A DNA stretch of 64,000 nt from an uncultured Atopobiaceae bacterium (GTDB lineage: Bacteria; Actinomycetota; Coriobacteriia; Coriobacteriales; Atopobiaceae). Of the stretch, positions 1 to 64,000 are shown one piece after another. The notes beneath the pieces were generated by a model that saw nothing but the letters and a program-made list of their open reading frames with translations, did no database searches and had not been told where the DNA came from. Each line of letters begins with the position of its first letter. The stretch's first letter is position 1. Where the stretch lies: positions 124,001 to 188,000 of the forward strand of contig CALUNW010000002.1 of NCBI GenBank assembly GCA_944322145.1. The letters run 5' to 3'. Made by a program: the position numbers and the translations under genes.

Positions 1-1446
1 GGCCACGAGGACCACACCGGTGCCCTGCCGTACCTGCTGGCCGACCTCACCCGCAAGGTGCCCATCTACTCGAGCAAGCTCACGCTTGGCTTCATCCAGG
101 GCAAGCTCGCCGAGCACAACATCCGCTCGCCCAAGTTCCGCGAGGTGAACGACGGCTCCACCATCACGCTGGGCGCCTTCACCATCACGTTCTTCTCGAT
201 GACGCACTCGATCCCGGCGGCCTTCGGCGTGTTCATGTCCACGCCCGCGGGCACCGTCATGCACACCGGCGACTTCAAGTTCGACCAGACGCCCATCGAC
301 GGCCAGCGTCCCAACTACCAGGCCATCAACAAGTTCGGCTCCTCGGGGGTGGACCTCCTGCTCTCCGACTCCACCAACGCCACGCGCCCGGGCTTCACGC
401 CGTCCGAGGCCGCCGTGGGCCGCGACATCCGTCACGTCATCAAGAACGCCCCGGGCCGCGTCTTCGTGGCGGCGTTCTCGAGCCACATCCACCGCCTCCA
501 GCAGATCTGCGACGCCTCCGTCGCCGTGGGCCGCAAGGTCGTCGTGACGGGGCGCTCCATGGTCACCAACACCAAGGTGGCGCGCGACCTTGGCTATCTC
601 AAGATCGACGAGGAGAACATCATCGACGCCTATGACGTCGACCGCATCCCGGACGAGAAGATCGTGGTGCTGTGCACCGGCAGCCAGGGCGAGCCGCTCT
701 CGGCGCTCGCGCGCATGGCCAACGGCGAGCACAAGTCGCTCTCCATCCACGAGACGGACACCGTGATCATCTCGGCCACGCCCATCCCGGGCAATGAGAA
801 GAGCGTCCAGGCGATCGTCAACTCGCTCTCCAAGGTGGGCTGCGAGATCTACGACAAGAGCAAGGGCCTCGTGCACGTCTCCGGCCACGCGAGCGCCGAG
901 GAGCTCAAGCTCATGCTCGCCATGGCCAAGCCCCGCTACTTCATGCCCGTCCACGGCGAGGCGCAGCACCTGCGTGCCCACGCCGAGCTCGGCAAGCAGA
1001 TGGGCGTCCCGGCGAGCCACGTCTTCGTGCTCGACAACGGCGACTCGCTCGAGATGGTCAAGCACAAGGTCCGCCGCGGTCGCGCCGTCGAGTCCGGCGT
1101 GGTCTACGTGGACGGCGGCACGGTCACCGAGGCCAACCCCGTGGTCCTGCGCGACCGGCAGAAGCTCGCCCAGGACGGCGTGGTCACCTGCACCGTCATC
1201 ATCTCCAAGCGTCGCGGCTCGGTCGAGGCCGTGGAGGTCACCTCGCGCGGCGTGGCAAGCTCTACCGACGACCTGCTGCTCGGCGAGGCCCAGGAGCTCG
1301 TGCGCGCGCACGTGACCAAGCTCGCGGGGTCGGGGAGCGTCAACATCGACGCGCTGCGCCGCGGCGTGCGCAACGCGCTCTCCAACCAGCTCTGGAACAG
1401 GACGCACACGCGGCCGATGATCATCCCGGTCGTGATGGAGGTCTAG
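1..1446 (+). CDS. rnj: Ribonuclease J, 5' end missing
   Basis: This is an RNA endonuclease and 5'-3' exonuclease of the metallo-beta-lactamase/beta-CASP class that acts in mRNA decay and rRNA maturation. The frame is open from base 1, so the N-terminus lies outside the window; 481 residues are visible, starting at GHEDHTGALPY, which carries the metal-binding HxDH-type signature (RNase J enzymes have about 550-600 residues). Further metal ligands appear as MHTGDFKFD (about residue 88) and FMPVHGE (about residue 316), with the SGHAS loop just before the latter. A GTG at 58 could look like a start but falls inside the metal-binding domain. The stop is 4 bp before the ftsK start, which suggests cotranscription. 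Identification is firm; only the missing N-terminus limits it. Confidence 0.95.
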   Translation, partial: GHEDHTGALPYLLADLTRKVPIYSSKLTLGFIQGKLAEHNIRSPKFREVNDGSTITLGAFTITFFSMTHSIPAAFGVFMSTPAGTVMHTGDFKFDQTPIDGQRPNYQAINKFGSSGVDLLLSDSTNATRPGFTPSEAAVGRDIRHVIKNAPGRVFVAAFSSHIHRLQQICDASVAVGRKVVVTGRSMVTNTKVARDLGYLKIDEENIIDAYDVDRIPDEKIVVLCTGSQGEPLSALARMANGEHKSLSIHETDTVIISATPIPGNEKSVQAIVNSLSKVGCEIYDKSKGLVHVSGHASAEELKLMLAMAKPRYFMPVHGEAQHLRAHAELGKQMGVPASHVFVLDNGDSLEMVKHKVRRGRAVESGVVYVDGGTVTEANPVVLRDRQKLAQDGVVTCTVIISKRRGSVEAVEVTSRGVASSTDDLLLGEAQELVRAHVTKLAGSGSVNIDALRRGVRNALSNQLWNRTHTRPMIIPVVMEV

Positions 1447-1450
1447 GCAC

Positions 1451-3991
1451 ATGCCCGCAAAACGCAGCACAAACGCAGCAAAGGGCCGTGCCTCGGGAAA
1501 GAAGCCGACCCGCGGCCAGGCCAAGCCCGCGGCCTGCGCGCTCGCCCTCGGCACGGCGCAGTCCGACATCCTCGGCGTGGTCCTCGCGGTCGTGGCGGTG
1601 GCGATGCTCGTCTCAGTCGTCGTGCCGTCCTCGGCCGTCGTGACGAGCGCCGTCCATGACTTCCTCGCGCTCTCCTTCGGCGCCGGCGCCCCGCTGGTTC
1701 CGGTGGCCCTGTTCGCCTTCGCGATGACCTTCTTCTTCGACGGCGAGGGCCCGGTCTCCGGGCGCATCGCGGCGGGGATCGCCCTCGTGCTTCTCGCCGT
1801 GCTCGCCATGCTCTCGCTCAACTTCCCCGGCGCCGCCGAGGACCCGGCGCTCGTCCTCGACCCCGCCAGCGCTGAGCAGGCCGGCGGCTACGTGGGCGGC
1901 GCCCTTGCCTTTGCCCTGCTCACCCTGCTCGGAGGCATCGTCGGCAACGTCGTGCTCGTCGGGTGCGTCCTGGCGGGCGTCGTCGTGTGCGGCTTCTCAA
2001 TCTCGGGCATGGTAACCTCCGCCCGCGAGCGCGCCCGCGCGCTCGCCGACGACCATCGCGCCCGCGTCGAGGAGCGCCGCGCGCAGGCCATCATCGACGC
2101 CGCCGCGGACGAGTCCTACGCCCCGGCCCCCGCAGCCCCGGCGCAGGCCCAGGCGTCGCTGTTCGACGAGACGGGCGAGCGCGCGACCACCTTCATCGGC
2201 GACCGCAAGACCACCGTCCTCAAGCGCGGGCGCGCCAAGCTCCTCTCGGACGAGGAGCCCGCCACCACGGTCCTGCCCCAGGGCGCCGCGCCGGCGCGCG
2301 CGACGCTCTTCTCCGACGACGCCCCCACGACGAAGGCCCCCAAGAGGGCCGAGAAGGGCAAGGCTCCCGAGAAGGGCAGGTCTGCCGAGAAGGACAAGGT
2401 CTCCGAGCGCGGCGACGTCCCCGCCTTCCTGCGGCACGACCGCAAGGGCAAGGAGGCCGGAGCCGCGGCGAAGGCCGCGCCGGCGCCCGAGGACATCACG
2501 CGCCCCGGCGACGGCGACGAGTCCTACCAGCTCCCGCCGCTCTCCATCCTGCGCAAGAACGACCAGTTCGACGGCACCTTCGCCAACGACGAGGAGCTCG
2601 CCGCCACGGCCGCCAAGCTCCAGGGCACGCTCGAGGAGTTCGGCCTGAGCTCGCGCGTCGAGGGCTGGATCGCCGGCCCCTCGGTCACCACCTTCAAGAT
2701 CTCGATGGGGGAGGGCGAGCGCGTCAACAAGATCGTCAACCTCGAGGACGACATCGCGCTGTCGCTCGCCGCCAAGTCGGTCCGCATCTTCGCGCCCATC
2801 CCCGGCACCTCGCTCGTGGGCATCGAGATTCCCAACGAGAAGCCCCAGCCGGTCTTTCTCTCCGACGTCCTGCCCTACGCAAAGGGCGGCCCGCTCGACT
2901 GCGCCTTCGGCCGCGACTCCGAGGGCAAGCCGATCGTGGTCGACCTTGCGGGCCTGCCGCACCTGCTCGTCGCCGGCACCACGGGCTCGGGCAAGTCGGT
3001 CCTGCTCAACGCCATCATCATGTCCATGCTCATGCGCGCCACGCCCGAGCAGGTGCGCCTGATCATGGTCGACCCCAAGCGCGTCGAGTTCACGGGCTAT
3101 GCGGGCCTTCCGCACCTCTACGTGCCCGTGGTCACCGAGCCGCGCCAGGCGGCGAGCGCCCTGCAGTGGGGCGTGACCGAGATGGAGCGTCGCCTCAAGG
3201 TCTTCGAGCACTACAAGGTGCGCGACATCAAGACCTACAACGGCAACGTCGACGGGGGCAAGTACGACGAGATGGAGAACCCCCCGAAGCACATGCCCTA
3301 CTTCGTCATCGTGATCGACGAGCTCGCCGACCTCATGATGGTCGCCGGAAAGGACGTGGAGTCCTCGATCGTGCGCATCGCCCAGCTGGGGCGCGCCGCC
3401 GGCATCCACCTGATCGTCGCGACGCAGCGCCCCTCGGCCGACGTCGTCACGGGACTCATCCGCGCCAACATCGACAACCGCGTGGCGCTCTCGGTCGACA
3501 ACTCCATCAACTCCCGCATCATCCTCGACCAGAAGGGCGCCGAGCAGCTCCTGGGCAAGGGCGACATGCTTGTGAAGCTCCGCGGCAAGAAGCCTCGCCG
3601 CGCCCAGGGCTGCTGGGTCTCCGACGAGGAGATCGAGCAGACCGTCGAGTTCGTCCGCACCCAGGTCACGGCAGACTACCACGAGGACATCCTCACGGCC
3701 GTGGTGCCCAACGCCCCCGGCGCGCCCGGGGACCCCGGCGCCGCCAAGGACGACGACCCGCTCGTCTGGGAGGCCGCCCGCATCGTCGTGGAGTCGCAGC
3801 TCGGCTCCACCTCGAGCCTGCAGCGCGCCCTCTCCGTGGGCTACGCGCGCGCGGGCAGGATCATGGACATGCTCGAGGCCAAGGGCGTCGTGGGGCCGGC
3901 CAACGGCTCCAAGCCGCGCGAGGTCCTTCTCGACAAGGACGCCCTCGAGGACCTGAGGGTGCAGGAAGCGGCATACAGGGAGGTTGAGTAG
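1451..3991 (+). CDS. ftsK: DNA translocase FtsK/SpoIIIE
   Basis: This 846-residue membrane-anchored DNA pump moves chromosomal DNA through the closing septum. The N-terminal 40-190 residues hold about four hydrophobic membrane segments. A charged linker rich in E, K and A follows (about 190-350). The motor has a Walker A motif GTTGSGKS near residue 510 and Walker B-like VIVIDELADLMM near 620. The last 70 residues are a winged-helix gamma domain (DPLVWEAARIVVESQLGSTS), the part that reads polar sequence motifs in FtsK proteins. The start ATG lies 4 bp after the RNase J stop, and the next gene starts 2 bp after this stop, so the three genes probably form one transcript. No Cys or motif anomaly is seen. 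Confidence 0.96.
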   Translation: MPAKRSTNAAKGRASGKKPTRGQAKPAACALALGTAQSDILGVVLAVVAVAMLVSVVVPSSAVVTSAVHDFLALSFGAGAPLVPVALFAFAMTFFFDGEGPVSGRIAAGIALVLLAVLAMLSLNFPGAAEDPALVLDPASAEQAGGYVGGALAFALLTLLGGIVGNVVLVGCVLAGVVVCGFSISGMVTSARERARALADDHRARVEERRAQAIIDAAADESYAPAPAAPAQAQASLFDETGERATTFIGDRKTTVLKRGRAKLLSDEEPATTVLPQGAAPARATLFSDDAPTTKAPKRAEKGKAPEKGRSAEKDKVSERGDVPAFLRHDRKGKEAGAAAKAAPAPEDITRPGDGDESYQLPPLSILRKNDQFDGTFANDEELAATAAKLQGTLEEFGLSSRVEGWIAGPSVTTFKISMGEGERVNKIVNLEDDIALSLAAKSVRIFAPIPGTSLVGIEIPNEKPQPVFLSDVLPYAKGGPLDCAFGRDSEGKPIVVDLAGLPHLLVAGTTGSGKSVLLNAIIMSMLMRATPEQVRLIMVDPKRVEFTGYAGLPHLYVPVVTEPRQAASALQWGVTEMERRLKVFEHYKVRDIKTYNGNVDGGKYDEMENPPKHMPYFVIVIDELADLMMVAGKDVESSIVRIAQLGRAAGIHLIVATQRPSADVVTGLIRANIDNRVALSVDNSINSRIILDQKGAEQLLGKGDMLVKLRGKKPRRAQGCWVSDEEIEQTVEFVRTQVTADYHEDILTAVVPNAPGAPGDPGAAKDDDPLVWEAARIVVESQLGSTSSLQRALSVGYARAGRIMDMLEAKGVVGPANGSKPREVLLDKDALEDLRVQEAAYREVE

Positions 3992-3993
3992 AA

Positions 3994-5598
3994 GTGTCTC
4001 GTCCGCGGTTCAGCGAGGCGCTCGTCACGCGCCGTCACGAGCTGGGGCTCTCCGTCTCGCAGGCCTCCAAGATCTTGAAGCTCCGCGAGGACGTCCTCAT
4101 CGCCTTCGAGGAGGGTGACTACGACCATCTGCCGCAGAGCGGCTACGCCCAGGGCATGCTCTCGAGCTATGCCCGCTACCTCGGGCTCAACGCCCGAGAG
4201 ATCGTCGACCTCTTCCAGGAGGACCTCTACGTCCACCAGACCGGAACCGCCTCCCACGAGCTGCGCCGCCGCACGCGCGACACGCAGGCGGGTCGCGGCA
4301 TATCGGGCTATGACGTGGTGAACGAGGCAGGGTCGCGCCCGAAGGCCTACGTCGAGTACCGCCCGCTGCTGCCCACCTCGGGAGGCCCGGCGGGCGACAT
4401 GGGCTACTTCGCCACCACCGCGCCGGTGAGGTCCCGCTCCTCGGTGCCCCTCGTGGGCTCGGGGACGCAGGCCCCGGTCGTGCGCTCGTCCTATGCCTCG
4501 AGCCGCGACCTCACGCCCGACTACCCTCGCTACGACGACCGTCGCAGGCCATACAACAGCGCCTCGGAGCGCGAGCGCCCCGCGCGCGACGCGTCCCGCA
4601 GGAGGACGTCCGACCGGCGCCGCCGCTCGGAGGACCAGGCGAGCCGCCTCATCAGCGAGGGGCAGCGCGCCCCCGAGCGCGCCTACGACGCGCGCGGCCA
4701 GATGCGCACGCAGCGCCTCTACCGCCGCGACGACGTGAGCACCCGCCGCGTGAGGCCGAGCGAGTACACCGACGACATGCGCTATGACGACCGGGCCAAC
4801 CCCTACGCCCCCGCGTCGACCATTTCGGGCCGTCGCTCCTCGAGAAACATCGCGCAGGTCGAGCGCCCCAACGTCCGTCGCCGCTCGTCGCGGACGCAGG
4901 GCCGGCGCGCTGTCCAGCCGCCCGCGCGCGGAGGTCTGCTCGGCGCCGTCGAGGGGTTCTTCTCGGACCCCCGCAGGACCCTCTTCGCCGTCATCATCGT
5001 CGCCACCGCGGTGCTCACCGCGATCTTGATCTTCTCCGTCGGCTCGTGCGTGCGGGGAGGCGAGCCCCGAGAGGGCGCGCAGACCGTCGAGGTGAACAAC
5101 GTCACGCCGAGCGCGCAGGATGACACGACGACCCCCACCGTCGACGACGAGCCCGAGGAGGGCACGGACGGGGAGTCCGGGGACGCCGCGGACGCCGCGG
5201 ACGCCGCGACGACCGACGGCGAGACTGCTGACGGCGAGCCCGCCGACCCCTCCGCCGAGGAGCCCGCCGAGCCCGAGGAGACCGTCGTCACCGTTGAGGT
5301 CGAGAGCGGCGGGTACTCCTGGCTCGAGATCGTCTGCGACGGCCAGAGCGTCATCGCGGAGGGCACGACGGGCCCCTGGTCGCAGGAGTTCACGGTCTAC
5401 GACTCGATCACCGTCCAGGTGGGCGACTCGTCGGTCGTCAAGGTCACCGAGAACGGCGAGCTCGTGGACTTCACCTCGTCCGCCGGCGGCGTCGAGAGCG
5501 TGACCATCAAGGGCACCCCGCGTCCCGAGGGCGCCGACGACGAGTCCGCCGCCGACGGCGAGGCCTCTGCCACCGATGCCGAGACGGACGCCCTCTAG
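3994..5598 (+). CDS. RodZ-like helix-turn-helix membrane protein
   Basis: This 534-residue protein has a cytoplasmic helix-turn-helix at about residues 5-70 (LSVSQASKILKLREDVLIAFE), a long Arg/Ser-rich disordered linker at 90-325, one transmembrane helix at about 330-350, an acidic Ala/Asp/Glu-rich spacer at 360-425, and a beta-rich C-terminal domain (about 430-500) of the RodZ/DUF4115 type. RodZ ties the MreB cytoskeleton to cell shape. The start is GTG at 3994, 2 bp after the ftsK stop. In the related Bacillus-type layout, rodZ-like genes also sit near ftsK and pgsA. The linker is longer and more basic than in typical RodZ. The role in cell shape is inferred from architecture, because no MreB is visible in the window. 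Confidence 0.8.
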   Translation: MSRPRFSEALVTRRHELGLSVSQASKILKLREDVLIAFEEGDYDHLPQSGYAQGMLSSYARYLGLNAREIVDLFQEDLYVHQTGTASHELRRRTRDTQAGRGISGYDVVNEAGSRPKAYVEYRPLLPTSGGPAGDMGYFATTAPVRSRSSVPLVGSGTQAPVVRSSYASSRDLTPDYPRYDDRRRPYNSASERERPARDASRRRTSDRRRRSEDQASRLISEGQRAPERAYDARGQMRTQRLYRRDDVSTRRVRPSEYTDDMRYDDRANPYAPASTISGRRSSRNIAQVERPNVRRRSSRTQGRRAVQPPARGGLLGAVEGFFSDPRRTLFAVIIVATAVLTAILIFSVGSCVRGGEPREGAQTVEVNNVTPSAQDDTTTPTVDDEPEEGTDGESGDAADAADAATTDGETADGEPADPSAEEPAEPEETVVTVEVESGGYSWLEIVCDGQSVIAEGTTGPWSQEFTVYDSITVQVGDSSVVKVTENGELVDFTSSAGGVESVTIKGTPRPEGADDESAADGEASATDAETDAL

Positions 5599-5620
5599 GG
5601 CGTCCTGCGAAAGGAGAGAA

Positions 5621-6118
5621 ATGGCCAAGGAATCCAGCTTCGACGTCGTCTCGACCGTCGACATGCAGGAGGTCGACAACGCCTGCCAGCAGGCCGCGCG
5701 CGAGCTCTCGCAGCGCTACGACCTCAAGGGGACGGGCGCCACGCTCGAGCTCTCCAAGAAGGAGGGCGTCTTCAAGATCTCCGCGCCGTCCGAGTTCGTC
5801 GCGTCCCAGGTGCGCGACGTCCTCGGCTCCAAGCTCGTGAAGCGCGGCGTGGACCTCGCGGCCGTGCGCTGGGCCGACCCGCAGGCGGCCTCCGGCATGT
5901 CCGTGCGCCAGACGGGCACCGTGATCCAGGGCATCGACCAGGACACCGCCAAGAAGATCGCCAAGGACATCCGAGACCTCAAGCTCAAGGCCAAGGCCAC
6001 GGTCGAGGGCGACAAGCTCCGCGTGAGCTCGGCCTCCAAGGACGTCCTGCAGACCGTGATCGGGGAGCTCAGGCAGCGCGACTACGGCCAGCCCCTCCAG
6101 TTCGTCAACTATCGCTAG
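5621..6118 (+). CDS. yajQ: YajQ family nucleotide-binding protein
   Basis: This 165-residue soluble protein belongs to the YajQ/UPF0234 family, whose two RNP-like ferredoxin-fold halves bind nucleotides; one Xanthomonas member binds cyclic di-GMP. Family landmarks visible are SSFDVVSTVDMQEVDNA at the N-terminus, the RYDLKGTGATLE strand and LRQRDYGQPLQFVNYR at the C-terminus. I chose ATG 5621 because AAGGAG lies 8-10 bases upstream and the protein then begins exactly where the family does; an upstream in-frame start at 5576 would overlap the preceding gene. It lies between rodZ-like and rimO. Function in this organism is unknown, and c-di-GMP binding cannot be read from sequence alone. Confidence 0.92.
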   Translation: MAKESSFDVVSTVDMQEVDNACQQAARELSQRYDLKGTGATLELSKKEGVFKISAPSEFVASQVRDVLGSKLVKRGVDLAAVRWADPQAASGMSVRQTGTVIQGIDQDTAKKIAKDIRDLKLKAKATVEGDKLRVSSASKDVLQTVIGELRQRDYGQPLQFVNYR

Positions 6119-6131
6119 CGAGGTCGATACC

Positions 6132-7454
6132 GTGCGCTTTCTCATCGTCACGCTTGGCTGCGCCAAGAACGAGGTCGACTCCGACCGCATGCGCGCCCTG
6201 CTGCTCGCCGACGGCTTCTCCGAGACGGCCGACGCCGCCGAGGCCGACGTCGCGATCGTCAACACCTGCTCGTTTCTCGCGTCCGCGACCGAGGAGTCGG
6301 TGGAGGCCACGCTCGAGCTCGCCGAGGAGCGCTCCGAGGGCGTCCGCGCGTGCCCGATCGTGATGTGCGGCTGCGTCCCCTCGCGCTACGGCGACGCGCT
6401 CGCCGACGAGCTCCCCGAGGTCGCGGCCTTCGTGCGCGCCGAGGACGAGGACGGCATCGTCGGCGTCGTTCGCGAGGTGCTCGGCCTGGGCGCCGCGGCG
6501 GCGGGGGAGGTCCCCGAGACCCTGCGCACCGTCGAGGGGACGAGTGCCTTCGTCAAGATCTCTGAGGGCTGCGACCGCTTCTGCACCTTCTGCGCGATCC
6601 CCTACATCCGCGGGCGCTACCACTCGCGCCCCGCCGAGGAGGTCGTCTCAGAGGTGCGCGCCCTCATGGAGGGCGGCGTGCGCGAGGTCGTTCTCATCGG
6701 CCAGGACACCGGCGTGTGGGGTTGCGACCTCGGCGAGAAGGACACGCTCGCCTCGCTGCTGCGCCTCGTCGCCGAGGCCGTCCGCCCCTACGACGGCTGG
6801 GTGCGCGTGCTCTACCTCCAGCCCGAGGGCATGACCGACGAGCTCGTCGCCACGATCCGCGACGTGCCCGAGGTGCTTCCCTACATCGACATCCCCATCC
6901 AGCACTGCTCCGCGCGCGTCCTGGCGGCCATGGGCCGCTCCGGGTCCCCGGACGGGCTGCGCGCCCTCTTCGCGCGCCTGCGCTCCGAGATCCCGGGCAT
7001 GGTCCTGCGCACGACGGGCATGGCGGGCTTTCCCGGCGAGACGGACGAGGAGGCCGACGAGCTCTACGACTTCATCGCCGAGCAGGAGTTCGACTACTGC
7101 TCCGTCTTCGCCTACTCGCAGGAGGACGGCACCGCCGCCGCCCGCATGGACTGCCAGGTCGACGAGGCCGTGAAGCTCGAGCGCACGCAGCGCCTGATCG
7201 ACCTCACCGAGCAGCTCGGCTTTGCCGCCACGGCCTCCCACGTCGGCGAGCGCGTCCGCGTGATCGTGGACGGCGTCGAGCAGACCGAGGACGGCCCCGA
7301 GCTCATCGGCCACGCCTGGTTCCAGGCCCCCGACTCCGACGGCGCGGTGCACATCGCCGAGGGCGAGGCCTGCGTCGGCGACGTCGTGACCGTCGACCTC
7401 GTGGACTCCTTCTGCTACGAGATGGTCGGCGAGATCGTGAAGGAGGCTGAGTGA
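6132..7454 (+). CDS. rimO: Ribosomal protein S12 methylthiotransferase RimO
   Basis: This radical-SAM enzyme adds a methylthio group to the conserved Asp of ribosomal protein S12. The protein has 440 residues in the family order: N-terminal UPF0004 domain (LGCAKNEVDSDRM, with further Cys in NTCSF and MCGCVP) that holds the auxiliary Fe-S cluster, the radical-SAM motif CDRFCTFCAIP near residue 155, and a C-terminal TRAM domain. YIRGRYHSR after the motif is typical of RimO rather than MiaB, whose paralogue is at 13876. The start is GTG at 6132, preceded by GCGAGGT. The stop is followed after 1 bp by pgsA, so the two are probably cotranscribed. Confidence 0.95.
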   Translation: MRFLIVTLGCAKNEVDSDRMRALLLADGFSETADAAEADVAIVNTCSFLASATEESVEATLELAEERSEGVRACPIVMCGCVPSRYGDALADELPEVAAFVRAEDEDGIVGVVREVLGLGAAAAGEVPETLRTVEGTSAFVKISEGCDRFCTFCAIPYIRGRYHSRPAEEVVSEVRALMEGGVREVVLIGQDTGVWGCDLGEKDTLASLLRLVAEAVRPYDGWVRVLYLQPEGMTDELVATIRDVPEVLPYIDIPIQHCSARVLAAMGRSGSPDGLRALFARLRSEIPGMVLRTTGMAGFPGETDEEADELYDFIAEQEFDYCSVFAYSQEDGTAAARMDCQVDEAVKLERTQRLIDLTEQLGFAATASHVGERVRVIVDGVEQTEDGPELIGHAWFQAPDSDGAVHIAEGEACVGDVVTVDLVDSFCYEMVGEIVKEAE

Positions 7455-7455
7455 C

Positions 7456-8049
7456 ATGGCGGGCGAGAAGAGCGTCTGGACCCCTGCGAACATCGTGACC
7501 TGCGTGAGGATCGCGTTCATCCCGGTCTTCATGCTCGTGGCTGCCGCCGCCGACGGCCCGGTCGACGCGCCGCCCGCCGTGGCCGCCTTCGTCATCTACG
7601 TCACGCTCTCCCTCACGGACAAGGTCGACGGCTATCTCGCCCGCTCCCGCAACGAGATCACCGACTTCGGCAAGTTCCTCGATCCCATCGCCGACAAGCT
7701 GCTGGTCTTCTCCGCGCTGCTCATGCTGCTCGACCGCGGCGAGGTGGGCGTGTGGGTCGTCTTCGTGATTCTCGTGCGCGAGTTCCTCGTGAGCGCGCTG
7801 CGCATGGTCGCGGCCTCGACCGGCGAGGTCATCGCAGCCGACAGCCTCGGCAAGGCCAAGACCGCGGTCACGATGGTGTCGCTGTGCGGCTACTACCTCG
7901 CCTTCGCGCTGTACGCGGTCGGCCTCGTCGACTTTGGGATCCATATCGGCTTCGTCTCCTGGGCGCTCATGATCGCCGCCGTGGTGCTCACCGTGGTCTC
8001 CGGCGTCCAGTACTTCTGGAACGCCCGCCACGTCGTCTTTGGGAGGTAG
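7456..8049 (+). CDS. pgsA: CDP-diacylglycerol-glycerol-3-phosphate phosphatidyltransferase PgsA
   Basis: This integral membrane enzyme makes phosphatidylglycerol phosphate from CDP-diacylglycerol and glycerol-3-phosphate. The 197-residue protein carries the CDP-alcohol phosphotransferase signature DKVDGYLARSRNEITDFGKF followed by LDPIADK (about residues 55-80), with all Asp residues in place, and several hydrophobic helices. The opening WTPANIVTCVRIAFIPVF is the usual PgsA N-terminus. It starts at ATG 7456, 1 bp after rimO, and lies 2 bp from cinA; the pgsA-cinA-recA order is common in Gram-positive bacteria. A second, different CDP-alcohol enzyme lies at 34291-35022; this one is the better PgsA candidate by context. 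Confidence 0.93.
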   Translation: MAGEKSVWTPANIVTCVRIAFIPVFMLVAAAADGPVDAPPAVAAFVIYVTLSLTDKVDGYLARSRNEITDFGKFLDPIADKLLVFSALLMLLDRGEVGVWVVFVILVREFLVSALRMVAASTGEVIAADSLGKAKTAVTMVSLCGYYLAFALYAVGLVDFGIHIGFVSWALMIAAVVLTVVSGVQYFWNARHVVFGR

Positions 8050-8051
8050 CC

Positions 8052-8588
8052 ATGGCAGACAACGAGATCTTCTCCGACGACCCGGACCTCTTCGCGTCCT
8101 GCGCCGAGCTGCTCGAGGCGGCTCGCGGGCGGGGCCTCACGCTCGGAACCGCCGAGTCCTGCACCGGCGGCCTGGTGAGCGCCTGCCTCACGGCCGTGCC
8201 CGGCTCCTCCGACGTCGTGCGCGGTGGCGTGGTGAGCTATGCGATCGACGTCAAGCGAGCGGTGCTGGGCGTATCGGACGACGTGTTCGACGACGCCTCC
8301 CTCGGGGCGGTCTCGGCGGAGTGCGCCGAGCAGATGGCTCGCGGCGTGCGCTTTGTCCTGGGATGCGACGTTGCCGTCTCGGTGACCGGCATCGCCGGCC
8401 CGGGCGGCGAGGAGCCCGGCAAGCCCGTGGGGACCGTCTGGCTGGGGCTCTCCACGCCGGCGGGGGAGCGCAGCGCGCTTCTTTCCCTCGAGGGCGATCG
8501 CGCGGCAGTGCGCCACGCCGCTGCGGCCCGCGCCGTGGAGCTCCTTCGTGAAGGTGTTGTGGAGAGTTCTGCCGGCGCCGACTGCTGA
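8052..8588 (+). CDS. cinA: CinA C-terminal-type nicotinamide-nucleotide amidase
   Basis: This protein contains only the amidohydrolase domain (PncC type), which removes the amide of nicotinamide mononucleotide in pyridine nucleotide salvage. The 178 residues include the family motifs TAESCTGG (about residue 33), VRGGVVSYA, and [21 protein letters not shown]. The molybdopterin-binding-like N-terminal domain of full CinA is absent, as in the stand-alone E. coli YgaD/PncC group. ATG 8052 follows pgsA by 2 bp, with GGGAGG just upstream inside pgsA. Its place between pgsA and recA matches many Gram-positive genomes. In some of these cinA is competence-linked; nothing here supports that. Confidence 0.9.
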
Positions 8589-8732
8589 CGTCGCGCCGGT
8601 CTTCTCGCGCGCCCGCGGCTGACGTGGGGGCGGACCCGCCGCTCGAAGCCCAGGCGCAGCTCCGCGCCAGCGCCGCCGAAGCTGCGCGTCAGCTCCGCGC
8701 AAGACGCCCCTGCTACCCTCATGTCGTGACGC

Positions 8733-8762
8733 TTGACTTAGAACGAGTGTTCGGGGTACCAT
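8733..8762 (+). promoter_or_regulatory. recA promoter with LexA box
   Basis: A -35 TTGACT (8733-8738) and -10 TACCAT (8757-8762) are 18 bp apart. The spacer holds a perfect inverted repeat GAACGAGTGTTC at 8741-8752, which matches the Gram-positive LexA box GAAC-N4-GTTC. LexA bound there would block RNA polymerase, so recA is very likely SOS-controlled by the LexA encoded at 20594-21241. Confidence 0.82.
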
Positions 8763-8794
8763 CACCGCGAAGGAACGCTGGCAAGGGAGAGAGC

Positions 8795-9889
8795 ATGGCC
8801 AAGACCAAGGGCACCATCAAGGAGATTCACCCGCGCACCACCGGCGAGGAGCGGGACAAGGTCCTCACCGCCACCACCGAGGAGATCGAGAAGAAGTTCG
8901 GCAAGGGCGCCATCATGCGCTTCGGCGACGACGGCCCCAGCCTCGAGGTCGAGGCCATCCCCACCGGCTCGATCGCCCTCGACGCGGCGCTTGGCATCGG
9001 CGGCGTGCCGCGCGGGCGCATCATCGAGATCTACGGCCCCGAGTCTTCGGGCAAGACCACGCTCTCGCTCGAGATTCTCGCCGAGGCGCAGGCCATGGGC
9101 GGCGTCGTCGCCTTCATCGACGCCGAGCACGCCCTCGACCCGGGCTATGCCGCGCGCATCGGCGTGGACATCGACGAGGTCCTCATCTCCCAGCCGGACT
9201 ACGGCGAGCAGGCGCTCGAGATCTGCGACATGCTCGTGCGCTCCGGCGCCATCGACGTGGTGGTCGTGGACTCCGTCGCCGCCCTCACCCCGCGCGCGGA
9301 GATCGAGGGAGAGATCGGCGACTCCACCGTCGGCCTGCAGGCCCGCCTCATGAGCCAGGCCCTGCGCAAGCTCGCCGGCTCACTCTCCAAGTCAAACACC
9401 ACCTGCATCTTCATCAACCAGCTGCGCGAGAAGATCGGCGTCATGTTCGGCAACCCCGAGACCACGCCCGGCGGCCGCGCGCTCAAGTTCTTCTCGTCCG
9501 TGCGCATGGACATCCGCCGCATCGACTCCATCAAGGTCAACAACGAGGTCGTGGGCAACCGCGTGCGCGTCAAGGTGGTCAAGAACAAGGTGGCCCCTCC
9601 CTTCAAGCAGGCGGAGTTCGACATCATGTACGGCCAGGGCATCTCCAAGGAGGGCTCGATCCTCGACATGGCCGTGGACTACGATATCGTGACCAAGTCC
9701 GGCCCCTGGTTCTCCTACGAGAAGGAGCGCCTCGGCCAGGGCCGCGAGGCGGCGAAGGAGTTCCTCGCCTCCAACCCCGAGCTGATGGACGAGATCGACC
9801 ATCGCGTGCGCGTCGCGTGCGGCCTCGAGCTGGGCGACGAGCGCGTCGGCGAGGTCCTCGACGTCGACCTGCCCGCCACCGAGCTGTGA
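8795..9889 (+). CDS. recA: Recombinase RecA
   Basis: RecA forms filaments on single-stranded DNA, drives strand exchange and triggers LexA self-cleavage. The 364-residue protein has Walker [10 protein letters not shown] near residue 87, Walker [20 protein letters not shown], the L2 region [27 protein letters not shown] split across about 210-235, and a short acidic tail. An N-terminal extension of about 20 residues precedes the usual [20 protein letters not shown] 8795 follows AAGGGAGAG at a good distance; an in-frame start at 8624 would run through the promoter and LexA box. recX overlaps its stop, so both are damage-induced together. Confidence 0.97.
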
Positions 9890-10542
9890 GCGAGACCGCA
9901 GTCGGCTGGGAGGTCTCCGTTCCCGAGCGCGCCTCCGGCGCCGTCCGCGAGCGCCGCGCGAAGCTGCGCCTGAGCTCTGCCGCGGGCGGCGAGGAGGTCG
10001 TGCGCGTGCCCGTTGCCGTGGGCAAGAGGCTCGCCGCGGCCGGGGAGTCCGCCGCGCTCACCCGCGCGGAGCTTCTCGACCTCTTCGACGAGGTGGCGCT
10101 CTCGTGCGCCCGGGCCCGCATCGCGGATCTGCTCGGCAGGCGCGACTACACCTCCCTCGAGGTCTCCGGCAAGCTCGCCGAGGAGGGCTACGCTCCGGGC
10201 GTCGCCGAGCGCGCGCTCGCGTGGGCGCGCTCGTGCGGCCTGGTCGACGACGCCCGCTACGGGGCCGCCTTCGCCCGCGCTAAGGCGCTCGCGGGATGGG
10301 GGAGGCTCAAGGTCGAGCGAGAGCTCGCCCGTCGCGGCGTGAGCGTCGATGAGGTCGACGGCTGGCCCGAGGAGTTCTTCGACCCCGGTGACGAGCTCGA
10401 GCGCGCCCGCGCGCTCGCCGCGCGCAGGCGCCTCACGGGCAGAAACGACTGCGAGAAGATTGCGCGCTTCCTCTATGGCAGGGGCTTTTCTCGCACGGTC
10501 TCCCTCGACGTCGCGCGCGAGGTCGCGGGCGACCGCTCCTAG
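9886..10542 (+). CDS. recX: RecA regulator RecX
   Basis: RecX binds RecA filaments and limits their growth. The 218-residue protein has three-helix repeats typical of the family: [20 protein letters not shown], then [44 protein letters not shown] in the middle region, then [15 protein letters not shown] and a third degenerate repeat at the end. GTG 9886 overlaps the recA TGA by 4 bp (GTGA), the classic recA-recX coupling; a longer frame upstream would run inside recA and is not needed. Sequence conservation in RecX is low, so the call rests on the repeats and the position. Confidence 0.88.
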
Positions 10543-10790
10543 ACGGTCTACCTGAGGCGCATTTGACATAAGGGTCTCTCAGACGCTACGATATGAGGGC
10601 TATTGGAGCGCATTCTCACGCTGGTTGGCCAGCTGATGTCCATACAGTCGGATTCGTCACGCTAGCTGTTGCACAGGAACTACCTCTACGAAGGCGCCAG
10701 GACTGCACCTCCGATGGCGGGTTCCATGGCGCGTGCGCCATGGTCTCCAGAACCACGCTACAAACAGAACGCAACACCTGAGGAGCAGCC
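10543..10790 (+). promoter_or_regulatory. rny promoter and long structured leader
   Basis: This gene-free stretch holds a strong promoter: TTGACA at 10563-10568 and TACGAT at 10587-10592 with an 18-bp spacer. That leaves a leader of about 190 nt before the rny start. Within it 10724-10743 is a perfect palindrome (CCATGGCGC on one side, GCGCCATGG on the other), about 50 nt upstream of the start codon. Such a stable leader hairpin could tune RNase Y mRNA stability. A 62-codon frame at 10593-10781 lacks a ribosome-binding site and family features, so I do not call it. Confidence 0.6.
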
Positions 10791-12344
10791 ATGGAATTAA
10801 TCATCGCAGGGGTGGTCGGCCTCGTGGTCGGCGCCGTCGTCGTCTACTTCATCCTAGCGGGGCAGAGCGACTCCAAGCTCAAGGACGCCGAGTCCCAGCT
10901 CTCAGCCGCGCGCGGCGAGGCGGAGCGCATCACCTCCGAGGCCGCGCGCCAGGCCGAGAACTCCAAGAAGGAGGCCCTCCTCGAGGCCAAGGAGCAGATC
11001 CTCGCCCTCAAGCAGGCGTCCGAGGCCGAGGAGAAGAAGCGCAAGGGCGAGCTCCAGAACTACGAGAACCGCATCATGCAGCGCGAGGAGTCCCTCGACC
11101 ACAGAAACGACGCCCTCGACCGTCGCGAGCACCAGCTCTCGAGCCTCCAGGGCCAGCTCGACCGCCGCAAGAACGACCTCGACGAGATGGTCGCCCAGCA
11201 GGCGTCCGAGCTCGAGCGCATCGCCGGCCTCACGAGCGACGAGGCCCACGACGAGCTGCTCGCCCGCGTGCGCGCCGAGTCCGTGCGCGAGGAGGCCCAG
11301 ATCCTGCGCGAGGCCGAGCAGTCCGTCCGCGCCCAGGCCGACAAGACCGCCCGCGAGATCATCTCCACCGCAATCCAGCGCTGCGCCGCCGACCAGGCCG
11401 GCGAGATCACCGTCACCTCCGTCCACATCCCCTCCGACGACCTCAAGGGCCGCATCATCGGTCGCGAGGGCCGCAACATCCGAACCTTCGAGCAGGTCTC
11501 CGGCGTCTCCCTCGTCATCGACGACACCCCCGAGACCGTCGTCCTCTCCAGCTTCGACCCGGTCCGCCGCGAGACCGCCCGCGTCGCGCTCGAGAACCTG
11601 ATCGCCGACGGCCGCATCCACCCCGCGCGCATCGAGGAGCTCTACAAGAAGGCGGAGGCCCTCGTCGCCGAGCGCGTGCGCGAGGCCGGCGAGCAGGCGG
11701 CCTTCGACGCCGGCATCCACGACCTGCACCCCGAGCTGGTCAAGACCCTCGGCGCCCTGCGCTACCGCACCTCCTTCGGCCAGAACGTGCTCTCCCACGC
11801 CGTCCAGGTGTCCGCGCTCTGCGGCATCATGGCCTCCGAGCTCGGCCTCGACGAGGCTCCCGCCAAGCGCGCCGGCCTGCTCCACGATATCGGCAAGGCC
11901 ATCGACCACGAGGTCGAGGGCCCGCACGCCGTGATCGGTGCCGACCTTGCCCGCCGCTACGGCGAGCGCCCCGAGATCGTCCACGCCATCGAGGCCCACC
12001 ACGCCGACGTCGACCCCGACACCGTCCTCGACGTCCTGGTCCAGGCCGCGGACGCCATCTCCGCCGCCCGCCCGGGCGCCCGTCGCGAGTCCGCCGAGAA
12101 CTACATCAAGCGCCTCGAGAAGCTCGAGGAGATCTCCAACGCCCACGACGGCGTCGAGCGCACCTACGCCATGCAGGCCGGCCGCGAGCTCCACGTCATG
12201 GTCGAGCCCGAGAAGATCTCCGACGCCCAGGCCACGGTCCTCGCTCACGACATCGCTAAGCAGATCGAGGACGAGATGGAGTACCCCGGTCAGGTCCGCG
12301 TTGTCGTCATCCGCGAGTCTCGCGCCGTCGACGTCGCCAAGTAG
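10791..12344 (+). CDS. rny: Ribonuclease Y
   Basis: This membrane-bound endoribonuclease starts mRNA turnover. Its 517 residues show the full family order: N-terminal transmembrane helix (about 2-25), a long coiled coil (30-200, rich in E, K, A and Q), a KH domain near 205-270 (DDLKGRIIGREGRNIRTFE), and an HD domain whose metal ligands appear in LLHDIGKAIDHE near 365 and the EAHH motif near 400. ATG 10791 has GAGGAG upstream. rny, spoVS and miaB occur close together in Bacillus too, so this part of the gene order is old. An HD/KH enzyme together with RNase J (base 1) gives the cell a Gram-positive type RNA decay system. Confidence 0.96.
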   Translation: MELIIAGVVGLVVGAVVVYFILAGQSDSKLKDAESQLSAARGEAERITSEAARQAENSKKEALLEAKEQILALKQASEAEEKKRKGELQNYENRIMQREESLDHRNDALDRREHQLSSLQGQLDRRKNDLDEMVAQQASELERIAGLTSDEAHDELLARVRAESVREEAQILREAEQSVRAQADKTAREIISTAIQRCAADQAGEITVTSVHIPSDDLKGRIIGREGRNIRTFEQVSGVSLVIDDTPETVVLSSFDPVRRETARVALENLIADGRIHPARIEELYKKAEALVAERVREAGEQAAFDAGIHDLHPELVKTLGALRYRTSFGQNVLSHAVQVSALCGIMASELGLDEAPAKRAGLLHDIGKAIDHEVEGPHAVIGADLARRYGERPEIVHAIEAHHADVDPDTVLDVLVQAADAISAARPGARRESAENYIKRLEKLEEISNAHDGVERTYAMQAGRELHVMVEPEKISDAQATVLAHDIAKQIEDEMEYPGQVRVVVIRESRAVDVAK

Positions 12345-12355
12345 CGGGGAAGGGT

Positions 12356-13438
12356 ATGGCGGGCGCCGAGAAGGACCTGCTCTCGTTCGTGTCCGCGATG
12401 GGCGGCGAGCGCGCTCTGCGCGTCGAGGAGAACCTCGGCGAGGGCTACGTCCGCCTGCGCGTCTCCGAGGCGGAGCGCCGGCAGGCGAAGCAGGACGTTC
12501 GCTGCGTCGAGGACGCCGTCATCGAACTGCTCCGCAACGCCCGAGACGCCGGCGCGCGCCACGTCTACGTGGCGACGAGCCGCGAGGGCGACCTTCGCAC
12601 CACCACGGTCCTCGACGACGGAGCCGGTATCCCCGAGGACATGCACGAGCGCGTCTTCGAGGCGCGCGTCACCTCCAAGCTCGACAGCGTCCGCACGGAC
12701 CGTTGGGGCGTCCACGGCCGCGGCATGGCGCTCTTCTCGATTCGCGAGAACGCCGTGAGCGCCGAGGTCGCCTCCTCCGTCCCCGGCGGCGGCGCGGCCA
12801 TCCGCGTCGTCACGGACGCGACGCGGCTCCCCGAGCGGGCCGACCAGTCGAGCTGGCCCGAGGTCGAGGAGGGGGAGGGCGGCACGCTCTCCTGCGTTCG
12901 AGGGCCCCACAACATCGTGCGCACCTGCTGCGAGTTCGCCCTCGACGAGCATCCCGGCCTCGAGGTCTACCTTGGCTCTCCCGCCGAGATCGTCGCGACG
13001 GCGCGCTCTCGCGCCGCCACCACCGTCGACCCCTCCGAGCTCCTCTTTCTTGACTCGCTCGAGGGGCTGCCGGTGCTGGAGCGCCTTCGCGTCTCCTCTG
13101 ACGCGGCCGAGCTGCGCGAGCAGGCGAGCGCTCTGGGGCTCGGGATGTCCGAGCGGACGGCGCACCGCATCGTCTCGGGCGAGATTCGGCCGCTCGCAAG
13201 CGTCGCCTCTCGCCTCACGGGCCGCGCGGCTCCCCCCGCCTCGCGCGAGGTGGACCTTGCGCGCGACCGTCGCAGCCTCAGGCTCTCGCGCGAGGACCTC
13301 GAGGAGTTCGCGCGCGCCCTCGAGCGCGACTTCGACCTTCTCGCCGAGCGCTACTACCTCTCGCTTTCCGCCGACCCCAGGGTCAGGGTCGGGCGGGGGA
13401 GGATCACCGTCACCTTTGACCTCGAGGAGGCGGACTAG
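12356..13438 (+). CDS. Orphan GHKL-type ATPase
   Basis: The 360-residue protein has a GHKL (Hsp90/MutL/histidine kinase) ATP-binding fold. The N box is VIELLRNARDAGA (about residue 60), the G1 box DDGAGIP (about 88) and the G2 box RWGVHGRGMALF (about 118). After this domain the sequence matches no family I recognise; it ends with a predicted charged helical part. There is no histidine-kinase dimerisation domain and no MutL endonuclease motif. It lies 11 bp after rny and 120 bp before spoVS, so it may be read with rny. The role is unknown; MutL-like or Hsp90-like ATP-driven clamping is one possibility. I am sure of the fold, not of the function. Confidence 0.72.
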   Translation: MAGAEKDLLSFVSAMGGERALRVEENLGEGYVRLRVSEAERRQAKQDVRCVEDAVIELLRNARDAGARHVYVATSREGDLRTTTVLDDGAGIPEDMHERVFEARVTSKLDSVRTDRWGVHGRGMALFSIRENAVSAEVASSVPGGGAAIRVVTDATRLPERADQSSWPEVEEGEGGTLSCVRGPHNIVRTCCEFALDEHPGLEVYLGSPAEIVATARSRAATTVDPSELLFLDSLEGLPVLERLRVSSDAAELREQASALGLGMSERTAHRIVSGEIRPLASVASRLTGRAAPPASREVDLARDRRSLRLSREDLEEFARALERDFDLLAERYYLSLSADPRVRVGRGRITVTFDLEEAD

Positions 13439-13558
13439 CGCGGGCCGGCGGCGGAGCTTCGCGCTTCTCTTTGTCGCCGCCAACCAGTAGAATCAACAGG
13501 AACTCTTGAACCACAGTCGCAGCAGCTCACGTGAGCCACGCAGCAGGAGACAGATCAC

Positions 13559-13879
13559 ATGGACTATCTGAAGGTGTCGAGCAAGTCGTCGCCGGCCTCG
13601 GTGGCCGGCGCCATTGCCGGTCTCGTCAAGGACGAGGTCCCGGTGAACATCCAGTGCGTCGGCGCGGGCGCGGTCAACCAGGCCATCAAGGCCATCGCCA
13701 TCGCCCGCGGATTTCTCATCCCCACCGGCGTCGACATCTCCTGCGCGCCCACCTTCTCCGACATCGAGATCGGCGGGGAGAGCCGCACGGCCATCCGCAT
13801 CGCGGTGTACGTCCATCGCCTCACCGCCCCCGCGGCGGCGTCGGTGGCGGACGTCTCCCCGGAGATGATGGCCCGATGA
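13559..13879 (+). CDS. spoVS: Stage V sporulation protein S (SpoVS)
   Basis: SpoVS is a small Alba-like protein with a role in septation and late sporulation in Bacillus, and also found in many non-sporulating bacteria. The 106-residue product begins MDYLKVSSKSSPASVAGAIA and includes the conserved core IQCVGAGAVNQAIKAIAIARG and the strand LIPTGVDISC. It is about 20 residues longer than Bacillus SpoVS at the C-terminus (HRLTAPAAASVADVSPEMMAR). AGGAGA precedes ATG 13559. The TGA overlaps the miaB ATG by 4 bp. An RNA- or DNA-binding role fits the Alba fold and the flanking RNA genes, but is inferred. Confidence 0.95.
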   Translation: MDYLKVSSKSSPASVAGAIAGLVKDEVPVNIQCVGAGAVNQAIKAIAIARGFLIPTGVDISCAPTFSDIEIGGESRTAIRIAVYVHRLTAPAAASVADVSPEMMAR

Positions 13880-15246
13880 GCGCCGCGGCCGCCGCCCTCG
13901 TCGGCAAGACCTACTGCGTCAAGACCTTCGGCTGCCAGATGAACCTCCACGACTCCGAGCGCGTGGCGGGCCTTCTGGACTCCTGCGGCTGCATCTGCGT
14001 GCCCGAGCCCGACGAGGCCGACATCGTAGTCTTCATGACCTGCTGCGTGCGCGAGAACGCCGACCAGCGCCTCTACGGCCAGGCTTCGGCCATGGTCTCC
14101 GCGCCTACGCCGCCCTCGGGCCGACGCGTGGTCGCCATCGGCGGCTGCATCGCCCAGCGCGACGGCGAGCGCATCCGGGAGCACATCCCCTGCGCCGACG
14201 TCGTCTTCGGCACGAGCGCGCTCGCCAGCCTGCCCGACCTTCTCTCCGAGGCGTTCGCTGACGACGGCCACGCGGTCGAGGTCGATACGGTCGAGGAGGG
14301 CAGGCCCTTCTCCACCGACCTCCCGAGCCGCCGCGAGAGCGCCTTCCACGCCTGGGTACCCATCATGACCGGGTGCAACAACTTCTGCACCTACTGCATC
14401 GTGCCCTACGTCCGCGGCCGCGAGAAGAGCCGCACGATGGAGAGCATCGTCGCCGAGGTCGAGGCGCTCGTCGCCGACGGGGTCCGCGAGGTGACGCTGC
14501 TGGGCCAGAACGTCAACTCCTACGGGCGCAACATCTACGGCGAGCCCCGCTTCGCCGAGCTGCTGCGTCGCGTCGCCGCCACGGGCGTGGAGCGCATCCG
14601 CTTCACCTCGTCAAACCCCAAGGACCTCTCCGACGAGACCATCGCCGCCATGGCGGAGCTCCCCGCGGTCATGCCGCACCTGCACCTCGCCGTGCAGAGC
14701 GGCTCCACGCGCGTCCTCAAGGCCATGAACCGCAGCTACACGCGCGAGGAGTACCTCGACCTCGTGCGCCGCCTGCGCGCGGCTATGCCCGGGCTCGCCC
14801 TCTCGACCGACATCATCGTGGGCTTCCCGGGGGAGACCGAGGAGGACTTCCTGGACACGCTCTCGCTCGTCCGCGAGGCTGCGTTCTCGTCGGCCTTCAC
14901 GTTCATCTACTCCCGACGCCCCGGCACGCCGGCGGCCAAGATGCCCGACGACACGCCCCACGAGGTCATCCAGGGGCGCTTCGACCGCCTCGCCGAACTC
15001 GTCGCCCAGCAGGCGCACGACGCCAACCAGGCGGACCTCGGCACGCTGGCGAGCGTGCTCGTCGAGGGGCCGTCCAAGCGCGACGACGGCGTCATGGTGG
15101 GGCACAGCGAGAAGAACCAGACCGTGCACTTCTCCCTGCCCGAGGGCGTCTCCGCGGGAGAGCTCGTCGGCAAGATCGTCGGCGTGCGCGTCGAGGAGGC
15201 GCGCACGTGGTACCTGCGCGGCACCGTCGAGAGCGAGCCTCGATGA
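13876..15246 (+). CDS. miaB: tRNA-2-methylthio-N6-dimethylallyladenosine synthase MiaB
   Basis: MiaB is a radical-SAM methylthiotransferase that modifies A37 of tRNAs already isopentenylated by MiaA. The 456 residues include the N-terminal cluster Cys in KTFGCQMN, FMTCCVREN and GGCIAQRDG, the radical-SAM motif CNNFCTYCIVPYVRGREKSR near residue 170, and a C-terminal TRAM domain. ATG 13876 overlaps the spoVS stop (ATGA); the protein before it reads MSAAAAALVGKTYC. Its own stop overlaps miaA by 4 bp. So both steps of the same tRNA modification are translationally coupled. The partner RimO at 6132 has the same fold but a different substrate. Confidence 0.96.
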   Translation: MSAAAAALVGKTYCVKTFGCQMNLHDSERVAGLLDSCGCICVPEPDEADIVVFMTCCVRENADQRLYGQASAMVSAPTPPSGRRVVAIGGCIAQRDGERIREHIPCADVVFGTSALASLPDLLSEAFADDGHAVEVDTVEEGRPFSTDLPSRRESAFHAWVPIMTGCNNFCTYCIVPYVRGREKSRTMESIVAEVEALVADGVREVTLLGQNVNSYGRNIYGEPRFAELLRRVAATGVERIRFTSSNPKDLSDETIAAMAELPAVMPHLHLAVQSGSTRVLKAMNRSYTREEYLDLVRRLRAAMPGLALSTDIIVGFPGETEEDFLDTLSLVREAAFSSAFTFIYSRRPGTPAAKMPDDTPHEVIQGRFDRLAELVAQQAHDANQADLGTLASVLVEGPSKRDDGVMVGHSEKNQTVHFSLPEGVSAGELVGKIVGVRVEEARTWYLRGTVESEPR

Positions 15247-16187
15247 GCCTGCCGCGCGTCGCCTGCGTCGTCGGCCCCACCGCCTCGGGCAAGAGCGCCG
15301 TCTCCGAGCTCGTGGCGCTCGAGCTCGGCTCGTCGGTGGTCTCGGTCGACGCGATGCAGGTGTATCGCGGCATGGACGTGGGCACCGCCAAGACGCCCGT
15401 CGCCGAGCGGCGCGCCCCGCTGCTCATGGTCGACGTGGCGGACCCGCTCGAGAGCTACTCGGTGCAGCTCTTCCAGGAGCAGGCGCGCGCCTGCGTCGAC
15501 GCGCTGCTCGCGGAGGGGCGCCTGCCGGTCCTCGCGGGCGGCACGGGCCTCTACCTCAACGCCGTCATAGACGAGATGAGCTTCCCGTCGGGCGAGAAGG
15601 ACGACGAGCGTCGGCGCTCCTACGAGGCGCTGGCGGCGGAGCGCGGGCCCGAGGGGCTCCACGCCCTTCTCGCCGAGCGCGACCCCGACAGCGCGGGGCT
15701 CATCCATCCCAACAACGTCCGTCGCGTGGTGCGCGCCCTCGAGATGCTCGACGAGGGCGTCTCCTACGCCCGGCACCACGAGGGGCTCCACGTGCGGCGG
15801 CCCCACTACGACGCCCGCATCTGGGGGCTCACGATGGCACGGGAGCGCCTCTACGCGCGCATCGACGAGCGCGTGGACCAGATGGTCGCGGCGGGGCTCG
15901 TGGAAGAGGTCCGCGGCCTCGCCGAGCGCGGGCTCACGACCGAGCGCACCTCCGGCCAGGCCATCGGCTACAAGGAGGTGCTCGAGGCGCTCGCCGGCAC
16001 CTGCACGATGGACGAGGCTATCGAGCAGGTCAAGCTGCGCTCGCGGCGCTACGCCAAGCGTCAGCTCTCGTGGTTTCGCCACGACGGTCGCGTGAGGTGG
16101 ATCGACCTGGACGCCTGCGACGTCGAGGGCGCCGCGCGGCAGATCGTGTCCGAGCTGCGGGAGGAGGCGGCCGATGGGGAGGTTTAA
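15243..16187 (+). CDS. miaA: tRNA dimethylallyltransferase MiaA
   Basis: MiaA transfers the dimethylallyl group to A37 in tRNAs that read codons starting with U. The 314-residue protein opens with the P-loop VGPTASGKS (about residue 10), then SVDAMQVYRGMDVGTAK, the substrate loop GGTGLYLNAVID, and RQLSWFRHD near the C-terminus. ATG 15243 overlaps the miaB stop, and its own 3' end overlaps the hflX start by 14 bp. The miaB-miaA-hflX run matches Gram-positive gene order except that mutS/mutL and hfq, often present here, are absent. Confidence 0.95.
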   Translation: MSLPRVACVVGPTASGKSAVSELVALELGSSVVSVDAMQVYRGMDVGTAKTPVAERRAPLLMVDVADPLESYSVQLFQEQARACVDALLAEGRLPVLAGGTGLYLNAVIDEMSFPSGEKDDERRRSYEALAAERGPEGLHALLAERDPDSAGLIHPNNVRRVVRALEMLDEGVSYARHHEGLHVRRPHYDARIWGLTMARERLYARIDERVDQMVAAGLVEEVRGLAERGLTTERTSGQAIGYKEVLEALAGTCTMDEAIEQVKLRSRRYAKRQLSWFRHDGRVRWIDLDACDVEGAARQIVSELREEAADGEV

Positions 16188-17487
16188 GCCGCACTCGACC
16201 GCGCCGGTGCCCGAGCGCGCCATCCTCGTGGGTGTGGACCTGGGACGCTCGGAATGGTCGTGCGAGGAGTCGCTCGCCGAGCTCGCGCGCCTCGCGGAGA
16301 CCGACGGCGCGGAGGTCGTGATGACGCTCACGCAGCGCCTCGACGCGCCCGTGCCCAAGACCTTCATCGGCAAGGGCAAGGTCGAGGAGCTGTGCTCCTA
16401 CGTGCGCAACCTCGAGGCCGACGTCGTCATCTTCGACGACGAGCTCACCCCGTCGCAGCAGGCCAACCTCGAGAAGATCGTGGGCGAGCCCGTCAAGATC
16501 ATCGACCGGACGGCGCTCATCCTCGACATCTTCGGCGTGCACGCGCGCACGCACGAGGGGCGGCTCCAGGTGCAGCTCGCCCAGCTCCAGTACGTGCTCC
16601 CGCGCCTGAGGGGCATGTGGAGCCACCTGGTGGGCGAGCAGACGCGCGGCGGCATCGGCAGCCGCTTCGGCCAGGGCGAGAGCCAGCTCGAGGTGGACCG
16701 GCGCCTGGTGCGGGCGCGCATCTCGACGCTGCGGCGCGAGCTCGAGCGCCTCGAGCGGAGGCGCGGCGTGCAGAGCAAGGCGCGCTGGGACTCCGGCGTC
16801 TACCGCGTCGCGCTCGTGGGCTACACCAACGCGGGCAAGTCCACGCTGCTCAACCGCCTCACGGGTGCCGACGTCTACGTGCGCGACGAGCTCTTCGCCA
16901 CGCTCGACCCCACGACGCGCGCGCTCGACCTCGACGAGGGGCGCAAGATCACCGTGACCGACACGGTCGGCTTCATCCAGAAGCTCCCGACCATGCTCGT
17001 CGAGTCCTTCAAGTCCACGCTCGCCGAGGTGCGCGCCGCCGACCTCATCCTGCTGGTCGTCGACGTCTCAGACCCTCATCGCGAGCTCGAGATCGACGCC
17101 GTGCGCTCCGTGCTCGCCGACATCGGGGCGGACGGCATCCGCTGCGTGACCGTGCTCAACAAGTGCGACCTCGTCGACGCCGACGCGCTGCGCGAGGCAA
17201 CGCTCGCACATCCCGACGCGCAGGTCATCTCCGCGCGCGAGGGCACCGGCATCAGGGGCCTGCTCTATCGCATCGCCAAGGAGGCCGCGAGCGGCAGCGT
17301 CACGATGAGCGTGCTCGTGCCCTATGAGAAGGGCCTGCTCATGAAGATGGTCCACGAGCGCTGCCAGGTCATGCGCGAGACCTATGTCCAAGAGGGCCTG
17401 CTTGCGACCGTCAAGGCGGACGCCCGCATGGCCTCGACGCTCGAGCCCTACCGCGTCGACGAAGCCCCTGAGCCGCCCGAGGGCTAG
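16174..17487 (+). CDS. hflX: Ribosome-associated GTPase HflX
   Basis: HflX is a GTPase that binds the 50S subunit and splits stalled or hibernating ribosomes. The 437-residue protein has the N-terminal GTP_bdg domain (TFIGKGKVEELC at about 65, FDDELTPSQQANLEK), a coiled middle segment, then the G domain: G1 GYTNAGKST near 213, G3 DTVGFIQKLP near 268 and G4 LNKCD near 328. ATG 16174 starts inside miaA and gives the usual N-terminus length. It is the last gene of the left housekeeping run; a repeat-rich stretch follows. A clear terminator with a T run was not found after it. Confidence 0.94.
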   Translation: MGRFKPHSTAPVPERAILVGVDLGRSEWSCEESLAELARLAETDGAEVVMTLTQRLDAPVPKTFIGKGKVEELCSYVRNLEADVVIFDDELTPSQQANLEKIVGEPVKIIDRTALILDIFGVHARTHEGRLQVQLAQLQYVLPRLRGMWSHLVGEQTRGGIGSRFGQGESQLEVDRRLVRARISTLRRELERLERRRGVQSKARWDSGVYRVALVGYTNAGKSTLLNRLTGADVYVRDELFATLDPTTRALDLDEGRKITVTDTVGFIQKLPTMLVESFKSTLAEVRAADLILLVVDVSDPHRELEIDAVRSVLADIGADGIRCVTVLNKCDLVDADALREATLAHPDAQVISAREGTGIRGLLYRIAKEAASGSVTMSVLVPYEKGLLMKMVHERCQVMRETYVQEGLLATVKADARMASTLEPYRVDEAPEPPEG

Positions 17488-17559
17488 CCTTCGTCGGCAC
17501 TCTTCAGTTATGTACTTAACTTTGCAGGTTATCCACTGGATCAGTAGCGCGTTGCAAGC

Positions 17560-17652
17560 CGAGAAGTGCCCACGGCTCCGGACCCAAATCCGGATTTGGG
17601 TGCTTGGTGGACCCAAATCCGGATTTGGGTCCGGAGTTGAGGGCGCTTCTCG
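17560..17652. repeat. Palindrome-doublet element, copy 1 (93 bp)
   Basis: The element begins CGAGAAGTGCCC and ends GGGCGCTTCTCG, an inverted terminal pair. Between lie two palindromes (starts 17580 and 17609, exactly 29 bp apart) of arms ACCCAAAT and ATTTGGGT with centre CCGG in both. A second 93-bp copy is at 19581-19673. Confidence 0.85.
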
Positions 17653-17703
17653 ACTGGTGTGGGGTGTCACGGCTGAGAGGTAAACTCCAGGGAGAAGTTC
17701 TTT

Positions 17704-17835
17704 ATCGATAAAACGGTCGGGCCCAACGGGCGCCACGGCCCCGGACACAAATGAGGATTTGGGTTCCCGACGGACACAAAAGAGGATTTGGGTCCGGAGC
17801 TGTGGCGGTCGCTGGGCCCAGTAGCATCAATCGAT
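17704..17835. repeat. Large inverted repeat around palindrome doublet 2
   Basis: A doublet at 17743-17766 and 17772-17795 (29-bp period, both centres GAGG) is flanked by imperfect inverted arms of about 40 bp. The arms begin and end with ATCGAT (17704-17709 and 17830-17835) and share GGGCCC and GTGGCG blocks. The left arm, read on the other strand, also matches 19488-19557 at about 80 percent by eye. Confidence 0.7.
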
Positions 17836-17886
17836 GGAGATAGTAAACTTAGAATATAACCCCGCTCCAAGATGCGCCCCGCGGGG

Positions 17887-17960
17887 CGAGAAGTGCCCTG
17901 CGCCCTGGACACAAATCGTCATTTGGGTCCGCCGGCGACACAAATGACGATTTGGGTCCG
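17887..17960. repeat. Palindrome-doublet element 3
   Basis: CGAGAAGTGCCC opens the element at 17887. The two palindromes (17907-17930 and 17937-17959) have complementary centres, CGTC and GACG, so they can pair with each other into one stem of about 23 bp with a GCCGGC loop, as well as each folding alone. The right-hand CTTCTCG box is missing; the next gene's stop is 39 bp away. Confidence 0.75.
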
Positions 17961-17998
17961 TCACGGGGTCGAGCCTACGACGTCCCGCCGCGCGGACC

Positions 17999-19093
17999 CT
18001 ATGCGGGGAGCGTCTTTCCTCTGAAGTCCGCGGCACCCGCCATGACGATTCCGCGCCTCCGTCCCGTCCAGTGAAGGCCGTCCGCCGCCGCGAGCTCCGC
18101 GCACAGCCGCTCGCGGCGCTCGCGCCACGACGCCTGAGAGCGGGCGGAGACGCGCGGCTCGGGGACGCCTAGGTCGTTGCGGATGCACGACACGAGCCAG
18201 TCGAGGTAGTCGACGTCGTCGTAGTGCTCCTTGTCGATTTCGTAGTCCTTGATGTCGGCGGCGAGCAGCTCGTTTCTCCGGTTGATGTCGCGCCCCTCCT
18301 GAGCCTCGTCACGGTGATAGCCTCCTTGGTAGTCAAGGGCGACGCCGAGAAACGGGGTGGGAGCGTCCGTCTCGGAGCCCGGCGCGAGCAGGATGATGTC
18401 GGGCTTTCGTATCCGCTTTGACACGCCCACGAGCAGCGCGTCGGAGCGCTCGACGGCGACCGGGTCGTTGAGCGCGACGACGTCAAGGCCGTAGCCGCCG
18501 CGTATCGGCTCGAACTCCAGACGATGCGTCGAGCGGCTCTCCTGCGGCGACCCCGAGCGATCCCGGGCCCGGGAGAGCGCCCTTCTCAGCTTGGCGACGC
18601 AGCGCGCGGTTCCCACCTTGTCAAGAAACGCGGAAATGCGCGCGACGCTGGTGAGGGGCGTGTTGCGCTTGACGAGCCCCGTGCTCGAGCGGGGCTGGAT
18701 TCCGTAGTGCCCGCAGAGCTCGTCGACGAGCATGAGAAGCTCAAGGTCGGTCGCGTACTCCGCCATCTGCAGCGCGACGAGCTCCGGGGTGGAGCAAAAC
18801 ACGCCAGGGTCGAGCGAGAAGAACGAGCCGTCGGGATAGCCGGGCAGCGCCAGGTGCGCCACCACTTTGGGCGAGGGATGGCGGCCGGCGGACGATGCGG
18901 CGAGCACGTGAACCGGGAGCGTTGCGCCCGAGAGTGCGCTCACCTGCGCGAGGACGGGCTCGATCTCTCGTGCCGTGGGCATGCGGCCGGGCAGCTCGGG
19001 CCGTCGTGTCGCGGAAGACGACTCAACGAACCTGAACGAGTCCCATCTGCGGAGGACCTCAAGTGCCGTGGTATGTGAAAGGATGATATCCAT
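17999..19093 (-). CDS. Orphan protein, possible PD-(D/E)XK-like fold
   Basis: I do not recognise this 364-residue protein with certainty. It opens MDIILSHTTALEVLRRW, like a group of Coriobacteriia proteins with an AbiEi- or DUF559-like layout. Near residues 255-310 it has FLGVALDYQGGYHRDEAQEG, then DINRRNELLAADIKDYEIDK, a pattern of D, x-YxG-H and D..R...L that resembles the DUF559 nuclease-like fold, but a clear E-x-K catalytic pair is not evident. There is no signal peptide or membrane segment. ATG 19093 has no Shine-Dalgarno sequence, so leaderless translation or another start is possible. It stands alone between two palindrome arrays (17560-17960 and 19441-19810), as a recently acquired or mobile gene would. 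A toxin/antitoxin or defence role is possible but unproven. Confidence 0.55.
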   Translation of the reverse strand: MDIILSHTTALEVLRRWDSFRFVESSSATRRPELPGRMPTAREIEPVLAQVSALSGATLPVHVLAASSAGRHPSPKVVAHLALPGYPDGSFFSLDPGVFCSTPELVALQMAEYATDLELLMLVDELCGHYGIQPRSSTGLVKRNTPLTSVARISAFLDKVGTARCVAKLRRALSRARDRSGSPQESRSTHRLEFEPIRGGYGLDVVALNDPVAVERSDALLVGVSKRIRKPDIILLAPGSETDAPTPFLGVALDYQGGYHRDEAQEGRDINRRNELLAADIKDYEIDKEHYDDVDYLDWLVSCIRNDLGVPEPRVSARSQASWRERRERLCAELAAADGLHWTGRRRGIVMAGAADFRGKTLPA

Positions 19094-19440
19094 GCAGGGA
19101 GGATACGACCTGTTTGAGCTGCTGTGAAGTCAGAGTGTGGGCCGGAGCTTGCACGTAGCTATCGGGAGCTGAAACGTACCGCTCGTTGGTTCTGAACGTC
19201 GCTGGCCACACCGTTCAAGCGGTTTGAAACATTGGGTCGGAAAAAATACGAAGGTCTGCCGCTGGCGGAGAAGGACCTGCCGCTGGCGGTAAAATGTAGA
19301 CTCAAGCCGTCTCAAGCGTAATCGTGCGGCACGCGGCGCGCGCGACACCGTTGGAAAAATGTGCTGTTGACCTGCCAAATTACGCTTCGCCCTCAGCTGG
19401 CGTTGTAATCTCATGGGACGCGAATCATCCTCTGCTGTCC

Positions 19441-19557
19441 GCACAATCGTCATTTGTGTCGCGGGCGGACCCAAAACCGGATTTGGGTCCGAGGTCGTGG
19501 CGGTCGTTGAGCCCGATGTTTCTTATCGATTAAGAACTTCGACCTGGAGTTAACCTC
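19441..19557. repeat. Palindrome doublet 4 with right arm
   Basis: Two palindromic units at 19441-19460 (centre CGTC) and 19467-19490 (centre CCGG) are followed by an arm (19488-19557) that is an inverted copy of the left arm of doublet 2 at about 17684-17742, including TTATCGAT and CCTGGAGTT. Confidence 0.65.
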
Positions 19558-19580
19558 TGGGCTGGGGACACCTCGCCGGC

Positions 19581-19673
19581 CGAGAAGTGCCCGCCACTCC
19601 GGACCCAAATCCTCATTTGTGTCCGCCAAGAACCCAAATCTGGATTTGGGTCCGGAGATGAGGGCGCTTCTCG
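19581..19673. repeat. Palindrome-doublet element, copy 2 (93 bp)
   Basis: Same length and ends as 17560-17652: CGAGAAGTGCCC at 19581 and GGGCGCTTCTCG ending at 19673. Units start at 19601 and 19630 (29 bp), with centres CCTC and CTGG. Confidence 0.85.
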
Positions 19674-19764
19674 GCTCGCGGGGCGCCGCTGAGCTGGAGG
19701 ATAACCCGCGAAGTTAAGTCTGTAACCAAAGGGAGGCAACGGCGTTGGGAGCCCCTACCGGCGC

Positions 19765-19810
19765 GGACCCAAATCCGGGTTTGGGTGCACCGAGGGCGAG
19801 CGAGAAGAAC
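19765..19810. repeat. Single palindrome unit plus GAGAAG box
   Basis: One unit at 19765-19786 (arms ACCCAAAT and GTTTGGGT, centre CCGG) is followed by CGAGAAGAAC at 19801-19810. With the CTTCTCG at 19667 this makes an outward box pair around the unit. Confidence 0.65.
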
Positions 19811-19823
19811 CTTGGGGTTGAGG

Positions 19824-20591
19824 CTAGGATGAGGCGGCTAGGGTGATCAGCAGAAGCACAGGCTGGTGCGCGACGTAGACGGTGAGCGTATGACGCCCGA
19901 ACCAGGTGAGCACCGGGCAGCGCACCGCGCGCGTCCACGCGGGGTAGCCTCGCGATGACCACCAGGAGCCCATCGCCGCACCGGCAAGGTAGATGAAGAG
20001 GTAGGGGAGCAGGGGATAGTAGTCTCCCGACGAGAAGCCGGGCCCTGGAAACCCCAGCCAGGAGAGCCAGGGGGTCTCATAGAGCGCCTCCGGCAGCTCG
20101 AGTGCGAGCGGGCCGACGCCCACCACGCCGCCACGCACGTTCAGCAGGGCGATAAAGACCACGAACAGCACGACGGCAGCGACCGGTCCCGAGGGGAGCG
20201 CGCCGATGCGCCCGAGGGCCCATGCGACGAGCGTGCACGCCGCCATGCAATAGATGATCCCGAACGATATTGCCGTATCGACCGAGGCGATCGAGGTGAC
20301 GACCCAGATGAGCAGCGCGACGGCCCCATATTGGAGGGCCCGCCTGAGGTTGGAGCGCGAGAGCGGGCACATGCAACCTGCGACGAACAGAAACGTCCAG
20401 GAGATGCTCGAGCGCCAGACGTCCAGAAGGGGAGAGGAGAACCACGGCAGGCTCACCCTCCCGATGAAGGCGAGGTCATAGCAAAGATGGAAGAGAACCA
20501 TCGAAATGACTGCCGCCCCGCGGACGATGTCGAAGATGCCAATGCGACCCGAGCTTTCGGCGGAAAGATCACGCTCTGACGTTGGGACCAT
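19824..20591 (-). CDS. DUF1624 / heparan-alpha-glucosaminide acetyltransferase-like membrane protein
   Basis: This 255-residue integral membrane protein has about seven hydrophobic helices. The N-terminal block RIGIFDIVRGAAVISMVLFH, followed by LCYDL, is the signature of the DUF1624/HGSNAT acyltransferase family, in which Asp and His near the first helix are conserved. WFGRHTLTVYVAHQP near the end is the usual closing motif. Members are thought to move acyl groups across membranes onto sugars, but bacterial substrates are not known. The ATG is 2 bp after the lexA stop, so it is probably read from the lexA promoter; I see no good Shine-Dalgarno and suspect translational coupling. That would make it LexA-controlled, an unusual setting for this family. 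Confidence 0.8.
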   Translation of the reverse strand: MVPTSERDLSAESSGRIGIFDIVRGAAVISMVLFHLCYDLAFIGRVSLPWFSSPLLDVWRSSISWTFLFVAGCMCPLSRSNLRRALQYGAVALLIWVVTSIASVDTAISFGIIYCMAACTLVAWALGRIGALPSGPVAAVVLFVVFIALLNVRGGVVGVGPLALELPEALYETPWLSWLGFPGPGFSSGDYYPLLPYLFIYLAGAAMGSWWSSRGYPAWTRAVRCPVLTWFGRHTLTVYVAHQPVLLLITLAASS

Positions 20592-20593
20592 GC

Positions 20594-21241
20594 TCAGCTG
20601 ATCGAGCGGATGAGTGCCGTGACGCGGCCGAGTATGATCGGGTTGTCGACGTATATGGGCTCCATGGCGTCGTTCTCCGGCTGAAGGCGAATGCGGTCGC
20701 GCTCGCGATAGAAGGTCTTGACGGTCGCGGAGTCATCGATGAGGGCGACGACGATCTCGCCGTCATGCGCGTCCTGCTGCTCCTTGACGACGATGTAGTC
20801 GCCGTCGAAGATGCCCGCGTTGATCATGGACTCCCCGCGCACCCGGAGGATGAACGAGCTTGCGTCGCTCACGATGGAGGTCGGGAGGCTCAGCGTGTCC
20901 TCGATGTTCTGCTCAGCGAGGATGGGCGTGCCGGCGGCAACGCGACCCACCAGCGGGAGGCGTATGACGTTGTGGTCCACGTCCTGCGAGACGCTCGCAA
21001 GGGGCTGGTCGTCACCCTCGCGCTTGCTCATGACCTCGATGGTCCTCGGTTTCTTGGAGTCCCTCTTGATGAGGCCCTGCTCCTCGAGGACCTTCAGGTG
21101 CATGTGGACCGTCGAGGGGGAGGCGAGGCCCACTGCTGCACCAATCTCTCGCACAGAGGGCGGGTAGCCGTGCTCGTCCGAGTAGGACTTGATGAAGTCG
21201 TAGATAGCGAGCTGGCGCTTGCCGAGTTTGCCCCGTGCCAT
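20594..21241 (-). CDS. lexA: SOS repressor LexA
   Basis: LexA represses DNA-damage genes until RecA filaments trigger its self-cleavage. The 215-residue protein has a winged helix-turn-helix (LGKRQLAIYDFIKSY, then PPSVREIGAAVGLASPSTVHMH) and a C-terminal S24 peptidase domain. The cleavage site Ala-Gly is in RVAAGTPIL, the catalytic Ser in VRGESM, and the catalytic Lys in SATVKTFYR. I place the start at ATG 21241 because AAGGAGG sits 7 bases upstream; a longer frame to 21295 would run through its own promoter. It is divergent from a LysM protein gene; a membrane acyltransferase gene follows 2 bp downstream. Confidence 0.96.
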   Translation of the reverse strand: MARGKLGKRQLAIYDFIKSYSDEHGYPPSVREIGAAVGLASPSTVHMHLKVLEEQGLIKRDSKKPRTIEVMSKREGDDQPLASVSQDVDHNVIRLPLVGRVAAGTPILAEQNIEDTLSLPTSIVSDASSFILRVRGESMINAGIFDGDYIVVKEQQDAHDGEIVVALIDDSATVKTFYRERDRIRLQPENDAMEPIYVDNPIILGRVTALIRSIS

Positions 21242-21266
21242 GTGTGCCTCCTTCGTCCGTGTGCCC

Positions 21267-21295
21267 ATTCTACCGGGTTCTCCGATGAATTGCAA
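21267..21295 (-). promoter_or_regulatory. lexA promoter
   Basis: Read on the minus strand, -35 TTGCAA (21290-21295) and -10 TAGAAT (21267-21272) are separated by exactly 17 bp. LexA box 1 (21294-21305) overlaps the -35, so lexA should repress itself. Confidence 0.72.
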
Positions 21296-21356
21296 ACAGT
21301 TGTTCGTTTCTTCTTGACACGAACAACTGTACCACCATAATAGGGTACAGATGTTC
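21294..21356. promoter_or_regulatory. Three LexA-type boxes between lexA and the LysM gene
   Basis: Box 1 at 21294-21305 (minus strand GAACAACTGTTT), box 2 at 21321-21332 (GAACAACTGTAC) and box 3 at 21345-21356 (minus strand GAACATCTGTAC) share GAAC-A-W-CTGT. Boxes 1 and 2 with their flanks form a perfect inverted repeat ACAGTTGTTCGT / ACGAACAACTGT. The matched half GAAC is strict; the second half is TGT rather than the GTTC seen at recA. Confidence 0.75.
21314..21341 (+). promoter_or_regulatory. Promoter of the LysM gene
   Basis: TTGACA at 21314-21319 and CATAAT at 21336-21341 are 16 bp apart. LexA box 2 fills the spacer and box 3 lies just downstream, so this promoter should be silent without DNA damage. 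Confidence 0.75.
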
Positions 21357-21429
21357 TATTCGAGGCGACGATTTCTGTCCGGTCGGCACGCTATAACCGT
21401 CTCATCAAAGAGACGAAAGGGGATACACG

Positions 21430-21876
21430 ATGAGCTACTGCACCTCTGCGGCACTTCCGGCAATTGACGGCACCTCCGCCCTGCGCGTCTGCCCGCGACG
21501 CCTCGTCCTCATCGAGGGCGGTCGCAGCCGTCGCGCTGGCTCGACGGAGCCCTCTCGCCCTGCCCCCGGCGTCTTGAGCGCTTCACAGGGCGCCTGTCTC
21601 GTCCTCTGTGGAATCGCGGTCGTCCTCACTGTGGTGCTGGCCTCCATGATCGTCGACCCCATCCGCTCCTCTCGCTCCAGCGCCGCCATCGACGCCCTCC
21701 CCACGACCTCCGTCGTCGTCGCTCAGGGAGACTCCCTCTGGAGCATTGCCGAGAGCTGCGGTGAGGGGCTTCCCACGGACGAGGTCGTCTCTTGGATCCA
21801 GGAGCGCAATGGGATTGAGGGGGGTCTCATCACCTCTGGACAGACGCTCGTCGTGCCGGTTTCCCCCGCGGAGTGA
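21430..21876 (+). CDS. LysM membrane protein, probable SOS division inhibitor (YneA/DivS-like)
   Basis: The 148-residue protein has a basic cytoplasmic N-terminus, one transmembrane helix at about 53-75 (CLVLCGIAVVLTVVLASMIV) and a LysM domain at about 95-145 (VVVAQGDSLWSIAESCGEG ... SGQTLVVPV). The same build, next to and divergent from lexA, is found in YneA of Bacillus, DivS of Corynebacterium and ChiZ of Mycobacterium, which delay cell division during DNA damage. Sequence identity outside LysM is low in these proteins, so the function is inferred from fold, position, and the LexA boxes in the promoter. AAAGGGG precedes ATG 21430. nrdR follows at 95 bp, as in Corynebacterium. Confidence 0.78.
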   Translation: MSYCTSAALPAIDGTSALRVCPRRLVLIEGGRSRRAGSTEPSRPAPGVLSASQGACLVLCGIAVVLTVVLASMIVDPIRSSRSSAAIDALPTTSVVVAQGDSLWSIAESCGEGLPTDEVVSWIQERNGIEGGLITSGQTLVVPVSPAE

Positions 21877-21971
21877 GTCTCCTTTCCGTTGCGTTTCGGG
21901 CTCCGCGCCCAGTTTCGAGTTTTGAACGTTTTGTGATACCTTCTCATGGTGCGTAATCACGAGGAGGTTAG

Positions 21972-22421
21972 ATGCGCTGTCCCAAATGCGGGTGCGAGGA
22001 ATCAAAGGTTGTCGATTCTCGGCCCTCGGAAGGCAATGACGCCATCAGGCGTCGTCGAGAGTGCGCGAAGTGCGGTTTCCGCTTCACGACGTACGAGCGC
22101 TGCGAGGAGCTTCCCCTCGTCGTCGTCAAGCGCGACGGGCGCAAGGAGACGTTCGATCGACAGAAGCTCATGAGAGGCCTCGTCACCGCTACGGCAAAGC
22201 GCGACGTCCCCCTTACCACCCTGTCCTTGCTCATCGACGACATCGAGTCTGAGCTTCGTGACGGCGGCATCATGGAGATCTCTTCCGTCGACCTTGGCGG
22301 CATGGTGCTCAAGCGCCTCGTCTCCATCGACAAGGTCGCCTATGTCCGCTTTGCCTCCGTCTACCGTGACTTCAAGGATGTCGACGAGTTCAGCGAGGAG
22401 CTGAGGAGCCTAAATGACTGA
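21972..22421 (+). CDS. nrdR: Transcriptional repressor NrdR
   Basis: NrdR represses ribonucleotide reductase genes when dATP is high. The 149-residue protein has the N-terminal zinc ribbon [18 protein letters not shown] ... [12 protein letters not shown] and an ATP-cone domain ([20 protein letters not shown], from about residue 50). GAGGAGG lies 6-12 bases before ATG 21972. Its 3' end overlaps dut by 8 bp, so two genes of nucleotide pool control are coupled. No nrd gene is present in the window for it to act on. Confidence 0.95.
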
Positions 22422-22860
22422 CGACCGCATCGAGCTTCCCATCAAGCGCCTCGACCCCACGGTCGAGCTGCCGACCTACGCCTACGAGGGCGACGCTGGC
22501 CTCGACCTCAGGGCCAACGAGGACGTGACCCTTGCCCCGCACGAGCGCAGGCTCGTCTCCACCGGGCTGGCCGTCGCCATTCCGGAAGGGTACGCCGGCT
22601 TCGTGCAGCCGCGCAGCGGCCTCGCCCTGCGCGAGGGCCTCTCGATGGCCAACACGCCCGGCCTCGTCGACGCCCACTACCGCGGCGAGCTCAAGGTGTG
22701 TGCCGTCAACCTCGACGACGAGCGCCCCATCACCATCACGCGCGGAGAGCGCATCGCCCAGCTCGTCATCCAGCGCGTCCCCGTCGTGAGCCTCGTCGAG
22801 GTCGACGAGCTCGACGAGACGGACCGCGGCGCCGGCGGCTTTGGCTCGAGCGGCGTCTGA
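22414..22860 (+). CDS. dut: dUTP diphosphatase (dUTPase)
   Basis: This enzyme hydrolyses dUTP to dUMP, keeping uracil out of DNA. The 148-residue protein has all five trimeric dUTPase motifs in order: [30 protein letters not shown] with the catalytic Asp, RIAQLVI, and the C-terminal glycine-rich [10 protein letters not shown]. It starts inside the end of nrdR (8-bp overlap). A GC-rich hairpin (22874-22896) after the stop lacks a T run, so termination there is uncertain. Confidence 0.95.
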
Positions 22861-22936
22861 TCACCTGGTTTTGCGCCCGCGGCCCGGCCGCGAGGCAGAA
22901 CATAGTGTACGTACCAACTGAAAGGGATGTTTTTGC

Positions 22937-24250
22937 ATGGAAACTTTCTTCAAGGCAGGTGAGAGGGGCTCGAGCGTCGGTCAGGAGATTCGCGCTGGTC
23001 TGACCACGTTCCTCGCGATGGCGTACATCATCGCGGTCAACCCCTCGCTGCTCACGGCCGCAGGCATTCCCGCGGCAGCCGCGGTCACGTCGACGTGCAT
23101 CGGCGCTGGCATCATGACCATCCTCATGGGCATCTTCGCCAACCGACCGCTCGCCTGCGCCTCCGGCATGGGCGTCAACGCCGTCTTTGCCTACACGCTC
23201 ACCGGGCTCGCCGGCGGCGACTGGCATGCCGCGAGCGCCGTCATCTTCATCGAGGGCGTCGCCATTCTCATCCTGGTCCTCTGCGGCCTGCGCGAGGCCA
23301 TCATGGACGCCATCCCCGTCTCGCTGCGTCACGCGATCTCGGTCGGCCTGGGCCTCTTCATCGCCATGATCGGCCTTGCAGACGCTGGCATCATCGTCGC
23401 CGACGAGTCCACGATGGTCGCCCTCGGCGACGTCTTCAGCCCCACGTTCCTGGTGGGCCTGATCTCGATTGTCGTCACGATCGTCCTGTACGCGATGAAC
23501 ATCAAGGGCTCCCTGCTCCTGGGCATCGTCATCGCCGTCGTCGCGGGCATTCCCCTGGGCGTCACCCAGATGCCCGCCGGCATCGTCTCCGGCCTTGACT
23601 TCACCACGTTCGGCGCGCCCTTCCAGGCCGACGAGGCGGGCGTCATGGGCATCGCCAAGGTCGTCACCAACCCCACGCTGCTCGTCTTCGCCTTCTCGCT
23701 GATGATGTCCGACTTCTTTGACACCATGGGCACCGCGATGGCAGTCGCCAAGCAGGGCGAGTTCCTCGAGCCTGACGGCCGCGTCCGCGACATCAAGCCC
23801 ATCCTCATCGTCGACTCCGCCGCCGCCGCGGTGGGCGGCCTCGTGGGCGCCTCGTCCATCACGACCTTCGTCGAGTCCGCGTCCGGCGCCGCTGACGGCG
23901 GCCGCACCGGCCTGTCCTCGGTCGTTGCCGGCGTCCTCTTCATCATCGCCGCGTTCTTCTCGCCCCTGATCTCCGTGGTGAGCTCCGCCGCCACCTGCGG
24001 CGCCCTCGTGTTCGTGGGCTACCTCATGATGAGCGAGGTCACCGAGATCGACTGGTCCGACCTCCTCGAGGGCCTGCCGGCGTTCCTCATCGTCGCCGGC
24101 GTCCCGCTGACCTACTCCATCTCCAACGGCATCGGCTTCGGCTTCATCGCCTACGTCGTCGTGGCCGCGGTCACCGGTCAGCTCAAGAAGGTCAAGCCGC
24201 TCATGTGGGTCGCGGCATTCGCCTTCCTCATCTACTTCCTCGTGGTCTAG
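22937..24250 (+). CDS. NCS2 purine permease, AzgA/GhxP type
   Basis: The 437-residue transporter has about 12-14 membrane segments. It begins like the AzgA group (EIRAGLTTFLAMAYIIAVNPSLL) and has FANRPLACASGMGVNAVFAYTL and, in the middle, SLMMSDFFDTMGTAMAVAKQG, which in this group lines the substrate site. Members import hypoxanthine, guanine or adenine by proton symport. AAAGGGA precedes ATG 22937. A strong terminator (24265-24293) closes it. No purine riboswitch fits in the 76-bp upstream gap. apt at 31246 could use the imported adenine. The exact base is not readable. Confidence 0.85.
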   Translation: METFFKAGERGSSVGQEIRAGLTTFLAMAYIIAVNPSLLTAAGIPAAAAVTSTCIGAGIMTILMGIFANRPLACASGMGVNAVFAYTLTGLAGGDWHAASAVIFIEGVAILILVLCGLREAIMDAIPVSLRHAISVGLGLFIAMIGLADAGIIVADESTMVALGDVFSPTFLVGLISIVVTIVLYAMNIKGSLLLGIVIAVVAGIPLGVTQMPAGIVSGLDFTTFGAPFQADEAGVMGIAKVVTNPTLLVFAFSLMMSDFFDTMGTAMAVAKQGEFLEPDGRVRDIKPILIVDSAAAAVGGLVGASSITTFVESASGAADGGRTGLSSVVAGVLFIIAAFFSPLISVVSSAATCGALVFVGYLMMSEVTEIDWSDLLEGLPAFLIVAGVPLTYSISNGIGFGFIAYVVVAAVTGQLKKVKPLMWVAAFAFLIYFLVV

Positions 24251-24264
24251 CATCTCCGCGAGAC

Positions 24265-24293
24265 AGGGCCCGGGACCTCCCGGGCCCTTTTTC
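24265..24293 (+). terminator. Intrinsic terminator after the purine permease
   Basis: A perfect 10-bp stem (AGGGCCCGGG and CCCGGGCCCT) with loop ACCT is followed by TTTTC, a textbook Rho-independent terminator. Confidence 0.93.
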
Positions 24294-24319
24294 TGCACAT
24301 AGCGAAAGGAGCGTGGGAC

Positions 24320-25591
24320 ATGAGCGCGCATGAGCGCGAGATCATCGGCGTGGACGACCGCGTGTCGGTCGGTCGTGCCATTCCCCTCGGCATCCAGCAC
24401 ATGATGTCCATGTTTGGCTCGACGGTGCTCGTCCCGGTCCTCACCGGGCTCGACCCCAACGTCGCCATCATGTGCTCGGGCATCGGCACCATCTGCTACC
24501 TGCTCGTCACGGGCAACAAGATTCCCAGCTACCTGGGCAGCTCGTTCGCCTTCATCAGCCCCATCCTCGCGGTGGGCGCCACCAAGGGACTTGACGCCGC
24601 CATGTCCGGCGTCATCGTGGCCGGCCTCGTCTTCCTTGCCGTCGCCGGCGTCATCCGGCTCGTGGGGACCGGCTGGCTCGACCGCCTGCTGCCGCCGGTC
24701 CTGGTGGCCTCGGTCATGGTCGTCATCGGCGTGGGCCTCGCCGCCACCGCCGCCGACATGGCCTTCATGACCGACGTCGCGGACGGCTCGAGCGTCTTCT
24801 TCGGCACGGGGGCCATCGTCGCCGCCGTCACTCTCGCCGCCGCGGTCATTTTCTCCGGCATGAGCGGCATCGTCGGGACCGTCCCCGTCCTTCTCGCCAT
24901 CATCGTGGGCTATCTGCTCTCGCTCGCGCTCGGCCTCGTGGACTTTGCGCCCGTGGCGGAGGCGGCGTGGATCGGCCTCCCGCACGTCTCGATGCCTCGC
25001 TTTGACCTCGGCGCGATCGCGCTCGTGGCGCCCGTCGCCGTCGTCGTGGTCATCGAGCACATCGGGCACCTTCTCGCCGTCGGCGAGATCGTGGGCAAGG
25101 ACTACCGCGACATGCTCCCGCGCTCGCTCGCCGGAGACGGCATCTCCACGATGATCTCGGGCTTCCTCGGCGGCCCCCCGACGACCACCTACGCCGAGAA
25201 CATCGGCGTCATGAGCGTCACGCGCGTGTACTCGACGCAGATCTTCTGGTACGCCGCCGGCTTCGCGCTGGTCGTGGGCGGCTTCTGCCCCAAGCTCGCC
25301 GCGCTCATCCAGTCCATCCCGAGCCCGGTCATGGGCGGCGTGAGCCTCCTGCTCTTTGGCCTGATCGCCTCAAACGGCCTGCGCATGCTCGTCTCCAACC
25401 GCGTCGACTTCGACGTCAACCGCAACCTCATGATCGCGTCCGTCGTCATCATCCTCGGCGTGGGCATGGAGACCTCCGGCATCTCGATCCCCATCGGCGA
25501 CTACACGCTTCCGGGCATGGCCACCTCCACGCTCGTCGGCATCATCATGAACCTGGTGCTCCCGCGCCCCAAGGACGTGGCCGAGGGTTAG
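24320..25591 (+). CDS. NCS2 uracil/xanthine permease (UraA-like)
   Basis: The 423-residue membrane protein has the 14-helix NCS2 fold. It opens with PLGIQHMMSMFGSTVLVPVL, a near-standard UraA entry, and has the substrate-site glutamates in VVIEHIGHLLAVG (about residue 245) and PTTTYAENIGVMS (about 292). It probably imports uracil, with xanthine as the alternative. It is separated from the first permease by a terminator but has AAAGGAG before ATG 24320, so it may have its own weak promoter or rely on read-through. A second terminator follows at 25616. Confidence 0.88.
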   Translation: MSAHEREIIGVDDRVSVGRAIPLGIQHMMSMFGSTVLVPVLTGLDPNVAIMCSGIGTICYLLVTGNKIPSYLGSSFAFISPILAVGATKGLDAAMSGVIVAGLVFLAVAGVIRLVGTGWLDRLLPPVLVASVMVVIGVGLAATAADMAFMTDVADGSSVFFGTGAIVAAVTLAAAVIFSGMSGIVGTVPVLLAIIVGYLLSLALGLVDFAPVAEAAWIGLPHVSMPRFDLGAIALVAPVAVVVVIEHIGHLLAVGEIVGKDYRDMLPRSLAGDGISTMISGFLGGPPTTTYAENIGVMSVTRVYSTQIFWYAAGFALVVGGFCPKLAALIQSIPSPVMGGVSLLLFGLIASNGLRMLVSNRVDFDVNRNLMIASVVIILGVGMETSGISIPIGDYTLPGMATSTLVGIIMNLVLPRPKDVAEG

Positions 25592-25615
25592 TCCCGCCCA
25601 ACTAAGGACCAAGAC

Positions 25616-25654
25616 GAGGCGGCGACCTAAATGCTGGTCGTCGCCTCTCATTTT
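25616..25654 (+). terminator. Intrinsic terminator after the uracil permease
   Basis: Stem GAGGCGGCGACC (25616-25627) pairs with GGTCGTCGCCTC (25636-25647) with one mismatch, then TCATTTT follows. Confidence 0.85.
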
Positions 25655-25713
25655 GACTAGGATGGGGGAGAGCGGGGTATCCCTTGAGCAGAGACAAACG
25701 GAAGGGGAGAGAC

Positions 25714-26664
25714 ATGCCTGACACAACAGTCAAAGACCTGGTCATCGTCGGAGGCGGGCCGGCCGGCCTCTCTGCCGCCATCTACGCCCGGCGCTCGCTG
25801 CTCGACGCGGTCACGCTCGAGCGCGAGGCGCTCGGAGGCCAGGCCATCCTCACGAGCGAGATTGACAACTACCCGGGACTGCCGCACACCGACGGCTTCA
25901 CGCTGTCCGATGCCATGCGTGCCCAGGCAGAGGACCTCGGCGCCCAGATCGTGATGGACCCGGTGAGCTCGATTGCGCGCAATCAGGAGACCGGTCGCTT
26001 CGACGTCGTCACCTCGTCGGCGCGCTATGACGCCGCCACGGTCATCCTCGCGGCGGGCGCCCGCCCGCGCCACGCCGGCTTCGACGGCGAGCAGCGCTTT
26101 GCGGGGCACGGCGTCTCGTACTGCGCCACGTGCGACGGCATGTTCTATAGAGGCAAACACGTGTTCGTAATTGGGGGAGGGAACTCGGCCGCCGAGGAGG
26201 CTCTGTTCCTGGCGCGCCTTGCCTCCAAGGTCACGCTCATCGTGCGCAAGGACCACCTGAGGGCCCAGGCGGCGGTCGTGCGAGAGCTCGAGCAGAACGA
26301 GAAGGTCGAGCTTCGCCTGCTCACGAGCATCGTTGCGCTCGACGGCGGAGACCTTCCGAGCTCGGTGACGTTCAGGGACAACGCCACGGGGTCCACGCAC
26401 GTCGAGACCTACGAGGAGGGCTCGTTCGGCGTCTTCGTCCTCGTAGGCCGCGACCCCGAGACGGAGCTCGTCCGAGAGCTCGCCGACGTTGACGACGCTG
26501 GATACGTCGTGACCGACGAGCGCATGGCAACACGGACGCCCGGGCTCTTCGTGGCGGGAGACGCGCGCGTCAAGCCGCTGCGGCAGATCGTGACGGCGGC
26601 CTCTGACGGCGCGGTCGCCGCGACGAGCGCCGCGGCGTACCTTGGGCTCCCAGTGGAGGGCTGA
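25714..26664 (+). CDS. trxB: Thioredoxin reductase-like FAD/NADPH oxidoreductase
   Basis: The 316-residue flavoprotein has the TrxB layout: FAD Rossmann GGGPAGLSAAIYARR at the N-terminus, the redox pair in YCATCDGMFYRGK (about residue 137), an NADPH Rossmann VIGGGNSAAEEALFLARL just after it, and the closing FAD motif TPGLFVAGDARVKPLRQIVTAASDGAVAA. It should reduce thioredoxin. ATG 25714 follows AAGGGGAGAG; a TTG 30 bp upstream is less likely. No thioredoxin gene is next to it. A GTCCTTCTCG box starts 17 bp after the stop, at the edge of the region where the insertion sequence landed. Confidence 0.9.
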   Translation: MPDTTVKDLVIVGGGPAGLSAAIYARRSLLDAVTLEREALGGQAILTSEIDNYPGLPHTDGFTLSDAMRAQAEDLGAQIVMDPVSSIARNQETGRFDVVTSSARYDAATVILAAGARPRHAGFDGEQRFAGHGVSYCATCDGMFYRGKHVFVIGGGNSAAEEALFLARLASKVTLIVRKDHLRAQAAVVRELEQNEKVELRLLTSIVALDGGDLPSSVTFRDNATGSTHVETYEEGSFGVFVLVGRDPETELVRELADVDDAGYVVTDERMATRTPGLFVAGDARVKPLRQIVTAASDGAVAATSAAAYLGLPVEG

Positions 26665-26788
26665 GAGGGCCCGGCTCCGGGTCCTTCTCGGTCGATCGCT
26701 CTTCTCGAAAAACCGTGATAATATATCTTATGTAAAGTAGAGAACGAGCAGAAATGGAGGGGTCTCACATCGAGGCTCCTCCTCTTCT
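26665..26788. other. Boxes and AT-rich stretch left of the insertion sequence
   Basis: A GTCCTTCTCG box (26681-26690) and a GCTCTTCTCG box (26698-26707) lead into an AT-rich stretch (26707-26745, with GATAATATATC) unlike anything nearby. An ATG at 26753 opens 12 codons (MEGSHIEAPPLL) that run into the insertion sequence. This may be the remnant of a small gene or just a promoter-like stretch. Confidence 0.45.
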
Positions 26789-28288
26789 GAGAATGCCATA
26801 TGGGACAGTTCTGGTAGCGTCGCAAAAAGTGGTGTAGGGCCCTCCGCCCGGAATCCCTGATGAGCCGAACCTACGCCGCCGTCGCCCCCTCGTCAAGCCC
26901 AGAGAGCGCGACGATCCTCGCCCTCGCCCTCCCCAGCTGCTCCTCCGTCGGGTCGGGGACGGGCGCCGCGACAATCTCCCACAGCCCCTCAATCGCCGCG
27001 GGGTCCATGTACCTGCGGCTTGACCAGTCCTCGGAGGCCTCGCAGCAGACCGCCCCGACCAGGCGGATCAGCGCCGTCTCCGACGGGAAGCTCTGGACCA
27101 CGCGCGCCCGGCGCTTGATCTCGCGGTTGCAGCGCTCCTGGACGTTGTTCGTCCGTATCCTCCTGCGGTGCGCCTCGGGGAAGTCGAGGTAGGCCAGGGC
27201 GTCCGCCTCAGCCTCCTCCATGATCTTGCCCGCGTCCGGCGAGAGCCCCGAGATGACGCCGCAGGCCGCCCGGTAGAGCGCCCTCACCTTGGAGGGGTCC
27301 TCCTCGTCGAACACGGCGTGCAGGACCCTTCCTGCGGAGGCCCTCTTCGCGCGCGTGGGGCACGCGTCGACGATGTCGCGCTCGAGGTGGACCACGCACC
27401 TCTGCCAGGCCGCGCCCGGGAAGATCTCGCGCACCGCGCGGACGATGCCGCCGTGGGCGTCGGAGGTCACGCACTGCACGCCGGAGAGGCCCCGCTCGCG
27501 CAGGCCGCGCAGGAACCCCTTCCAGCTCGCGTAGGACTCCGCGTCGACGCAGGCCAGGCCCACGACGCGCCGCACGCCGTCCTCGCCCACCGCGATGGCG
27601 GTGACCACCGCGGCGGTGGCGCCGTGGCCGCCTCTCCTGCAGGGCACGTAGGTCGCGTCCACCCACAGGTACGGGAAGCGCATGGGCGGCAGCTGGCGCG
27701 AGCGCAGCTCCGCGACCTCGGCGTCCAGCGCCGCGCAGATGCGCGAGACGGCGTCCTTCGAGAGCCGGTCGGCCCCCATGCGCTCGAGGACCCTGCCGAC
27801 CTTCCTGGTGGAGACCCCGAGCGCGTACATCTCCGCCACCGCGCAGATCACGGCGCGGTCGACCCTGCTCCACCTCTCGACCAGGCCTTCCGGGAAGTAG
27901 GTGCCCCGGCGCAGCTTCGGTATCCTGAGCGTGATGATCCCGACCTGCGTCTCGAGCCGCCTCTCGCGGAACCCGTTCCTCGTGGTCCCGGCCGCCTCGC
28001 AGGCGGCGTCGGCCTGGGCGGCCATCATCTCGTTGACGCCGGCCTCGAGGAGGGCGCGGGCGAGGCCGGTCAGGCCCTCGCCGCCCTCGTCGAGCAGCTC
28101 CTTCATTGCGAACGCGTCTTGCTGTACAGTGTCCATTGCGGTCTCCGCTCCCTCGAATCCTTCTCTTGGTCGAAAGAGATTCTAGGTCGGAGGCCGCGCC
28201 TATATCAGGCCTCCCTTACACCACAATTCGCGACGCGATCACAGTTCTAGGCCTCGAGAGGGACAAATCTGTCCCATATGGCATTCTC
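26789..28288 (-). mobile_element. IS256-family insertion sequence, 1500 bp
   Basis: The element is bounded by a perfect 20-bp inverted repeat, GAGAATGCCATATGGGACAG, at 26789-26808 and 28269-28288. A second shared block (GTCGC and GTGGTGTA) lies further in, at different distances on the two sides. One transposase gene fills it. The 8 bp outside each end (CCTCTTCT and GCCACAAC) do not match, so the target duplication expected for IS256 is missing. Confidence 0.92.
26871..28136 (-). CDS. IS256-family transposase
   Basis: The 421-residue DDE transposase belongs to the IS256/Mutator family. Catalytic residues are visible as D in LWVDATYV (about 163), D in CVTSDAHGG (about 230) and E in NVQERCNREIKRR (about 340); the Cys-x2-His-like block QRCVVHLERD follows the second Asp as in the family. 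The N-terminal segment AGVNEMMAAQADAACEA and the RNGFRERRLETQVG block are also typical. The frame is intact, so the element may be active. ATG 28136 lies 153 bp inside the right end. Confidence 0.95.
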   Translation of the reverse strand: MDTVQQDAFAMKELLDEGGEGLTGLARALLEAGVNEMMAAQADAACEAAGTTRNGFRERRLETQVGIITLRIPKLRRGTYFPEGLVERWSRVDRAVICAVAEMYALGVSTRKVGRVLERMGADRLSKDAVSRICAALDAEVAELRSRQLPPMRFPYLWVDATYVPCRRGGHGATAAVVTAIAVGEDGVRRVVGLACVDAESYASWKGFLRGLRERGLSGVQCVTSDAHGGIVRAVREIFPGAAWQRCVVHLERDIVDACPTRAKRASAGRVLHAVFDEEDPSKVRALYRAACGVISGLSPDAGKIMEEAEADALAYLDFPEAHRRRIRTNNVQERCNREIKRRARVVQSFPSETALIRLVGAVCCEASEDWSSRRYMDPAAIEGLWEIVAAPVPDPTEEQLGRARARIVALSGLDEGATAA

Positions 28289-28314
28289 GCCACAACCCGG
28301 CAACCCGGGGTTGC

Positions 28315-29901
28315 TCACTCCCGCACGCGCTGCTCCGCCATGAGGCGAACCTTGAGCAGTGCATCGTCGACGGCCCCGCCGTCCACTATGACGAGCAGCT
28401 CGTCGAGCGCCTCTATGCGCGTCTCTCCCGTGGGCACGATCTCGCCGCCGGCGCGCTCGATGGTCACGACGCGCATCCCGTCAGGCCAGGGCACCTCGCG
28501 CAGGGCGCGTCCCTCGAGCGCGCTGCCGGAGCCGACGCGCACCGTCCTCAGGGCCTTGGACTCCCCCAGGCCGCTCACCGCCGGGTCGTCCGTGGTCGTC
28601 CCGAGCAGAGCCGCGAGCAGGTGCTCGTAGAACGCGTCGGTGCGCGTGACGCTGGAGGTGACATACGCCACGATCGAGACGATCGAGACCGACAGCAGCG
28701 CGTCGAGCGAGCCGGTGAGCTCGAAGACGAGGATGACGGCCGTGACCGGCGCTCGGACGACGCCCGAGAAGAGCCCGGCCACGCCCAGCGCCACGAAGTT
28801 CGAGAAGAACCACGGCTTCATGCCCACGAGCCCGCCGCAAGCGGAGGCAAAGATCCCTCCGACGAGCGCCCCAAGCACGACGAGCGGGAACAATGTGCCG
28901 CCGGGCGCCCCGGAACCAAAGCAGATGGTGGTGAACACGTACTTTCCGACGAGAAGCGCGGCAAGCGTCGCGAGGCCGGGAGAGGCGGGTCCGAGGACCT
29001 GCTCGATGATGGCGTCTCCCCCGCACATGAGCTCGGGCCAGACGAAGGCGGCGACGCCCGCGAGCGCAAAGGGCACGGCGAGCCAGGCGTACGGCAGGTG
29101 CGCGCGGATGCGACCGAAGAGGTCCTGGCAGAGGAACATCCCCCGGTTGTGGAGCGCGCCGAGCAGGCCGCAGACGATGCCGAGCACCGCGACGAGCGCG
29201 TAGTCAGGGTGCGGGAGGTCCTGCGCAAATGCGAGGGCCATGACGGGCTCGATGCCCAGGACCTGCGAGACGAGAAGGTCGGAGACGATCGCCGAGCACA
29301 TGACGGAGATGATGAGCGGAGCGGTGAACTCCTTGTGGATCTCCTCCAGGGCAAAGAGCACGCCGGTGAAGGGGGCATGGAAGGCGGCCGACATTCCCGC
29401 GGCGGCGCCACAGGTCACGAGCAGGCGCTCCTCTCCCCTGCCGCGGCGCAGAGCTCGCGAGACCGCCTTGCCGGACATGCCGCCGAGCTGGACGGAGGGG
29501 CCCTCGCGCCCCATGGAGAGGCCGGCGAGGGTAAGGAGCGTCCCTTCGGCGAACTTCGCGGGGATAACGCGATGCCAGGGCGCGTCCATCCTGTCGACGA
29601 CCTCGGCGTCAATCTGGGGGATGCCCGACCCGGACGTCGCGGGCTCCCAGCGGATGAGCTTCGAGACCATGACGAGGATGGCGCCGAGCGCGATAAACCA
29701 AGCCGCCACGAGGGGCGCGTTGCCCGTCGCGGCGGCCGTGAGGGAGCGGAGCAGCTGCTCCGCTCCCGAGAGAGCTATGCGATAGAGCGTGACGACGGCG
29801 CCGCCGACAAGGCCGACGAGGGCGCCCTCCCCCACGAGCGCGACCTGGAGGCGCCGGGAGAGACGGCGTCCCACCTCTCTGCCGGAGGACTCCCCTGCCA
29901 C
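28315..29901 (-). CDS. ClC-family chloride channel/antiporter with RCK_C domain
   Basis: The protein (528 residues from GTG 29901) has the ClC selectivity motifs GSGIPQ (about residue 75), GREGPSVQLGG with the gating Glu (about 125), and GAPGGTLFPLVVLGALVG (about 320), across about 16 membrane helices. After the channel, residues 440-528 form a TrkA-C/RCK_C ligand-binding domain (EGRALREVPWPDGMRVVTIERAG). It likely exchanges Cl- for H+ or acts in pH or fluoride control. The start is uncertain: a TTG at 29949 would overlap the previous gene by 47 bp, while GTG 29901 follows that stop by 1 bp; neither has a clear Shine-Dalgarno. The stop lies 26 bp from the insertion sequence. Confidence 0.88.
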   Translation of the reverse strand: MAGESSGREVGRRLSRRLQVALVGEGALVGLVGGAVVTLYRIALSGAEQLLRSLTAAATGNAPLVAAWFIALGAILVMVSKLIRWEPATSGSGIPQIDAEVVDRMDAPWHRVIPAKFAEGTLLTLAGLSMGREGPSVQLGGMSGKAVSRALRRGRGEERLLVTCGAAAGMSAAFHAPFTGVLFALEEIHKEFTAPLIISVMCSAIVSDLLVSQVLGIEPVMALAFAQDLPHPDYALVAVLGIVCGLLGALHNRGMFLCQDLFGRIRAHLPYAWLAVPFALAGVAAFVWPELMCGGDAIIEQVLGPASPGLATLAALLVGKYVFTTICFGSGAPGGTLFPLVVLGALVGGIFASACGGLVGMKPWFFSNFVALGVAGLFSGVVRAPVTAVILVFELTGSLDALLSVSIVSIVAYVTSSVTRTDAFYEHLLAALLGTTTDDPAVSGLGESKALRTVRVGSGSALEGRALREVPWPDGMRVVTIERAGGEIVPTGETRIEALDELLVIVDGGAVDDALLKVRLMAEQRVRE

Positions 29902-29902
29902 G

Positions 29903-31141
29903 TTAGTAGTAGGAGCCGCCGCCGTAGAAGCTGTAGAGCGGGCCGACAATGACGCCGGAGCTCGGGTTGGCGGCGTGGAGGTAGTTGCCGTTGCCGACGT
30001 AGATGCCCACGTGGCCGGAGTGCGGGAAGACGAGGTCGCCGACGTTCAGCTGGCTCATGTCGGTCTTCCAGTCGCCGGTTGCCTGCAGCGAGGCGATCAT
30101 GGCGTAGGTGGTGCGGCCGCGGGCGTATCCGTAGCTGTAGCAGATGAGGCCGGAGCAGTCGAAGGCGTTGGGGCCGGCCGCGCCATAGACGTAGGGCTTG
30201 CCGAGCTGGGCGTAGGCGGTGGAGAGGCCGCCGCCGGCAGGAGCGGACGGTGCGGGATCGGGCTCCGGCTCAGGCTCGGGAGTCGGCTCCGGGGTGGGAT
30301 CGGGAGTCGGCTCGGGCGTGGGCGTGGGATCGGGCGTCGGCTCCGGGTCCGGGTCCGGCGTGGTGTCGGTCGCCGGAGGAGTGGTCTGCTGGCCACCGTC
30401 CTGCGAGCCGCCGCCCTGCGTGCCCCCGTTGGTCCCGGAGCCCTGGCCGCCGGCGGCCTCCTGCTGCGCCTCGTTGTTCTCGATCGCGTCGATGGCGGTG
30501 GAGACGTTGGAGCTTCCGCCGCTCTGCTCGGCCTCGGAGGCGAGCTGGGCGCGCGACTCGGCGTCCAGCGAGTTGTACAGGCTCGACGCCTCGGCGACCT
30601 GGCTCTGGTATGCGTCGACCTTGCTCTGGAGGTCGGCGACCTGCTGCTGCTGGGACGACTGCTTCTCCTCGAGCTCGCCCATCTCGGCCTCGAGCTGCTC
30701 GGTCAGCTGGCGGACCTCCTCGATGGCGGAGGCCTGCTGCTCGGAGACCTTGTCGAGGTAGTAAACGCGGTTCGCGAGGTCCTCGGCGCTCGTCGAGCCC
30801 AGGATGAAGTCGAGAAGCGACGCGGGGCCGGACTTGTAGGTGCTCTTCATGCCGGCGCCGAGCGCAGACTGCTTCTCGGCGAGCACGACCTTCTTCTCGT
30901 CGATGTCCGCCTGCTTCTCGCTAATCTCGTAGTCGGTGGTCTCGAGCTGGGTCGTTGCCTCGGCGAGCTGCGCCTGGGTGTTGGCGAGCTGCGAGCCGAG
31001 GATGTCGAGCTGCTGCGCGGCGGCCGCGAGCTCGGTGGCGGGGTCTGCGTAGGCGACACCAGCGGGTACGGCCGCAAAGGCGACGGCGCCGGCGAGGGCC
31101 AGCGCGAGGCCAGCGGATACGGCCTTATGTCTGATCGTCAT
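29903..31141 (-). CDS. Secreted NlpC/P60 cell-wall peptidase with coiled coil
   Basis: The 412-residue protein has a signal peptide (about 1-32, ending VPAGVAYAD), a long coiled coil (35-210, rich in Q, E, A and L) like the PcsB/RipA group, a Gln/Gly-rich segment, a Pro-rich (PDPTPEP) wall-spanning linker, and a C-terminal NlpC/P60 domain. The catalytic Cys is in AFDCSGLICYSYG, the His in FPHSGHVGIYVGNG, and the third polar residue in YLHAAN. It probably cuts peptidoglycan peptide bonds during cell separation. ATG 31141 has AAAGGA upstream and starts the signal peptide correctly; a longer frame to 31222 is unlikely. apt lies upstream on the same strand. Confidence 0.93.
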   Translation of the reverse strand: MTIRHKAVSAGLALALAGAVAFAAVPAGVAYADPATELAAAAQQLDILGSQLANTQAQLAEATTQLETTDYEISEKQADIDEKKVVLAEKQSALGAGMKSTYKSGPASLLDFILGSTSAEDLANRVYYLDKVSEQQASAIEEVRQLTEQLEAEMGELEEKQSSQQQQVADLQSKVDAYQSQVAEASSLYNSLDAESRAQLASEAEQSGGSSNVSTAIDAIENNEAQQEAAGGQGSGTNGGTQGGGSQDGGQQTTPPATDTTPDPDPEPTPDPTPTPEPTPDPTPEPTPEPEPEPDPAPSAPAGGGLSTAYAQLGKPYVYGAAGPNAFDCSGLICYSYGYARGRTTYAMIASLQATGDWKTDMSQLNVGDLVFPHSGHVGIYVGNGNYLHAANPSSGVIVGPLYSFYGGGSYY

Positions 31142-31245
31142 AAACGATGTCCTTTCGAAGGCGTTCTTCTTCATTCTAGGCTGTGTTTTCCTTCGCGGAC
31201 CAACGTTCCATACGATGGTCACGATTCCAAACGATCGGCCCTTCC

Positions 31246-31785
31246 CTAGCTCACCTTGACCAGGGAAAAGACCTCCTGCTTGTAGTCCTTAGCAATGATA
31301 TCTCTGGGCTTCAGGAACTCAAGCTCGAGTATGAACGAGAAGCCCTCGACGGTGGCGCCGGCCTGCTCGGCGAGCTTCGCGGCGGCCACGGCGGTGCCGC
31401 CGGTGGCGATGAGGTCGTCGACGATAAGGACGCGGTCGTCGGCGTCGAGCGCGTCCTGGTGCATCTGCAGCTCGTCGGTGCCGTACTCGAGGTCGTAGGT
31501 CTGGGAGTAGACGGCGCGCGGGAGCTTTCCGGGCTTGCGGGCGGGGACGAAGCCGCACCCGAGCCTGTAGGCGAGCGGAGCGCCGACGAGAAAGCCGCGG
31601 GCCTCGGCGCCCACGACCTTGGTGACGCCCCTGCCCGCGAAGTGATCTGCCATGGCGTCGACCACGGCGGCAAGGCCCTGGGCGTCGTCGAACAGCGGCG
31701 TGATGTCCTTGAAGACTACCCCGGGCTCGGGGTAGTCGGGGATGTCGATGATGAGGCTCTCGAAGTCAAAACCCTGGTCAGGCAT
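31246..31785 (-). CDS. apt: Adenine phosphoribosyltransferase
   Basis: This enzyme joins adenine and PRPP to AMP in purine salvage. The 179-residue protein has IPDYPEPGVVFKDITPLF at the N-terminus, GAEARGFLVGAPLAYRLG, and the PRPP-binding motif VLIVDDLIATGGTA (about residue 120). ATG 31785 follows GAGGAA; the start lies 8 bp inside the end of the merR gene. In other Gram-positives apt lies near relA or secDF; here it is grouped with a MerR/FHA pair instead. It could use adenine brought in by the permease at 22937. Confidence 0.95.
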   Translation of the reverse strand: MPDQGFDFESLIIDIPDYPEPGVVFKDITPLFDDAQGLAAVVDAMADHFAGRGVTKVVGAEARGFLVGAPLAYRLGCGFVPARKPGKLPRAVYSQTYDLEYGTDELQMHQDALDADDRVLIVDDLIATGGTAVAAAKLAEQAGATVEGFSFILELEFLKPRDIIAKDYKQEVFSLVKVS

Positions 31786-32563
31786 GTGAAATTCCTCTTC
31801 CCGTGCTCTTGTCGCCCGGCTCGGCGCGCCCGGCGGACCTGTCCTTGAACGGCTCTTTGATGCGGCGGGCGATGAGCTCGTCGCGCACCTTGTTCGTGAG
31901 GCCGAGCATGCGCGAGAACGCCCGGTCAAAGCGCTGGCGCGTCTCCTCCGTGAGCTCCATCTCGACGCCGCCCCCCTTGCGCGCGTAGACGACGAGCGCC
32001 TGCTCGAACATCGCGGACTCGCGGTTGGCGGCGATGACGTACTGTCTCAGGTTCTTGGGCCCGATGCCAAAGTGGCGCAGCTCGTCGCAGGTGCGAATGA
32101 GCGCAAAGTCGCGGCCGTCGACGAGGTCGCGGCCATGCGGGGAGCGCGTCAGCTTGATGACGCCCGCCTCGGAGAGCTGCCTCACGAAGCTCACCGAGGC
32201 GCCGACGAGCTCGGGCATGCGGTCGATCGGGTGGAGCTTGCTCGTCGTCTCCTCGTCGTCGACGGGCAGCGAGACCTCGTCGGCGAGCGCGGACGGCTCG
32301 AGCGGCACCTGCCCGCTGTCCTGCCGCTCGAGCTCCTCCTTGATGACGGAGAGGGGCAGGAAGCGGTTCTTCTGGAGGTAGAGGATCGTCTCGAGGCGAT
32401 GGACGTCGCGCTGCGAGTAGAGGCGGTAGCCGCTTGGCGTGCGCGAGGGGTTGAGCAGCCCCTCCTCCTGCAGGTAGCGGACCTTGGACACAGAGAGGTC
32501 AGGGTAGCGCTGCTGCAGCTTCTTGACGACCTTGCCGATGGTCAGGTATCCGGCGTCGGCCAT
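31778..32563 (-). CDS. MerR-family regulator paired with FHA protein
   Basis: The 261-residue protein has an N-terminal MerR winged helix (LTIGKVVKKLQQRYPDLSVSKVRYLQEEGLL, read as residues 7-37, then GYRLYSQRDVHRLETI). The middle is charged, and the C-terminal half (about 115-240) has a second MerR-like DNA-binding look (VSFVRQLSEAGVIKL, DLVDGRDFALIRTCDEL). This matches the mycobacterial Rv1828 type, which lies beside the FHA protein GarA (Rv1827), as here. It lacks a metal-binding Cys set. Its target genes cannot be read. Overlap with apt (8 bp) and 6-bp spacing to the FHA gene suggest one transcript. Confidence 0.82.
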   Translation of the reverse strand: MADAGYLTIGKVVKKLQQRYPDLSVSKVRYLQEEGLLNPSRTPSGYRLYSQRDVHRLETILYLQKNRFLPLSVIKEELERQDSGQVPLEPSALADEVSLPVDDEETTSKLHPIDRMPELVGASVSFVRQLSEAGVIKLTRSPHGRDLVDGRDFALIRTCDELRHFGIGPKNLRQYVIAANRESAMFEQALVVYARKGGGVEMELTEETRQRFDRAFSRMLGLTNKVRDELIARRIKEPFKDRSAGRAEPGDKSTGRGISHA

Positions 32564-32569
32564 GGCGCT

Positions 32570-32989
32570 CTATGCCTCGGTGTCGATCCTGCGCTGGCGG
32601 ACGCACGTGTGGAAGACCATCCGGAACGTGCCGATCTGGATGGTCGACCCGTCCCTGAGGCTCGCCTTGCTCACGATGGCGCCGTCGACCCAGGTGCCGT
32701 TGAGCGACCCGAGGTCCTCGATCGAGGCCAGGCCGAGCGCGACGTTGCTGAGGTCCATGCGCGCATGGTGGCGCGACACGGTCATGTCGTTCAAAAAGAC
32801 GCTGTTCTTGGGGTCGCGCCCGAGGGTGATCTCGGGGGTGTCCAGCTCGAAGGTCTGGCCGATCTGGGGGCCCTTGACGATGGTGAGCGTGGGGTGGGAG
32901 GGCTTGGAGCCCCCCATCAGGTCGGGAACGGTCGAGTCTGCGGCGGGCATCCGGAAGATCTCGGTGGCGCCGGGCGTGGTGTTGGGCAT
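32570..32989 (-). CDS. FHA-domain protein, GarA-like
   Basis: FHA domains bind phosphothreonine. The 139-residue protein has a Thr-rich N-terminal tail (MPNTTPGATEIFRMP) and an FHA domain from about residue 45: ITLGRDPKNSVFLND, VSRHHARM, and LGSLNGTWVDG, all with the key Arg, Ser, His and Asn. In mycobacteria GarA is a switch phosphorylated on an N-terminal Thr by PknB/PknG and controls 2-oxoglutarate enzymes; the tail here lacks the exact ETTS motif, so this role is only by analogy. ATG 32989 has GGGGAG upstream. A MerR gene of the same type as in mycobacteria follows. Confidence 0.85.
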   Translation of the reverse strand: MPNTTPGATEIFRMPAADSTVPDLMGGSKPSHPTLTIVKGPQIGQTFELDTPEITLGRDPKNSVFLNDMTVSRHHARMDLSNVALGLASIEDLGSLNGTWVDGAIVSKASLRDGSTIQIGTFRMVFHTCVRQRRIDTEA

Positions 32990-33029
32990 GTCTCTCCCCT
33001 CGTTGGTCTCAGCCTCTATGATAGCGCGC

Positions 33030-33410
33030 TTATCTGCACGCGACGCAGTCCATCTCGACGAGCGCGCCGAGCGGAAGCTCCGAGACCCCCACGACGGCGC
33101 GCGCGGGCGCCGGGGTCCCGAAGCGGCGCGCATAGACCTCGTTCATGGCGGCGAGGTCGTCGAGGGTGGCGAGGTAGACGGTGGTCTGAGCGACGTCGGC
33201 GAGCGTGCAGCCCACCTCGGCGAGAATGGCCTCGATGACGTCGATGACGCGCTCGGTCTGCTCCGTGACGCCTCCCTCAACGAGCGAATGAGAGTCGTCC
33301 GGCGAGATGGGAAGCTGCCCGGACGCAAAGACGAGCCTGCCGGCGGTCGTGCCCTGCGAGTAGGGACCGATGGCCTCGGGCACGCCCTCGGCGTTGATCG
33401 AGTACTTCAT
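33030..33410 (-). CDS. ridA: RidA family enamine/imine deaminase
   Basis: RidA proteins clear reactive 2-aminoacrylate made by PLP enzymes. The 126-residue protein has the usual opening (AEGVPEAIGPYSQGTTAGRL), the FASGQLPI strand and the catalytic Arg in APARAVVGVSELPLGALVEMD. ATG 33410 follows GGGGAG; a much longer frame upstream overlaps the GcvT-like gene and has no family match. Serine metabolism (serA, serC) nearby is a plausible source of aminoacrylate, but that link is inferred. Confidence 0.93.
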   Translation of the reverse strand: MKYSINAEGVPEAIGPYSQGTTAGRLVFASGQLPISPDDSHSLVEGGVTEQTERVIDVIEAILAEVGCTLADVAQTTVYLATLDDLAAMNEVYARRFGTPAPARAVVGVSELPLGALVEMDCVACR

Positions 33411-33451
33411 CTCACTCCCCTCTCCGGGACGTACCCGGGACGTCGGTCTTG

Positions 33452-34294
33452 CTAGGGCTCGAGGGCGCGCGCCCCCACGAAGTCGCCCTCGTCGCGCACG
33501 AGCCCCCAGGCCTCGAGCTCGGGGCGCCCCGCCCTGCAGGGCCCCTCCTCGGCGAGCGCCGCGCCCCAGGGCAGCGACGTGGCCACGAGCTCGCGCAGCG
33601 CCTCGTGCCCGACGGGTGCCACCTCGTTGAAGGAGAGGAGGCTCCGCCAGAGCACGCGCGCGGACGCGGGAGGGACGAGGACGAGGTATCCGGGCGCCGC
33701 GAGCTCCTCGGGAAGGCGGGCCACGAGGCAGGGGATGGCGTCGAGATGCACCAGTGCGACCGCGCCCGGCGCCGGCAGCGGCTCGGTGCGCGCGTAGTCG
33801 GAGAGCACCTCCTCGGCGGCGCGCCCCACGAGCAGCAGGGCGACGAGCATCTCGCTGGCGTCGTCGACGGCGACGCCGGGGAAGGCCGCGCCCTCCGCGC
33901 CCTCGAGGCACGCGAGGAACTCGAGCCAGCCGCAGAGCACCGGCCCTCGGGCGGACGGGTCGAGAAGCACGTGCTCGCCGTCGCCCGTCCTCAGAGCGAG
34001 GGGGATGGACACGAGCCCCCCGTCGCCGGAGAGGCAGCCCTCGAAGGCGGCCTCCCCCACCGCGAGCTCCCGGCCGCAGAGCGCGGCGCGGACGAGCGGG
34101 GCGGCCCCGGGGCCGCTGACGAGCAGGTAGGTCGACCCGGTGAGGTCGGCGAGCGCCGCCCCCTCGAGCGCGGAGGCGAGGTTCTTCTCGCCCGCGTACG
34201 ACGAGACCTCGAGCCCGCCGGCCGCGGTCTGCGCGAGCTGCGCCCCGAGCAGGAGGTGCTCCTCGTGGAGGATGCCGGCGGAGGGCGCGCTCAT
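33452..34294 (-). CDS. GcvT/YgfZ-like folate-binding protein
   Basis: The 280-residue protein has the weak but recognisable pattern of the aminomethyltransferase fold: an N-terminal block SSYAGEKNLASALEGAALADLTGSTYLLVSG split over about 30-60, and a C-terminal ASARVLWRSLLSFNEVAPVG. The usual GcvT Asp and the YgfZ Cys motif (KGCYxGQE) are not seen, so catalysis is doubtful. ATG 34294 overlaps the stop of the preceding phosphotransferase gene (ATGA), so they are coupled. A role in Fe-S cluster repair (YgfZ) or in one-carbon transfer is possible. Confidence in the fold is moderate. Confidence 0.6.
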   Translation of the reverse strand: MSAPSAGILHEEHLLLGAQLAQTAAGGLEVSSYAGEKNLASALEGAALADLTGSTYLLVSGPGAAPLVRAALCGRELAVGEAAFEGCLSGDGGLVSIPLALRTGDGEHVLLDPSARGPVLCGWLEFLACLEGAEGAAFPGVAVDDASEMLVALLLVGRAAEEVLSDYARTEPLPAPGAVALVHLDAIPCLVARLPEELAAPGYLVLVPPASARVLWRSLLSFNEVAPVGHEALRELVATSLPWGAALAEEGPCRAGRPELEAWGLVRDEGDFVGARALEP

Positions 34295-35022
34295 CGGGTC
34301 GCCTCGCGCTCGCGGATGGCGGCGCGGCGCAGCTCGGCGCCCTCCTTGGTGTAGATGATCGCGGCGGCGGCCGAGAAGAGCACGCCGACGTAGACGAAGA
34401 AGATGCCGAGGGCGGCGGGCTGGTCGTTCAGGCCGGGCAGCCACGAGACGTCCACGAGCCCGAGCCCGCCCACCTGCGGCAGGCCAAGCAAAAGGTCGCA
34501 GAAGCCGAACATCAAAAGCGCCGTGGCCGCCTTGCCGACGTAGGAGACGTCGACGGGACGGCGGCGGTAGCGCTGCAGGACCATGCTGCCCGCGGCGAGG
34601 TAGGCGTCGCGCCCGATGACGAAGACGGGGGCCCACAGCGGCAGCTCGCCGACGATGAGCAGGCCGATGACGCCGGTGAACAGCAGGACGCGGTCCATGA
34701 TCGGGTCCATGATCTTTCCGAGCCAGCTCACGGTCTGCGTGCGGCGGGCGATCTGCCCGTCGAGGAAGTCGGTCGTGGCCGCCACGACGTAGCACACCAG
34801 CGCAAGGGTGCGGTGCTCGCCGCCGGCAAACAGGACGAGAAAGACGATGGTGAGCGCCAGGCGGCAGAAGGTGATGACGTTGGCGAGGGTGAAGACCTGG
34901 GTCGAGGGGTTGCCGGGGGTGCCGACCGGGACGTCGGTGCGGCCGGCCCGCTGGCGCTCCGCAGCGTCAGCGTCGGCGATGCTCTTTATCTCTGACTTGA
35001 GGTGGTCGGTTCTCTCTGACAT
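34291..35022 (-). CDS. CDP-alcohol phosphatidyltransferase (second copy)
   Basis: This 243-residue membrane enzyme has the family signature DFLDGQIARRTQTVSWLGKI then MDPIMDRVL (about residues 85-115), with all Asp residues. It opens with a 35-residue hydrophilic segment and then FTLANVITFCRLALTIVFL. It is only distantly like the PgsA at 7456, so it may make another lipid such as cardiolipin, phosphatidylinositol phosphate or archaetidyl-type lipids, or a second PG. GAGAGG precedes ATG 35022. It overlaps the GcvT-like gene by 4 bp. Confidence 0.82.
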   Translation of the reverse strand: MSERTDHLKSEIKSIADADAAERQRAGRTDVPVGTPGNPSTQVFTLANVITFCRLALTIVFLVLFAGGEHRTLALVCYVVAATTDFLDGQIARRTQTVSWLGKIMDPIMDRVLLFTGVIGLLIVGELPLWAPVFVIGRDAYLAAGSMVLQRYRRRPVDVSYVGKAATALLMFGFCDLLLGLPQVGGLGLVDVSWLPGLNDQPAALGIFFVYVGVLFSAAAAIIYTKEGAELRRAAIREREATR

Positions 35023-35129
35023 CGCAGCCTCTCGGGTCCGGGCCTTCTTCCCTCCTTCAGGGTACCCATCTTAGCGTAAAACGATTCCCGTCCCCCGCGC
35101 CCGGATGCGGGGGGGGCCGCCGGCCTTTG

Positions 35130-35240
35130 GTCCTTCTCGGCCGTTCTTGACCTCTCGCGGGGACAAGAACCGGGCCCGGGTCGCCTGATTCGACTCCTCG
35201 GGCCCGGTTGTGGTCCTCTCGTGGGGGCAAGAACGCGGGG
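35130..35240. repeat. GTCCTTCTCG box and nested hairpins after serA
   Basis: A GTCCTTCTCG box (35130-35139) is followed by a hairpin with arms GTTCTTG (35144) and CAAGAAC (35164), and by a GC-rich stem CCGGGCCCG (35171) / CGGGCCCGG (35198). The last one may end serA transcripts on the minus strand, but no T run is present. Confidence 0.5.
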
Positions 35241-35244
35241 CTTG

Positions 35245-36417
35245 CTACGCTCGCTCGATGATTCGCACGCGGCGGACGCCGGGGATGGCGCTCAGCTGGT
35301 CGCTCACCGCGTCGGTGAGGTCGCCGGAGACCTCGATGAGGGTGTAGGCGTTGGCGCCGCGGCTCTTGTTGGTCATGTTCTCGATGTTGAGGCTCGACGC
35401 CGCGATCACGGCGGAGATCAGGCCGATGACGCCCTGGACGTTCTCGTGGAAGATGCCCACGCGCTCGTTGCCCTCGGCGAGCTCGCCGAGGTCGACCTTG
35501 CCGTAGTTGACGGAGTTCTTGATGTTGCCGTTCTCGAGGTAGTCGCGCAGCTCGTCGGCGGCCATGATGGCGCAGTTGTCCTCCGCCTCGCCGGTGGAGG
35601 CGCCGAGGTGCGGGAGGACGATCGCGTTTTTCATGTTGGCGCTCGCCGGGTTGGCGAAGTCGGTGACGTAGCGGCCGATGTGGCCGTCGTCGAGCGCCTC
35701 GGCGAGGGCCTGCTCGTCCACCAGCGCGTCGCGCGCGAAGTTGAGAAGGACCGCCCCGCGAGGCATCCGGGCGATGGCCTCGGCCGAGATCATGCCGCGC
35801 GTGGCGTCGGTGGCGGGCACGTGCAGCGTCACGAAGTCGCAGTGCGCGAGCATCTCGCCGAGGTCGGTGACGTGCTCGATGCGCCGGTCGAGGCTCCATG
35901 CGGCGTTGATGGAGAGGTAGGGGTCGTAGCCCATGACCTCGCAGCCGAGGTCGATCAGGGCGTTGGCCACGGCCGCGCCGATCGCGCCGAGGCCCACCAC
36001 GCCCACGCGCTTGCCCGCGAGCTCGCAGCCGCCGAACTGCTTCTTGGCCTTCTCGGCGCGCTTGGCGATCTCCGGGTCGTCGCTGTTCTCGGCCACCCAC
36101 TCGGCGCCGCCGATGACGTCGCGGCAGGCGAGCAGCATGCCGCAGACGACGAGCTCCTTGACGGCGTTGGAGTTTGCGCCCGGGGTGTTGAAGACGACGA
36201 CGCCGCTCTCCGCGCAGCGCTCCACCGGGATGTTGTTGACGCCGGCACCGGCGCGGGCGATGGCGAGCAGACCGTCGCCGAGCTCGAGGTCGTGCAGGTT
36301 GGCGCTGCGCACGAGCAGGGCGTCGGCGCCCTCGGGCTCCGAGACGAACTCATAGCCCGCGCCGAGGCGGTCGGTGCCGACCTTTGCGATGTTGTTGAGG
36401 CAGCAGATCTGGTACAT
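35245..36417 (-). CDS. serA: D-3-phosphoglycerate dehydrogenase
   Basis: SerA oxidises 3-phosphoglycerate, the first step of serine synthesis. The 390-residue protein has the substrate Arg/Ser block LLVRSANLH, the NAD Rossmann GVVGLGAIGAAVANALIDLG (about 150), the catalytic Arg in NFARDALVDEQAL (about 235), Glu in the following helix, His in LPHLGASTGEAEDN (about 285), and a C-terminal ACT domain (about 320-390) that usually senses serine. ATG 36417 has GGGAGGA upstream. serC lies 145 bp upstream on the same strand, with a very long hairpin in the gap. Confidence 0.94.
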   Translation of the reverse strand: MYQICCLNNIAKVGTDRLGAGYEFVSEPEGADALLVRSANLHDLELGDGLLAIARAGAGVNNIPVERCAESGVVVFNTPGANSNAVKELVVCGMLLACRDVIGGAEWVAENSDDPEIAKRAEKAKKQFGGCELAGKRVGVVGLGAIGAAVANALIDLGCEVMGYDPYLSINAAWSLDRRIEHVTDLGEMLAHCDFVTLHVPATDATRGMISAEAIARMPRGAVLLNFARDALVDEQALAEALDDGHIGRYVTDFANPASANMKNAIVLPHLGASTGEAEDNCAIMAADELRDYLENGNIKNSVNYGKVDLGELAEGNERVGIFHENVQGVIGLISAVIAASSLNIENMTNKSRGANAYTLIEVSGDLTDAVSDQLSAIPGVRRVRIIERA

Positions 36418-36430
36418 GGCTTCCTCCCTC

Positions 36431-36559
36431 TGCAAAAAGGGGACGTGTTATTTCGTGCAGACTTTTTGGGACAGGTTTGCATGCGGCCGGCAAGGGGCTC
36501 GTTCGTACAGAAAACCTGTCCCAAAAAGTCTGCACGAAATAACACGTCCCTTTTTTGCA
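36431..36559. repeat. 48-bp-arm hairpin between serC and serA
   Basis: Arms at 36431-36478 and 36512-36559 pair over about 48 bp with very few mismatches. The inner 38 bp of the arm (GGACGTGTTATTTCGTGCAG...) nearly match the arm of 61687-61797. The outer TGCAAAAA is not shared by the second copy. It lies 13 bp before the serA start codon, so it should fold in the serC-serA mRNA and could separate expression of the two genes. Confidence 0.9.
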
Positions 36560-36561
36560 GG

Positions 36562-37638
36562 TCAGTGCGCGAGCTCGAAGTCCTTCATGAACGCGACGAG
36601 CGCCTCCACGCCGGCGCGCGGCATGGCGTTGTAGATCGAGGCGCGCATCCCGCCGACGGAGCGGTGCCCCTTGAGGCTCACGAGGCCCGCCTTCGCCGCC
36701 TCGGCGACGAACTCGGCGTCGAGGTCCTTGTCGCCCGTCACGAAGGGCACGTTCATCAGCGAGCGGTCGCGCGGCTCGACGGTGGACGAGAAGAGCTCCG
36801 ACTCGTCGAGGAAGTCGTAGAGCACGGCCGCCTTCTCGGCGTTGCGCTCCCCCATCGCGGCGAGCCCACCGTTCTTCTCGATCCACTTGAAGACCTTGCC
36901 GCAGACGTAGATGCCCCAGCAGTTGGGCGTGTTGTAGAGCGAGCCTGCGTCGGCCTGCGTCTTGAGGCGAAGCATCGTGGGCACGCCGGGCAGGTCCTCG
37001 GGGATGAGGTCCTCGCGCACGATCACGATCTGCACGCCCGCGGGGCCGACGTTCTTCTGCACGCCGGCGTGGATCAGGCCGTAGCGCGTGACGTCGACGG
37101 GCTCGGAGAGGAACATCGAGCTCTGGTCGGCCACCAGGACGTGGCCCTTGGCGTTGGGCAGCTCGGGGAACTTGGTGCCGTAGATCGTGTTGTTCTCGCA
37201 GATGTAGAGGTAGCTCGCGTCCTCGCGGATGGGCAGGTCGGAGCAGTCCGGGATGTACGAGAAGTTCTTGTCGGCCGAGCTCGCCACCGCCTGCGCGTCA
37301 CCGAGGATCTGCGCCTCCTGGAAGGCCTTCTTGGCCCAGTTGCCGGTGATGACGTAGTCGGCCTTGCCGTTGGTCGCGAGGTTCATGAAGACCGTCGAGA
37401 AGAGCAGCGAGTCGCCGCCCTGCGTGAAGATGACCTTGTAGTTATCCGGGATGCCCATGAGGTCGCGCAGCGTGGCCTCGGCGTCGTCGATGATCTTCTG
37501 GAAGACGGAAGATCGGTGGCTCATCTCCATGACGCTCATGCCGCAGCCGGCGTAGTCGAGCATCTCGTCCGCGCACTCCCCGAGGACCTCCTCGGGCAGC
37601 ACGGCGGGACCGGCGGAGAAGTTGTACACGCGTGCCAT
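36562..37638 (-). CDS. serC: Phosphoserine aminotransferase
   Basis: SerC is a PLP enzyme that turns 3-phosphohydroxypyruvate into phosphoserine. The 358-residue protein opens VYNFSAGPAVLPEEVL, has SVMEMSHRSSVFQKII for phosphate binding, FTQGGDSLLF, and the PLP Lys in LIHAGVQKNVGPAG (about residue 200); the end has SVGGMRASIYNAMP. ATG 37638 follows AGGAGG. serC and serA follow each other on the minus strand; serB is not in the window. Confidence 0.95.
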   Translation of the reverse strand: MARVYNFSAGPAVLPEEVLGECADEMLDYAGCGMSVMEMSHRSSVFQKIIDDAEATLRDLMGIPDNYKVIFTQGGDSLLFSTVFMNLATNGKADYVITGNWAKKAFQEAQILGDAQAVASSADKNFSYIPDCSDLPIREDASYLYICENNTIYGTKFPELPNAKGHVLVADQSSMFLSEPVDVTRYGLIHAGVQKNVGPAGVQIVIVREDLIPEDLPGVPTMLRLKTQADAGSLYNTPNCWGIYVCGKVFKWIEKNGGLAAMGERNAEKAAVLYDFLDESELFSSTVEPRDRSLMNVPFVTGDKDLDAEFVAEAAKAGLVSLKGHRSVGGMRASIYNAMPRAGVEALVAFMKDFELAH

Positions 37639-37752
37639 GTCTTCCTCCTGTGTCTCGGTGCGTTCACGTGCGAGTCCCATCTTATGACGGCCGCACGGGG
37701 CGCCGGCCACCCGGCCACACGGCGTTTGCCGGTCCGAAACGCGCCCGACACA

Positions 37753-37786
37753 CGAAAAGAGGCCGGGGAGCATATCCCCAGCCTCT
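37753..37786 (-). terminator. Terminator after tRNA-Pro
   Basis: On the minus strand the stem AGAGGCTGGGGA pairs with TCCCCGGCCTCT (one mismatch, loop TATGC), followed by TTTCG. It lies 10 bp past the tRNA 3' end and would stop read-through into serC. Confidence 0.8.
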
Positions 37787-37795
37787 GAAGTTACC

Positions 37796-37872
<77 letters not shown>

Positions 37873-37929
37873 GTCGTTGTGCGAGGTAGTACTATAGCAT
37901 CCCGTCGCGCGGCGTGCAAGTGAGAATGG

Positions 37930-39028
37930 CTACTCTCCAAAGTGCTCTGCGATTTGGCGCATGCGCTCAGATTGAGCCACACCAAACGGACAGCGGGTGT
38001 CGCAGTGGCCGCAGCCAACGCATTCGCTCGCGTGGTGCTCGAGGTTGTGGTAGTGCTCCACGGCAAGCTTATCGTCAACGAGCGCGAGGTCGTAGTACTT
38101 GTTCACCAGTCCTATCCGGATGCCCACAGGGCAGGGCTGACAATGGTTGCAGTAGACGCAGCTCGCGATTCGGCTCTCAGGCGCCATCTCGGCGAGCTCG
38201 GAGTGGTCGCGCTCGACTTTCGGCGCGTCAAAGAAACCGAGAAGTGTGCGCAGGTCGTCAACGTTGCGCACGCCTGGCAGCACTGTGAGCACTCCAGGGC
38301 GGTCGAGCGCGTACTGGATGCACTGGTAGCGCGTGAGCGCGCGGCCGAAGGGGGACTTAGCGGCGTCGAGTAGCTGACCTCCCGCAAAGGGCTTCATGAC
38401 GGCAATGCCCACCCCGTGGCTCTCGAACTCGCGGTAAAGCGCCATTCGGTCGCTCGCCTCGCCGCGCCCGTACTCCGACTCGTCTGTGTAGTCGTACATG
38501 GGGTTCAGGCTGAACATTCCGAGGTCCATCTCGCCTGTAGCGAGGAAGCTCCGGGCAATCTCCACGTTGTGAGTCGAGAAGCCCAGGTGGCGGATGGTTC
38601 CCTCGCCACGCCTGCGCAGTGCGTACTCCCAGACGGGCCCGTTCATGACCCGGTCGAAGTCGGCGTTCTCGTCGATGCAGTGGATGAAGGCGAAGTCCGC
38701 GTACTCCACCCCCCGGGATTGCCAGGTGCCGTTCGAACTCCTCGATGCTCGCCTTGGGATCCGTGGTCCAGGTGTAGTCGTGGCTGCGGTAGTCCGCTCC
38801 CAGATGGACCTGCACATGGACCTCGTCGCGATGACGCGCGATGGCGCGGGCCATGGGTTCGAAAGGCATGTCGTTGGTGGTCACGTAGTCAAAGTGGTTG
38901 ACGCCGGCCTCGATGGACTCGTCAACGGTGCGCTCGATCTCTGCGACCGACCCCTCGTGGAGGCTGCCGGCACCAAGGCCGATGACGCTGATCTTCTCGT
39001 CGCCGTGCGGCAGGGTGCGGTACTCCAT
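37930..39028 (-). pseudogene. Aldo/keto reductase with 4Fe-4S domain, frameshifted
   Basis: The intact family member would have about 365 residues: an aldo/keto reductase barrel (MEYRTLPHGDEKISVIGLG, with the catalytic block NHFDYVTTND) and a C-terminal two-cluster ferredoxin part (CVYCNHCQPCP and CVGCGHCDTRCPF). The N-terminal third is read in one frame from ATG 39028 (GGAGGG upstream) and the rest in another. The frames meet near 38709-38720, at a CCCCCCGGG run; removing one base restores HLAIPGVEYADF. This is either a real inactivating slip or a sequencing error in a homopolymer. Because both halves are well conserved and have no other damage, an error or a very recent mutation is likely. 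Confidence 0.82.
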
Positions 39029-39030
39029 AG

Positions 39031-39501
39031 TCAACCCTCCAATGACTCCAACGAAAGCGTGACGGCAACGTCGCCCGTGCCGAGCGCGTCCTCCCAGCCC
39101 GTGAGGTCGATGACGTGTGCGAGCGGTGTGTAGCTCCAGCTGTTGGTCCCGTAAAAGATGACGATCTGATTACCCTGGTAGAGCACGACGTCGCCGGGCT
39201 CGGTGGTGATCGGCGCGTCCTGCGTGGGTAGCTCGCTCCCCAGCGGCCCCACCTTCTCAAAGCCGGCGTAGTCGGAGAGCGAAACCGCGACCGGCCCCCC
39301 TTCCATCATCTCCACAAGTGCCGTCGCAGCCGAATTGCTCTCAAGCGAGGCGGTGAAGTCAACCCCGTTCACGTTGACGGTCATTTTCGTCACGGTAGCC
39401 TCCTCTGTGACGGTTTTGGCTGAGTGTGTCTCCTCTTCCGCGGGCGAAGACAGAGTGCAACCCACGAGCAAAGACGCGGCGAGAAGGACGACCGCAAGCA
39501 C
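39031..39501 (-). CDS. Lipoprotein with cyclophilin-like fold
   Basis: The 156-residue protein has a lipoprotein signal with lipobox LLVGC (Cys 15), a short spacer, and a domain (about 40-156) of the cyclophilin-like type seen next to flavodoxin and aldo/keto reductase genes: MTVNVNGVDFTASLESNSAA, then GDVVLYQGNQIVIFYGTNSWSYTPLA. Family members have no proven activity; prolyl isomerase activity is not expected. GTG 39501 is preceded by AGGAGA. The aldo/keto reductase gene follows 2 bp away, and DUF3737 precedes 7 bp away, so the three are one transcript. Confidence 0.8.
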   Translation of the reverse strand: MLAVVLLAASLLVGCTLSSPAEEETHSAKTVTEEATVTKMTVNVNGVDFTASLESNSAATALVEMMEGGPVAVSLSDYAGFEKVGPLGSELPTQDAPITTEPGDVVLYQGNQIVIFYGTNSWSYTPLAHVIDLTGWEDALGTGDVAVTLSLESLEG

Positions 39502-39508
39502 CGCTCTC

Positions 39509-40384
39509 CTACGCGCAGGCGCGAACCTGCTCGTCCTCCTCGCCCGCGAGCTCGACCACGCCCGTGGCGCCGTCGATGTCGCGAATGACCTCGCCCACGG
39601 CCGGCGCCGTGACGAGGCTGCCCGCCAGCGGGTTCTTGACGCTGTCGATTGGCGTGGTGACCTCGGCCTGGACGTGCGACCGCTCGAAGGCGAGGTCGCA
39701 GTCGACCATCTGGCAGTTCACGAGACGCAGGTCCTTGCAGTAGCAGAGCGGCTGCGTGCCCTGGATGAGGCAGTTCTCGAAGGTGAGGCCCTCGCTGTAC
39801 CAGCCCAGGTACTCGCCGCGCACGAGCGAGTTGCGCACCACGACGTTCTTTGCATGCCAGAAGGCGTCCTTGGTGTCGAGCTCGCTGTCCTCGATCACCA
39901 CGTCCTCGACGTACTGGAAGGAGTACTTGCCCTGGAAGTGCACGTCGCGAAGGCACAGCCCGGTGGCGCGCATCAGGAAGTACTCGCTCTCCGCCGTGCA
40001 CGACTCCATCCGGATGCCGCGCGTCGACCAGCCGAACTCCGGCGACACGACGTCGCAGCCGCGCATCCGCACGTCCGCGCACTCGCGCAGCGCCTTGATG
40101 CCGTGCAGGCGGCTGTCCTCGATGGTCACGCCCTCGCTGTACCAGAGCGCGGCGCGGCAGAGCTCGGTCATCTCGACATTGCGCAGCGTCAGCCCATGGT
40201 CGTGCCAGAACGGATAGCGCAGGTTCATGAAGGCGCCCTCCACGGTGACGTTCTCGCACTCCTTGAAGGCGCTCTCGCCGTCGGCCGGTCCGTCGAAGCG
40301 ACAGTTCCGCACGGTCACGTCGCGCACGCCGTAAAGCGCGCGCTCCTCGTCAAAGGTCTGGTTCTCGATGATCTTCTCGCTCAT
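39509..40384 (-). CDS. DUF3737 beta-helix protein
   Basis: The 291-residue protein is a soluble repeat protein with a regular spacing of hydrophobic residues, consistent with a right-handed parallel beta-helix. The opening MSEKIIENQTFDEERALYG and FWHDHGLTLRNVEMTELCRA match the DUF3737 family, found widely in gut Firmicutes and Actinomycetota. No catalytic residues are known. ATG 40384 follows GAGAGGA. It is the first gene of the DUF3737, lipoprotein, aldo/keto reductase set. It has no signal peptide. Confidence 0.85.
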   Translation of the reverse strand: MSEKIIENQTFDEERALYGVRDVTVRNCRFDGPADGESAFKECENVTVEGAFMNLRYPFWHDHGLTLRNVEMTELCRAALWYSEGVTIEDSRLHGIKALRECADVRMRGCDVVSPEFGWSTRGIRMESCTAESEYFLMRATGLCLRDVHFQGKYSFQYVEDVVIEDSELDTKDAFWHAKNVVVRNSLVRGEYLGWYSEGLTFENCLIQGTQPLCYCKDLRLVNCQMVDCDLAFERSHVQAEVTTPIDSVKNPLAGSLVTAPAVGEVIRDIDGATGVVELAGEEDEQVRACA

Positions 40385-40494
40385 GACTTCCTCTCCATGC
40401 GGGCAGATGTCCCGCCTCGTTTGAGGAAATAATATCACTTGGCATAGAAATTGGTGACGCAACGTCAGCAAAGAACAACATCGACACAGACTCA

Positions 40495-40566
40495 CGCCGA
40501 GTAAGCGCAATCTGCCGAAAGCGCCCCGATTTCGAGGCGCTTTCGGCAGATTGCGCTTACTCGGCG
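40495..40566. repeat. Perfect 31-bp hairpin, family C
   Basis: Arms 40495-40525 and 40536-40566 are exact reverse complements around a 10-base loop. The outer part, CGCCGAGTAAG, is shared with the hairpins at 49733 and 58312, but the inner part (GCGCAATCTGCCG...) is different. Confidence 0.9.
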
Positions 40567-40632
40567 GGCAGTCCTTCTCCCCGTCGTAGCGTGTGAGGCC
40601 GAGGGATGGGTCGCTCGGTCATCGCCAGGGCG

Positions 40633-40751
40633 GTTGTGTGTGGTTTTTTGAATGACCTTGGAGTAGCTGGAGGAGCGCGAGGCTCTGAGCTGGTCGTTTC
40701 AGACCGATTTTGGCTTGATACTCGAGGGGGGTCTCAAAAACTGCACACAAC
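40633..40751. repeat. 119-bp element with GTTGTGTG inverted ends
   Basis: The left end GTTGTGTGTGGTTTTTTGA (40633-40651) and the right end TCAAAAACTGCACACAAC (40734-40751) are inverted repeats with a few mismatches. The outer GTTGTGTG resembles the arms of the hairpin at 45920-45976. Confidence 0.7.
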
Positions 40752-40784
40752 GTTGACCGGGGATCGTTTCGGCTGTCCTGCGCC

Positions 40785-41342
40785 CTACGCCAGCGCGGCC
40801 TCGAGCTCGGCCACGGTCACGAGCTCGGAGCCGTAGCACTTCTCGCAGTGCTCGAGCGCGCCGGCCTGCGTGCCACAGAGGAAGGTCATCGTGGCGTCGG
40901 TCACCACGATTGAGACGTAGCCGTTGAAGTAGGCGTCGGCCAGGGTGTGCAGCACGCAGATGTTGGTGTCGGCGCCCACTGCGATCACGGTGGTGACGCC
41001 CAGCTCGCGCAGGGTGAGGTCCAGGTCGGTCTGGAAGAAGCCCGAGTAGCGGCGCTTGGGGATCACGCGGTCGCCGGGCGCTACCTCGATCTCCGGGAAG
41101 ATGCGGGTCTCCCCCTCCACGCCGTGCTCGCCCCAGAGCTCGAGCTCGCGGTCGAGGCCGCGGACGTGCGCGTCGTTGCAGAAGATCACGGGGACGCCGG
41201 CGGCATGGCAGGCGGCCACGGAGCGCGCGACGGCCGCGCGGTAGGCGGCGGTGGCGGCGTCGGGGTCGTAGAGCGAGTCGTCGCCCACGGCCTCGATGGC
41301 GTCGATGACGAGCAGGGCGGTCGCGTTCTTCTCGAGCTTCAT
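40785..41342 (-). CDS. Isochorismatase-fold cysteine hydrolase
   Basis: The 185-residue protein has the catalytic triad of the cysteine hydrolase/isochorismatase superfamily: Asp in ALLVIDAIEAVG (about 14), Lys in RVIPKRRYSGFFQT (about 96) and Cys in VGADTNICVLHTL (about 130). Family members include nicotinamidase, isochorismatase and various amidases. No metal-site set typical of nicotinamidase (D-x-H-x-H) is seen, so the substrate is open. GGGGAG lies before ATG 41342. It is divergent from the MGMT gene, with only 53 bp between. Confidence 0.88.
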   Translation of the reverse strand: MKLEKNATALLVIDAIEAVGDDSLYDPDAATAAYRAAVARSVAACHAAGVPVIFCNDAHVRGLDRELELWGEHGVEGETRIFPEIEVAPGDRVIPKRRYSGFFQTDLDLTLRELGVTTVIAVGADTNICVLHTLADAYFNGYVSIVVTDATMTFLCGTQAGALEHCEKCYGSELVTVAELEAALA

Positions 41343-41395
41343 GGGACTCCCCTTCCGGTCGGGTGGTAGCCTGAGGATAGCGGATTGGAGGTCCC

Positions 41396-41719
41396 ATGGA
41401 GCAGCGGGAGCAGTCGTTCTTCGCGCGCGCGCACGACGTGGTGCGCCAGATTCCGGAGGGCCGCGTCGCCAGCTACGGTCAGGTGGCGCGCCTCATGGGG
41501 GCGCCGCGGTGCGCCCGGCAGGTGGGCTATGCCATGCACGCGAGCCCCGGCGTCGCGGGAGGCGTGCCGTGCCATCGCGTGGTCTTCGCCGACGGGTCGC
41601 TCGCTCCGGGCTTCGCCTTCGGCGGCCCCGGCGAGCAGCGCCACATGCTGGAGGTCGAGGGCGTGGGCTTTCTTCCCGACGGTCGCGTTGACATGGAGAA
41701 CTTCGCCTGGGAGGTTTAG
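41396..41719 (+). CDS. Methylated-DNA-cysteine methyltransferase (MGMT) domain protein
   Basis: The 107-residue protein is a stand-alone active-site domain of the O6-alkylguanine repair family. The acceptor Cys lies in GGVPCHRVVFADG (about residue 60), so it can be a real methyltransferase rather than an alkyltransferase-like protein, where it is Trp. RIPEGRVASYGQVA-type sequence (IPEGRVASYGQVARLMG) carries the DNA-binding helix and the Arg finger. It lacks the N-terminal domain of Ogt/AGT. ATG 41396 is preceded by GGAGGT. No LexA box is seen near it. Confidence 0.9.
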   Translation: MEQREQSFFARAHDVVRQIPEGRVASYGQVARLMGAPRCARQVGYAMHASPGVAGGVPCHRVVFADGSLAPGFAFGGPGEQRHMLEVEGVGFLPDGRVDMENFAWEV

Positions 41720-41761
41720 GCGCGTCGACGCTGTCTGCGGCGCCAGGACTTTCTCGACTCA

Positions 41762-41858
41762 AAACGTCACAGGTAGTGGTACGTACCAGAAGTTCTACGT
41801 TACAAAATAGAGCGATAGGGACAAATAATTTTTTTGCGTGAGACTACCTGTGATGTTT
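41762..41858. repeat. 97-bp MITE-like element, copy 1
   Basis: It begins AAACGTCACAGGTAGT and ends ACTACCTGTGATGTTT, a 16-bp inverted repeat with one mismatch. Inside, GGTACGTACCA follows the left end and AATTTTTTTG precedes the right one. A 97-bp copy in inverted orientation lies at 61590-61686. No target duplication is visible. Confidence 0.9.
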
Positions 41859-41936
41859 GGCAGCGGTGAGCCAGAGGATGCGGACGAGCTAGAGAAAAGC
41901 GGGTATAAGGTGGGCGTGACCATCGAAGGGAGAGCA

Positions 41937-42419
41937 ATGTCGTACGCAGTGATTGTGAGCTCCAAGACCGGCAACACCCTAAGGCTCGCTGACCGCGCCC
42001 GCGCCGAGCTGGGCGAGAAGAACGAGGTGGCCGACGTCGCGGCCGCCGACCTCGTGCTGCTGGGCTCCTGGACCGACAAGGGCGGGCTGGACCCCGCGCT
42101 GGAGCCCGAGCTGCCGGCGCTAGCGGGCAAGCGCGTCTTCCTCTTCGGGACCTGTGGCTTCGGCGGGAGCCAGGCCTACTATGAACGCGTGCTCGACCGT
42201 TTCGCGGCAGCGCTGCCCGCGGACGCGCAGGTGGTGGGGCGCTTCATGTGCCAGGGCCAGATGCCGCCCGCCGTGCGCGAACGCTACGTCGCGATGGCCG
42301 AGAAGGACCCGGCGCGCTTCGAGCCGATGATCGAGAACTTCGACCGCGCGGTCGGCCACCCGGACGAGAAGGACCTCGAGGCCCTGGCGGACGCCCTGCG
42401 TGCCGCCGGCCTCTGCTAG
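41937..42419 (+). CDS. Flavodoxin family protein
   Basis: The 160-residue protein has the FMN phosphate loop SSKTGNTLRLA at the N-terminus (MSYAVIVSSKTGNT), then VLLGSWTDKGGLDP and FLFGTCGFGGSQAYYERVLD, where the FMN ring sits. It belongs to the short flavodoxin-like group common in anaerobes, probably an electron carrier. I chose ATG 41937, with AAGGGAG before it; an earlier ATG at 41838 lies inside the MITE-like element and would add 33 unrelated residues. It sits just before the convergent glp-like genes. Confidence 0.88.
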   Translation: MSYAVIVSSKTGNTLRLADRARAELGEKNEVADVAAADLVLLGSWTDKGGLDPALEPELPALAGKRVFLFGTCGFGGSQAYYERVLDRFAAALPADAQVVGRFMCQGQMPPAVRERYVAMAEKDPARFEPMIENFDRAVGHPDEKDLEALADALRAAGLC

Positions 42420-42455
42420 CTCAGGTGCGCAAAGGGGACGGGCACTTTAGCACGG

Positions 42456-42848
42456 TCACCGGGCGCGGCTCGTGGCGACGATGTCGACGCCGGTGCCGGC
42501 GACGTCGCGCGCGACCACGTCGCCGATCTCAACCGGCGCCGTCGCGCGCACGTCGGCGAGCGCGCGCACCACGTCGAGCACGGCGTCCTTGGGCACCTCG
42601 CGCGCGGTCTTAACGGCAACGCGGGCCACGTCGCGCGCCCCGTCCGCCGGAACCGTCGTCGTGACCATGCGCACCGGCGCCGCGACCTCGGCGCGCGCGT
42701 AGGAGTCGCCGCGGGGGCACGCGTTGCCGGACAGCGCCTCGACCTCCCCGTCTGCGCCCAGGGCAACGGTGATGCGACACCCCCGCGGGCATCGGATGCA
42801 CGTCAGGACCTTGTCGCTCTTCTTGCCCGCGCCGCCTGCGCCCATCAT
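42456..42848 (-). CDS. DUF1667 small Fe-S protein of the GlpA-like triad
   Basis: The 130-residue protein has CIRCPRGCRITV near residue 17 and NACPRGDSYARAE near 43, a four-Cys set that may hold an iron-sulfur cluster. DUF1667 proteins are found beside the two flavoproteins encoded upstream, in Thermotoga, Clostridium and Treponema. It probably passes electrons in that complex. ATG 42848 overlaps the stop of the reductase gene (ATGA). The C-terminal 70 residues carry no known motif. Confidence 0.88.
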   Translation of the reverse strand: MMGAGGAGKKSDKVLTCIRCPRGCRITVALGADGEVEALSGNACPRGDSYARAEVAAPVRMVTTTVPADGARDVARVAVKTAREVPKDAVLDVVRALADVRATAPVEIGDVVARDVAGTGVDIVATSRAR

Positions 42849-44110
42849 GCCTCCAGCCCTATCGTGATCTCATCGACGCCGCCCAGGCCGAGAAGGACCT
42901 CGCGCCGCAGCGTCACCTGCTCCATCTCCCCCGGCACGAGGATGTCGCGCCGACGCCGCGCCACGACCTCCCCGCCCGCCCGCGCGACCAGCGACCGCCG
43001 CTCGTAGACGCCGTCCACCCGCAGGCGGACCACCAGCTCATCGGGCATGCGCGCCACGTCGACGCGCTGCGGCACCACGGAGCGCACGCCCGCGCCGGCC
43101 GCCACCGGGACCGTCCGCCCGGAGCCGCGCGCCCCGTCCGCCCACGCCCCGGCGAACTCCCCCGCCCGCGCGGCCTCCTGGCTCACGTAGTCCACGAGGT
43201 CGTGCACGTGCAGGACGTTTCCGCAGGCAAAGATGCCCGGGACGCTCGTCATGAGGGCGTCGTCCACCACGGGGCCGCGCGTCACCGGGGAAAGCTCCAC
43301 GCCCGCGGCGCGCGAGAGCTCGTTCTCCGGCAGCAGGCCCACCGAGAGCAGCAGCGTGTCGCAGGGGTAGCGCACGCCGGTCCCGGGGACGGGCCGCCCG
43401 GCGCCGTCCACGCGCGAGACCTCGACGGCCTCCACGCGCCGACGGCCCTCCACGCGCGTCACGGTGTGCGAGAGCAGAAGCGGGATCCCAAAGTCGTCGA
43501 GGCACTGGACCACGTTGCGCTTGAGGCCGCTGGAGTACGGCATGAGCTCGGCCACGCACGCCACGTGCGCGCCCTCCAGGGTGAGGCGCCGCGCCATGAT
43601 GAGCCCGATGTCGCCCGAGCCCAGGATCACGACCTCGCGGCCGGGCAGCAGGCCCTCGCAGTTGACCATGCGCTGGGCGCAGCCGGCGGTGTAGACCCCC
43701 GCGGGGCGAAAGCCCGGGATCCCCAGCGCCCCGGCGGGCCGCTCGCGGCAGCCCATGGCCAGCACCACGGCGCCGGCCCCGATCCGCTCGACCCCGTGCT
43801 CGGCGCTCACGCACGAGACGCCCGGGCCCTCCGGGCCGGCGGACACGTCCAGGGCCATGCAGCCGAGAAGGACCTCCACCCCGGCCTCGCGCGCGGCGTC
43901 CGCGAAGCGTGCCGCGTACTCCGGCCCCGTGAGCTCCTCGCCAAAGGTGACGAGGCCAAAACCGTTGTGCACGCACTGGTTGAGGATGCCGCCGAGCGCG
44001 TCGTCGCGCTCGATAACGGCAACGGAGCGCCGCCCGCCGGCCCGCGCCGCCACCGCGGCCGCAAGGCCAGCCGGGCCGCCGCCCACCACCACGACGTCGT
44101 AGCGCCTCAT
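42845..44110 (-). CDS. FAD/NAD(P)-dependent reductase of the GlpA-like triad
   Basis: The 421-residue flavoprotein has an FAD Rossmann (VVVVGGGPAGLAAAVAARAGG, residues 6-26), a second nucleotide motif ILGSGDIGLIMARRL near 160, and the closing FAD motif TSVPGIFACGNVLHVHDLVDYV. The block GGILNQCVHNGFGL just after the first motif is typical of the partner in the GlpA/DUF1667 set. It should oxidise or reduce NAD(P)H with electrons from the large subunit. It overlaps both neighbours by 4 bp, so the three proteins are made together. Confidence 0.9.
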   Translation of the reverse strand: MRRYDVVVVGGGPAGLAAAVAARAGGRRSVAVIERDDALGGILNQCVHNGFGLVTFGEELTGPEYAARFADAAREAGVEVLLGCMALDVSAGPEGPGVSCVSAEHGVERIGAGAVVLAMGCRERPAGALGIPGFRPAGVYTAGCAQRMVNCEGLLPGREVVILGSGDIGLIMARRLTLEGAHVACVAELMPYSSGLKRNVVQCLDDFGIPLLLSHTVTRVEGRRRVEAVEVSRVDGAGRPVPGTGVRYPCDTLLLSVGLLPENELSRAAGVELSPVTRGPVVDDALMTSVPGIFACGNVLHVHDLVDYVSQEAARAGEFAGAWADGARGSGRTVPVAAGAGVRSVVPQRVDVARMPDELVVRLRVDGVYERRSLVARAGGEVVARRRRDILVPGEMEQVTLRREVLLGLGGVDEITIGLEA

Positions 44111-45645
44111 AGCGCGGCCCCCTCTCTGGCGGGCGCCGCAGAAGCCGCCGGCGCCCCGGGCGCCCCGGAAGCAGCCGGCGCTCCGGCCCACGCGTCCTTG
44201 TCCGTGCCGACGGCGAGCTCGCTGCCCGGCCCGGCCAGCGTGACCGCGCCGAGGTCGCAGCCCAGCTCGCGCGCCAGGATCTGCGCCACGCGCGGCGAGC
44301 AGAACCCGCCCTGGCACCGACCCATGCCGGCCTCCACGCGCCGCTTCACGCCGTCGAGCGAGCGCGCGCCCAGCGGGCGCCGGATGGCGTCGACGACCTG
44401 GCCCTCCGTGACCGTGCGGCAGCGGCAGACCACGCGCCCGTACGCCGGGCGGGCCGCCGCGAGCGCCGACCACGCCTCGGGCGAGAGGCGCGCGACGTCC
44501 GGGATCGGCGCGGGGCGCGGGAGCAGCTCGTCCTTCTGTGCCGGGTCGCCCAGGAGCTCGCAGACGATGCCGGCGACCATGCGCCCGATCGCGGGCGCGG
44601 CCGAGAGCCCCGGGGACTCGATGGCCGCGCAGTCCACGAAGCCCGGCGCGCCCGGGACCTCGCCGATGACGAAGTCGTGCCCCGGCTGGTGGGCGCGCAG
44701 CCCCGCGAAGGTGCGGATGCGCTCGGAGAACGGGACGTCGCGAACCGTGAGCGCAGCCTTGCGCACGACCTCGGCGAGGCCGTCTGCCGTGGTGTCGACG
44801 CCGTCCTTGCTGTCGACGTCCTCGGCCGTGGGGCCCACGAGCAGGTTGCCGCCCGTGGTGGGCGTCACGAGCACGCCCTTGCCCAGGCGCGTGGGCAGCG
44901 CAAAGACCGTGTGCCGCACGTGCACGCCAGCGGTGACGTCGAGCACGTGGTACTGACCGCGCCGGGGCGCAATCTCCAGGCGATCGCCGGGCGCGCAAAC
45001 GAGGTTGTGCAGCTCGTCGGCGTGTACGCCGGCGGCGTTGACCACCACGCGGGCCGTGAGCGTGCCCGGGGGCGTGGTCACGTCCCAGAGGCCGTCCGTG
45101 CGCCGCGCCACGCCGGTCACGGGCGACAAGAACCTGAACGCGACGCCGTTCACGGCCGCCGTCTCCGCCAGAGCCGCGGCGAGCTGGAAGGGGTTCACGA
45201 TCGCTCCGGTGGGGGCCCAGAGCGCGGCCACGGCGGCGTCGGAGATGTTGGGCTCCAGGGCGCGGAGCTCTTCTCGCTCAATGATGCGCAGGTCGGGGAC
45301 CCCGTTTGCGCGTCCGCGGACGAGAAGGGCGTCGAGCCCGCCACGCTGCGCCTCGTCGACGCACACCACGAGCGACCCGATGCGCTCAAAGTCCACCCCG
45401 AGTTCCTCGCAGAGCTGCCCCATGAGGCTCGATCCCTCCACGTTGAGGCGCGCCATCAGGGTGCCCGTGGCCGCGTCGAAGCCGGCGTGCACGATCGCGG
45501 AGTTGGCCTTGGACGTGCCGCAGCAGACGTCCTCCTCGGCTTCGAGCACGCACGCGCTGAGGCGGCGGCGCGAGAGCTCGCGGGCGATCGCGCACCCGCA
45601 GACCCCCGCCCCGATGACGATGACGTCGTAGCAGCTTTCGCCCAT
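44107..45645 (-). CDS. Anaerobic glycerol-3-phosphate dehydrogenase-like flavoprotein with [2Fe-2S] domain
   Basis: The 512-residue protein has an FAD-binding DAO domain (VIVIGAGVCGCAIARELSRR at the N-terminus, then TSKANSAIVHAGFD), and a C-terminal BFD-like [2Fe-2S] domain with CRCRTVTEGQVVDAIR (about 407) and GRCQGGFC (about 441). This is the layout of type III GlpA-like dehydrogenases, which oxidise glycerol-3-phosphate to dihydroxyacetone phosphate. The C-terminal 30 residues are an Ala/Pro/Gly-rich tail. AAAGGGGAG precedes ATG 45645. No glpK, glpF or GlpB/C is in view, so another 2-hydroxy acid or phosphate ester is possible as substrate. Confidence 0.85.
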   Translation of the reverse strand: MGESCYDVIVIGAGVCGCAIARELSRRRLSACVLEAEEDVCCGTSKANSAIVHAGFDAATGTLMARLNVEGSSLMGQLCEELGVDFERIGSLVVCVDEAQRGGLDALLVRGRANGVPDLRIIEREELRALEPNISDAAVAALWAPTGAIVNPFQLAAALAETAAVNGVAFRFLSPVTGVARRTDGLWDVTTPPGTLTARVVVNAAGVHADELHNLVCAPGDRLEIAPRRGQYHVLDVTAGVHVRHTVFALPTRLGKGVLVTPTTGGNLLVGPTAEDVDSKDGVDTTADGLAEVVRKAALTVRDVPFSERIRTFAGLRAHQPGHDFVIGEVPGAPGFVDCAAIESPGLSAAPAIGRMVAGIVCELLGDPAQKDELLPRPAPIPDVARLSPEAWSALAAARPAYGRVVCRCRTVTEGQVVDAIRRPLGARSLDGVKRRVEAGMGRCQGGFCSPRVAQILARELGCDLGAVTLAGPGSELAVGTDKDAWAGAPAASGAPGAPAASAAPAREGAAL

Positions 45646-46114
45646 GGCTCCCCTTTCGCCGTTAGGGTCATCGTTCCCGGCTGGCAGTACGCTCAGACAC
45701 CCGGTGCGGCGAGCGGTCGGGGCCGCGCGGGTTCTTCTCCGTGGCGCGCCGCGCGCTGCCGCGGACCCAAATCCGGATTTGGGTCGGGGGCCGGGTATCA
45801 CCCGGCCGCTCGGCCGCCGCAGCCCGGGAGCGCCCTCCGCCCGCGCCGCAAAACCGCGATTGTGGGTAAGCGAGCCCCCGTCGTTCTTCTCGACCCGATT
45901 CTCGCCCCACCTTTGCCGATTGTGTGCAACACCTTTTATGCGGGCCGCCCTCCGGCATCAAAGATGTTGCACACAACCGCCTCGGAGCCTGCAGCCGAGA
46001 AGGACCTCCCTGCCGAGAAGGATCTCGAGCTCACGCCGCGCCGCCCGCGGAACTGTTCGTTGTGCCGAACCCCTCCTCTGCTATGCTGTGCCAACAGTTA
46101 CGGAAGGGGTCGTC
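45646..46114. other. Gene-free stretch between divergent glp-like and regulator genes
   Basis: This 469-bp gap holds a single palindrome unit (45763-45785, centre CCGG), boxes GTTCTTCTCC (45731), GTTCTTCTCG (45883), CGAGAAGGAC (45996) and CGAGAAGGATC (46014), a hairpin (45920-45976), and the weak promoter of the regulator (TTGTGC at about 46060, TATGCT at about 46082, 16-bp spacer). Confidence 0.65.
45883..46005. repeat. Boxed hairpin cassette (GTTGTGTG type)
   Basis: GTTCTTCTCG (45883-45892) and CGAGAAGGAC (45996-46005) bracket a hairpin with arms TTGTGTGCAACA (45920-45931) and TGTTGCACACAA (45965-45976) that extends inward (CTTT/AAAG, ATGC/GGCAT). Confidence 0.8.
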
Positions 46115-47323
46115 ATGGAGCACATCACCGCCGCGGAGGCCGCGCGCCGCTGGGGCGTCTCTGAGCGCCGCGTCCAGCGCCTCTGCGCCGAGGGTCGCGT
46201 CCCGGGTGCCGAGCGCTTCGGCCGCGCGTGGCGCATCCCCGCGGCCGCGCCCAAGCCCGAGGACCCGCGCCGCGCCGTCGGAGCCGCGACCCCCGCCCCC
46301 GCGCCCCGTCCCGCAACGCGCGCCTGCGCCGCCCTCATGCCGCTCATGAGCTCGCCCTTCTCGCCCGGCCGCGCCCGCGAGTACGCCGCGTCCCTGGACC
46401 CCGGCCCGCGCCGCGACGTCGCCCTCGCCGAGCTCGCCTACTTTACCGGCGACGCCGCCGGGGCCGCGCGCCTCGCGCGCCCGCTCCTCCAGGCAAAAGA
46501 CGCCGCCCGCCTCTCCGCCTGCCTGATCTTCTCGTACGCGAGCCTCGCCCTCGGGCGCATCAACGACGCCCGGGCCATGCTCGCCCGCGCGCGGGGCGCC
46601 CTCGGCGAGTATTCTGTCGGGGAGGGGTTATCGCCTGAGCTGAGCGCCGCCGCGGCGTTCGTGGCGCAGGCGGCGAGTGTGCTTCTGCACCTTCCCGAGC
46701 CGGAGGGCCTGCCGCCCGCGACCGACGCCCTCCCCCTCCTGCCGCCGGGGATGCGTCTCTTTGCCTGCTACGTGAGCGCGCACCGGCTCTACCTTGACGG
46801 CGCGTACGAGACGAGCCTGGGCATCGTGCTCGGCGCGCAGGCCATGACCGATGTGACCTACCCCATTCCGGCCGTCTACCTGCACCTCGTTGCCGTGATG
46901 GACCTCATGGCCCTCCGCAGGCCCGCGGAGGCGCAGGAGCACCTGCTCGCGGCATGGGATATCGCCCGGCCCGACGGCCTCATCGAGCCCCTCGGCGAGC
47001 ATCATGGTCTGCTCGGCGGCATGCTCGAGGCGGTCATCAAGCCCGCCTGGCCGGATGACTTCAAGCGCATCATCGACATAACCTACCGCTTCTCCGCCGG
47101 CTGGCGCCGCGTCCACAACCCGGCGACTGGGGACGACGTCGCGGACAACCTCACCACCACCGAGTTCGCCGCCTCGATGCTCGCCGCGCGCGGCTGGACC
47201 AACCAGGAGATCGCCGAGCACCTGGGCGTCTCGGCCAACACGGTGAAGAGCTACATCTCATCGTCGCTGAGCAAGCTGGGCATCGCGCGTCGGAAGGACC
47301 TCGAGCGGTTCATGCTGGCGTAG
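46115..47323 (+). CDS. Regulator with excisionase-like N-terminal HTH and LuxR C-terminal HTH
   Basis: The 402-residue protein has two DNA-binding domains. Residues 3-42 (HITAAEAARRWGVSERRVQR, then VPGAERFGRAWRIP) form an excisionase/MerR-like winged helix. Residues 335-400 (AARGWTNQEIAEHLGVSANT, then VKSYISSSLSKLGI) form a LuxR/GerE helix-turn-helix. The middle (75-320) is helical and TPR-like, probably a sensor. It has no receiver or membrane domain. GGAAGGGG precedes ATG 46115. It is divergent from the glp-like set, making that the natural target, but this is inferred. LuxR-type regulators are abundant in Coriobacteriia. Confidence 0.85.
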   Translation: MEHITAAEAARRWGVSERRVQRLCAEGRVPGAERFGRAWRIPAAAPKPEDPRRAVGAATPAPAPRPATRACAALMPLMSSPFSPGRAREYAASLDPGPRRDVALAELAYFTGDAAGAARLARPLLQAKDAARLSACLIFSYASLALGRINDARAMLARARGALGEYSVGEGLSPELSAAAAFVAQAASVLLHLPEPEGLPPATDALPLLPPGMRLFACYVSAHRLYLDGAYETSLGIVLGAQAMTDVTYPIPAVYLHLVAVMDLMALRRPAEAQEHLLAAWDIARPDGLIEPLGEHHGLLGGMLEAVIKPAWPDDFKRIIDITYRFSAGWRRVHNPATGDDVADNLTTTEFAASMLAARGWTNQEIAEHLGVSANTVKSYISSSLSKLGIARRKDLERFMLA

Positions 47324-47380
47324 GCAGGCGCGGCCTCGCCGAGCGTGCCATCGGTGACAATTCGAGCTTGCGGCCCGCCC

Positions 47381-47511
47381 GTCCTTCTCGCCAGGAGGTT
47401 CTCCGCGAAATTCCGACAGTTTGAGGCCCGTGTTAACGTACCAAACTGCCGGTTTTTCGCGGAGAACGGGGTGGGCACTGTGGACTAGGGAGACGCGCAG
47501 TCGAGAAGGAC
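47381..47511. repeat. Boxed hairpin cassette (TTCTCCGCG type)
   Basis: GTCCTTCTCG (47381-47390) and CGAGAAGGAC (47502-47511) are perfect inverted copies. Between them a hairpin has arms TTCTCCGCGAAA (47399-47410) and TTTCGCGGAGAA (47455-47466), continuing inward with ACAGTTTG / CAAACTG. Confidence 0.85.
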
Positions 47512-47540
47512 GCGCCACCTCGGAGTCCTGAACGGTACCT

Positions 47541-47568
47541 GATTTGCCCCTGCCAACGGGTGATGTGC
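47541..47568 (+). promoter_or_regulatory. Conserved upstream motif, copy 1
   Basis: GATTTGCC, then CC, then TGCCAACGGGTGATGTGC lies 112 bp before the first SLH gene start. A near-identical copy lies at 50086-50112, 80 bp before the second. It may be a shared operator or promoter element. Confidence 0.6.
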
Positions 47569-47679
47569 ATTCCTGGCGTCGTCTCTACAGTTGATGGTGT
47601 GCGCGATGCGCCCTCCCCTGGCGTGGGACGGCCTCGCCGCGCTCCCCCCGAGCCTCGAGACGTAAGGAGGAAGCACGAC

Positions 47680-49641
47680 ATGAGAAGAAGGTTGTTTGGA
47701 CTGGCGTGCGCCCTGGCACTGTTCGTTGGGCTGATGCCCGTGCCCGCGCTCGCCCTGGAAGGGGTCTACGTGGCCCTGGGCGACAGCATCGCCGACGGGT
47801 ATGGCCTCGCCGAGGACGAGCAGGCGTTCCCGGAGCTCGTCGCCGCCGAGCGCGGGTACGAGCTCAAGACGGTCACCTCATCCGAGGGCCTGACGTCCGC
47901 CGATCTGCTCGCGCAGCTAAGCGACGCGAGCGTGGCTGCCCAGGTGGCGTCCGCCGACGTCATCACCATCACGGTCGGCGGCAACGACCTCATGGGCGCG
48001 CTGTATGACTACCTCGCGGCGCAGACGCTCGGCACCATGACCGCCGAGCAGATCGAGGCGATGCTGACCGGCGGCAGCGGGGCGCTCGACCTTGGCAATC
48101 CTGCGGTCTCCCTGGTCATGGGCAAGCTTGCGGACTTCCCCGCCTCCGAGCAGGCGACCGAGGCGATAGCGACGCTGGGGACCAACCTCGCGGACATCGT
48201 TTCCGGCATCAAGGGAGCTAACCCTGACGTGACCATCGTCGTCACCAACCAGTACAACCCCTACGGCCATCTCGACGATGTCGTGGTCGCCGCCGTCGTC
48301 TCCGCCTTCGACCAGGGCGTTCAGACGCTCAATGCCGCGCTGCAGAATCTTGCGACGCCTGCCGGCGTGCCCGTCGCCGACGTATATGCCCTCTTCGACG
48401 CCTCCGCGGCGGCACCCTGCAACGCATGGGTCGAGGGCACGATGGCCAACCTCGACTTTCATCCCAACGCTCTTGGCCACGAGCTGATCGCTCAGGCGGT
48501 CGAGGCGCAGCTGCCTGCCGCTGATCCGGACCCCGAGCCGACCCCGGACCCCGAGCCGACTCCGGATCCCGAGCCCGGTCCCAACTGGACCGAGGTCGCC
48601 CTTGAGGTCGCCGGCGCCGAGCCGGGCGCGACCGTGACGGTGGACATGGACGGAACGACCGAGGTCCCCGCCGCCGCGCTCGCTGCCCTTGCCGGACGCG
48701 ACGTGACGGTCAGGCTCGAGGTGAGCGCTGGCGTTGCTTGGGAGATCGACGGTGCCGACGTCCCGAAGGACGTCGAGCTCTCCGGCATCGACCTCGGAAT
48801 CGAGCTCAACACCACCGGCATTCCGTCCAATCTGGTCGGCCTCGTCTCCGGCGCTCTCGGCTCCGTGCAGGTGACGCTGGCCCACGACGGCCCCTTCGGC
48901 TTTGAAGCCACGCTCGTCGTGTCCCTTGGTGATGTCCCCGCCGGCGTCTGCGCCAACGCTTACAGCTACGACGAGGCATCCCAGTCGCTGCGCTACGAGG
49001 GCACGGCCGTCGTGACCCCTGAGGGCGAGGCGCGTCTCACGGTCGACCATGCCTCCCATTGGCTCGTCTCCCTCGATGTGCGCTCGCATGCCCTTTCCTT
49101 TGCAGACGCCGAAGAGGGCCGGTGGTACTCCGAGGCCGTGCGCTGGGCGTGGCTGTCCGGCGCCATGCGCGGCTACGGCGACGGCACGGTCTTCGGCGTG
49201 GGCGACGACCTCACGCGCGCCCAGATGGCCGGCGTGCTCTATAACCTGGCGGGCAAGCCCGACGTCTCCACTGCGGGCCTGCCGTCCGACTGCAATCCGA
49301 ACGAGTGGTACGCCGAGTGCGTGGCATGGGCGCTCTCCGAGGGCGTCTTCAACGGCTACGGCGACGGGTCTACCTTCGGGCCCGACGACCCGCTCACCCG
49401 CGAGCAGGCCGCGGCGGTGCTCCACAACGCCGCGGGGGAGCCGGAGGCGGAGGCGGACCTGATGTCCTTCTCGGACGCGGACGAGGTGTCCCCCTGGGCG
49501 CGCGAGGCGCTGGCCTGGGCCGTGAGCAGCGGCGTCGTCAACGGCGTCGACGTCGAGGGCGGGCGCGAGCTCCAGCCCGGGCGCGCCTGCACGCGCGCCG
49601 AGATGGCGGGCCTCATGATGAACCTCGCCGCCCGCGGCTAG
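47680..49641 (+). CDS. Secreted SGNH/GDSL hydrolase with three SLH domains
   Basis: The 653-residue surface protein has a signal peptide (1-25, ending PVPALA), an SGNH hydrolase domain, a Pro-rich linker (PDPEPTPDPEP, about 284-305), a beta-rich domain (310-465) and three S-layer homology repeats (470-653; GAMRGYGDGTVFG, GVFNGYGDGSTFGPDD, GVVNGVDVEGG). SGNH residues are the Ser in VALGDSIADG (36), GGND (about 99) and the Asp/His pair in DFHPNALGH (about 260). It is probably an esterase or lipase held on the wall by SLH binding. TAAGGAGG precedes ATG 47680; a longer frame upstream has no signal peptide start. The SLH-coding end is nearly identical in DNA to that of the 58144 protein. Confidence 0.9.
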   Translation: MRRRLFGLACALALFVGLMPVPALALEGVYVALGDSIADGYGLAEDEQAFPELVAAERGYELKTVTSSEGLTSADLLAQLSDASVAAQVASADVITITVGGNDLMGALYDYLAAQTLGTMTAEQIEAMLTGGSGALDLGNPAVSLVMGKLADFPASEQATEAIATLGTNLADIVSGIKGANPDVTIVVTNQYNPYGHLDDVVVAAVVSAFDQGVQTLNAALQNLATPAGVPVADVYALFDASAAAPCNAWVEGTMANLDFHPNALGHELIAQAVEAQLPAADPDPEPTPDPEPTPDPEPGPNWTEVALEVAGAEPGATVTVDMDGTTEVPAAALAALAGRDVTVRLEVSAGVAWEIDGADVPKDVELSGIDLGIELNTTGIPSNLVGLVSGALGSVQVTLAHDGPFGFEATLVVSLGDVPAGVCANAYSYDEASQSLRYEGTAVVTPEGEARLTVDHASHWLVSLDVRSHALSFADAEEGRWYSEAVRWAWLSGAMRGYGDGTVFGVGDDLTRAQMAGVLYNLAGKPDVSTAGLPSDCNPNEWYAECVAWALSEGVFNGYGDGSTFGPDDPLTREQAAAVLHNAAGEPEAEADLMSFSDADEVSPWAREALAWAVSSGVVNGVDVEGGRELQPGRACTRAEMAGLMMNLAARG

Positions 49642-49650
49642 CTTCGATAC

Positions 49651-49710
49651 CGGGCCGGTTCCGAACGTTTCGGATGACAGTAAACGACCGGGGCCGGCCC
49701 GCTATTCTCG
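49651..49710 (+). terminator. Hairpin family D, after the first SLH gene
   Basis: CGGGCCGGTTCCGAACGTTT (49651) pairs imperfectly with the AAACGACCGGGGCCGGCCCG side ending at 49701, then CTATTCTCG follows. The stem starts 10 bp after the stop codon. The same hairpin follows the second SLH gene at the same distance, so I read it as a terminator. Confidence 0.7.
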
Positions 49711-49732
49711 CCCGCCCGCGGCTGACGCCCGG

Positions 49733-49804
49733 CGCCGGGTAAGAGCTTCTTGCGAGAACGGGGCCCGATTGGGCTCCGTTCTCGCATATTTCTCTTACTC
49801 GGCG
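49733..49804. repeat. Hairpin family C, copy 1 (72 bp)
   Basis: Arms begin GCCGGGTAAGAG and end CTCTTACTCGGC; the centre has TGCGAGAACGG / CCGTTCTCGCA. A nearly identical 72-bp copy is at 58312-58383. Confidence 0.88.
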
Positions 49805-49815
49805 GAAAGTGCGTC

Positions 49816-49917
49816 GTTCTTCTCGCCCGCGAAGCCCCTCGCCGCCACGGACCCAAATCCGGATTTGGGTTCTCGGCGGACACAAATGAGGATTTGGGTC
49901 CGGCAGTCGAGAAGGAC
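49816..49917. repeat. Boxed palindrome doublet
   Basis: GTTCTTCTCG (49816-49825) and CGAGAAGGAC (49908-49917) bracket a doublet with units at 49849-49870 (centre CCGG) and 49878-49901 (centre GAGG), again 29 bp apart. Confidence 0.85.
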
Positions 49918-50085
49918 CTCAAGCCCATACGGCGCCTGCCGAAAGTGTTCGCTAACCCGAACCCGTTCTCGATTTCGCTGCCCCACGCGACAAGGCGGCC
50001 GTTATGGAGTGCGTCGCTTGTCGCGGCTCTCTCATGCTGAGGCGAGAAGGACCCGCCGTCGAAGAGCTTTCTGGCGCCACCCCCC

Positions 50086-50112
50086 GATTTGCCTCGCCAA
50101 CGGGTGATGCGC
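50086..50112 (+). promoter_or_regulatory. Conserved upstream motif, copy 2
   Basis: GATTTGCC followed by TCGCCAACGGGTGATGCGC repeats the motif at 47541-47568 with two missing bases and two changes. It lies 80 bp before the second SLH gene. Confidence 0.6.
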
Positions 50113-50191
50113 GGCACCCCCCCCTCGCAGATAATTAACAAATGAAAACTTATACCTGCCAGGCGCAAGCCGGCCGAGGGGATGGTGGCTC

Positions 50192-53100
50192 ATGAGAAGA
50201 CGTCTGCTTCTGCTGCTGGGAACCGTTCTGCTGTGTCTGGGCATCATGCCCGTCACCGCGTATGCTGCAAGGACGGAAGGGTACGAGGTGTCGACCGACT
50301 GGGTCACCGGCACCACGACGTACCGGTTCACCGACCTCGAGAAAGTCGAACGTTTCTTAGTGAAGCCGGAGGGTGACGCGATCCTCGACTTTACGGAGAC
50401 CAGTTCGTTGGGCTCAACCTCGTCGCTTGGCCTCTACGTCACTCCCCAGAAGGAGGGGGCGCACGTCACGATTCGCGGCGCAGAGGGCACGAGCTACGGC
50501 AACGTCACTCTGAACGTAGATGGTTCTGTCGCGGGCGTCACGCTCCAGGACTTTCAGACACGGTCCAGCTTCGTGAACTATGGAGGTGAGGGAGCGTGCA
50601 AGATCGTCTACGACGGTAATTGCGTTATCGACCTTCAGCTCGGAGGCGCCGACTATATTGTGTGCGCCGCGGACGACGCGTCCCACCTCGATCTTGGGTT
50701 TGCGTCGCAGGGCGAGAAGGGCAGCGTGACGTTCTCGGGCAACCTCTCCGTCGAAAGCTCGCTGACGAGCGGGTCCATGACCATCAAGGACGCCCTTGTC
50801 AGCTTTGGTACGCGGGAAGATGACAGCGAAATCATTGCCACGAAGCTGCGCATCGAGGACTCCACTATCGGCGGGGTCGGTCACATCAACTCGGTCGAGG
50901 TCCCGAACCATGCTGAAGAAAACGATGCCCTCGACGAATCATACATCACAATCGCCAATTCCCAGATCTCCTTTGACGCGGACGTGTTTGAGGGGAACAG
51001 CTCTTCCACGGTGCTGGGAAACACGGAGGCCATCAAGATTGAGGGCAGCACGGTCACCGGCCTAGAGATGACTGACAGCTACGGGTGTCTCGGCGGCATC
51101 TTCAAGAGCATTGTCATCAATAACTCCGAGGTCTACGCGAAGAGTGAATATGCCGCCGCCATCGGCCCGAGCGACTCTGCGTACGGGTCCAGCGGCTTCT
51201 CGAAGTTCGGCTTCGAGAAGCCGTCCATCATCATCGAGGACAGCGTCATAGAGGCTGCGAGCACGTATGGCGCGGCCATCGGCATGCCGCGGCTCCCTGA
51301 GTCTGACCTCGCATACGATCGCCCTCAGCTGAGCGTCACCATCTCCGGCACGAGCGACGTCACCGCCACGAGCGTCCGTTCCGCCGCCATCGGCGCGAGC
51401 TCCAGCAAGGAGTACGGCGACGTCGGAGGAGTCGAGATCGAGGTCGGCGCGGGTGACATCACCTGGGGCCGCTCCTCCGACGCGAGCCCGCTCGGCAGGT
51501 TCCTCAGCCTGCTGGGCCTCGCCGGCGAGTCGAGCCTCGAGGGCGATCTCGCCACCGCCGCCGAGCTCCTGAGCGGCTGCGCCGTCACCATCGAGGACTC
51601 CCCCACTATCAACGCCAAGTCCGGCGTCATGGCCGTCTACGCCGACAGCGTGAGCGTGACGGACACCAACCTGGTGCAGGACACCATGGTGATTGCAGAC
51701 GGCGGCGACGAGTACTCCATCTACCCGATGGAGACGCCGGGCGCCGTGAAGATCGGATCGGAGGTCATCGGCGAGCTCGGCTACGGCTATGCCTCGGTGG
51801 CGGCGACGGGCGTTTCCGCGCAGTCGGACGCGAAGATGACGTTCGGCGATGCCGCCCTGACCGACGCCGAGAAGGGCGGCCAGACGTTCGGCGTCTCCGA
51901 TGCCGGCTTCCAGCGCCTCTTCACCACGCCGACGCTCGAGCTCTCCGGCACGGTCGGCATCACCGGCGCGAGCAACGGGACCGCCCCGGCAAACACGACG
52001 CTGGGGCTCGACCTGAGCGCGCTCGTCCCCTCGCGCGCCGCCATCGCCAGCGCGGGCACCTATGATGGCCTGACCTTCCAGTGGCATCGCGACGGCGCTC
52101 CGATCTCCGACGCGACCTCCAGCACGTATGGGCTCACGAGCGCCGATGACGGCGCGGTCATCACCTGCGTCGTGAAGGGCAGAGGCTTCTTCATGGGAAG
52201 CGTCACGAGCGACGCGGTCCTCGTGAGCTCGCAGCCCACGGTGGCCGCGCCGACCCTGGAGAGCCGCACCGCGACCAGCATCACGCTCAAGATCGCGGGC
52301 GATGGCTACGAGTACCGCTGCGTCGGCAACGGTGACTGGCAGGCAAGCCCGACGTTCTCGGAGCTCGCGTCCGGCACGACCTACGCCTTCCAGCAGCGCA
52401 ACTCCCCCGACAGCGTCAGCGCGCCCGCGTCCTTCTCGACCCTGTCCTTAACGCCCCCCGAGGGCGACTTCGCGATCGACTACGTGAGCGAGACGCTCTC
52501 CTTCCCGAGCGGCGTCTACCTCTATCGCGACGCCGCCTGCACGAGCTGCCTCAACAAGAGCTCCTCCAAGACGAGCATCGACATCAGCGGTCTCATCGGC
52601 GACGCCGAGGTCACCCTCTACGCCCGCTACGCGACGGTCGACCCCGCGGACACGGACTCCGTGACCGAGGTCACCATCCCGGCACGCCCGGCGGCACCCG
52701 AGCTGGCCGAGGGCGCGCTCGCGGTGACGTCCGACAGCATCAGACTCACGGGCACCGACGGAGTGGCCTATCGCCTGCTCTCGGGCGGGCGCGTGCTCCA
52801 GACGGCGACGGGCGACGGATCGACCACCATCACGTTCGCTGACCTCTCTCCCGCCACCACGTACACGATCGAGATGCGCGTCGAGGCGTGCAACGACGCC
52901 CCCGCCACCTTCCGCTCCGAGGTTGCCGAGAAGGACGTCACGACCGCCGCCTCCGCGCCCACCGCGCCGCAGTTCAACGTGCAGGCCGAGCTCGTGGATG
53001 AGGGTTATGCGTCCGTGCGCGTCGGCTTCTCCTGGGACCACCCCGCGGCCAACGGCGCAACCATCGACGGCTACGCCGTCTACGCGCAGGAGGGCGAGGG

Positions 53101-53836
53101 CGAGCTGTTCCTGGTCTGCGAGGTCGCCGCTGACGCGACCTCGTGCGACGTGACCGCGGGCTCGGACGGCGTCCTGCGGGCCGGCGGGACCTACGACTTC
53201 ACCCTGCGGGCGAGCTGGTCCGCAGGCGACGCATCCGGCGAGGTGACCTCCGAAGAGGTCCGGCTGACGCTGCCGAGCCTGCGTCCCGACCCCGCGGCCT
53301 TCACGTTCGACTACCTCAACGAGACGCTTGCCGTCCCCGCGGGCGTGAGCCTCTACGAGGACGCGGCGTGCACGACGACGGTTTCTCTGGACGATAAGAA
53401 CGTGGCGGACATCACGCCGTACATCTCCGCGTACGGGACGGCGGCGCAGTCGCTGTATGCCCGCTCTGACTCTGCGGCAGACGGCACCGGCGCCGTCACA
53501 GAAATCGAGATTCCTCGCCGTCCGTACGTGAGCGACGTAGACCGTGACGAGATGACCGTGACGCACGACTCCCTTACGGTGCGCAAGCGTTTTCTCAACC
53601 TGAACGAGTGCTCCTATGAGCTGAAGCTGGGCGCAAATGTCATCAGTCCGACAACCGACAACGACAACGTGTTCATTTACACGGGGCTGACGCCCGGCAC
53701 GACCTACTCCCTCGTCATCACGAAGTCCGCAAGCGAGAGCTCGTTCAGCTCGTCCGTCACGCAGGAGATCGTGACCAAGGACGTCACGGAGAAGGCCTCC
53801 GACCTGCTGGTGCCCGCGGCATCTCGTCCCAGCTGA
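50192..53836 (+). CDS. Large secreted surface protein, N-terminal part (ends at in-frame TGA)
   Basis: The 1214-residue product has a signal peptide (1-26, MRRRLLLLLGTVLLCLGIMP...) and a beta-helix or carbohydrate-binding region (about 60-560) with repeated DSTIGG/NSEVYAKSEYAAAIG-like turns. Then fibronectin type III/Ig-like repeats follow (650-1200), in which a module with ETL, P-x-GV-x-LY and DAACT occurs twice (about 770 and 1035). It ends at TGA 53834-53836, but the same frame continues without another stop to 58144 and there reaches SLH domains. As read, this part has no wall anchor and would be released. The whole frame (2651 codons) is best seen as one gene broken by a single stop. Confidence 0.75.
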   Translation: MRRRLLLLLGTVLLCLGIMPVTAYAARTEGYEVSTDWVTGTTTYRFTDLEKVERFLVKPEGDAILDFTETSSLGSTSSLGLYVTPQKEGAHVTIRGAEGTSYGNVTLNVDGSVAGVTLQDFQTRSSFVNYGGEGACKIVYDGNCVIDLQLGGADYIVCAADDASHLDLGFASQGEKGSVTFSGNLSVESSLTSGSMTIKDALVSFGTREDDSEIIATKLRIEDSTIGGVGHINSVEVPNHAEENDALDESYITIANSQISFDADVFEGNSSSTVLGNTEAIKIEGSTVTGLEMTDSYGCLGGIFKSIVINNSEVYAKSEYAAAIGPSDSAYGSSGFSKFGFEKPSIIIEDSVIEAASTYGAAIGMPRLPESDLAYDRPQLSVTISGTSDVTATSVRSAAIGASSSKEYGDVGGVEIEVGAGDITWGRSSDASPLGRFLSLLGLAGESSLEGDLATAAELLSGCAVTIEDSPTINAKSGVMAVYADSVSVTDTNLVQDTMVIADGGDEYSIYPMETPGAVKIGSEVIGELGYGYASVAATGVSAQSDAKMTFGDAALTDAEKGGQTFGVSDAGFQRLFTTPTLELSGTVGITGASNGTAPANTTLGLDLSALVPSRAAIASAGTYDGLTFQWHRDGAPISDATSSTYGLTSADDGAVITCVVKGRGFFMGSVTSDAVLVSSQPTVAAPTLESRTATSITLKIAGDGYEYRCVGNGDWQASPTFSELASGTTYAFQQRNSPDSVSAPASFSTLSLTPPEGDFAIDYVSETLSFPSGVYLYRDAACTSCLNKSSSKTSIDISGLIGDAEVTLYARYATVDPADTDSVTEVTIPARPAAPELAEGALAVTSDSIRLTGTDGVAYRLLSGGRVLQTATGDGSTTITFADLSPATTYTIEMRVEACNDAPATFRSEVAEKDVTTAASAPTAPQFNVQAELVDEGYASVRVGFSWDHPAANGATIDGYAVYAQEGEGELFLVCEVAADATSCDVTAGSDGVLRAGGTYDFTLRASWSAGDASGEVTSEEVRLTLPSLRPDPAAFTFDYLNETLAVPAGVSLYEDAACTTTVSLDDKNVADITPYISAYGTAAQSLYARSDSAADGTGAVTEIEIPRRPYVSDVDRDEMTVTHDSLTVRKRFLNLNECSYELKLGANVISPTTDNDNVFIYTGLTPGTTYSLVITKSASESSFSSSVTQEIVTKDVTEKASDLLVPAASRPS

Positions 53837-56800
53837 GAGACGGTCTCCTACGACTTCTCCGACCTGCTGGGCGAGGCCGAGATCAGGGGCGTGAGCGAGG
53901 TCGCGGACAGTGACAACATCCTCAACTATGCCGGCTACGACACGACCGGCAAGAAGGCCGTCAACCTGCAGCTCCGCGCTGCCTCCGTGGGCGCGTCCGC
54001 CACGGTCGAGGTCGAGGCGCAGCTCCCGGATGACGGGGACTACCTCGTCATCACCCTCACGCTCAAGGCCGTCGACGTGATGGCCGAGGGCGCGGACGGC
54101 ACCTACTGGGTGCGCGCGGATCTCGCCGACGAGGAGGTCGCGGCGGTAGAGTCCGCCCTCGACGAGCTGCTCGACGGGGCCGACCTCCTGGGCGCCTTCG
54201 ACCTGACGCCGCTCGACCCCGTCGGCGGCGAGCCGGCCAGCGAGGCCGAATCCACGCAGGTCTCGTGGGCACCCGAGGAGAGCGTGACGACGACGGGCAC
54301 CTTCGAGGTCTATCGCATCGATGACGGCGCCGCCTCGGAGCTGCAGGGCGTGACCCAGGAAGGAGCCGAGGTCAGCTTCGCCGCCGAGGGCGCGGGCGGA
54401 TGCTACGCCGTCGTCTTCAGACCCACGACGTATGAGGTCTCTGTCGCGCAGACCCTGAACGGCTCCCTCTCCGTTGACAGGACCGCCGCAAAGGTCGGCG
54501 AGACGGTGTTCGTGACCGCCTCGCCCGCGAGCGGCTACAAGGTCGAGTCCATCTCCGCGAGCTACGGCAGCGCGTCCCTTACGCCTGCCCCTCAGGCCAA
54601 CGGTACCTACGCCTTTGAGATGCCCGCCGCCGACGTGACGGTCTCCGCGATGTTTGCCCTGATACCTCCCGCGGCCCCTTCGCTGAGCGTCACGTCCGTC
54701 AGCACCGACGGCGCCGTGGTCGTCACCTGGGAGCTCGCGGACGACGGCGCGGTCGTCACGGGCCTCTCCCTCGCGGTGAGCCAGGACGGCCAGCCCGTCG
54801 AGGGCTTCCCCATCGAGATTCCCGTGGGCGAGACCAGCCGCACGCTGACCGGCCTCACGCCGGGCGCGACCTACGAGCTCACGCTGACGGCGAGCAACGG
54901 CGAGGCGAGCGCGACGTCCGCGGCCGTCGAGGTCAACGTCCCCGAGCCCGAGGACCCCACTTATGCCGTCAGCGTTGCCGATGGCATCAAGAACGGCTCG
55001 CTCACGGTCTCCCTCGGGGAGGCAACGGCTGGCGAGAAGATCATCATCACGCCGCGTCCGGCGACGGGCTATGAGGTCGCATCGGTCGCCGTTGCCGAGG
55101 CCGACAGCGGCGCGAGCGTTGCCGTGACGCCGGACGTGAGCGGCGGCTACGTCTTCGAGATGCCCGCCGCCGACGTGACCGTCTCCGCCTCCTTTGACCC
55201 GATCGCCCCTGCCGTCCCTCAGCTCGCGGCCGAGTCTGGCGCCGAGGAAGGCTCCCTGGTCGCAACCTGGACGCTGAAGGACAACGGTGCGGTCATCACC
55301 GGCTACGAGCTCGCGGTCACGCTTGACGGCAAGCCCGTCGAGGGCTCGCCCTTCTCGCTTGCCGCCGATGCCACGTCCCACACGCTGTCCGGCCTCACGT
55401 CGGGCGCGACCTACGTGCTCACCCTGACGGCCTACGACAACGGTCGGGGCACCGCATCCGAAGCTGTCACGGTGACGGTCCCCGAGACCCAGTACGAAAT
55501 CGCGATCTCCAAGGTCGAACACGGGTCCTTCTCGGCCTCCTACCAGAGCGCCGCTGCGGGGACCGACGTCACCATCGTCGCGAGCCCCGACGAGGGCTAC
55601 GAGGTCGCCTCCATCGCCGTGACGACGACGGGCGGCGCGGACGTGCCCGTCGAGGGCATGAGCTTTGAGATGCCCGCGGCAGACGTCACCGTCTTCGGAG
55701 CGTTCGCCCCCATCGAGCCCGAGCTCTCTGCGTTCGACGCCGCATATGATGAGGGTACGGACGCGGTGGTCGTCAGCTGGGCGCTGGCGGACAACGGCGC
55801 GGTCGTCACCCGCTATGAGCTCGCGGTAACGCTTGACGGCAAGCCCGTCGAGGGCTCGCCCCTCTTGCCTGCCGTGGACGCCACGTCCTATGAGCTGACC
55901 AGCCTCGCGCCGGGCGCGACGTACGAGCTCACGCTGACGGCCTACAACGACGGCGCGAGCGCGACTTCCGACACTGTGGAGGTGACGGTGCCTGAGCCCG
56001 TGGCGCCCACCTATGCCGTGGACGTCGCGACCGTGGCGCACGGGTCCTTCTCGGCCTCCCCCGCGAGCGTCGCGGAAGGCGATCCCGTCACCGTCACGGC
56101 GAGCCCCGAGGAGGGCTACGAGACGGCGTCCGTCACCGTGACCGACGCGGACGGTGCGCTTGTGCAGGTGACCGAGCAAGCGGACGGCACCTTCGCCTTC
56201 ACGATGCCTGCTTCCAACGTCACCGTGTCCGGCGCCTTCCAGAAGGTCTCAGGCGACGACGACCCCGACGAGAACGACCTGAACGCACTTCTCGCCCAGG
56301 CCTTCGAGAAGGGCAACAGCTTCGAGGCCATCACGCTCAGCTCGGGCACATACAAGCTGACCGCGGATCTCTCCGTCGCCGACCTCGCGGGAGCTGACTC
56401 GGGTCTCATGACCACGAGCCTCTACATTGGCAACGACGCGGACGGCGCGACGGTCGAGCTCGACCTGCAGGGCCACACGCTGGATGCCGAGGACTGCGCG
56501 CTCATCGTGACGGAGGGGTCCACGCTCAACCTCACCGACTCGGTCGGCGGCGGCTCCATCAGCGGCAGGAAGGGCCTCTCCTTCACCGACGCGGGCACGG
56601 AGTATGCCTATGCGGGCGGCATCGCGGTCTATGGCACCCTCAACATGAGCGGCGGGTCCATCACCGGCAACCAGGCCGCCGGCGACGGAGTGCTCGGCTA
56701 CGGCGGGGGCGTCTACGTCTTTGGCGGCGGCATCTTCAACATGTACGGCGGGACGATCTCCGGCAACACGGCCTCGACGCTCGGCGGCGGCGTGGCGGTG

Positions 56801-58144
56801 CGCTCCGCGGCGGACACGACGCCGGTTCCCAACCCGCTCTACGTGGGCGACGCCGAGATCAGGGACTGGAACGAGGTCGACGGCGGCGACGTTGTCGCGG
56901 GGCTCTCGATCGGGCTGCTCGGTGCGGGGCCGGGGACCGAGGCCGGCAGCTCAGCCGGCACGTTCAACCTCTATGGCGGCACCATCACCGGAAACACGGC
57001 GCCGGTCGCAGGCGGGATCTACGCGGGCGGCTCCGTGACCATCGGGACGGACGGAACCACTCCCGCGGCGGTCTCCGTCACCGGCAACACGTCCGGGAAC
57101 CTCTACGTCCCCGCAGGGGTCACGGTCGAGCTCTCCGCGACGCCTGCCGCTGGCTCCAAGGTCGGCGTGACCATGGAGAAGGCCCCGGGCCTGTTTGCGA
57201 CCGCGACCAGCGAGGTTGCGAGCGCTTCTCGCGCATGCTTCACGAGCGATAGCGGGACCTACTACGTGACGTCTCAGCAGGACGGCCTTGCGCTGGCATA
57301 CGTGCCCGTGGCGCCCACCTACGAGCCCGAAATCGAGGTGCCCGGGGGCGGCGGCACCGTCACGACCAACCCTCGCTACCCCGAGCAGGGCGACGAGGTC
57401 ACGATTACGCCCGTGCCCGACGAGGGCAAGACGGTCGATACCGTTCAGGTTGTCGACAAGGACGGCGAGCCCGTCGAGGTCGTCGACAACGGTGACGGCA
57501 CCTGGACGTACAAGCAGCCGGCCGGTTCTGTGACGATCACGGTCACCTTTGTCTGCGACGGCGGGGAGCTCTGCCCGAGCGCGCACCTCGTGGACGTCGA
57601 CCAGTCGAAGTGGTACCACCTCGCGATCGACTGGGCCGTCACGCACGGCGCGATGCGCGGCTACGGCGACGGCACGGTCTTCGGGCCGGATGATGTGCTC
57701 ACCCGCGCCCAGATGGCCGGCGTGCTCTACAACCTGATGGGCCAGCCTGAGGCCGTGGTCGACCGGCTGCCGGGCGACTGCGACGCGTCCTCCTGGTACG
57801 CCGAGTGCGTGGCGTGGGCGCTCGAGGAGGGCGTCTTCAACGGCTACGGCGACGGGTCTACCTTCGGCCCCGACGACCCGCTCACCCGCGAGCAGGCGGC
57901 GGCGGTGCTGATGAACGCGGCGGAGCTCTCCGGCGCCGACACGTCGGCGCGCGCGGGGCTGTCCGGCTACCCGGACGCCGGCGAGGTGTCCGGCTGGGCC
58001 CGCGAGGCGCTCTCGTGGGCCGTCGCCGAGGGCGTGCTCCACGGCGTCGACGTCGAGGGCGGCGGCCGCGAGCTGCAGCCCGGGCGCGCCTGCACCCGCG
58101 CCGAGATGGCGGGCCTCATGATGAACCTCGCCCTCCGAAGCTAG
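53837..58144 (+). pseudogene. Large SLH surface protein, C-terminal part after the in-frame stop
   Basis: The frame continues from the upstream gene directly after the TGA. A possible GTG restart at 53891 has no Shine-Dalgarno and no signal peptide, so this part is likely not exported alone. From that GTG the 1417 residues hold four pairs of an InlB B-repeat-like module (GYEVASI ... FEMPAADVTVSA at about 180, 360, 535, 715) and a fibronectin type III-like module (DNGAVVTxYELAVTLDGKPVEG), then a beta-helix (790-1105; GGxITGNxA turns), one more B-repeat, and three SLH repeats (1230-1417). It is probably an adhesin. Sequence error at 53834, a real pseudogene, or stop read-through are the three options. 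Confidence 0.7.
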
Positions 58145-58153
58145 CGTCGATGG

Positions 58154-58278
58154 CGGGCCGGTTCCGGACGTTCCGGTACTCGGAAACGACCGGAGCCGGC
58201 CCGTTATTCTCGCCACCCGATGCCGGGCCGGTTCCGGACGTTTCAAGACGCCAAAACGTCCACGACCGGCCCGCTATT
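58154..58278 (+). terminator. Two tandem D hairpins after the second SLH gene
   Basis: Both begin CGGGCCGGTTCCGGACGTT and end with a GCCGGCCCG or GACCGGCCCG arm, followed by TTATTCTCG and CTATTCTTG. The first begins 10 bp after the stop. They resemble the single D hairpin after the first SLH gene. Confidence 0.7.
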
Positions 58279-58311
58279 CTTGGTCGCCTCGCCCCTCCTG
58301 GCGCCCGAGCA

Positions 58312-58383
58312 CGCCGAGTAAGAGTTATCTGCGAGAACGGGGTCCGATTGGGCTCCGTTTTCGCATATTTCTCTTACTCGGCG
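58312..58383. repeat. Hairpin family C, copy 2 (72 bp)
   Basis: CGCCGAGTAAGAG (58312-58324) and CTCTTACTCGGCG (58371-58383) are exact inverted arms; the centre TGCGAGAACGG / CCGTTTTCGCA is shared with 49733-49804. Confidence 0.9.
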
Positions 58384-58624
58384 AGGTTGCTGGCCCGGCC
58401 CGGCGGCCCCCCGCACTTCTCGCGCGCACTCATGAGTGCGGGCATCGAGTGCGGGCTGTTCTGGGCCCGAGGCGCGTCGAGTGCGCGGTCCTTCTCGGCA
58501 GTTGGCGAGAAGTGCGCTCATCAAGCACGCGCCGGCCCGCACTTGATGTGCGCGGCGAGAAGTGCGGGCGGGATCCCGGTGTTTGTCGAGAAGTGCGGGC
58601 CGCCCGCGCCCGCCGCGCTGGCCC

Positions 58625-60454
58625 CTACACGTCGATCCCGAGCCGCTCCGCCAGCTCCAGCCACTCGTCCTCGAGCGCGGCGCGCTCCGCCAGGCACGCG
58701 TCGAGCGCCTCCTGCGCGGCCATCAGCGCGGCGTAGTCGCTCGCGTCCACGGAGGCCATCTCCGCGCGCAGCCGGTCGGGGTCGCCGGCGGTCTTCTCGA
58801 GCCGGCGCGCCACCGCGTCAAAGCGCTTCTTGAGCTCGCGGCGCTCCTGGTTGGAGAGCCCGCCGCCCGCGGCGGCCCCCGCCTCCGGGCGAGAAGTGCC
58901 CGCCGCCGCGGCCGCCGGCGCGGAGCCCGCCGGCCCCGCGTCCTTCTCGGCCGCCGTAAGCAGCCGCAAGTACTCGTCCACGCCGCCGGGCACGTGGCGC
59001 ACGTGCCCGTCCAGCAGCGCAAACTGGTCGTCGGTCACGCGCTCCATGAGGTAGCGGTCGTGGCTCACCACCAGCAGCGTGCCCGGCCAGCTGTCGAGCA
59101 GGTCCTCCATCACGGCGAGCATGTCGGTGTCGAGGTCGTTGCCCGGCTCGTCGAGCACGAGCACGTTGGGCTCCTCCAGGATCACGCACAGAAGCGCCAG
59201 GCGGCGACGCTGCCCGCCGGAGATGTCCTTGATGAAGTTCTGCAGCTCGCGCTGCTCAAAGCCCAGGCGCTCGATGAGCTGCGTAGGGCTCTGCATCTTG
59301 CCGCCCACGAGGTAGCTGCGCTTGTAGCGGCCGAGGACCTCGAGCACGCGCCAGTCGTCCTTCTCGCCCAGCGCGTCGAGGTGCTGGCTCATGAAGCCAA
59401 AGCGCACCGACGCGCCGATCTTCACGGTGCCGGACGTGGGCGTAAGCACGCCCGTCATGAGCGCGAGCAGCGTGGACTTGCCCGCGCCGTTGGCGCCGAG
59501 GATGCCGTAGCGGTCGCCGGGGCCGATGAGCCAGTCAACGTCCTCGATCACGCGCGGGCCGTGCGCGTAGGCAAAGCTCACGTGGGACATCTCGATGACC
59601 TGCTTGCCCAGGCGGCTCACGGCGAGGCGCTTGAGCTCGAGCGGGTTTCTCAGCGGCGGGTCGTTGGCGATGAGCGCGCGTGCCGCCTCGATGCGAAACT
59701 TGGGCTTGCTCGTGCGCGCCTTGGCGCCGTGCGCGAGCCAGTTGAGCTCCTTGCGCAGGGTGTTCTGCCGGCGCTCCTCCATCACGGCCGCCTGGCGCTC
59801 GCGCTCGACGCGCTGCTGGATGTAGGCGGAGTAGCCGCCCTCGAAGGGCTCGATGCGGAGGTCGTGGACCTCCCACATCTGCTCGCAGACCTCGTCCAGG
59901 AACCAGCGGTCGTGCGTGACCACCAGAAGAGCGCCCTCTCCCGCCGGCCAGCGGCGGCGCAGGTGCTCGGCCAGCCACTCGATGGCCGCGAGGTCCAGGT
60001 GGTTGGTGGGCTCGTCCATGAGGACGACGTCCCAGGTGTGGCAGAGCACGCGGCAGAGGTCCACGCGGCGGCGCTGGCCTCCGGAGAGCTCGCCCACGGC
60101 GCCGTCGAGGTCGAGGTCGCCCACGAGCTCGTCCAGGATCGCGCGTATGCGGGCGTCCGAGGCCCAGGTGTAGTCCGGGACGTCGCCGAAGATCGCGCGG
60201 CGCACGGGGTCGGCGTCAGCGAGCTGGTCGGCCTGGCCGAGGTAGCCCACGGAGAGGTTGCGCCGCCAGGTGACGGTGCCCGCGTCGGGCTCCAGCACGT
60301 GGCCCACGATCTCCAGCAGCGTGGACTTGCCGTCGCCGTTCCGCCCGACGATGCCGATGCGATCGCCCTCGTTGATGCCTATGGTCTGGTCCTCGAGCAC
60401 GCGCTTGCCGGGCCACTCGTGGCCCACGTGCTCGAGGCCGATGAGGATTCCCAT
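58625..60454 (-). CDS. ABC-F family ATPase (Uup-like)
   Basis: The 609-residue protein has two ATP-binding cassettes without membrane parts: Walker A GRNGDGKST (about 37) and GANGAGKST (about 320), signatures ELSGGQRRRVDL and DISGGQRRRLAL, and Walker B VVLMDEPTNHLD and VLVLDEPGNDLD. The ABC-F linker lies between (about 235-290), and the C-terminal 90 residues form the coiled-coil of the Uup type (LSNQERRELKKRFDAVARRLEK) after an Ala/Gly-rich spacer. Such proteins act on ribosomes or on branched DNA. Antibiotic resistance is not implied. AGGAGG precedes ATG 60454; TATACT at about 60484 may be its -10. Confidence 0.9.
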   Translation of the reverse strand: MGILIGLEHVGHEWPGKRVLEDQTIGINEGDRIGIVGRNGDGKSTLLEIVGHVLEPDAGTVTWRRNLSVGYLGQADQLADADPVRRAIFGDVPDYTWASDARIRAILDELVGDLDLDGAVGELSGGQRRRVDLCRVLCHTWDVVLMDEPTNHLDLAAIEWLAEHLRRRWPAGEGALLVVTHDRWFLDEVCEQMWEVHDLRIEPFEGGYSAYIQQRVERERQAAVMEERRQNTLRKELNWLAHGAKARTSKPKFRIEAARALIANDPPLRNPLELKRLAVSRLGKQVIEMSHVSFAYAHGPRVIEDVDWLIGPGDRYGILGANGAGKSTLLALMTGVLTPTSGTVKIGASVRFGFMSQHLDALGEKDDWRVLEVLGRYKRSYLVGGKMQSPTQLIERLGFEQRELQNFIKDISGGQRRRLALLCVILEEPNVLVLDEPGNDLDTDMLAVMEDLLDSWPGTLLVVSHDRYLMERVTDDQFALLDGHVRHVPGGVDEYLRLLTAAEKDAGPAGSAPAAAAAGTSRPEAGAAAGGGLSNQERRELKKRFDAVARRLEKTAGDPDRLRAEMASVDASDYAALMAAQEALDACLAERAALEDEWLELAERLGIDV

Positions 60455-60499
60455 GCCGACCTCCTGAGTTCTGTCCCGTGGATAGTATACGGGCCGCAC

Positions 60500-60651
60500 G
60501 TCCTTCTCGCCTGGCGCGCGACCGGCGGGCCCATGCGATTACCTACTTCAAAAGCATGTAGCAATGGGGGTCCCGGCGAGAAAAACCGGTGCCGGATGCC
60601 CGTTGCCACATGGTTTTGAAGTAGGTAACGCCGCTACGAGCCGAGAAGGAC
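60500..60651. repeat. Boxed hairpin cassette (TTACCTAC type)
   Basis: GTCCTTCTCG (60500-60509) and CGAGAAGGAC (60642-60651), with one more CGAGAAGGAC at 60660, bracket a 90-bp hairpin. Its arms TTACCTACTTCAAAA (60539-60553) and TTTTGAAGTAGGTAA (60614-60628) are perfect and continue inward (CATGT-GCAA-GGG). It lies between the starts of the ABC-F gene and the end of nfo. Confidence 0.88.
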
Positions 60652-60679
60652 CGACCGGCCGAGAAGGACGCGCAGCCCG

Positions 60680-61525
60680 CTACTCCCCCGCCGCCAGGCC
60701 GCGGAGCAGCGCGATCTCCGCCGCCCAGCCGTCGAGCCCGTCCTGCGGGGTCTCCAGCACCATGGGCAGCCCGGTCAGGCGCGGCTCGCGGACCACGGCG
60801 CGGAAGGTCTCGAGCCCGAGCGTCCCCGCACCGATCCTCTCGTGGCGGTCCTTGCGGCTGCCCAGGGGGTTCTTGGAGTCGTTGAGATGCAGCGCGCGCA
60901 GGCGACCCAGCCCGATCGCGCGGTCGAACTCGTCGAGCACGCCGCCGAGGTCGCCCACTATGTCGTAGCCCGCGTCGGCCACGTGGCAGGTGTCCAGGCA
61001 GACGCCGAGCAGCTCGTCATGCTCAACGCCGTCGATGATGCGCGCGAGCTCCTCGAAGCTGCGCCCGACCTCGGTGCCCTTGCCCGCCATGGTCTCCAGC
61101 AGCACCGTCGTGGCCTGTCCCTGGACCAGCACCTCGTTCAGGCCCTCGCAGATGAGGCGGATGCCCTCGTCGACGCCCTGCTTGACGTGCGAGCCGGGGT
61201 GGAAGTTGTAGAGGTGGCCGGGCAGGCGCTCCATGCGCCCCAGGTCCTCGCGCATCGCGCGGCGCGCGAACTCGACGGTCTCGGGCTTGGCGGAGCAGAG
61301 GTTGTAGGTGTAGGGCGCGTGCGCCACGAGCGGGCCGATTCCGCGCTCCTCGAGCGTGGCCAGAAACGCGGCGAGGTCGTCGTCCTCGAGCTCGCGCGCA
61401 TTGCCCCCGCGCGGGTTGCGCGTGAAGAACGCGAACGTGGTGGCGCCGATGGACACGGCGTCCCGGGCCATCGCGGCATACCCCGCCGCCGTCGAGAGGT
61501 GGCAGCCTATTCTGAGGTCAGGCAT
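60680..61525 (-). CDS. nfo: Deoxyribonuclease IV (AP endonuclease)
   Basis: Endonuclease IV cuts DNA at abasic sites in base-excision repair. The 281-residue TIM-barrel protein has the zinc ligands of the family: GCHLST, LVAHAPYTYNLCS, VLLETMAGKGTE, CLDTCHVADAGYD, LHLNDSKNPLGSRKDRHERIG and LETPQDG. AAGGAG precedes ATG 61525. No LexA box is seen. It follows the 97-bp MITE-like element and stands apart from coaBC. Confidence 0.95.
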   Translation of the reverse strand: MPDLRIGCHLSTAAGYAAMARDAVSIGATTFAFFTRNPRGGNARELEDDDLAAFLATLEERGIGPLVAHAPYTYNLCSAKPETVEFARRAMREDLGRMERLPGHLYNFHPGSHVKQGVDEGIRLICEGLNEVLVQGQATTVLLETMAGKGTEVGRSFEELARIIDGVEHDELLGVCLDTCHVADAGYDIVGDLGGVLDEFDRAIGLGRLRALHLNDSKNPLGSRKDRHERIGAGTLGLETFRAVVREPRLTGLPMVLETPQDGLDGWAAEIALLRGLAAGE

Positions 61526-61589
61526 CTTCGCTCCTTGGGTTGCGCCGCGCGAGGGTCCGGGCGGCTCGTTCTTCTCGGTATCCGCTCCC

Positions 61590-61686
61590 AAACGTCACAG
61601 GTAGTCTTACTCAAAAAAATTAACAAAACCCTGCCGATAAGAACTTGTTGCAAGACACGTGGTACGTACCACTACCTGTGACGTTT
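61590..61686. repeat. 97-bp MITE-like element, copy 2
   Basis: AAACGTCACAGGTAGT at 61590-61605 and ACTACCTGTGACGTTT at 61671-61686 are perfect 16-bp inverted ends. Read on the minus strand it aligns along its length with 41762-41858 (shared GGTACGTACCA and AATTTTTTTG). A GTTCTTCTCG box (61568-61577) precedes it. Confidence 0.92.
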
Positions 61687-61797
61687 GCTGATTGAGGACG
61701 TGTTATCTCGTGCAGACAGTTTGGGACAGGTTATCGGGCAGGCGCGCGGCAACCTGTCCCAAACTGTCTGCACGAGATAACACGTCCCCAATCAGCA
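61687..61797. repeat. Long hairpin overlapping the end of coaBC
   Basis: Arms 61687-61732 and 61751-61797 pair over about 46 bp. The core of the arm (GGACGTGTTATCTCGTGCAG... GGGACAGGTT) is shared with the hairpin at 36431-36559. The outer TGCTGATTG is copied from the last codons and stop of coaBC on the other side. It begins right at the MITE-like element. Confidence 0.9.
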
Positions 61798-63009
61798 GAG
61801 GGCGGCGAGGCGGTCGAGGATCGCGTCGGCCACGTCCGCCAGCGGCAGCGTCTCGAGCTGCTCCACGCCGTCCGAGCTCACGAGCGCCACGCGGTTGGTG
61901 TCGGCGCCGAAGGTGGACTCGGGGCGGCTCACGTCATTGGCCACGATGAGGTCTGCCCCCTTGCGTGCGAGCTTCTCCGAGGCGTGGGCGAGAAGGTCGT
62001 CGGTCTCGGCGGCAAAGCCCACGACGACGCGCTTCCCCTTGCGCGCGCAGAGGTCGGCCAGGATGTCGGCCGTCTCCGTGAGCGCGATGGCGCCCAGGTG
62101 CTCGCGCGACTTCTTGAGCTTGTGGTCGGCCGGCGCCGCGGGCGTGTAGTCGGCCACGGCGGCGCTGCAGATCGCGGCGTCGGCGCCCTCGAACGCGGCA
62201 ATCATCGCGTCGTGCATCTGCGCGGCGCTCTCGACGTCCACGCGGCTCACTCCGGCGGGCGTGACGAGCGCACAGGGCCCGGAGACGAGCGTCACCTCCG
62301 CCCCGCGGCGCGCCGCCGCCTCCGCCAGCGCATAGCCCATCTTGCCGGTGGAGCGGTTGGCGATGTAGCGGACCGGGTCGATGGCCTCGTGCGTGGGCCC
62401 GGCGTTCACGAGCAGGCGCAGGCCGGCAAGGTCGCGCGGGGCGAGAAGCGCAAGCGCCGCGGCCACGATCTGGTCCACAGGCGCGAGCTTGCCCTCGCCC
62501 ACGTCCCCGCAGGCGAGCCGCCCGCTGTCGGGGCCGGAAAAGCGCACGCCGCGCTCGCGCAGCACGGCAACGTTGGCCTGCGTGGCGGGGCTCTGCCACA
62601 TGTGGACGTTCATGCCGGGCGCCACCAGCACCGGGCAGCACCCCCAGCAGGCCAGAAGCGTCGTCGTGAGGCAGTCGTCGGCGATGCCGCAGGCCAACTT
62701 GGCCATCACGTTGGCCGTGGCGGGGACCACCACGGCGGCGTCCGCCCACTCGGCGAGGTCGATGTGCGGGATGGCAGAACCCGGGTGGCCGTAGAGCGAC
62801 GTGGCGACCGGGGCCCCGGAGAGCGCCTCGAAGGTCGCGGCGCCCACGAAGCGCTCGGCGTCGGCGGTCATGGTCACGCGGACCTCGCAGCCCGCCTTCT
62901 GAAGCCCGCGCAGCACCTCGCAGGCCTTGTACGCGGCAATCCCCCCGCACACGGCGAGAAGGACGTGCTGACGGCGCCCGGCTCCCGTCCCGAGGTCCCT
63001 ATCGCTCAC
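61792..63009 (-). CDS. coaBC: Bifunctional phosphopantothenoylcysteine decarboxylase/synthetase
   Basis: CoaBC makes phosphopantetheine for coenzyme A in two steps. The 405-residue protein has the FMN-dependent CoaC part (HVLLAVCGGIAAYKACEVLR, VVPATANVMAKLACGIADD, VAPGMNVHMW with the catalytic loop) and the CTP-dependent CoaB part (LLVNAGPTHEAIDPVRYIAN, then STGKMGYALAEAAARRGAEV, CSAAVADYTP, and KGADLIVANDV). GTG 63009 overlaps the stop of the zinc-ribbon gene (GTGA), so they are coupled; a much longer frame upstream has no match. The last codons lie inside a hairpin repeat. Confidence 0.94.
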   Translation of the reverse strand: MSDRDLGTGAGRRQHVLLAVCGGIAAYKACEVLRGLQKAGCEVRVTMTADAERFVGAATFEALSGAPVATSLYGHPGSAIPHIDLAEWADAAVVVPATANVMAKLACGIADDCLTTTLLACWGCCPVLVAPGMNVHMWQSPATQANVAVLRERGVRFSGPDSGRLACGDVGEGKLAPVDQIVAAALALLAPRDLAGLRLLVNAGPTHEAIDPVRYIANRSTGKMGYALAEAAARRGAEVTLVSGPCALVTPAGVSRVDVESAAQMHDAMIAAFEGADAAICSAAVADYTPAAPADHKLKKSREHLGAIALTETADILADLCARKGKRVVVGFAAETDDLLAHASEKLARKGADLIVANDVSRPESTFGADTNRVALVSSDGVEQLETLPLADVADAILDRLAALC

Positions 63010-63728
63010 TCCTGGCCCTCCTCGGAGGTGATGAGGATGCGGTGGCAGTACGGGCACTCCGTGATCTCGTCGCCGTGGGCGAGGTCGTGGAAGAGGCTCG
63101 GCTGCAGCTTCACGCGGCACACGGAAGGAACGTTGCCCACGAGGCGCTCCACGGCGAGGCCCTTGAAGCGCTTGCGCGCCTTCTCGTAGGCGGCGAGGTG
63201 CTCGTCGGAGATGCCCTGGGCCGCGCGCTCGCGCTCGCGGGTGAGCTCGACGATGCGGGCGCGCAGGCTCGCGGAGCCCTCGGCGAGCGAGGCCTCGGTC
63301 GCGGCGCGCTCCTGCTCCAGGCGCTCGGCCGTGAGGCGCGCGTTCTTCTCGGCGCGCTCGAGCCGCCCCAGGCGCTCGGTCAGCGGGCCGAGCTGGAACT
63401 CGCACTTCTCGATGCGCTTGGCGAGCGAGGTGAGCTGCTGCTCGAAGTCGCGGATCTCGCGGTGGGTGTGCTCGCCGGCGTCGGCCAGCCCCTGGACCTC
63501 GACGGTCTTCTCGCGGTAGTGCTCGAGGTCGGCTCGGGTGTCGGCAATCTCGATCTGGGCGTCCTTGCGCTGGCCGACGATGCCGGTGAGCTCGCTGGCG
63601 ACCTTCTTGGCGGCGAGCGCGATGGTCTTGAGGCGCTCCTGCTGGGGCATGGAGGCGAGCGCGGAGGCGCACTTCAGAAGCTCGAGGTCGAGCTCCTGGA
63701 CCTGCATGAGGGAGGATGCTTCGGTCAT
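63006..63728 (-). CDS. Coiled-coil protein with degenerate zinc ribbon
   Basis: The 240-residue protein is a long helical hairpin (about 5-180, rich in L, E, A, R and K) followed by a C4-type zinc-ribbon region, as in the CT398-like family that is often found near RNase H-type or yqfO genes. The second Cys pair, ECPYCHRIL (about 223), is intact. The first pair, normally CxxC, is reduced to VCRVKLQ with one Cys, so a normal four-Cys zinc site cannot form. The function of the family is unknown; a link to translation or nucleic acids is suspected. It is coupled to coaBC downstream and follows a cysteine desulfurase gene by 8 bp. Confidence 0.78.
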   Translation of the reverse strand: MTEASSLMQVQELDLELLKCASALASMPQQERLKTIALAAKKVASELTGIVGQRKDAQIEIADTRADLEHYREKTVEVQGLADAGEHTHREIRDFEQQLTSLAKRIEKCEFQLGPLTERLGRLERAEKNARLTAERLEQERAATEASLAEGSASLRARIVELTRERERAAQGISDEHLAAYEKARKRFKGLAVERLVGNVPSVCRVKLQPSLFHDLAHGDEITECPYCHRILITSEEGQE

Positions 63729-63736
63729 CTTGTTCC

Positions 63737-64000
63737 TTAGTCTCTAGGGCGCCTGGCGCGGTCGCGTCCGCGCTCGGCGACGATGGCGATGAGGGTGTCC
63801 GCGAAGCGGTCGAGGTCCCGCTCGTCGACGCGCTCGTCGAACGAGATGCGCAGGGACCCGAGTGCCTCCTCGCGCGGTATGCCCATGGCGAGAAGGACGT
63901 GGCTCGCGTCGAGCGAGCCGGAGGAGCAGGCCGATCCGGCGGAGACCTCGAACCCGGCCTGGTCGAGGGCCAAGATCATGGTCTCGGAGTCGAGCCCGGG
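63737..64000 (-). CDS. Cysteine desulfurase, C-terminal part
   Basis: The gene enters from beyond the window on the minus strand; 87 residues are visible. SAGSACSSGSLDASHVLLAMG has the mobile loop with the catalytic Cys, and GSLRISFDERVDERDLDRFADTLI closes the fold, as in NifS/IscS-type enzymes. These PLP enzymes take sulfur from cysteine for Fe-S clusters and thiolated tRNA. Fe-S enzymes in this window (RimO, MiaB, the glp-like triad) would need it. The frame is open to the edge at base 64000. Confidence 0.92.
   Translation of the reverse strand, partial: PGLDSETMILALDQAGFEVSAGSACSSGSLDASHVLLAMGIPREEALGSLRISFDERVDERDLDRFADTLIAIVAERGRDRARRPRD

What the first reader, a model, noticed from the sequence alone, without database searches (positions are those of the whole stretch)
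8601..61577. A 10-bp inverted box (GTCCTTCTCG / CGAGAAGGAC) brackets unrelated hairpins across the intergenic DNA
Seen directly: about 30 non-coding copies of the core CTTCTCG/CGAGAAG. Plus orientation at 17560, 17887, 19267, 19581, 19801, 45996, 46014, 47502, 49908, 50043, 58506, 58556, 58587, 60642 and 60660; minus orientation at 8601, 17646, 19667, 26681, 26698, 35130, 40571, 45731, 45883, 47381, 49816, 58413, 58488, 60500 and 61568. The total non-coding DNA is only about 5 kb, so chance would give far less than one 9-mer match. Many are outward pairs around a hairpin: 45883/45996, 47381/47502, 49816/49908 and 60500/60642, plus 17646/17887 and 19667/19801. The hairpins inside belong to at least four sequence families. 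Inference: the boxes may be common ends recognised by one enzyme (transposase, recombinase or RAYT-like) or by a binding protein, with swappable cores.
Basis: partly seen in the sequence, partly recalled or inferred. Interest (0 to 1): 0.78.

Follow-up and report, generated by a model that had tools for sequence, protein, structure and literature searches.

The report
DNA-uptake-like signature in gut Actinobacteria
A 12-letter DNA tag, GGCGAGAAGRAC, is scattered through the chromosomes of a family of gut and mouth bacteria but is rare in their conjugative elements, which looks like a 'self' label for taking up DNA from relatives, a kind of system described so far only in two families of quite different bacteria.

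Summary
The boxes are real: 29 non-coding CGAGAAG cores in the window against about 1.6 expected. The interpretation changes. The box is not the end of a hairpin element. It is a stand-alone 12-bp motif, GGCGAGAAGRAC. The exact 11-mer GCGAGAAGRAC occurs 649 times in this 2.4-Mb genome (311/338 by strand; reversed control 8/6). Its core is the most over-represented 7-mer in non-coding DNA, and also in coding DNA after synonymous-codon shuffling (antisense 12-mer: 18 seen, 0.4 expected). Boxes lie no closer to hairpins than random places do, and in aligned genes they differ between sister species by point changes. Conjugative-element stretches nearly lack them: 5 seen, 47 expected in this genome; 0 in 16.5 kb of element non-coding DNA across three genomes. 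Sister genera show dialects around a shared core CGAGAA, clearest in one genus with TGCCGAGAAAC (about 115 copies per strand). ComEA, ComEC and a Tad-type pilus locus are present. This is the genomic signature of DNA uptake sequences, which a 2025 paper says are known only in Neisseriaceae and Pasteurellaceae. Uptake itself is untested, and one species of the genus has nearly lost the motif. A Chi-like recombination mark is the main rival. Probability of an uptake sequence: about 0.7.

The parts
8598..8607 (-). box, non-coding (CGAGAAGACC)
17560..17569 (+). box, non-coding (CGAGAAGTGC)
17643..17652 (-). box, non-coding (CGAGAAGCGC)
17887..17896 (+). box, non-coding (CGAGAAGTGC)
19581..19590 (+). 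box, non-coding (CGAGAAGTGC)
19664..19673 (-). box, non-coding (CGAGAAGCGC)
19801..19810 (+). box, non-coding (CGAGAAGAAC)
26681..26690 (-). box, non-coding (CGAGAAGGAC)
26698..26707 (-). box, non-coding (CGAGAAGAGC)
35130..35139 (-). box, non-coding (CGAGAAGGAC)
45883..45892 (-). box, non-coding (CGAGAAGAAC)
45996..46005 (+). box, non-coding (CGAGAAGGAC)
46014..46023 (+). box, non-coding (CGAGAAGGAT), tandem to 45996 at 18 bp
47381..47390 (-). box, non-coding (CGAGAAGGAC)
47502..47511 (+). box, non-coding (CGAGAAGGAC)
49816..49825 (-). box, non-coding (CGAGAAGAAC)
49908..49917 (+). box, non-coding (CGAGAAGGAC)
50043..50052 (+). box, non-coding (CGAGAAGGAC)
58413..58422 (-). box, non-coding (CGAGAAGTGC)
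58488..58497 (-). box, non-coding (CGAGAAGGAC)
58506..58515 (+). box, non-coding (CGAGAAGTGC)
58556..58565 (+). box, non-coding (CGAGAAGTGC)
58587..58596 (+). box, non-coding (CGAGAAGTGC)
60500..60509 (-). box, non-coding (CGAGAAGGAC)
60642..60651 (+). box, non-coding (CGAGAAGGAC)
60660..60669 (+). box, non-coding (CGAGAAGGAC), tandem to 60642 at 18 bp
61568..61577 (-). box, non-coding (CGAGAAGAAC)
3923..3932 (-). coding box, antisense to the gene; exact in the window and 2 of 8 sister species, near-misses in others
4956..4965 (-). coding box, antisense; exact in the window and 1 of 8 sister species (L052)
6734..6743 (+). coding box, exact in the window only; two sister species (L052, L054) differ by one substitution inside the box
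9487..9496 (-). coding box inside recA, antisense; exact in the window and 4 of 8 sister species
15108..15117 (+). coding box, exact in the window and 5 of 8 sister species
15593..15602 (+). coding box, exact in the window and 2 of 8 sister species

Best explanation
GGCGAGAAGRAC is a DNA-uptake-sequence-like 'self' tag of the Atopobiaceae (genus Thermophilibacter/'Olsenella' and some sister genera). Proposed working: a surface DNA receptor of the competence machinery (a Tad/Flp minor pilin or ComEA, not identified) binds the core CGAGAA plus genus-specific flanks. DNA carrying the box is taken up through ComEA/ComEC and recombined into the chromosome. Alleles that gain a box by point mutation are therefore over-transmitted, so boxes accumulate in the core genome wherever sequence is free to change. 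DNA that spreads by conjugation accumulates few. Shown: copy number, strand balance, excess in coding and non-coding DNA, differences between species by substitution, scarcity in conjugative elements, dialects around one core, presence of the machinery. Inferred: uptake, receptor, drive.
For: Copies: GCGAGAAGRAC 311/338 in this genome against 8/6 for the reversed control. All 10 genus genomes in that sample are above control: 9 have 204-453 per strand, G136 only 44/33. Top 7-mer in non-coding DNA (132 against 9.7; G012 56 against 3.6) and in coding DNA under a synonymous-codon null (431 against 237; G012 192 against 101). Antisense coding 12-mer 18 against 0.4 +/- 0.6 (own) and 12 against 0.2 +/- 0.5 (G012). 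In a scan of 17 genome samples CGAGAAG is the top combined 7-mer in seven (own, G012, G007, G039, G094; weakly G121 and G136) and CCGAGAA in both g10 samples. Conjugative stretches chosen by coupling protein before counting: 5 against 47.0 expected in own (Poisson p 8e-15), 7 against 22.1 in G007 (p 1.9e-4), 1 in 20 kb of G067; 0 boxes in their 16.5 kb of non-coding DNA against 86 in 36.0 kb of the own sample. GC of the own stretches is .685-.703 except the last 9.9 kb (.615). Low-GC stretch with polysaccharide-synthesis genes: 3 in 20 kb. Dialects: TGCCGAGAAAC 114/122 and 116/118 in the two g10 species, 1-6 per strand in six g1 genomes, while g10 has 2-4 of the g1 box per strand; logos with shared core; RNase Y tree. 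Core CGAGAA near-invariant: 12 core mismatches against 85 perfect copies, 102 single mismatches in all, a ratio of 1.2, near the 1.15-1.45 printed for two Neisseria species (PMC3630211, section 'DUS counts' read). Box differences between species are substitutions. Strand-balanced at four places of the complete G007 chromosome: 16/15, 10/13, 10/7, 14/18. Inward pairs at 21-25 bp exist, one a terminator-like hairpin between convergent genes in G012. Machinery: ComEC domain in 58 of 60 order genomes including own, ComEA 30 of 30, T2SSE-family ATPase 30 of 30, Tad locus in own.
Against: No uptake, binding or transformation has been measured. The literature searches I made show no report of competence in this family (0 papers; one paper on oral microbiome in colitis, not read; none of the 10 listed of 111 names Olsenella). 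The machinery is equally present in genera without the box, so it does not discriminate. No receptor was identified. G136, in the same genus, has only 44/33 copies although its ComEC frame (816 aa) and T2SSE ATPase are there. Several genera show no comparable motif (g12, g13, g19, g21, G102 of g18). Dialects are not exclusive: g16 has more GCGAGAAGRAC (189/175) than GGCGAGAAGAGC (40-54), and TGCCGAGAAAC is also raised in g83, g84, g95, g97, g20 and parts of g11 (at most 20 per strand). Inside conjugative stretches coding boxes are 13 against 6.1 expected from codons, the antisense ones 7 against 1.7, so they are not wholly free of excess. Core near-misses are rarer than a slow-decay model would suggest. 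G007 stretch L266 has no box in 20 kb for no known reason.
Confidence: 0.7

Rival explanations
1. Chi-like mark: the box tells a RecBCD/AddAB/AdnAB-type enzyme to stop degrading self DNA and start recombination, so it is enriched in the core genome and scarce in mobile DNA.
For: Enriched in the chromosome and poor in conjugative stretches; over-represented in coding DNA; differs between lineages, as Chi does (PMC3630211, section read).
Against: Strand-balanced in the whole genome (311/338) and at four places of the complete G007 chromosome, whereas Chi is typically oriented with replication and 5-8 bp long (recalled). About 12 informative positions. About 5.5-fold denser in non-coding than in coding DNA of the own sample (86 in 36.0 kb against 123 in 281.4 kb).
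Confidence: 0.13
2. Ends of mobile or RAYT-type intergenic units with swappable hairpin cores.
For: Outward pairs around hairpins exist; 47 of 74 neighbouring pairs are opposed, 30 of them outward; some dispersed hairpin families carry boxes; Y1 transposase genes are present in own.
Against: Not closer to hairpins than chance nor to repeats than random places in the same regions; common in coding DNA on both strands; differ between species by substitution; no Y1 transposase in G005, which has 247/257 boxes; outward pair distances spread from 11 to 288 bp in own.
Confidence: 0.04
3. Binding site of a nucleoid-associated or chromosome-segregation protein that marks the host chromosome (or spares it from a silencing or defence system).
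For: Genome-wide, non-coding preference, poor in foreign DNA. The same scan does find another kind of chromosome mark, TCACGTGAAACAT (half of a ParB site, recalled), in the first 100 kb of G070.
Against: Non-palindromic, strand-neutral, present within genes in both orientations, at four spread places of G007, and with flank dialects around one core. Such sites are usually palindromic and regionally placed (recalled).
Confidence: 0.1
4. By-product of codon usage (Glu-Lys-Asp runs, GAG AAG GAC) in GC-rich genes, spilling into wrongly called intergenic DNA.
For: Much of the sense-strand coding count is explained by codons: 68 seen, 47.6 expected.
Against: Antisense 12-mers 18 against 0.4; non-coding excess about 13-fold; no box in 16.5 kb of non-coding DNA of conjugative stretches; near control in most genera of the order.
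Confidence: 0.03

Closest known systems
DNA uptake sequences (DUS) of Neisseriaceae (ATGCCGTCTGAA and dialects)
   Same: 10-12 bp word, hundreds to thousands of copies, both strands, coding and intergenic, chromosome rather than accessory DNA, dialects by clade around an inner core, near-miss ratio about 1.2 (PMC3630211 abstract and one section, PMC2397512, PMC5031613 and PMC12616744 passages).
   Different: Unrelated sequence, phylum Actinomycetota, a Tad/Flp-type pilus in own in place of type IVa pili; no ComP-type receptor identified or searched for; no functional test.
Uptake signal sequences (USS) of Pasteurellaceae (AAGTGCGGT; ACAAGCGGT)
   Same: Genome-wide self tag with a short invariant core and lineage types (PMC12616744 passages).
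   Different: Different word; USS extends into AT-rich flanks, while this box has little signal beyond about 13 bp.
Chi recombination hotspots
   Same: Core-genome-enriched short word that varies between lineages.
   Different: No strand polarity, longer, denser in intergenic DNA.
REP/REPIN palindromes with RAYT transposases
   Same: Palindromic dispersed repeats occur in the same intergenic regions and Y1 transposase genes are in the genome.
   Different: The box itself is non-palindromic, not tied to them, and persists where no Y1 transposase was found.
Flp/Tad-pilus-dependent natural transformation of Micrococcus luteus (Actinobacteria)
   Same: ComEA + ComEC + Tad pilus set (PMC6370729 passages).
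   Different: No uptake sequence is mentioned for M. luteus in the passages read.

Membership tests
DNA uptake sequence / uptake signal sequence (functional class) | Short word in hundreds to thousands of copies, far above chance | tested here: met
   GCGAGAAGRAC 649 copies against 14 for the reversed control
DNA uptake sequence / uptake signal sequence (functional class) | Over-represented as DNA: both strands, coding and non-coding, beyond codon usage | tested here: met
DNA uptake sequence / uptake signal sequence (functional class) | In the core genome, scarce in mobile or accessory DNA | tested here: met
   5 against 47.0 and 7 against 22.1 in conjugative stretches; 0 in 16.5 kb of their non-coding DNA; their coding DNA still has 13 against 6.1; polysaccharide stretch 3 in 20 kb
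DNA uptake sequence / uptake signal sequence (functional class) | Clade-specific dialects that share an inner core | tested here: met
   g1 against g10 clear; g16 carries a mixture
DNA uptake sequence / uptake signal sequence (functional class) | Frequent close inverted pairs used as terminators | tested here: inconclusive
   10 inward pairs within 30 bp among 74 adjacent pairs of own and G012, several from one hairpin family; convergent regions 3.08 boxes per kb against 1.99 (tandem) and 2.22 (divergent); termination not tested
DNA uptake sequence / uptake signal sequence (functional class) | Natural competence machinery present | tested here: met
   ComEC domain, ComEA, Tad locus; nearly universal in the order, so weak evidence
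DNA uptake sequence / uptake signal sequence (functional class) | Box-dependent DNA binding or uptake, with a receptor | not testable with these tools
   needs bench work
Neisserial DUS proper | Word of the ATGCCGTCTGAA family (core CTG) | tested here: not met
   consensus GGCGAGAAGRAC, core CGAGAA; words compared by eye
Neisserial DUS proper | ComP receptor | not tested
   not searched for
Chi site | Oriented with replication | tested here: not met
   balanced at four places of G007; the replication origin was not mapped
REP/RAYT or MITE ends | Copies come as inserted units bounded by the box | tested here: not met
   single boxes, coding copies, substitutions, no link to hairpins or repeats above chance
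REP/RAYT or MITE ends | Cognate Y1 transposase in genomes with copies | tested here: not met
   G005: 0 matches to PF01797, 247/257 boxes

The most novel reading that the evidence does not exclude
A DNA-uptake self-recognition system has evolved independently in an actinobacterial family (Atopobiaceae), with dialects that split genera and a receptor in a Tad/Flp-pilus/ComEA machine, making it a third uptake-sequence family and the first outside the Proteobacteria.
Probability: 0.65. Interest if true: 0.92.

Novelty: new variant of a known kind. Interest (0 to 1): 0.86.

Why it matters
A 2025 paper calls Neisseriaceae and Pasteurellaceae the only families known to tell own from foreign DNA by short motifs at this step (PMC12616744, passage). 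A third, unrelated case in gut and oral Actinomycetota would show that such tags evolve repeatedly and do not need an outer membrane or type IVa pili. It would let drive, kin-recognition and receptor ideas be tested against an independent case. It would also predict that these hard-to-handle commensals are naturally transformable and tell experimenters which tag and dialect to put on DNA. It may give a simple marker for acquired DNA in their genomes.

Tried and rejected
Mobile or RAYT ends: rejected by hairpin and repeat proximity, coding copies, substitution differences and G005. Codon-usage artefact: rejected by antisense 12-mers. Presence or absence of competence genes as a discriminator: failed, since ComEC was found in 58 of 60 genomes and ComEA and a T2SSE-family ATPase in 30 of 30. 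Phage portal PF04860 as a marker of foreign DNA: 0 of 31 genus genomes, so conjugative elements were used instead. Rfam gave only one tRNA in the window at gathering scores. A literature search for the 10-mer gave 74 papers; the 10 listed look like eukaryotic studies (listing only). Motif candidates in g13 (CGGGAAGCGT) and g15 (GAAGCGTCCA) were not followed.

Limits: the gene calls are from a home-made hexamer caller, so single coding/non-coding assignments may be wrong. K-mer samples are about 71-324 kb per genome; only the pattern counts cover whole genomes. Pattern searches of different length (11-mer, 12-mer) are not directly comparable. The own coding count of CGAGAAGRAC (68 + 55) plus non-coding (86) is 209; the whole own sample has 218, the rest lying in short genes, overlaps and edges. 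An earlier count gave 209/324 kb; 218/324 kb is the right figure. The conjugative stretches are blocks of 10-20 kb around a coupling protein and may include chromosomal DNA; ten proteins of L255/L256 and four of L260 were annotated, none of L257, L258, L259, L261, L262. Two weak coupling-protein matches (G025:C11, G002:C1) were not used.

Full report
What the window is. The window is C2:124001-188000 of a 2.40-Mb genome in 25 contigs. RNase Y relatives at 93-96% identity include an uncultured Atopobiaceae bacterium, Olsenella profusa An794, Olsenella sp. An270 and Candidatus Olsenella pullicola, with Thermophilibacter gallinarum at 92%, so the genus is Thermophilibacter/'Olsenella', family Atopobiaceae (tree). 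By RNase Y, G094 (g16) is identical to Parafannyhessea umbonata and g11 groups with Lancefieldella rimae.

The observation. CGAGAAG or its complement occurs 121 times in the window. By my gene searches are non-coding (15 plus, 14 minus) in 7,004 non-coding bases, against 1.55 expected and at most 6 in 500 Markov-1 simulations. Over 324 kb of this genome, non-coding DNA (35.7 kb) has 132 cores against 9.7 expected from an order-2 Markov model, the top 7-mer; the reversed word has 12. Relative G012 gives 56 against 3.6.

The motif. Aligning 187 non-coding cores of two genomes gives GGCGAGAAGRAC with little signal beyond. Over 57.9 kb of non-coding DNA of three genomes there are 85 perfect GCGAGAAGRAC copies and 102 single-mismatch copies, 12 of them in CGAGAA and 90 in the flanks. 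So the box has a nearly invariant six-base core and tolerant flanks.

It is not a hairpin end. Of 75 own intergenic regions of 60 bp or more with a box, 42 hold just one. Own neighbouring boxes are RF (outward) 24, FR (inward) 14, RR 9, FF 6. With G012, 47 of 74 pairs are opposed (p 0.013), and 16 of 27 same-strand pairs are within 20 bp. Outward distances are spread (11-288 bp in own). Inward pairs do peak: 9 of 17 lie 21-25 bp apart, five of them in one own hairpin family (AAGAG...CTCTT) whose stem is the box pair, and one in G012 forming a terminator-like hairpin between convergent genes. Boxes are not nearer to hairpins than random places in the same regions: 40 of 124 against 36.9 +/- 3.4, and 18 of 48 against 16.5 +/- 2.4 (box letters masked, so box-box stems do not count). 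Nor are they nearer to dispersed repeats: 44 of 124 against 44.7 +/- 4.1 in the same regions, 34.7 +/- 4.9 in any region. The sequences inside outward pairs look mostly unrelated by eye, with a few repeated families such as ACCCAAATCC palindromes and GGGTATGTACAC. In aligned genes of eight sister species, boxes differ by substitution, for example GGCGAGAAGGAC in the window against GGCGAGAGGGAC in two relatives at 6734 (23 sites could be mapped, 12 could not). In the same 21-kb region of the relatives five intergenic regions hold a box, and three of these have no stem.

It is over-represented inside genes too. After shuffling synonymous codons within each gene, the antisense 12-mer is seen 18 times against 0.4 +/- 0.6 in the own sample and 12 against 0.2 +/- 0.5 in G012. 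The sense form, which codes for Glu-Lys-Asp/Asn, is only slightly above expectation (15 against 11.6; 6 against 3.9). Across all 7-mers CGAGAAG is the most over-represented in coding DNA: 431 against 237 (own) and 192 against 101 (G012).

It is genome-wide and strand-neutral. GCGAGAAGRAC occurs 311/338 times on the two strands, reversed control 8/6. Among 149 genomes of the order, nine of ten genomes of this genus have 204-453 per strand; G136 has 44/33. Family genera g16 (189/175), g11 (43-92), g20 (41-64) and g18 (19-48), and one genus of another family (g62, 41/36), are raised; no other genome exceeds 23 per strand. At four places of the complete G007 chromosome the strands are 16/15, 10/13, 10/7 and 14/18, which speaks against a replication-oriented mark. 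The origin was not mapped.

It is scarce in conjugative DNA. I chose stretches by the type IV coupling protein PF02534 before counting. The annotated ones hold coupling proteins and, in the C8 element, a relaxase, serine recombinases and weakly matching TraC/TrbL-type proteins, and in L260 a TraG-type P-loop ATPase. In the own genome 5 boxes are seen against 47.0 expected (Poisson p 8e-15); in G007 7 against 22.1 (p 1.9e-4); in G067 1 in 20 kb. Their 16.5 kb of non-coding DNA has no box, while 36.0 kb of own-sample non-coding DNA has 86. Their coding DNA has 13 against 6.1 expected from codons, so a small excess remains there. GC of the own stretches is .685-.703, except .615 in the last 9.9 kb. 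A stretch with polysaccharide-synthesis genes at GC .57 has 3 in 20 kb.

It has dialects. A scan scoring coding and non-coding excess together, on 17 genome samples, gives CGAGAAG as the top 7-mer in own, G012, G007, G039 and G094, weakly in G121 and G136, and CCGAGAA in both species of g10, whose top 9-mer is TGCCGAGAA. No comparable word appears in g12, g13, g19, g21, G102 (g18) or Collinsella; g15 is uncertain. Genome-wide, TGCCGAGAAAC is 114/122 and 116/118 in g10 and 1-6 per strand in six g1 genomes, while g10 has 2-4 copies per strand of the g1 box. TGCCGAGAAAC is also mildly raised in g83, g84, g95, g97, g20 and some g11 genomes, at most 20 per strand. In g16 the non-coding logo is CGGGCGAGAAGAGC (16 sites); genome-wide it has 40-54 GGCGAGAAGAGC per strand in three genomes but more GCGAGAAGRAC (189/175 in G094), so it is mixed. 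G117 (g18) has 106/112 GGCGAGAAGAGC against 28/19 for its control. The logos share CGAGAA by construction of the alignment; the flanks differ by genus. The g1, g20 and g11 genomes group on the RNase Y tree apart from g10. In Eggerthellaceae G070 the same scan returned TCACGTGAAACAT, half of a ParB site as I recall it, so the method also finds other kinds of genome marks.

Machinery. A ComEC domain was found in 58 of 60 order genomes and ComEA in 30 of 30; in this genome both lie at C2:90737-92414. A T2SSE-family ATPase is in 30 of 30 genomes. The own locus on C6 has that ATPase, two T2SSF proteins, TadE, a ParA-like (TadZ-type) protein and a sub-threshold RcpC-like protein, so it is a Tad-type pilus locus. 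Micrococcus luteus, also an actinobacterium, needs Flp pili for transformation and has ComEA and ComEC but no comG cluster (PMC6370729 passages).

Comparison with what is known. Uptake sequences are about 9-12 bp, in hundreds to thousands of copies, in the core genome and rare in the accessory genome, with dialects that keep an inner core, and often in inverted pairs as terminators (PMC3630211 abstract and section 'DUS counts'; PMC2397512, PMC5031613 and PMC12616744 passages). The Atopobiaceae box meets those testable from sequence except the terminator role, which stays open. [quoted passage not shown] a passage of PMC12040237 calls ComP-dependent uptake in Neisseria an outlier. I found no paper joining 'uptake sequence' with Coriobacteriia, or 'DNA uptake sequence' with Gram-positive and Atopobium, and one hit for Atopobiaceae with natural competence, an oral-microbiome paper not read. 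The library lacks most subscription journals and all bioRxiv preprints.

Verdict. The box behaves, by the genomic tests available here, like a DNA uptake sequence. Membership in that functional class is not claimed because uptake was not measured. The main rival is a Chi-like recombination mark.

Noticed in passing
G136 (same genus, complete genome, 2.16 Mb); L166, L207-L211, L273-L274: Box nearly lost (44/33 copies; no flank consensus around CGAGAA in the sampled non-coding DNA) although a ComEC frame and a T2SSE ATPase are there: a natural experiment on loss of specificity.
   Followed up: partly
L266 (G007:C1:540001-560000): 20 kb without any box, with three ABC exporter genes; may be acquired DNA.
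   Followed up: partly
window 17488-19823: A stretch with a 364-aa protein without Pfam match, flanked by ACCCAAATCCGGATTTGGGT palindromes and boxes of the TGC/CGC type; the two CGAGAAGRAC boxes there (18815, 19801) had no counterpart in any of eight sister species.
   Followed up: partly
window 36430-36560 and 61686-61797: Long near-perfect inverted repeats (49 and 54 bp arms) sharing GACGTGTTAT and TCGTGCAGAC, REPIN-like; Y1 transposase genes are elsewhere in the genome.
   Followed up: no
window 40495-40566, 49733-49804, 58312-58383; L019:114, 2209, 3578; L020:13119; L022:9974: GTAAG...CTTACTCGGCG hairpins behind genes, three copies in the window 61-90% alike to the reference; in five copies elsewhere in the genome the inner stem is an inward pair of boxes.
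   Followed up: partly
window 49158-49673 and 57646-58176: Duplicated 3' ends of two genes (the first an SLH-domain protein), including the DNA behind the stop codon.
   Followed up: no
L227-L231 (G070:C1:1-100000, Eggerthellaceae): TCACGTGAAACAT, half of a ParB-type site (name recalled), is extremely enriched in this 100 kb: TCACGTGAA 42 non-coding against 0.1 expected.
   Followed up: no
L161-L165 (G078, g13) and L167-L171 (G090, g15): Possible further words, CGGGAAGCGT and GAAGCGTCCA, over-represented in coding DNA (and for g15 in non-coding DNA too); may be distant dialects or chance.
   Followed up: no

What the first reader, a model, noticed from the sequence alone, without database searches (positions are those of the whole stretch)
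50192..58144. A 2651-codon SLH adhesin frame broken by one TGA
The frame is open from 50192 to 58144 except TGA 53834-53836. Upstream there is a signal peptide but no anchor; downstream there are SLH anchors but no signal peptide. Domain logic and unbroken codon use on both sides show one gene. It may be a recent nonsense mutation, a read-through switch releasing versus anchoring the protein, or a sequencing error.
Basis: partly seen in the sequence, partly recalled or inferred. Interest (0 to 1): 0.6.

Follow-up and report, generated by a model that had tools for sequence, protein, structure and literature searches.

The report
Surface protein gene cut by stop
A large cell-surface protein gene of a gut bacterium related to Olsenella carries a single stop codon in its middle, while two sister species have the same gene whole, so this is most likely an ordinary recent loss-of-function mutation (or a sequence error) rather than a special switch.

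Summary
The frame 50192-58144 (+) is 2,651 codons long, and its only internal stop is TGA at 53834-53836. The two pieces are one gene. Two same-genus genomes, Olsenella sp. An293 and an uncultured Atopobiaceae MAG, hold collinear orthologues that are open from signal peptide to SLH anchors, about 2,320 codons, with a sense codon where the window has TGA. Nothing nearby could express the second half as an anchored protein: no second signal peptide, no plausible ribosome site or promoter. Nothing supports programmed read-through: the stop is not conserved, the site is a variable linker, the downstream RNA folds no better than shuffles, SelB and tRNA-Sec do not reach their cut-offs, RF2 is present, and there is no slippage tract. 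Both halves evolve alike, so the break is recent. Most likely it is a recent nonsense mutation giving a truncated, secreted, unanchored product (analogous to truncated Listeria InlA); a consensus error is the main rival and cannot be excluded without reads. Other genes of this genome also look broken (a frameshifted aldo/keto reductase in the window, two SLH genes with a frame change near the signal peptide). Low interest.

The parts
50192..53836 (+). 5' part of the gene: signal peptide, predicted beta-rich (probably beta-helix) N-terminal region, fn3-like domains; ends at the internal TGA
53834..53836 (+). the in-frame TGA; aligned with sense codons in two orthologues, in a variable linker
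53837..58144 (+). 3' part of the same gene: linker domain, divergent InlB B-repeats (Flg_new_2) and fn3 modules, a second glycine-rich repeat region, three SLH domains; ends at TAG 58142-58144
57593..58111 (+). three SLH anchor domains (C2:181593-182111 of the assembly)
49751..49786 (+). terminator-like hairpin between the preceding SLH-lipase gene and this gene
58330..58365 (+). near-identical terminator-like hairpin after the gene; none lies on this strand near the TGA

Best explanation
A single SLH-anchored surface protein gene of an Olsenella-like bacterium (Atopobiaceae) carries a recent in-frame nonsense codon at 53834. Shown: one continuous frame, orthologues intact in two sister species, selection pattern and codon use alike on both sides, no second start or promoter signal. 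Inferred: translation ends at the TGA and yields a 1,214-residue precursor. The signal peptide exports it, but without the SLH domains it cannot bind the wall polymer, so it is released or degraded. The downstream 1,435 codons are not translated to any useful level. The net effect is loss of the anchored protein in this strain.
For: Two same-genus orthologues are open throughout: 2,317 and 2,331 aa frames, 62% and 51% identical over the 322 residues spanning the stop, no stop inside. Named relatives: Olsenella sp. An293 and an Atopobiaceae MAG. Pairwise dN/dS against the closer orthologue is 0.55 upstream and 0.45 downstream, and window-unique replacements downstream (93 of 1,076) do not exceed those of the intact orthologue (98). 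With unconstrained drift the 3' part would have a 95% chance of a further stop by about 0.028 substitutions per site, so the break is young. The alignment to the closer orthologue has no gap at the site, so no length change is involved. No SECIS-like fold (z 0.65). SelB and tRNA-Sec matches are below cut-off, RF2 present. 17 of 47 gene-like frames in the window end in TGA. No sigma-70-type promoter match and no good in-frame start with a ribosome site after the TGA.
Against: Reads, population frequency and expression are not available. The assembly shows other breaks, so errors are possible. No second strain of the same species was available for comparison.
Confidence: 0.62

Rival explanations
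1. The TGA is a consensus (sequencing or assembly) error, or a minority variant chosen in the assembly; the real gene is intact.
For: All else in the gene is intact and under the same constraint, and orthologues are intact. The 142 kb sampled from this assembly shows further breaks: an aldo/keto reductase frameshift at about 38,710-38,734 whose closest relatives are mostly full length, and two SLH genes with a frame change near the signal peptide.
Against: The change is base-for-base, not an indel, and the site is no homopolymer. It lies deep inside a 299 kb contig, and the gene has no second copy that could be mixed up with it. Single-base consensus errors that happen to make a stop are rare compared with natural nonsense mutations (general knowledge).
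Confidence: 0.3
2. Programmed or leaky read-through of TGA acts as a switch between a released and an anchored form.
For: The downstream part is kept open and the domain order would make such a switch meaningful.
Against: No orthologue has a stop there. The downstream RNA folds no better than shuffles. SelB and tRNA-Sec do not reach their cut-offs, RF2 is present, and TGA terminates many genes. The base after TGA is G, not the leaky C (general knowledge).
Confidence: 0.04
3. Two separate genes: a secreted protein and an independently started downstream protein.
For: A GTG at 53891 lies just after an AGGGG.
Against: The AGGGG is only one base from that GTG, there is no signal peptide after it, and no promoter match. 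The downstream SLH repeats need export. Relatives have one continuous gene.
Confidence: 0.03

Closest known systems
Listeria monocytogenes inlA with natural premature stop codons
   Same: A nonsense codon inside a large exported surface protein removes the C-terminal anchor and leaves a truncated, secreted protein; found in natural strains (PMC2532693, read, citing Nightingale et al. 2005).
   Different: LPXTG rather than SLH anchor, a pathogen's invasin, many independent stops and tested strains; here one genome, one stop, function unknown.
Intact orthologues in Olsenella sp. An293 (NZ_NFIT01000006) and Atopobiaceae MAG BRZ_NT bin22 (CALUHH010000043)
   Same: Same signal peptide, N-terminal region, linker domain, second repeat region and three SLH domains.
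   Different: No internal stop; about one rather than three fn3/InlB-B module pairs in the middle.

Membership tests
SLH-domain surface proteins | C-terminal SLH repeats | tested here: met
   three SLH repeats over the Pfam cut-off, 57593-58111; they lie behind the stop
SLH-domain surface proteins | N-terminal Sec signal peptide in the same frame | tested here: met
   read by eye from the translation, and conserved in both orthologues; no predictor was run
SLH-domain surface proteins | pyruvylated wall polymer (CsaB) to bind | tested here: inconclusive
   only sub-cut-off CsaB matches in the genome
gene inactivated by a nonsense mutation | intact orthologues in close relatives | tested here: met
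gene inactivated by a nonsense mutation | stop confirmed in reads or in an independent isolate | not testable with these tools
   no reads and no second strain of the species held
selenoprotein / TGA recoding | SelB and tRNA-Sec in the genome | tested here: not met
   matches only below cut-off
selenoprotein / TGA recoding | stop conserved and followed by an RNA hairpin | tested here: not met
   sense codons in orthologues; fold z-score 0.65
phase-variable gene by slipped-strand mispairing | simple repeat tract at the switch and a change of length | tested here: not met
   no tract at 53834 and a gap-free alignment to the closer orthologue at the site

The most novel reading that the evidence does not exclude
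The TGA is genuine and leaky, so a small share of translation reads through and the strain makes both a released and an SLH-anchored form from one gene.
Probability: 0.04. Interest if true: 0.6.

Novelty: new member of a known kind. Interest (0 to 1): 0.15.

Why it matters
It shows that the automatic reading as two proteins (one secreted, one cytoplasmic with SLH domains) would be wrong, and that loss or release of large surface proteins through a point mutation may occur in this genus. If 3 of the 12 SLH genes of this genome are really broken, turnover of the SLH surface set would be worth a strain-level survey; if they are errors, the assembly needs caution.

Tried and rejected
Read-through or selenocysteine: rejected. 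Reassigned TGA: rejected, since RF2 is present and TGA ends many genes. Separate downstream gene: rejected. Phase variation by repeat slippage: rejected, no tract and no gap. Long-dead pseudogene: rejected by equal constraint and absence of further stops. A genome-contig scan with the 322-residue piece alone found nothing; a second scan with the three-sequence alignment gave named relatives. A scan of the 142 kb sample for breaks by codon signal found only the reductase frameshift; it did not flag the known TGA and cannot see breaks near gene starts, and in G012 it listed four stop-separated frame pairs that may just be neighbouring genes, so it gives no reliable rate. The N-terminal model (pLDDT 62) is all-beta and gave no significant PDB match. 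ARAGORN calls a tRNA-Ser at 54072-54167 inside the gene that Rfam does not support.

Full report
Observation. The frame 50192-58144 on the + strand has 2,651 codons including the final TAG. The only other stop is TGA at 53834-53836. Codon-position GC is coding-like on both sides. Upstream are a signal peptide, a beta-rich N-terminal region and fn3 matches. Downstream are fn3 and divergent InlB B-repeat (Flg_new_2) modules and three SLH domains.

One gene. A search of 31 genomes of the genus with the 322 residues spanning the stop found two orthologues without any stop: G017 (62% identity, 2,317-residue frame) and G012 (51%, 2,331-residue frame). A search of 140 genomes of the family found no others. 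The full-length alignment is collinear from the signal peptide to the SLH end. It crosses the TGA without a gap, in a variable linker, where both relatives have a sense codon. By name the relatives are an Atopobiaceae MAG and Olsenella sp. An293, so the window is very likely from an Olsenella-like species. The genome search shows no second copy of the region in this genome.

How old. dN/dS against the nearer orthologue is 0.55 upstream and 0.45 downstream. The count of replacements unique to the window copy is not raised downstream compared with the intact orthologue. Under unconstrained drift, ignoring indels, a further stop in the 1,435 downstream codons would be expected with 95% probability by about 0.03 substitutions per site. 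The break is therefore recent, or not real.

Recoding. The 80 nt after the TGA fold no better than shuffles. SelB and tRNA-Sec matches stay below their curated cut-offs. Release factor 2 is present. 17 of 47 gene-like frames in the window end in TGA. No relative has the stop. A read-through switch is therefore unlikely. No repeat tract lies at the site, so slipped-strand phase variation is unlikely too.

Second start. The first in-frame start after the TGA is GTG 53891, with an AGGGG one base away, which is too close for a ribosome site. No sigma-70-type match was found, and no signal peptide follows. Near-identical terminator-like hairpins stand before (49751-49786) and after (58330-58365) the gene, and none stands on this strand near the TGA. 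This fits one transcription unit.

Mutation or error. The site is deep inside a long contig, is a base-for-base change and is not in a homopolymer, which slightly favours a real mutation. But the same assembly shows other breaks: an aldo/keto reductase gene in the window with a frame change at about 38,710-38,734, whose closest relatives are mostly full length, and two SLH genes elsewhere whose signal peptide and body lie in different frames. Real decay and assembly error both fit this. My estimate is 0.62 real, 0.30 error.

Consequence if real. Translation stops after 1,214 residues. The product keeps its signal peptide and loses all SLH anchors. By analogy with truncated InlA of Listeria (PMC2532693) it would be released. 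This step is inference.

Verdict: a correct reading of one broken gene, of an ordinary kind.

Noticed in passing
window 37933-39054, minus strand: Aldo/keto reductase with 4Fe-4S domain split over two frames, with the change at about 38,710-38,734; closest relatives in four same-genus genomes (G010, G028, G003, G026) are full length, while G027 and G007 also have short frames.
   Followed up: partly
L044 (G000:C4, SLH gene at 231137-231463 minus) and L045 (G000:C5, SLH gene at 183457-183981 minus): Two further SLH genes whose signal peptide lies in another frame than the body; with the finding this makes 3 of 12 SLH genes broken in this assembly.
   Followed up: partly
window 54613-56165: fn3 + InlB B-repeat module pair present about three times (period 540 and 510 nt, 71-80% identical), about once in the two orthologues.
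   Followed up: partly
window 58148-58365 and 49645-49786: Dispersed palindromic intergenic repeat with a terminator-like hairpin; 31 matches in this genome, 24 in G018, 17 in G017, few or none in most others of the genus.
   Followed up: partly
window 47560-49641: GDSL lipase with SLH domains directly upstream; its SLH end is about 80% identical in DNA to that of the finding's gene, a shared anchor cassette.
   Followed up: no
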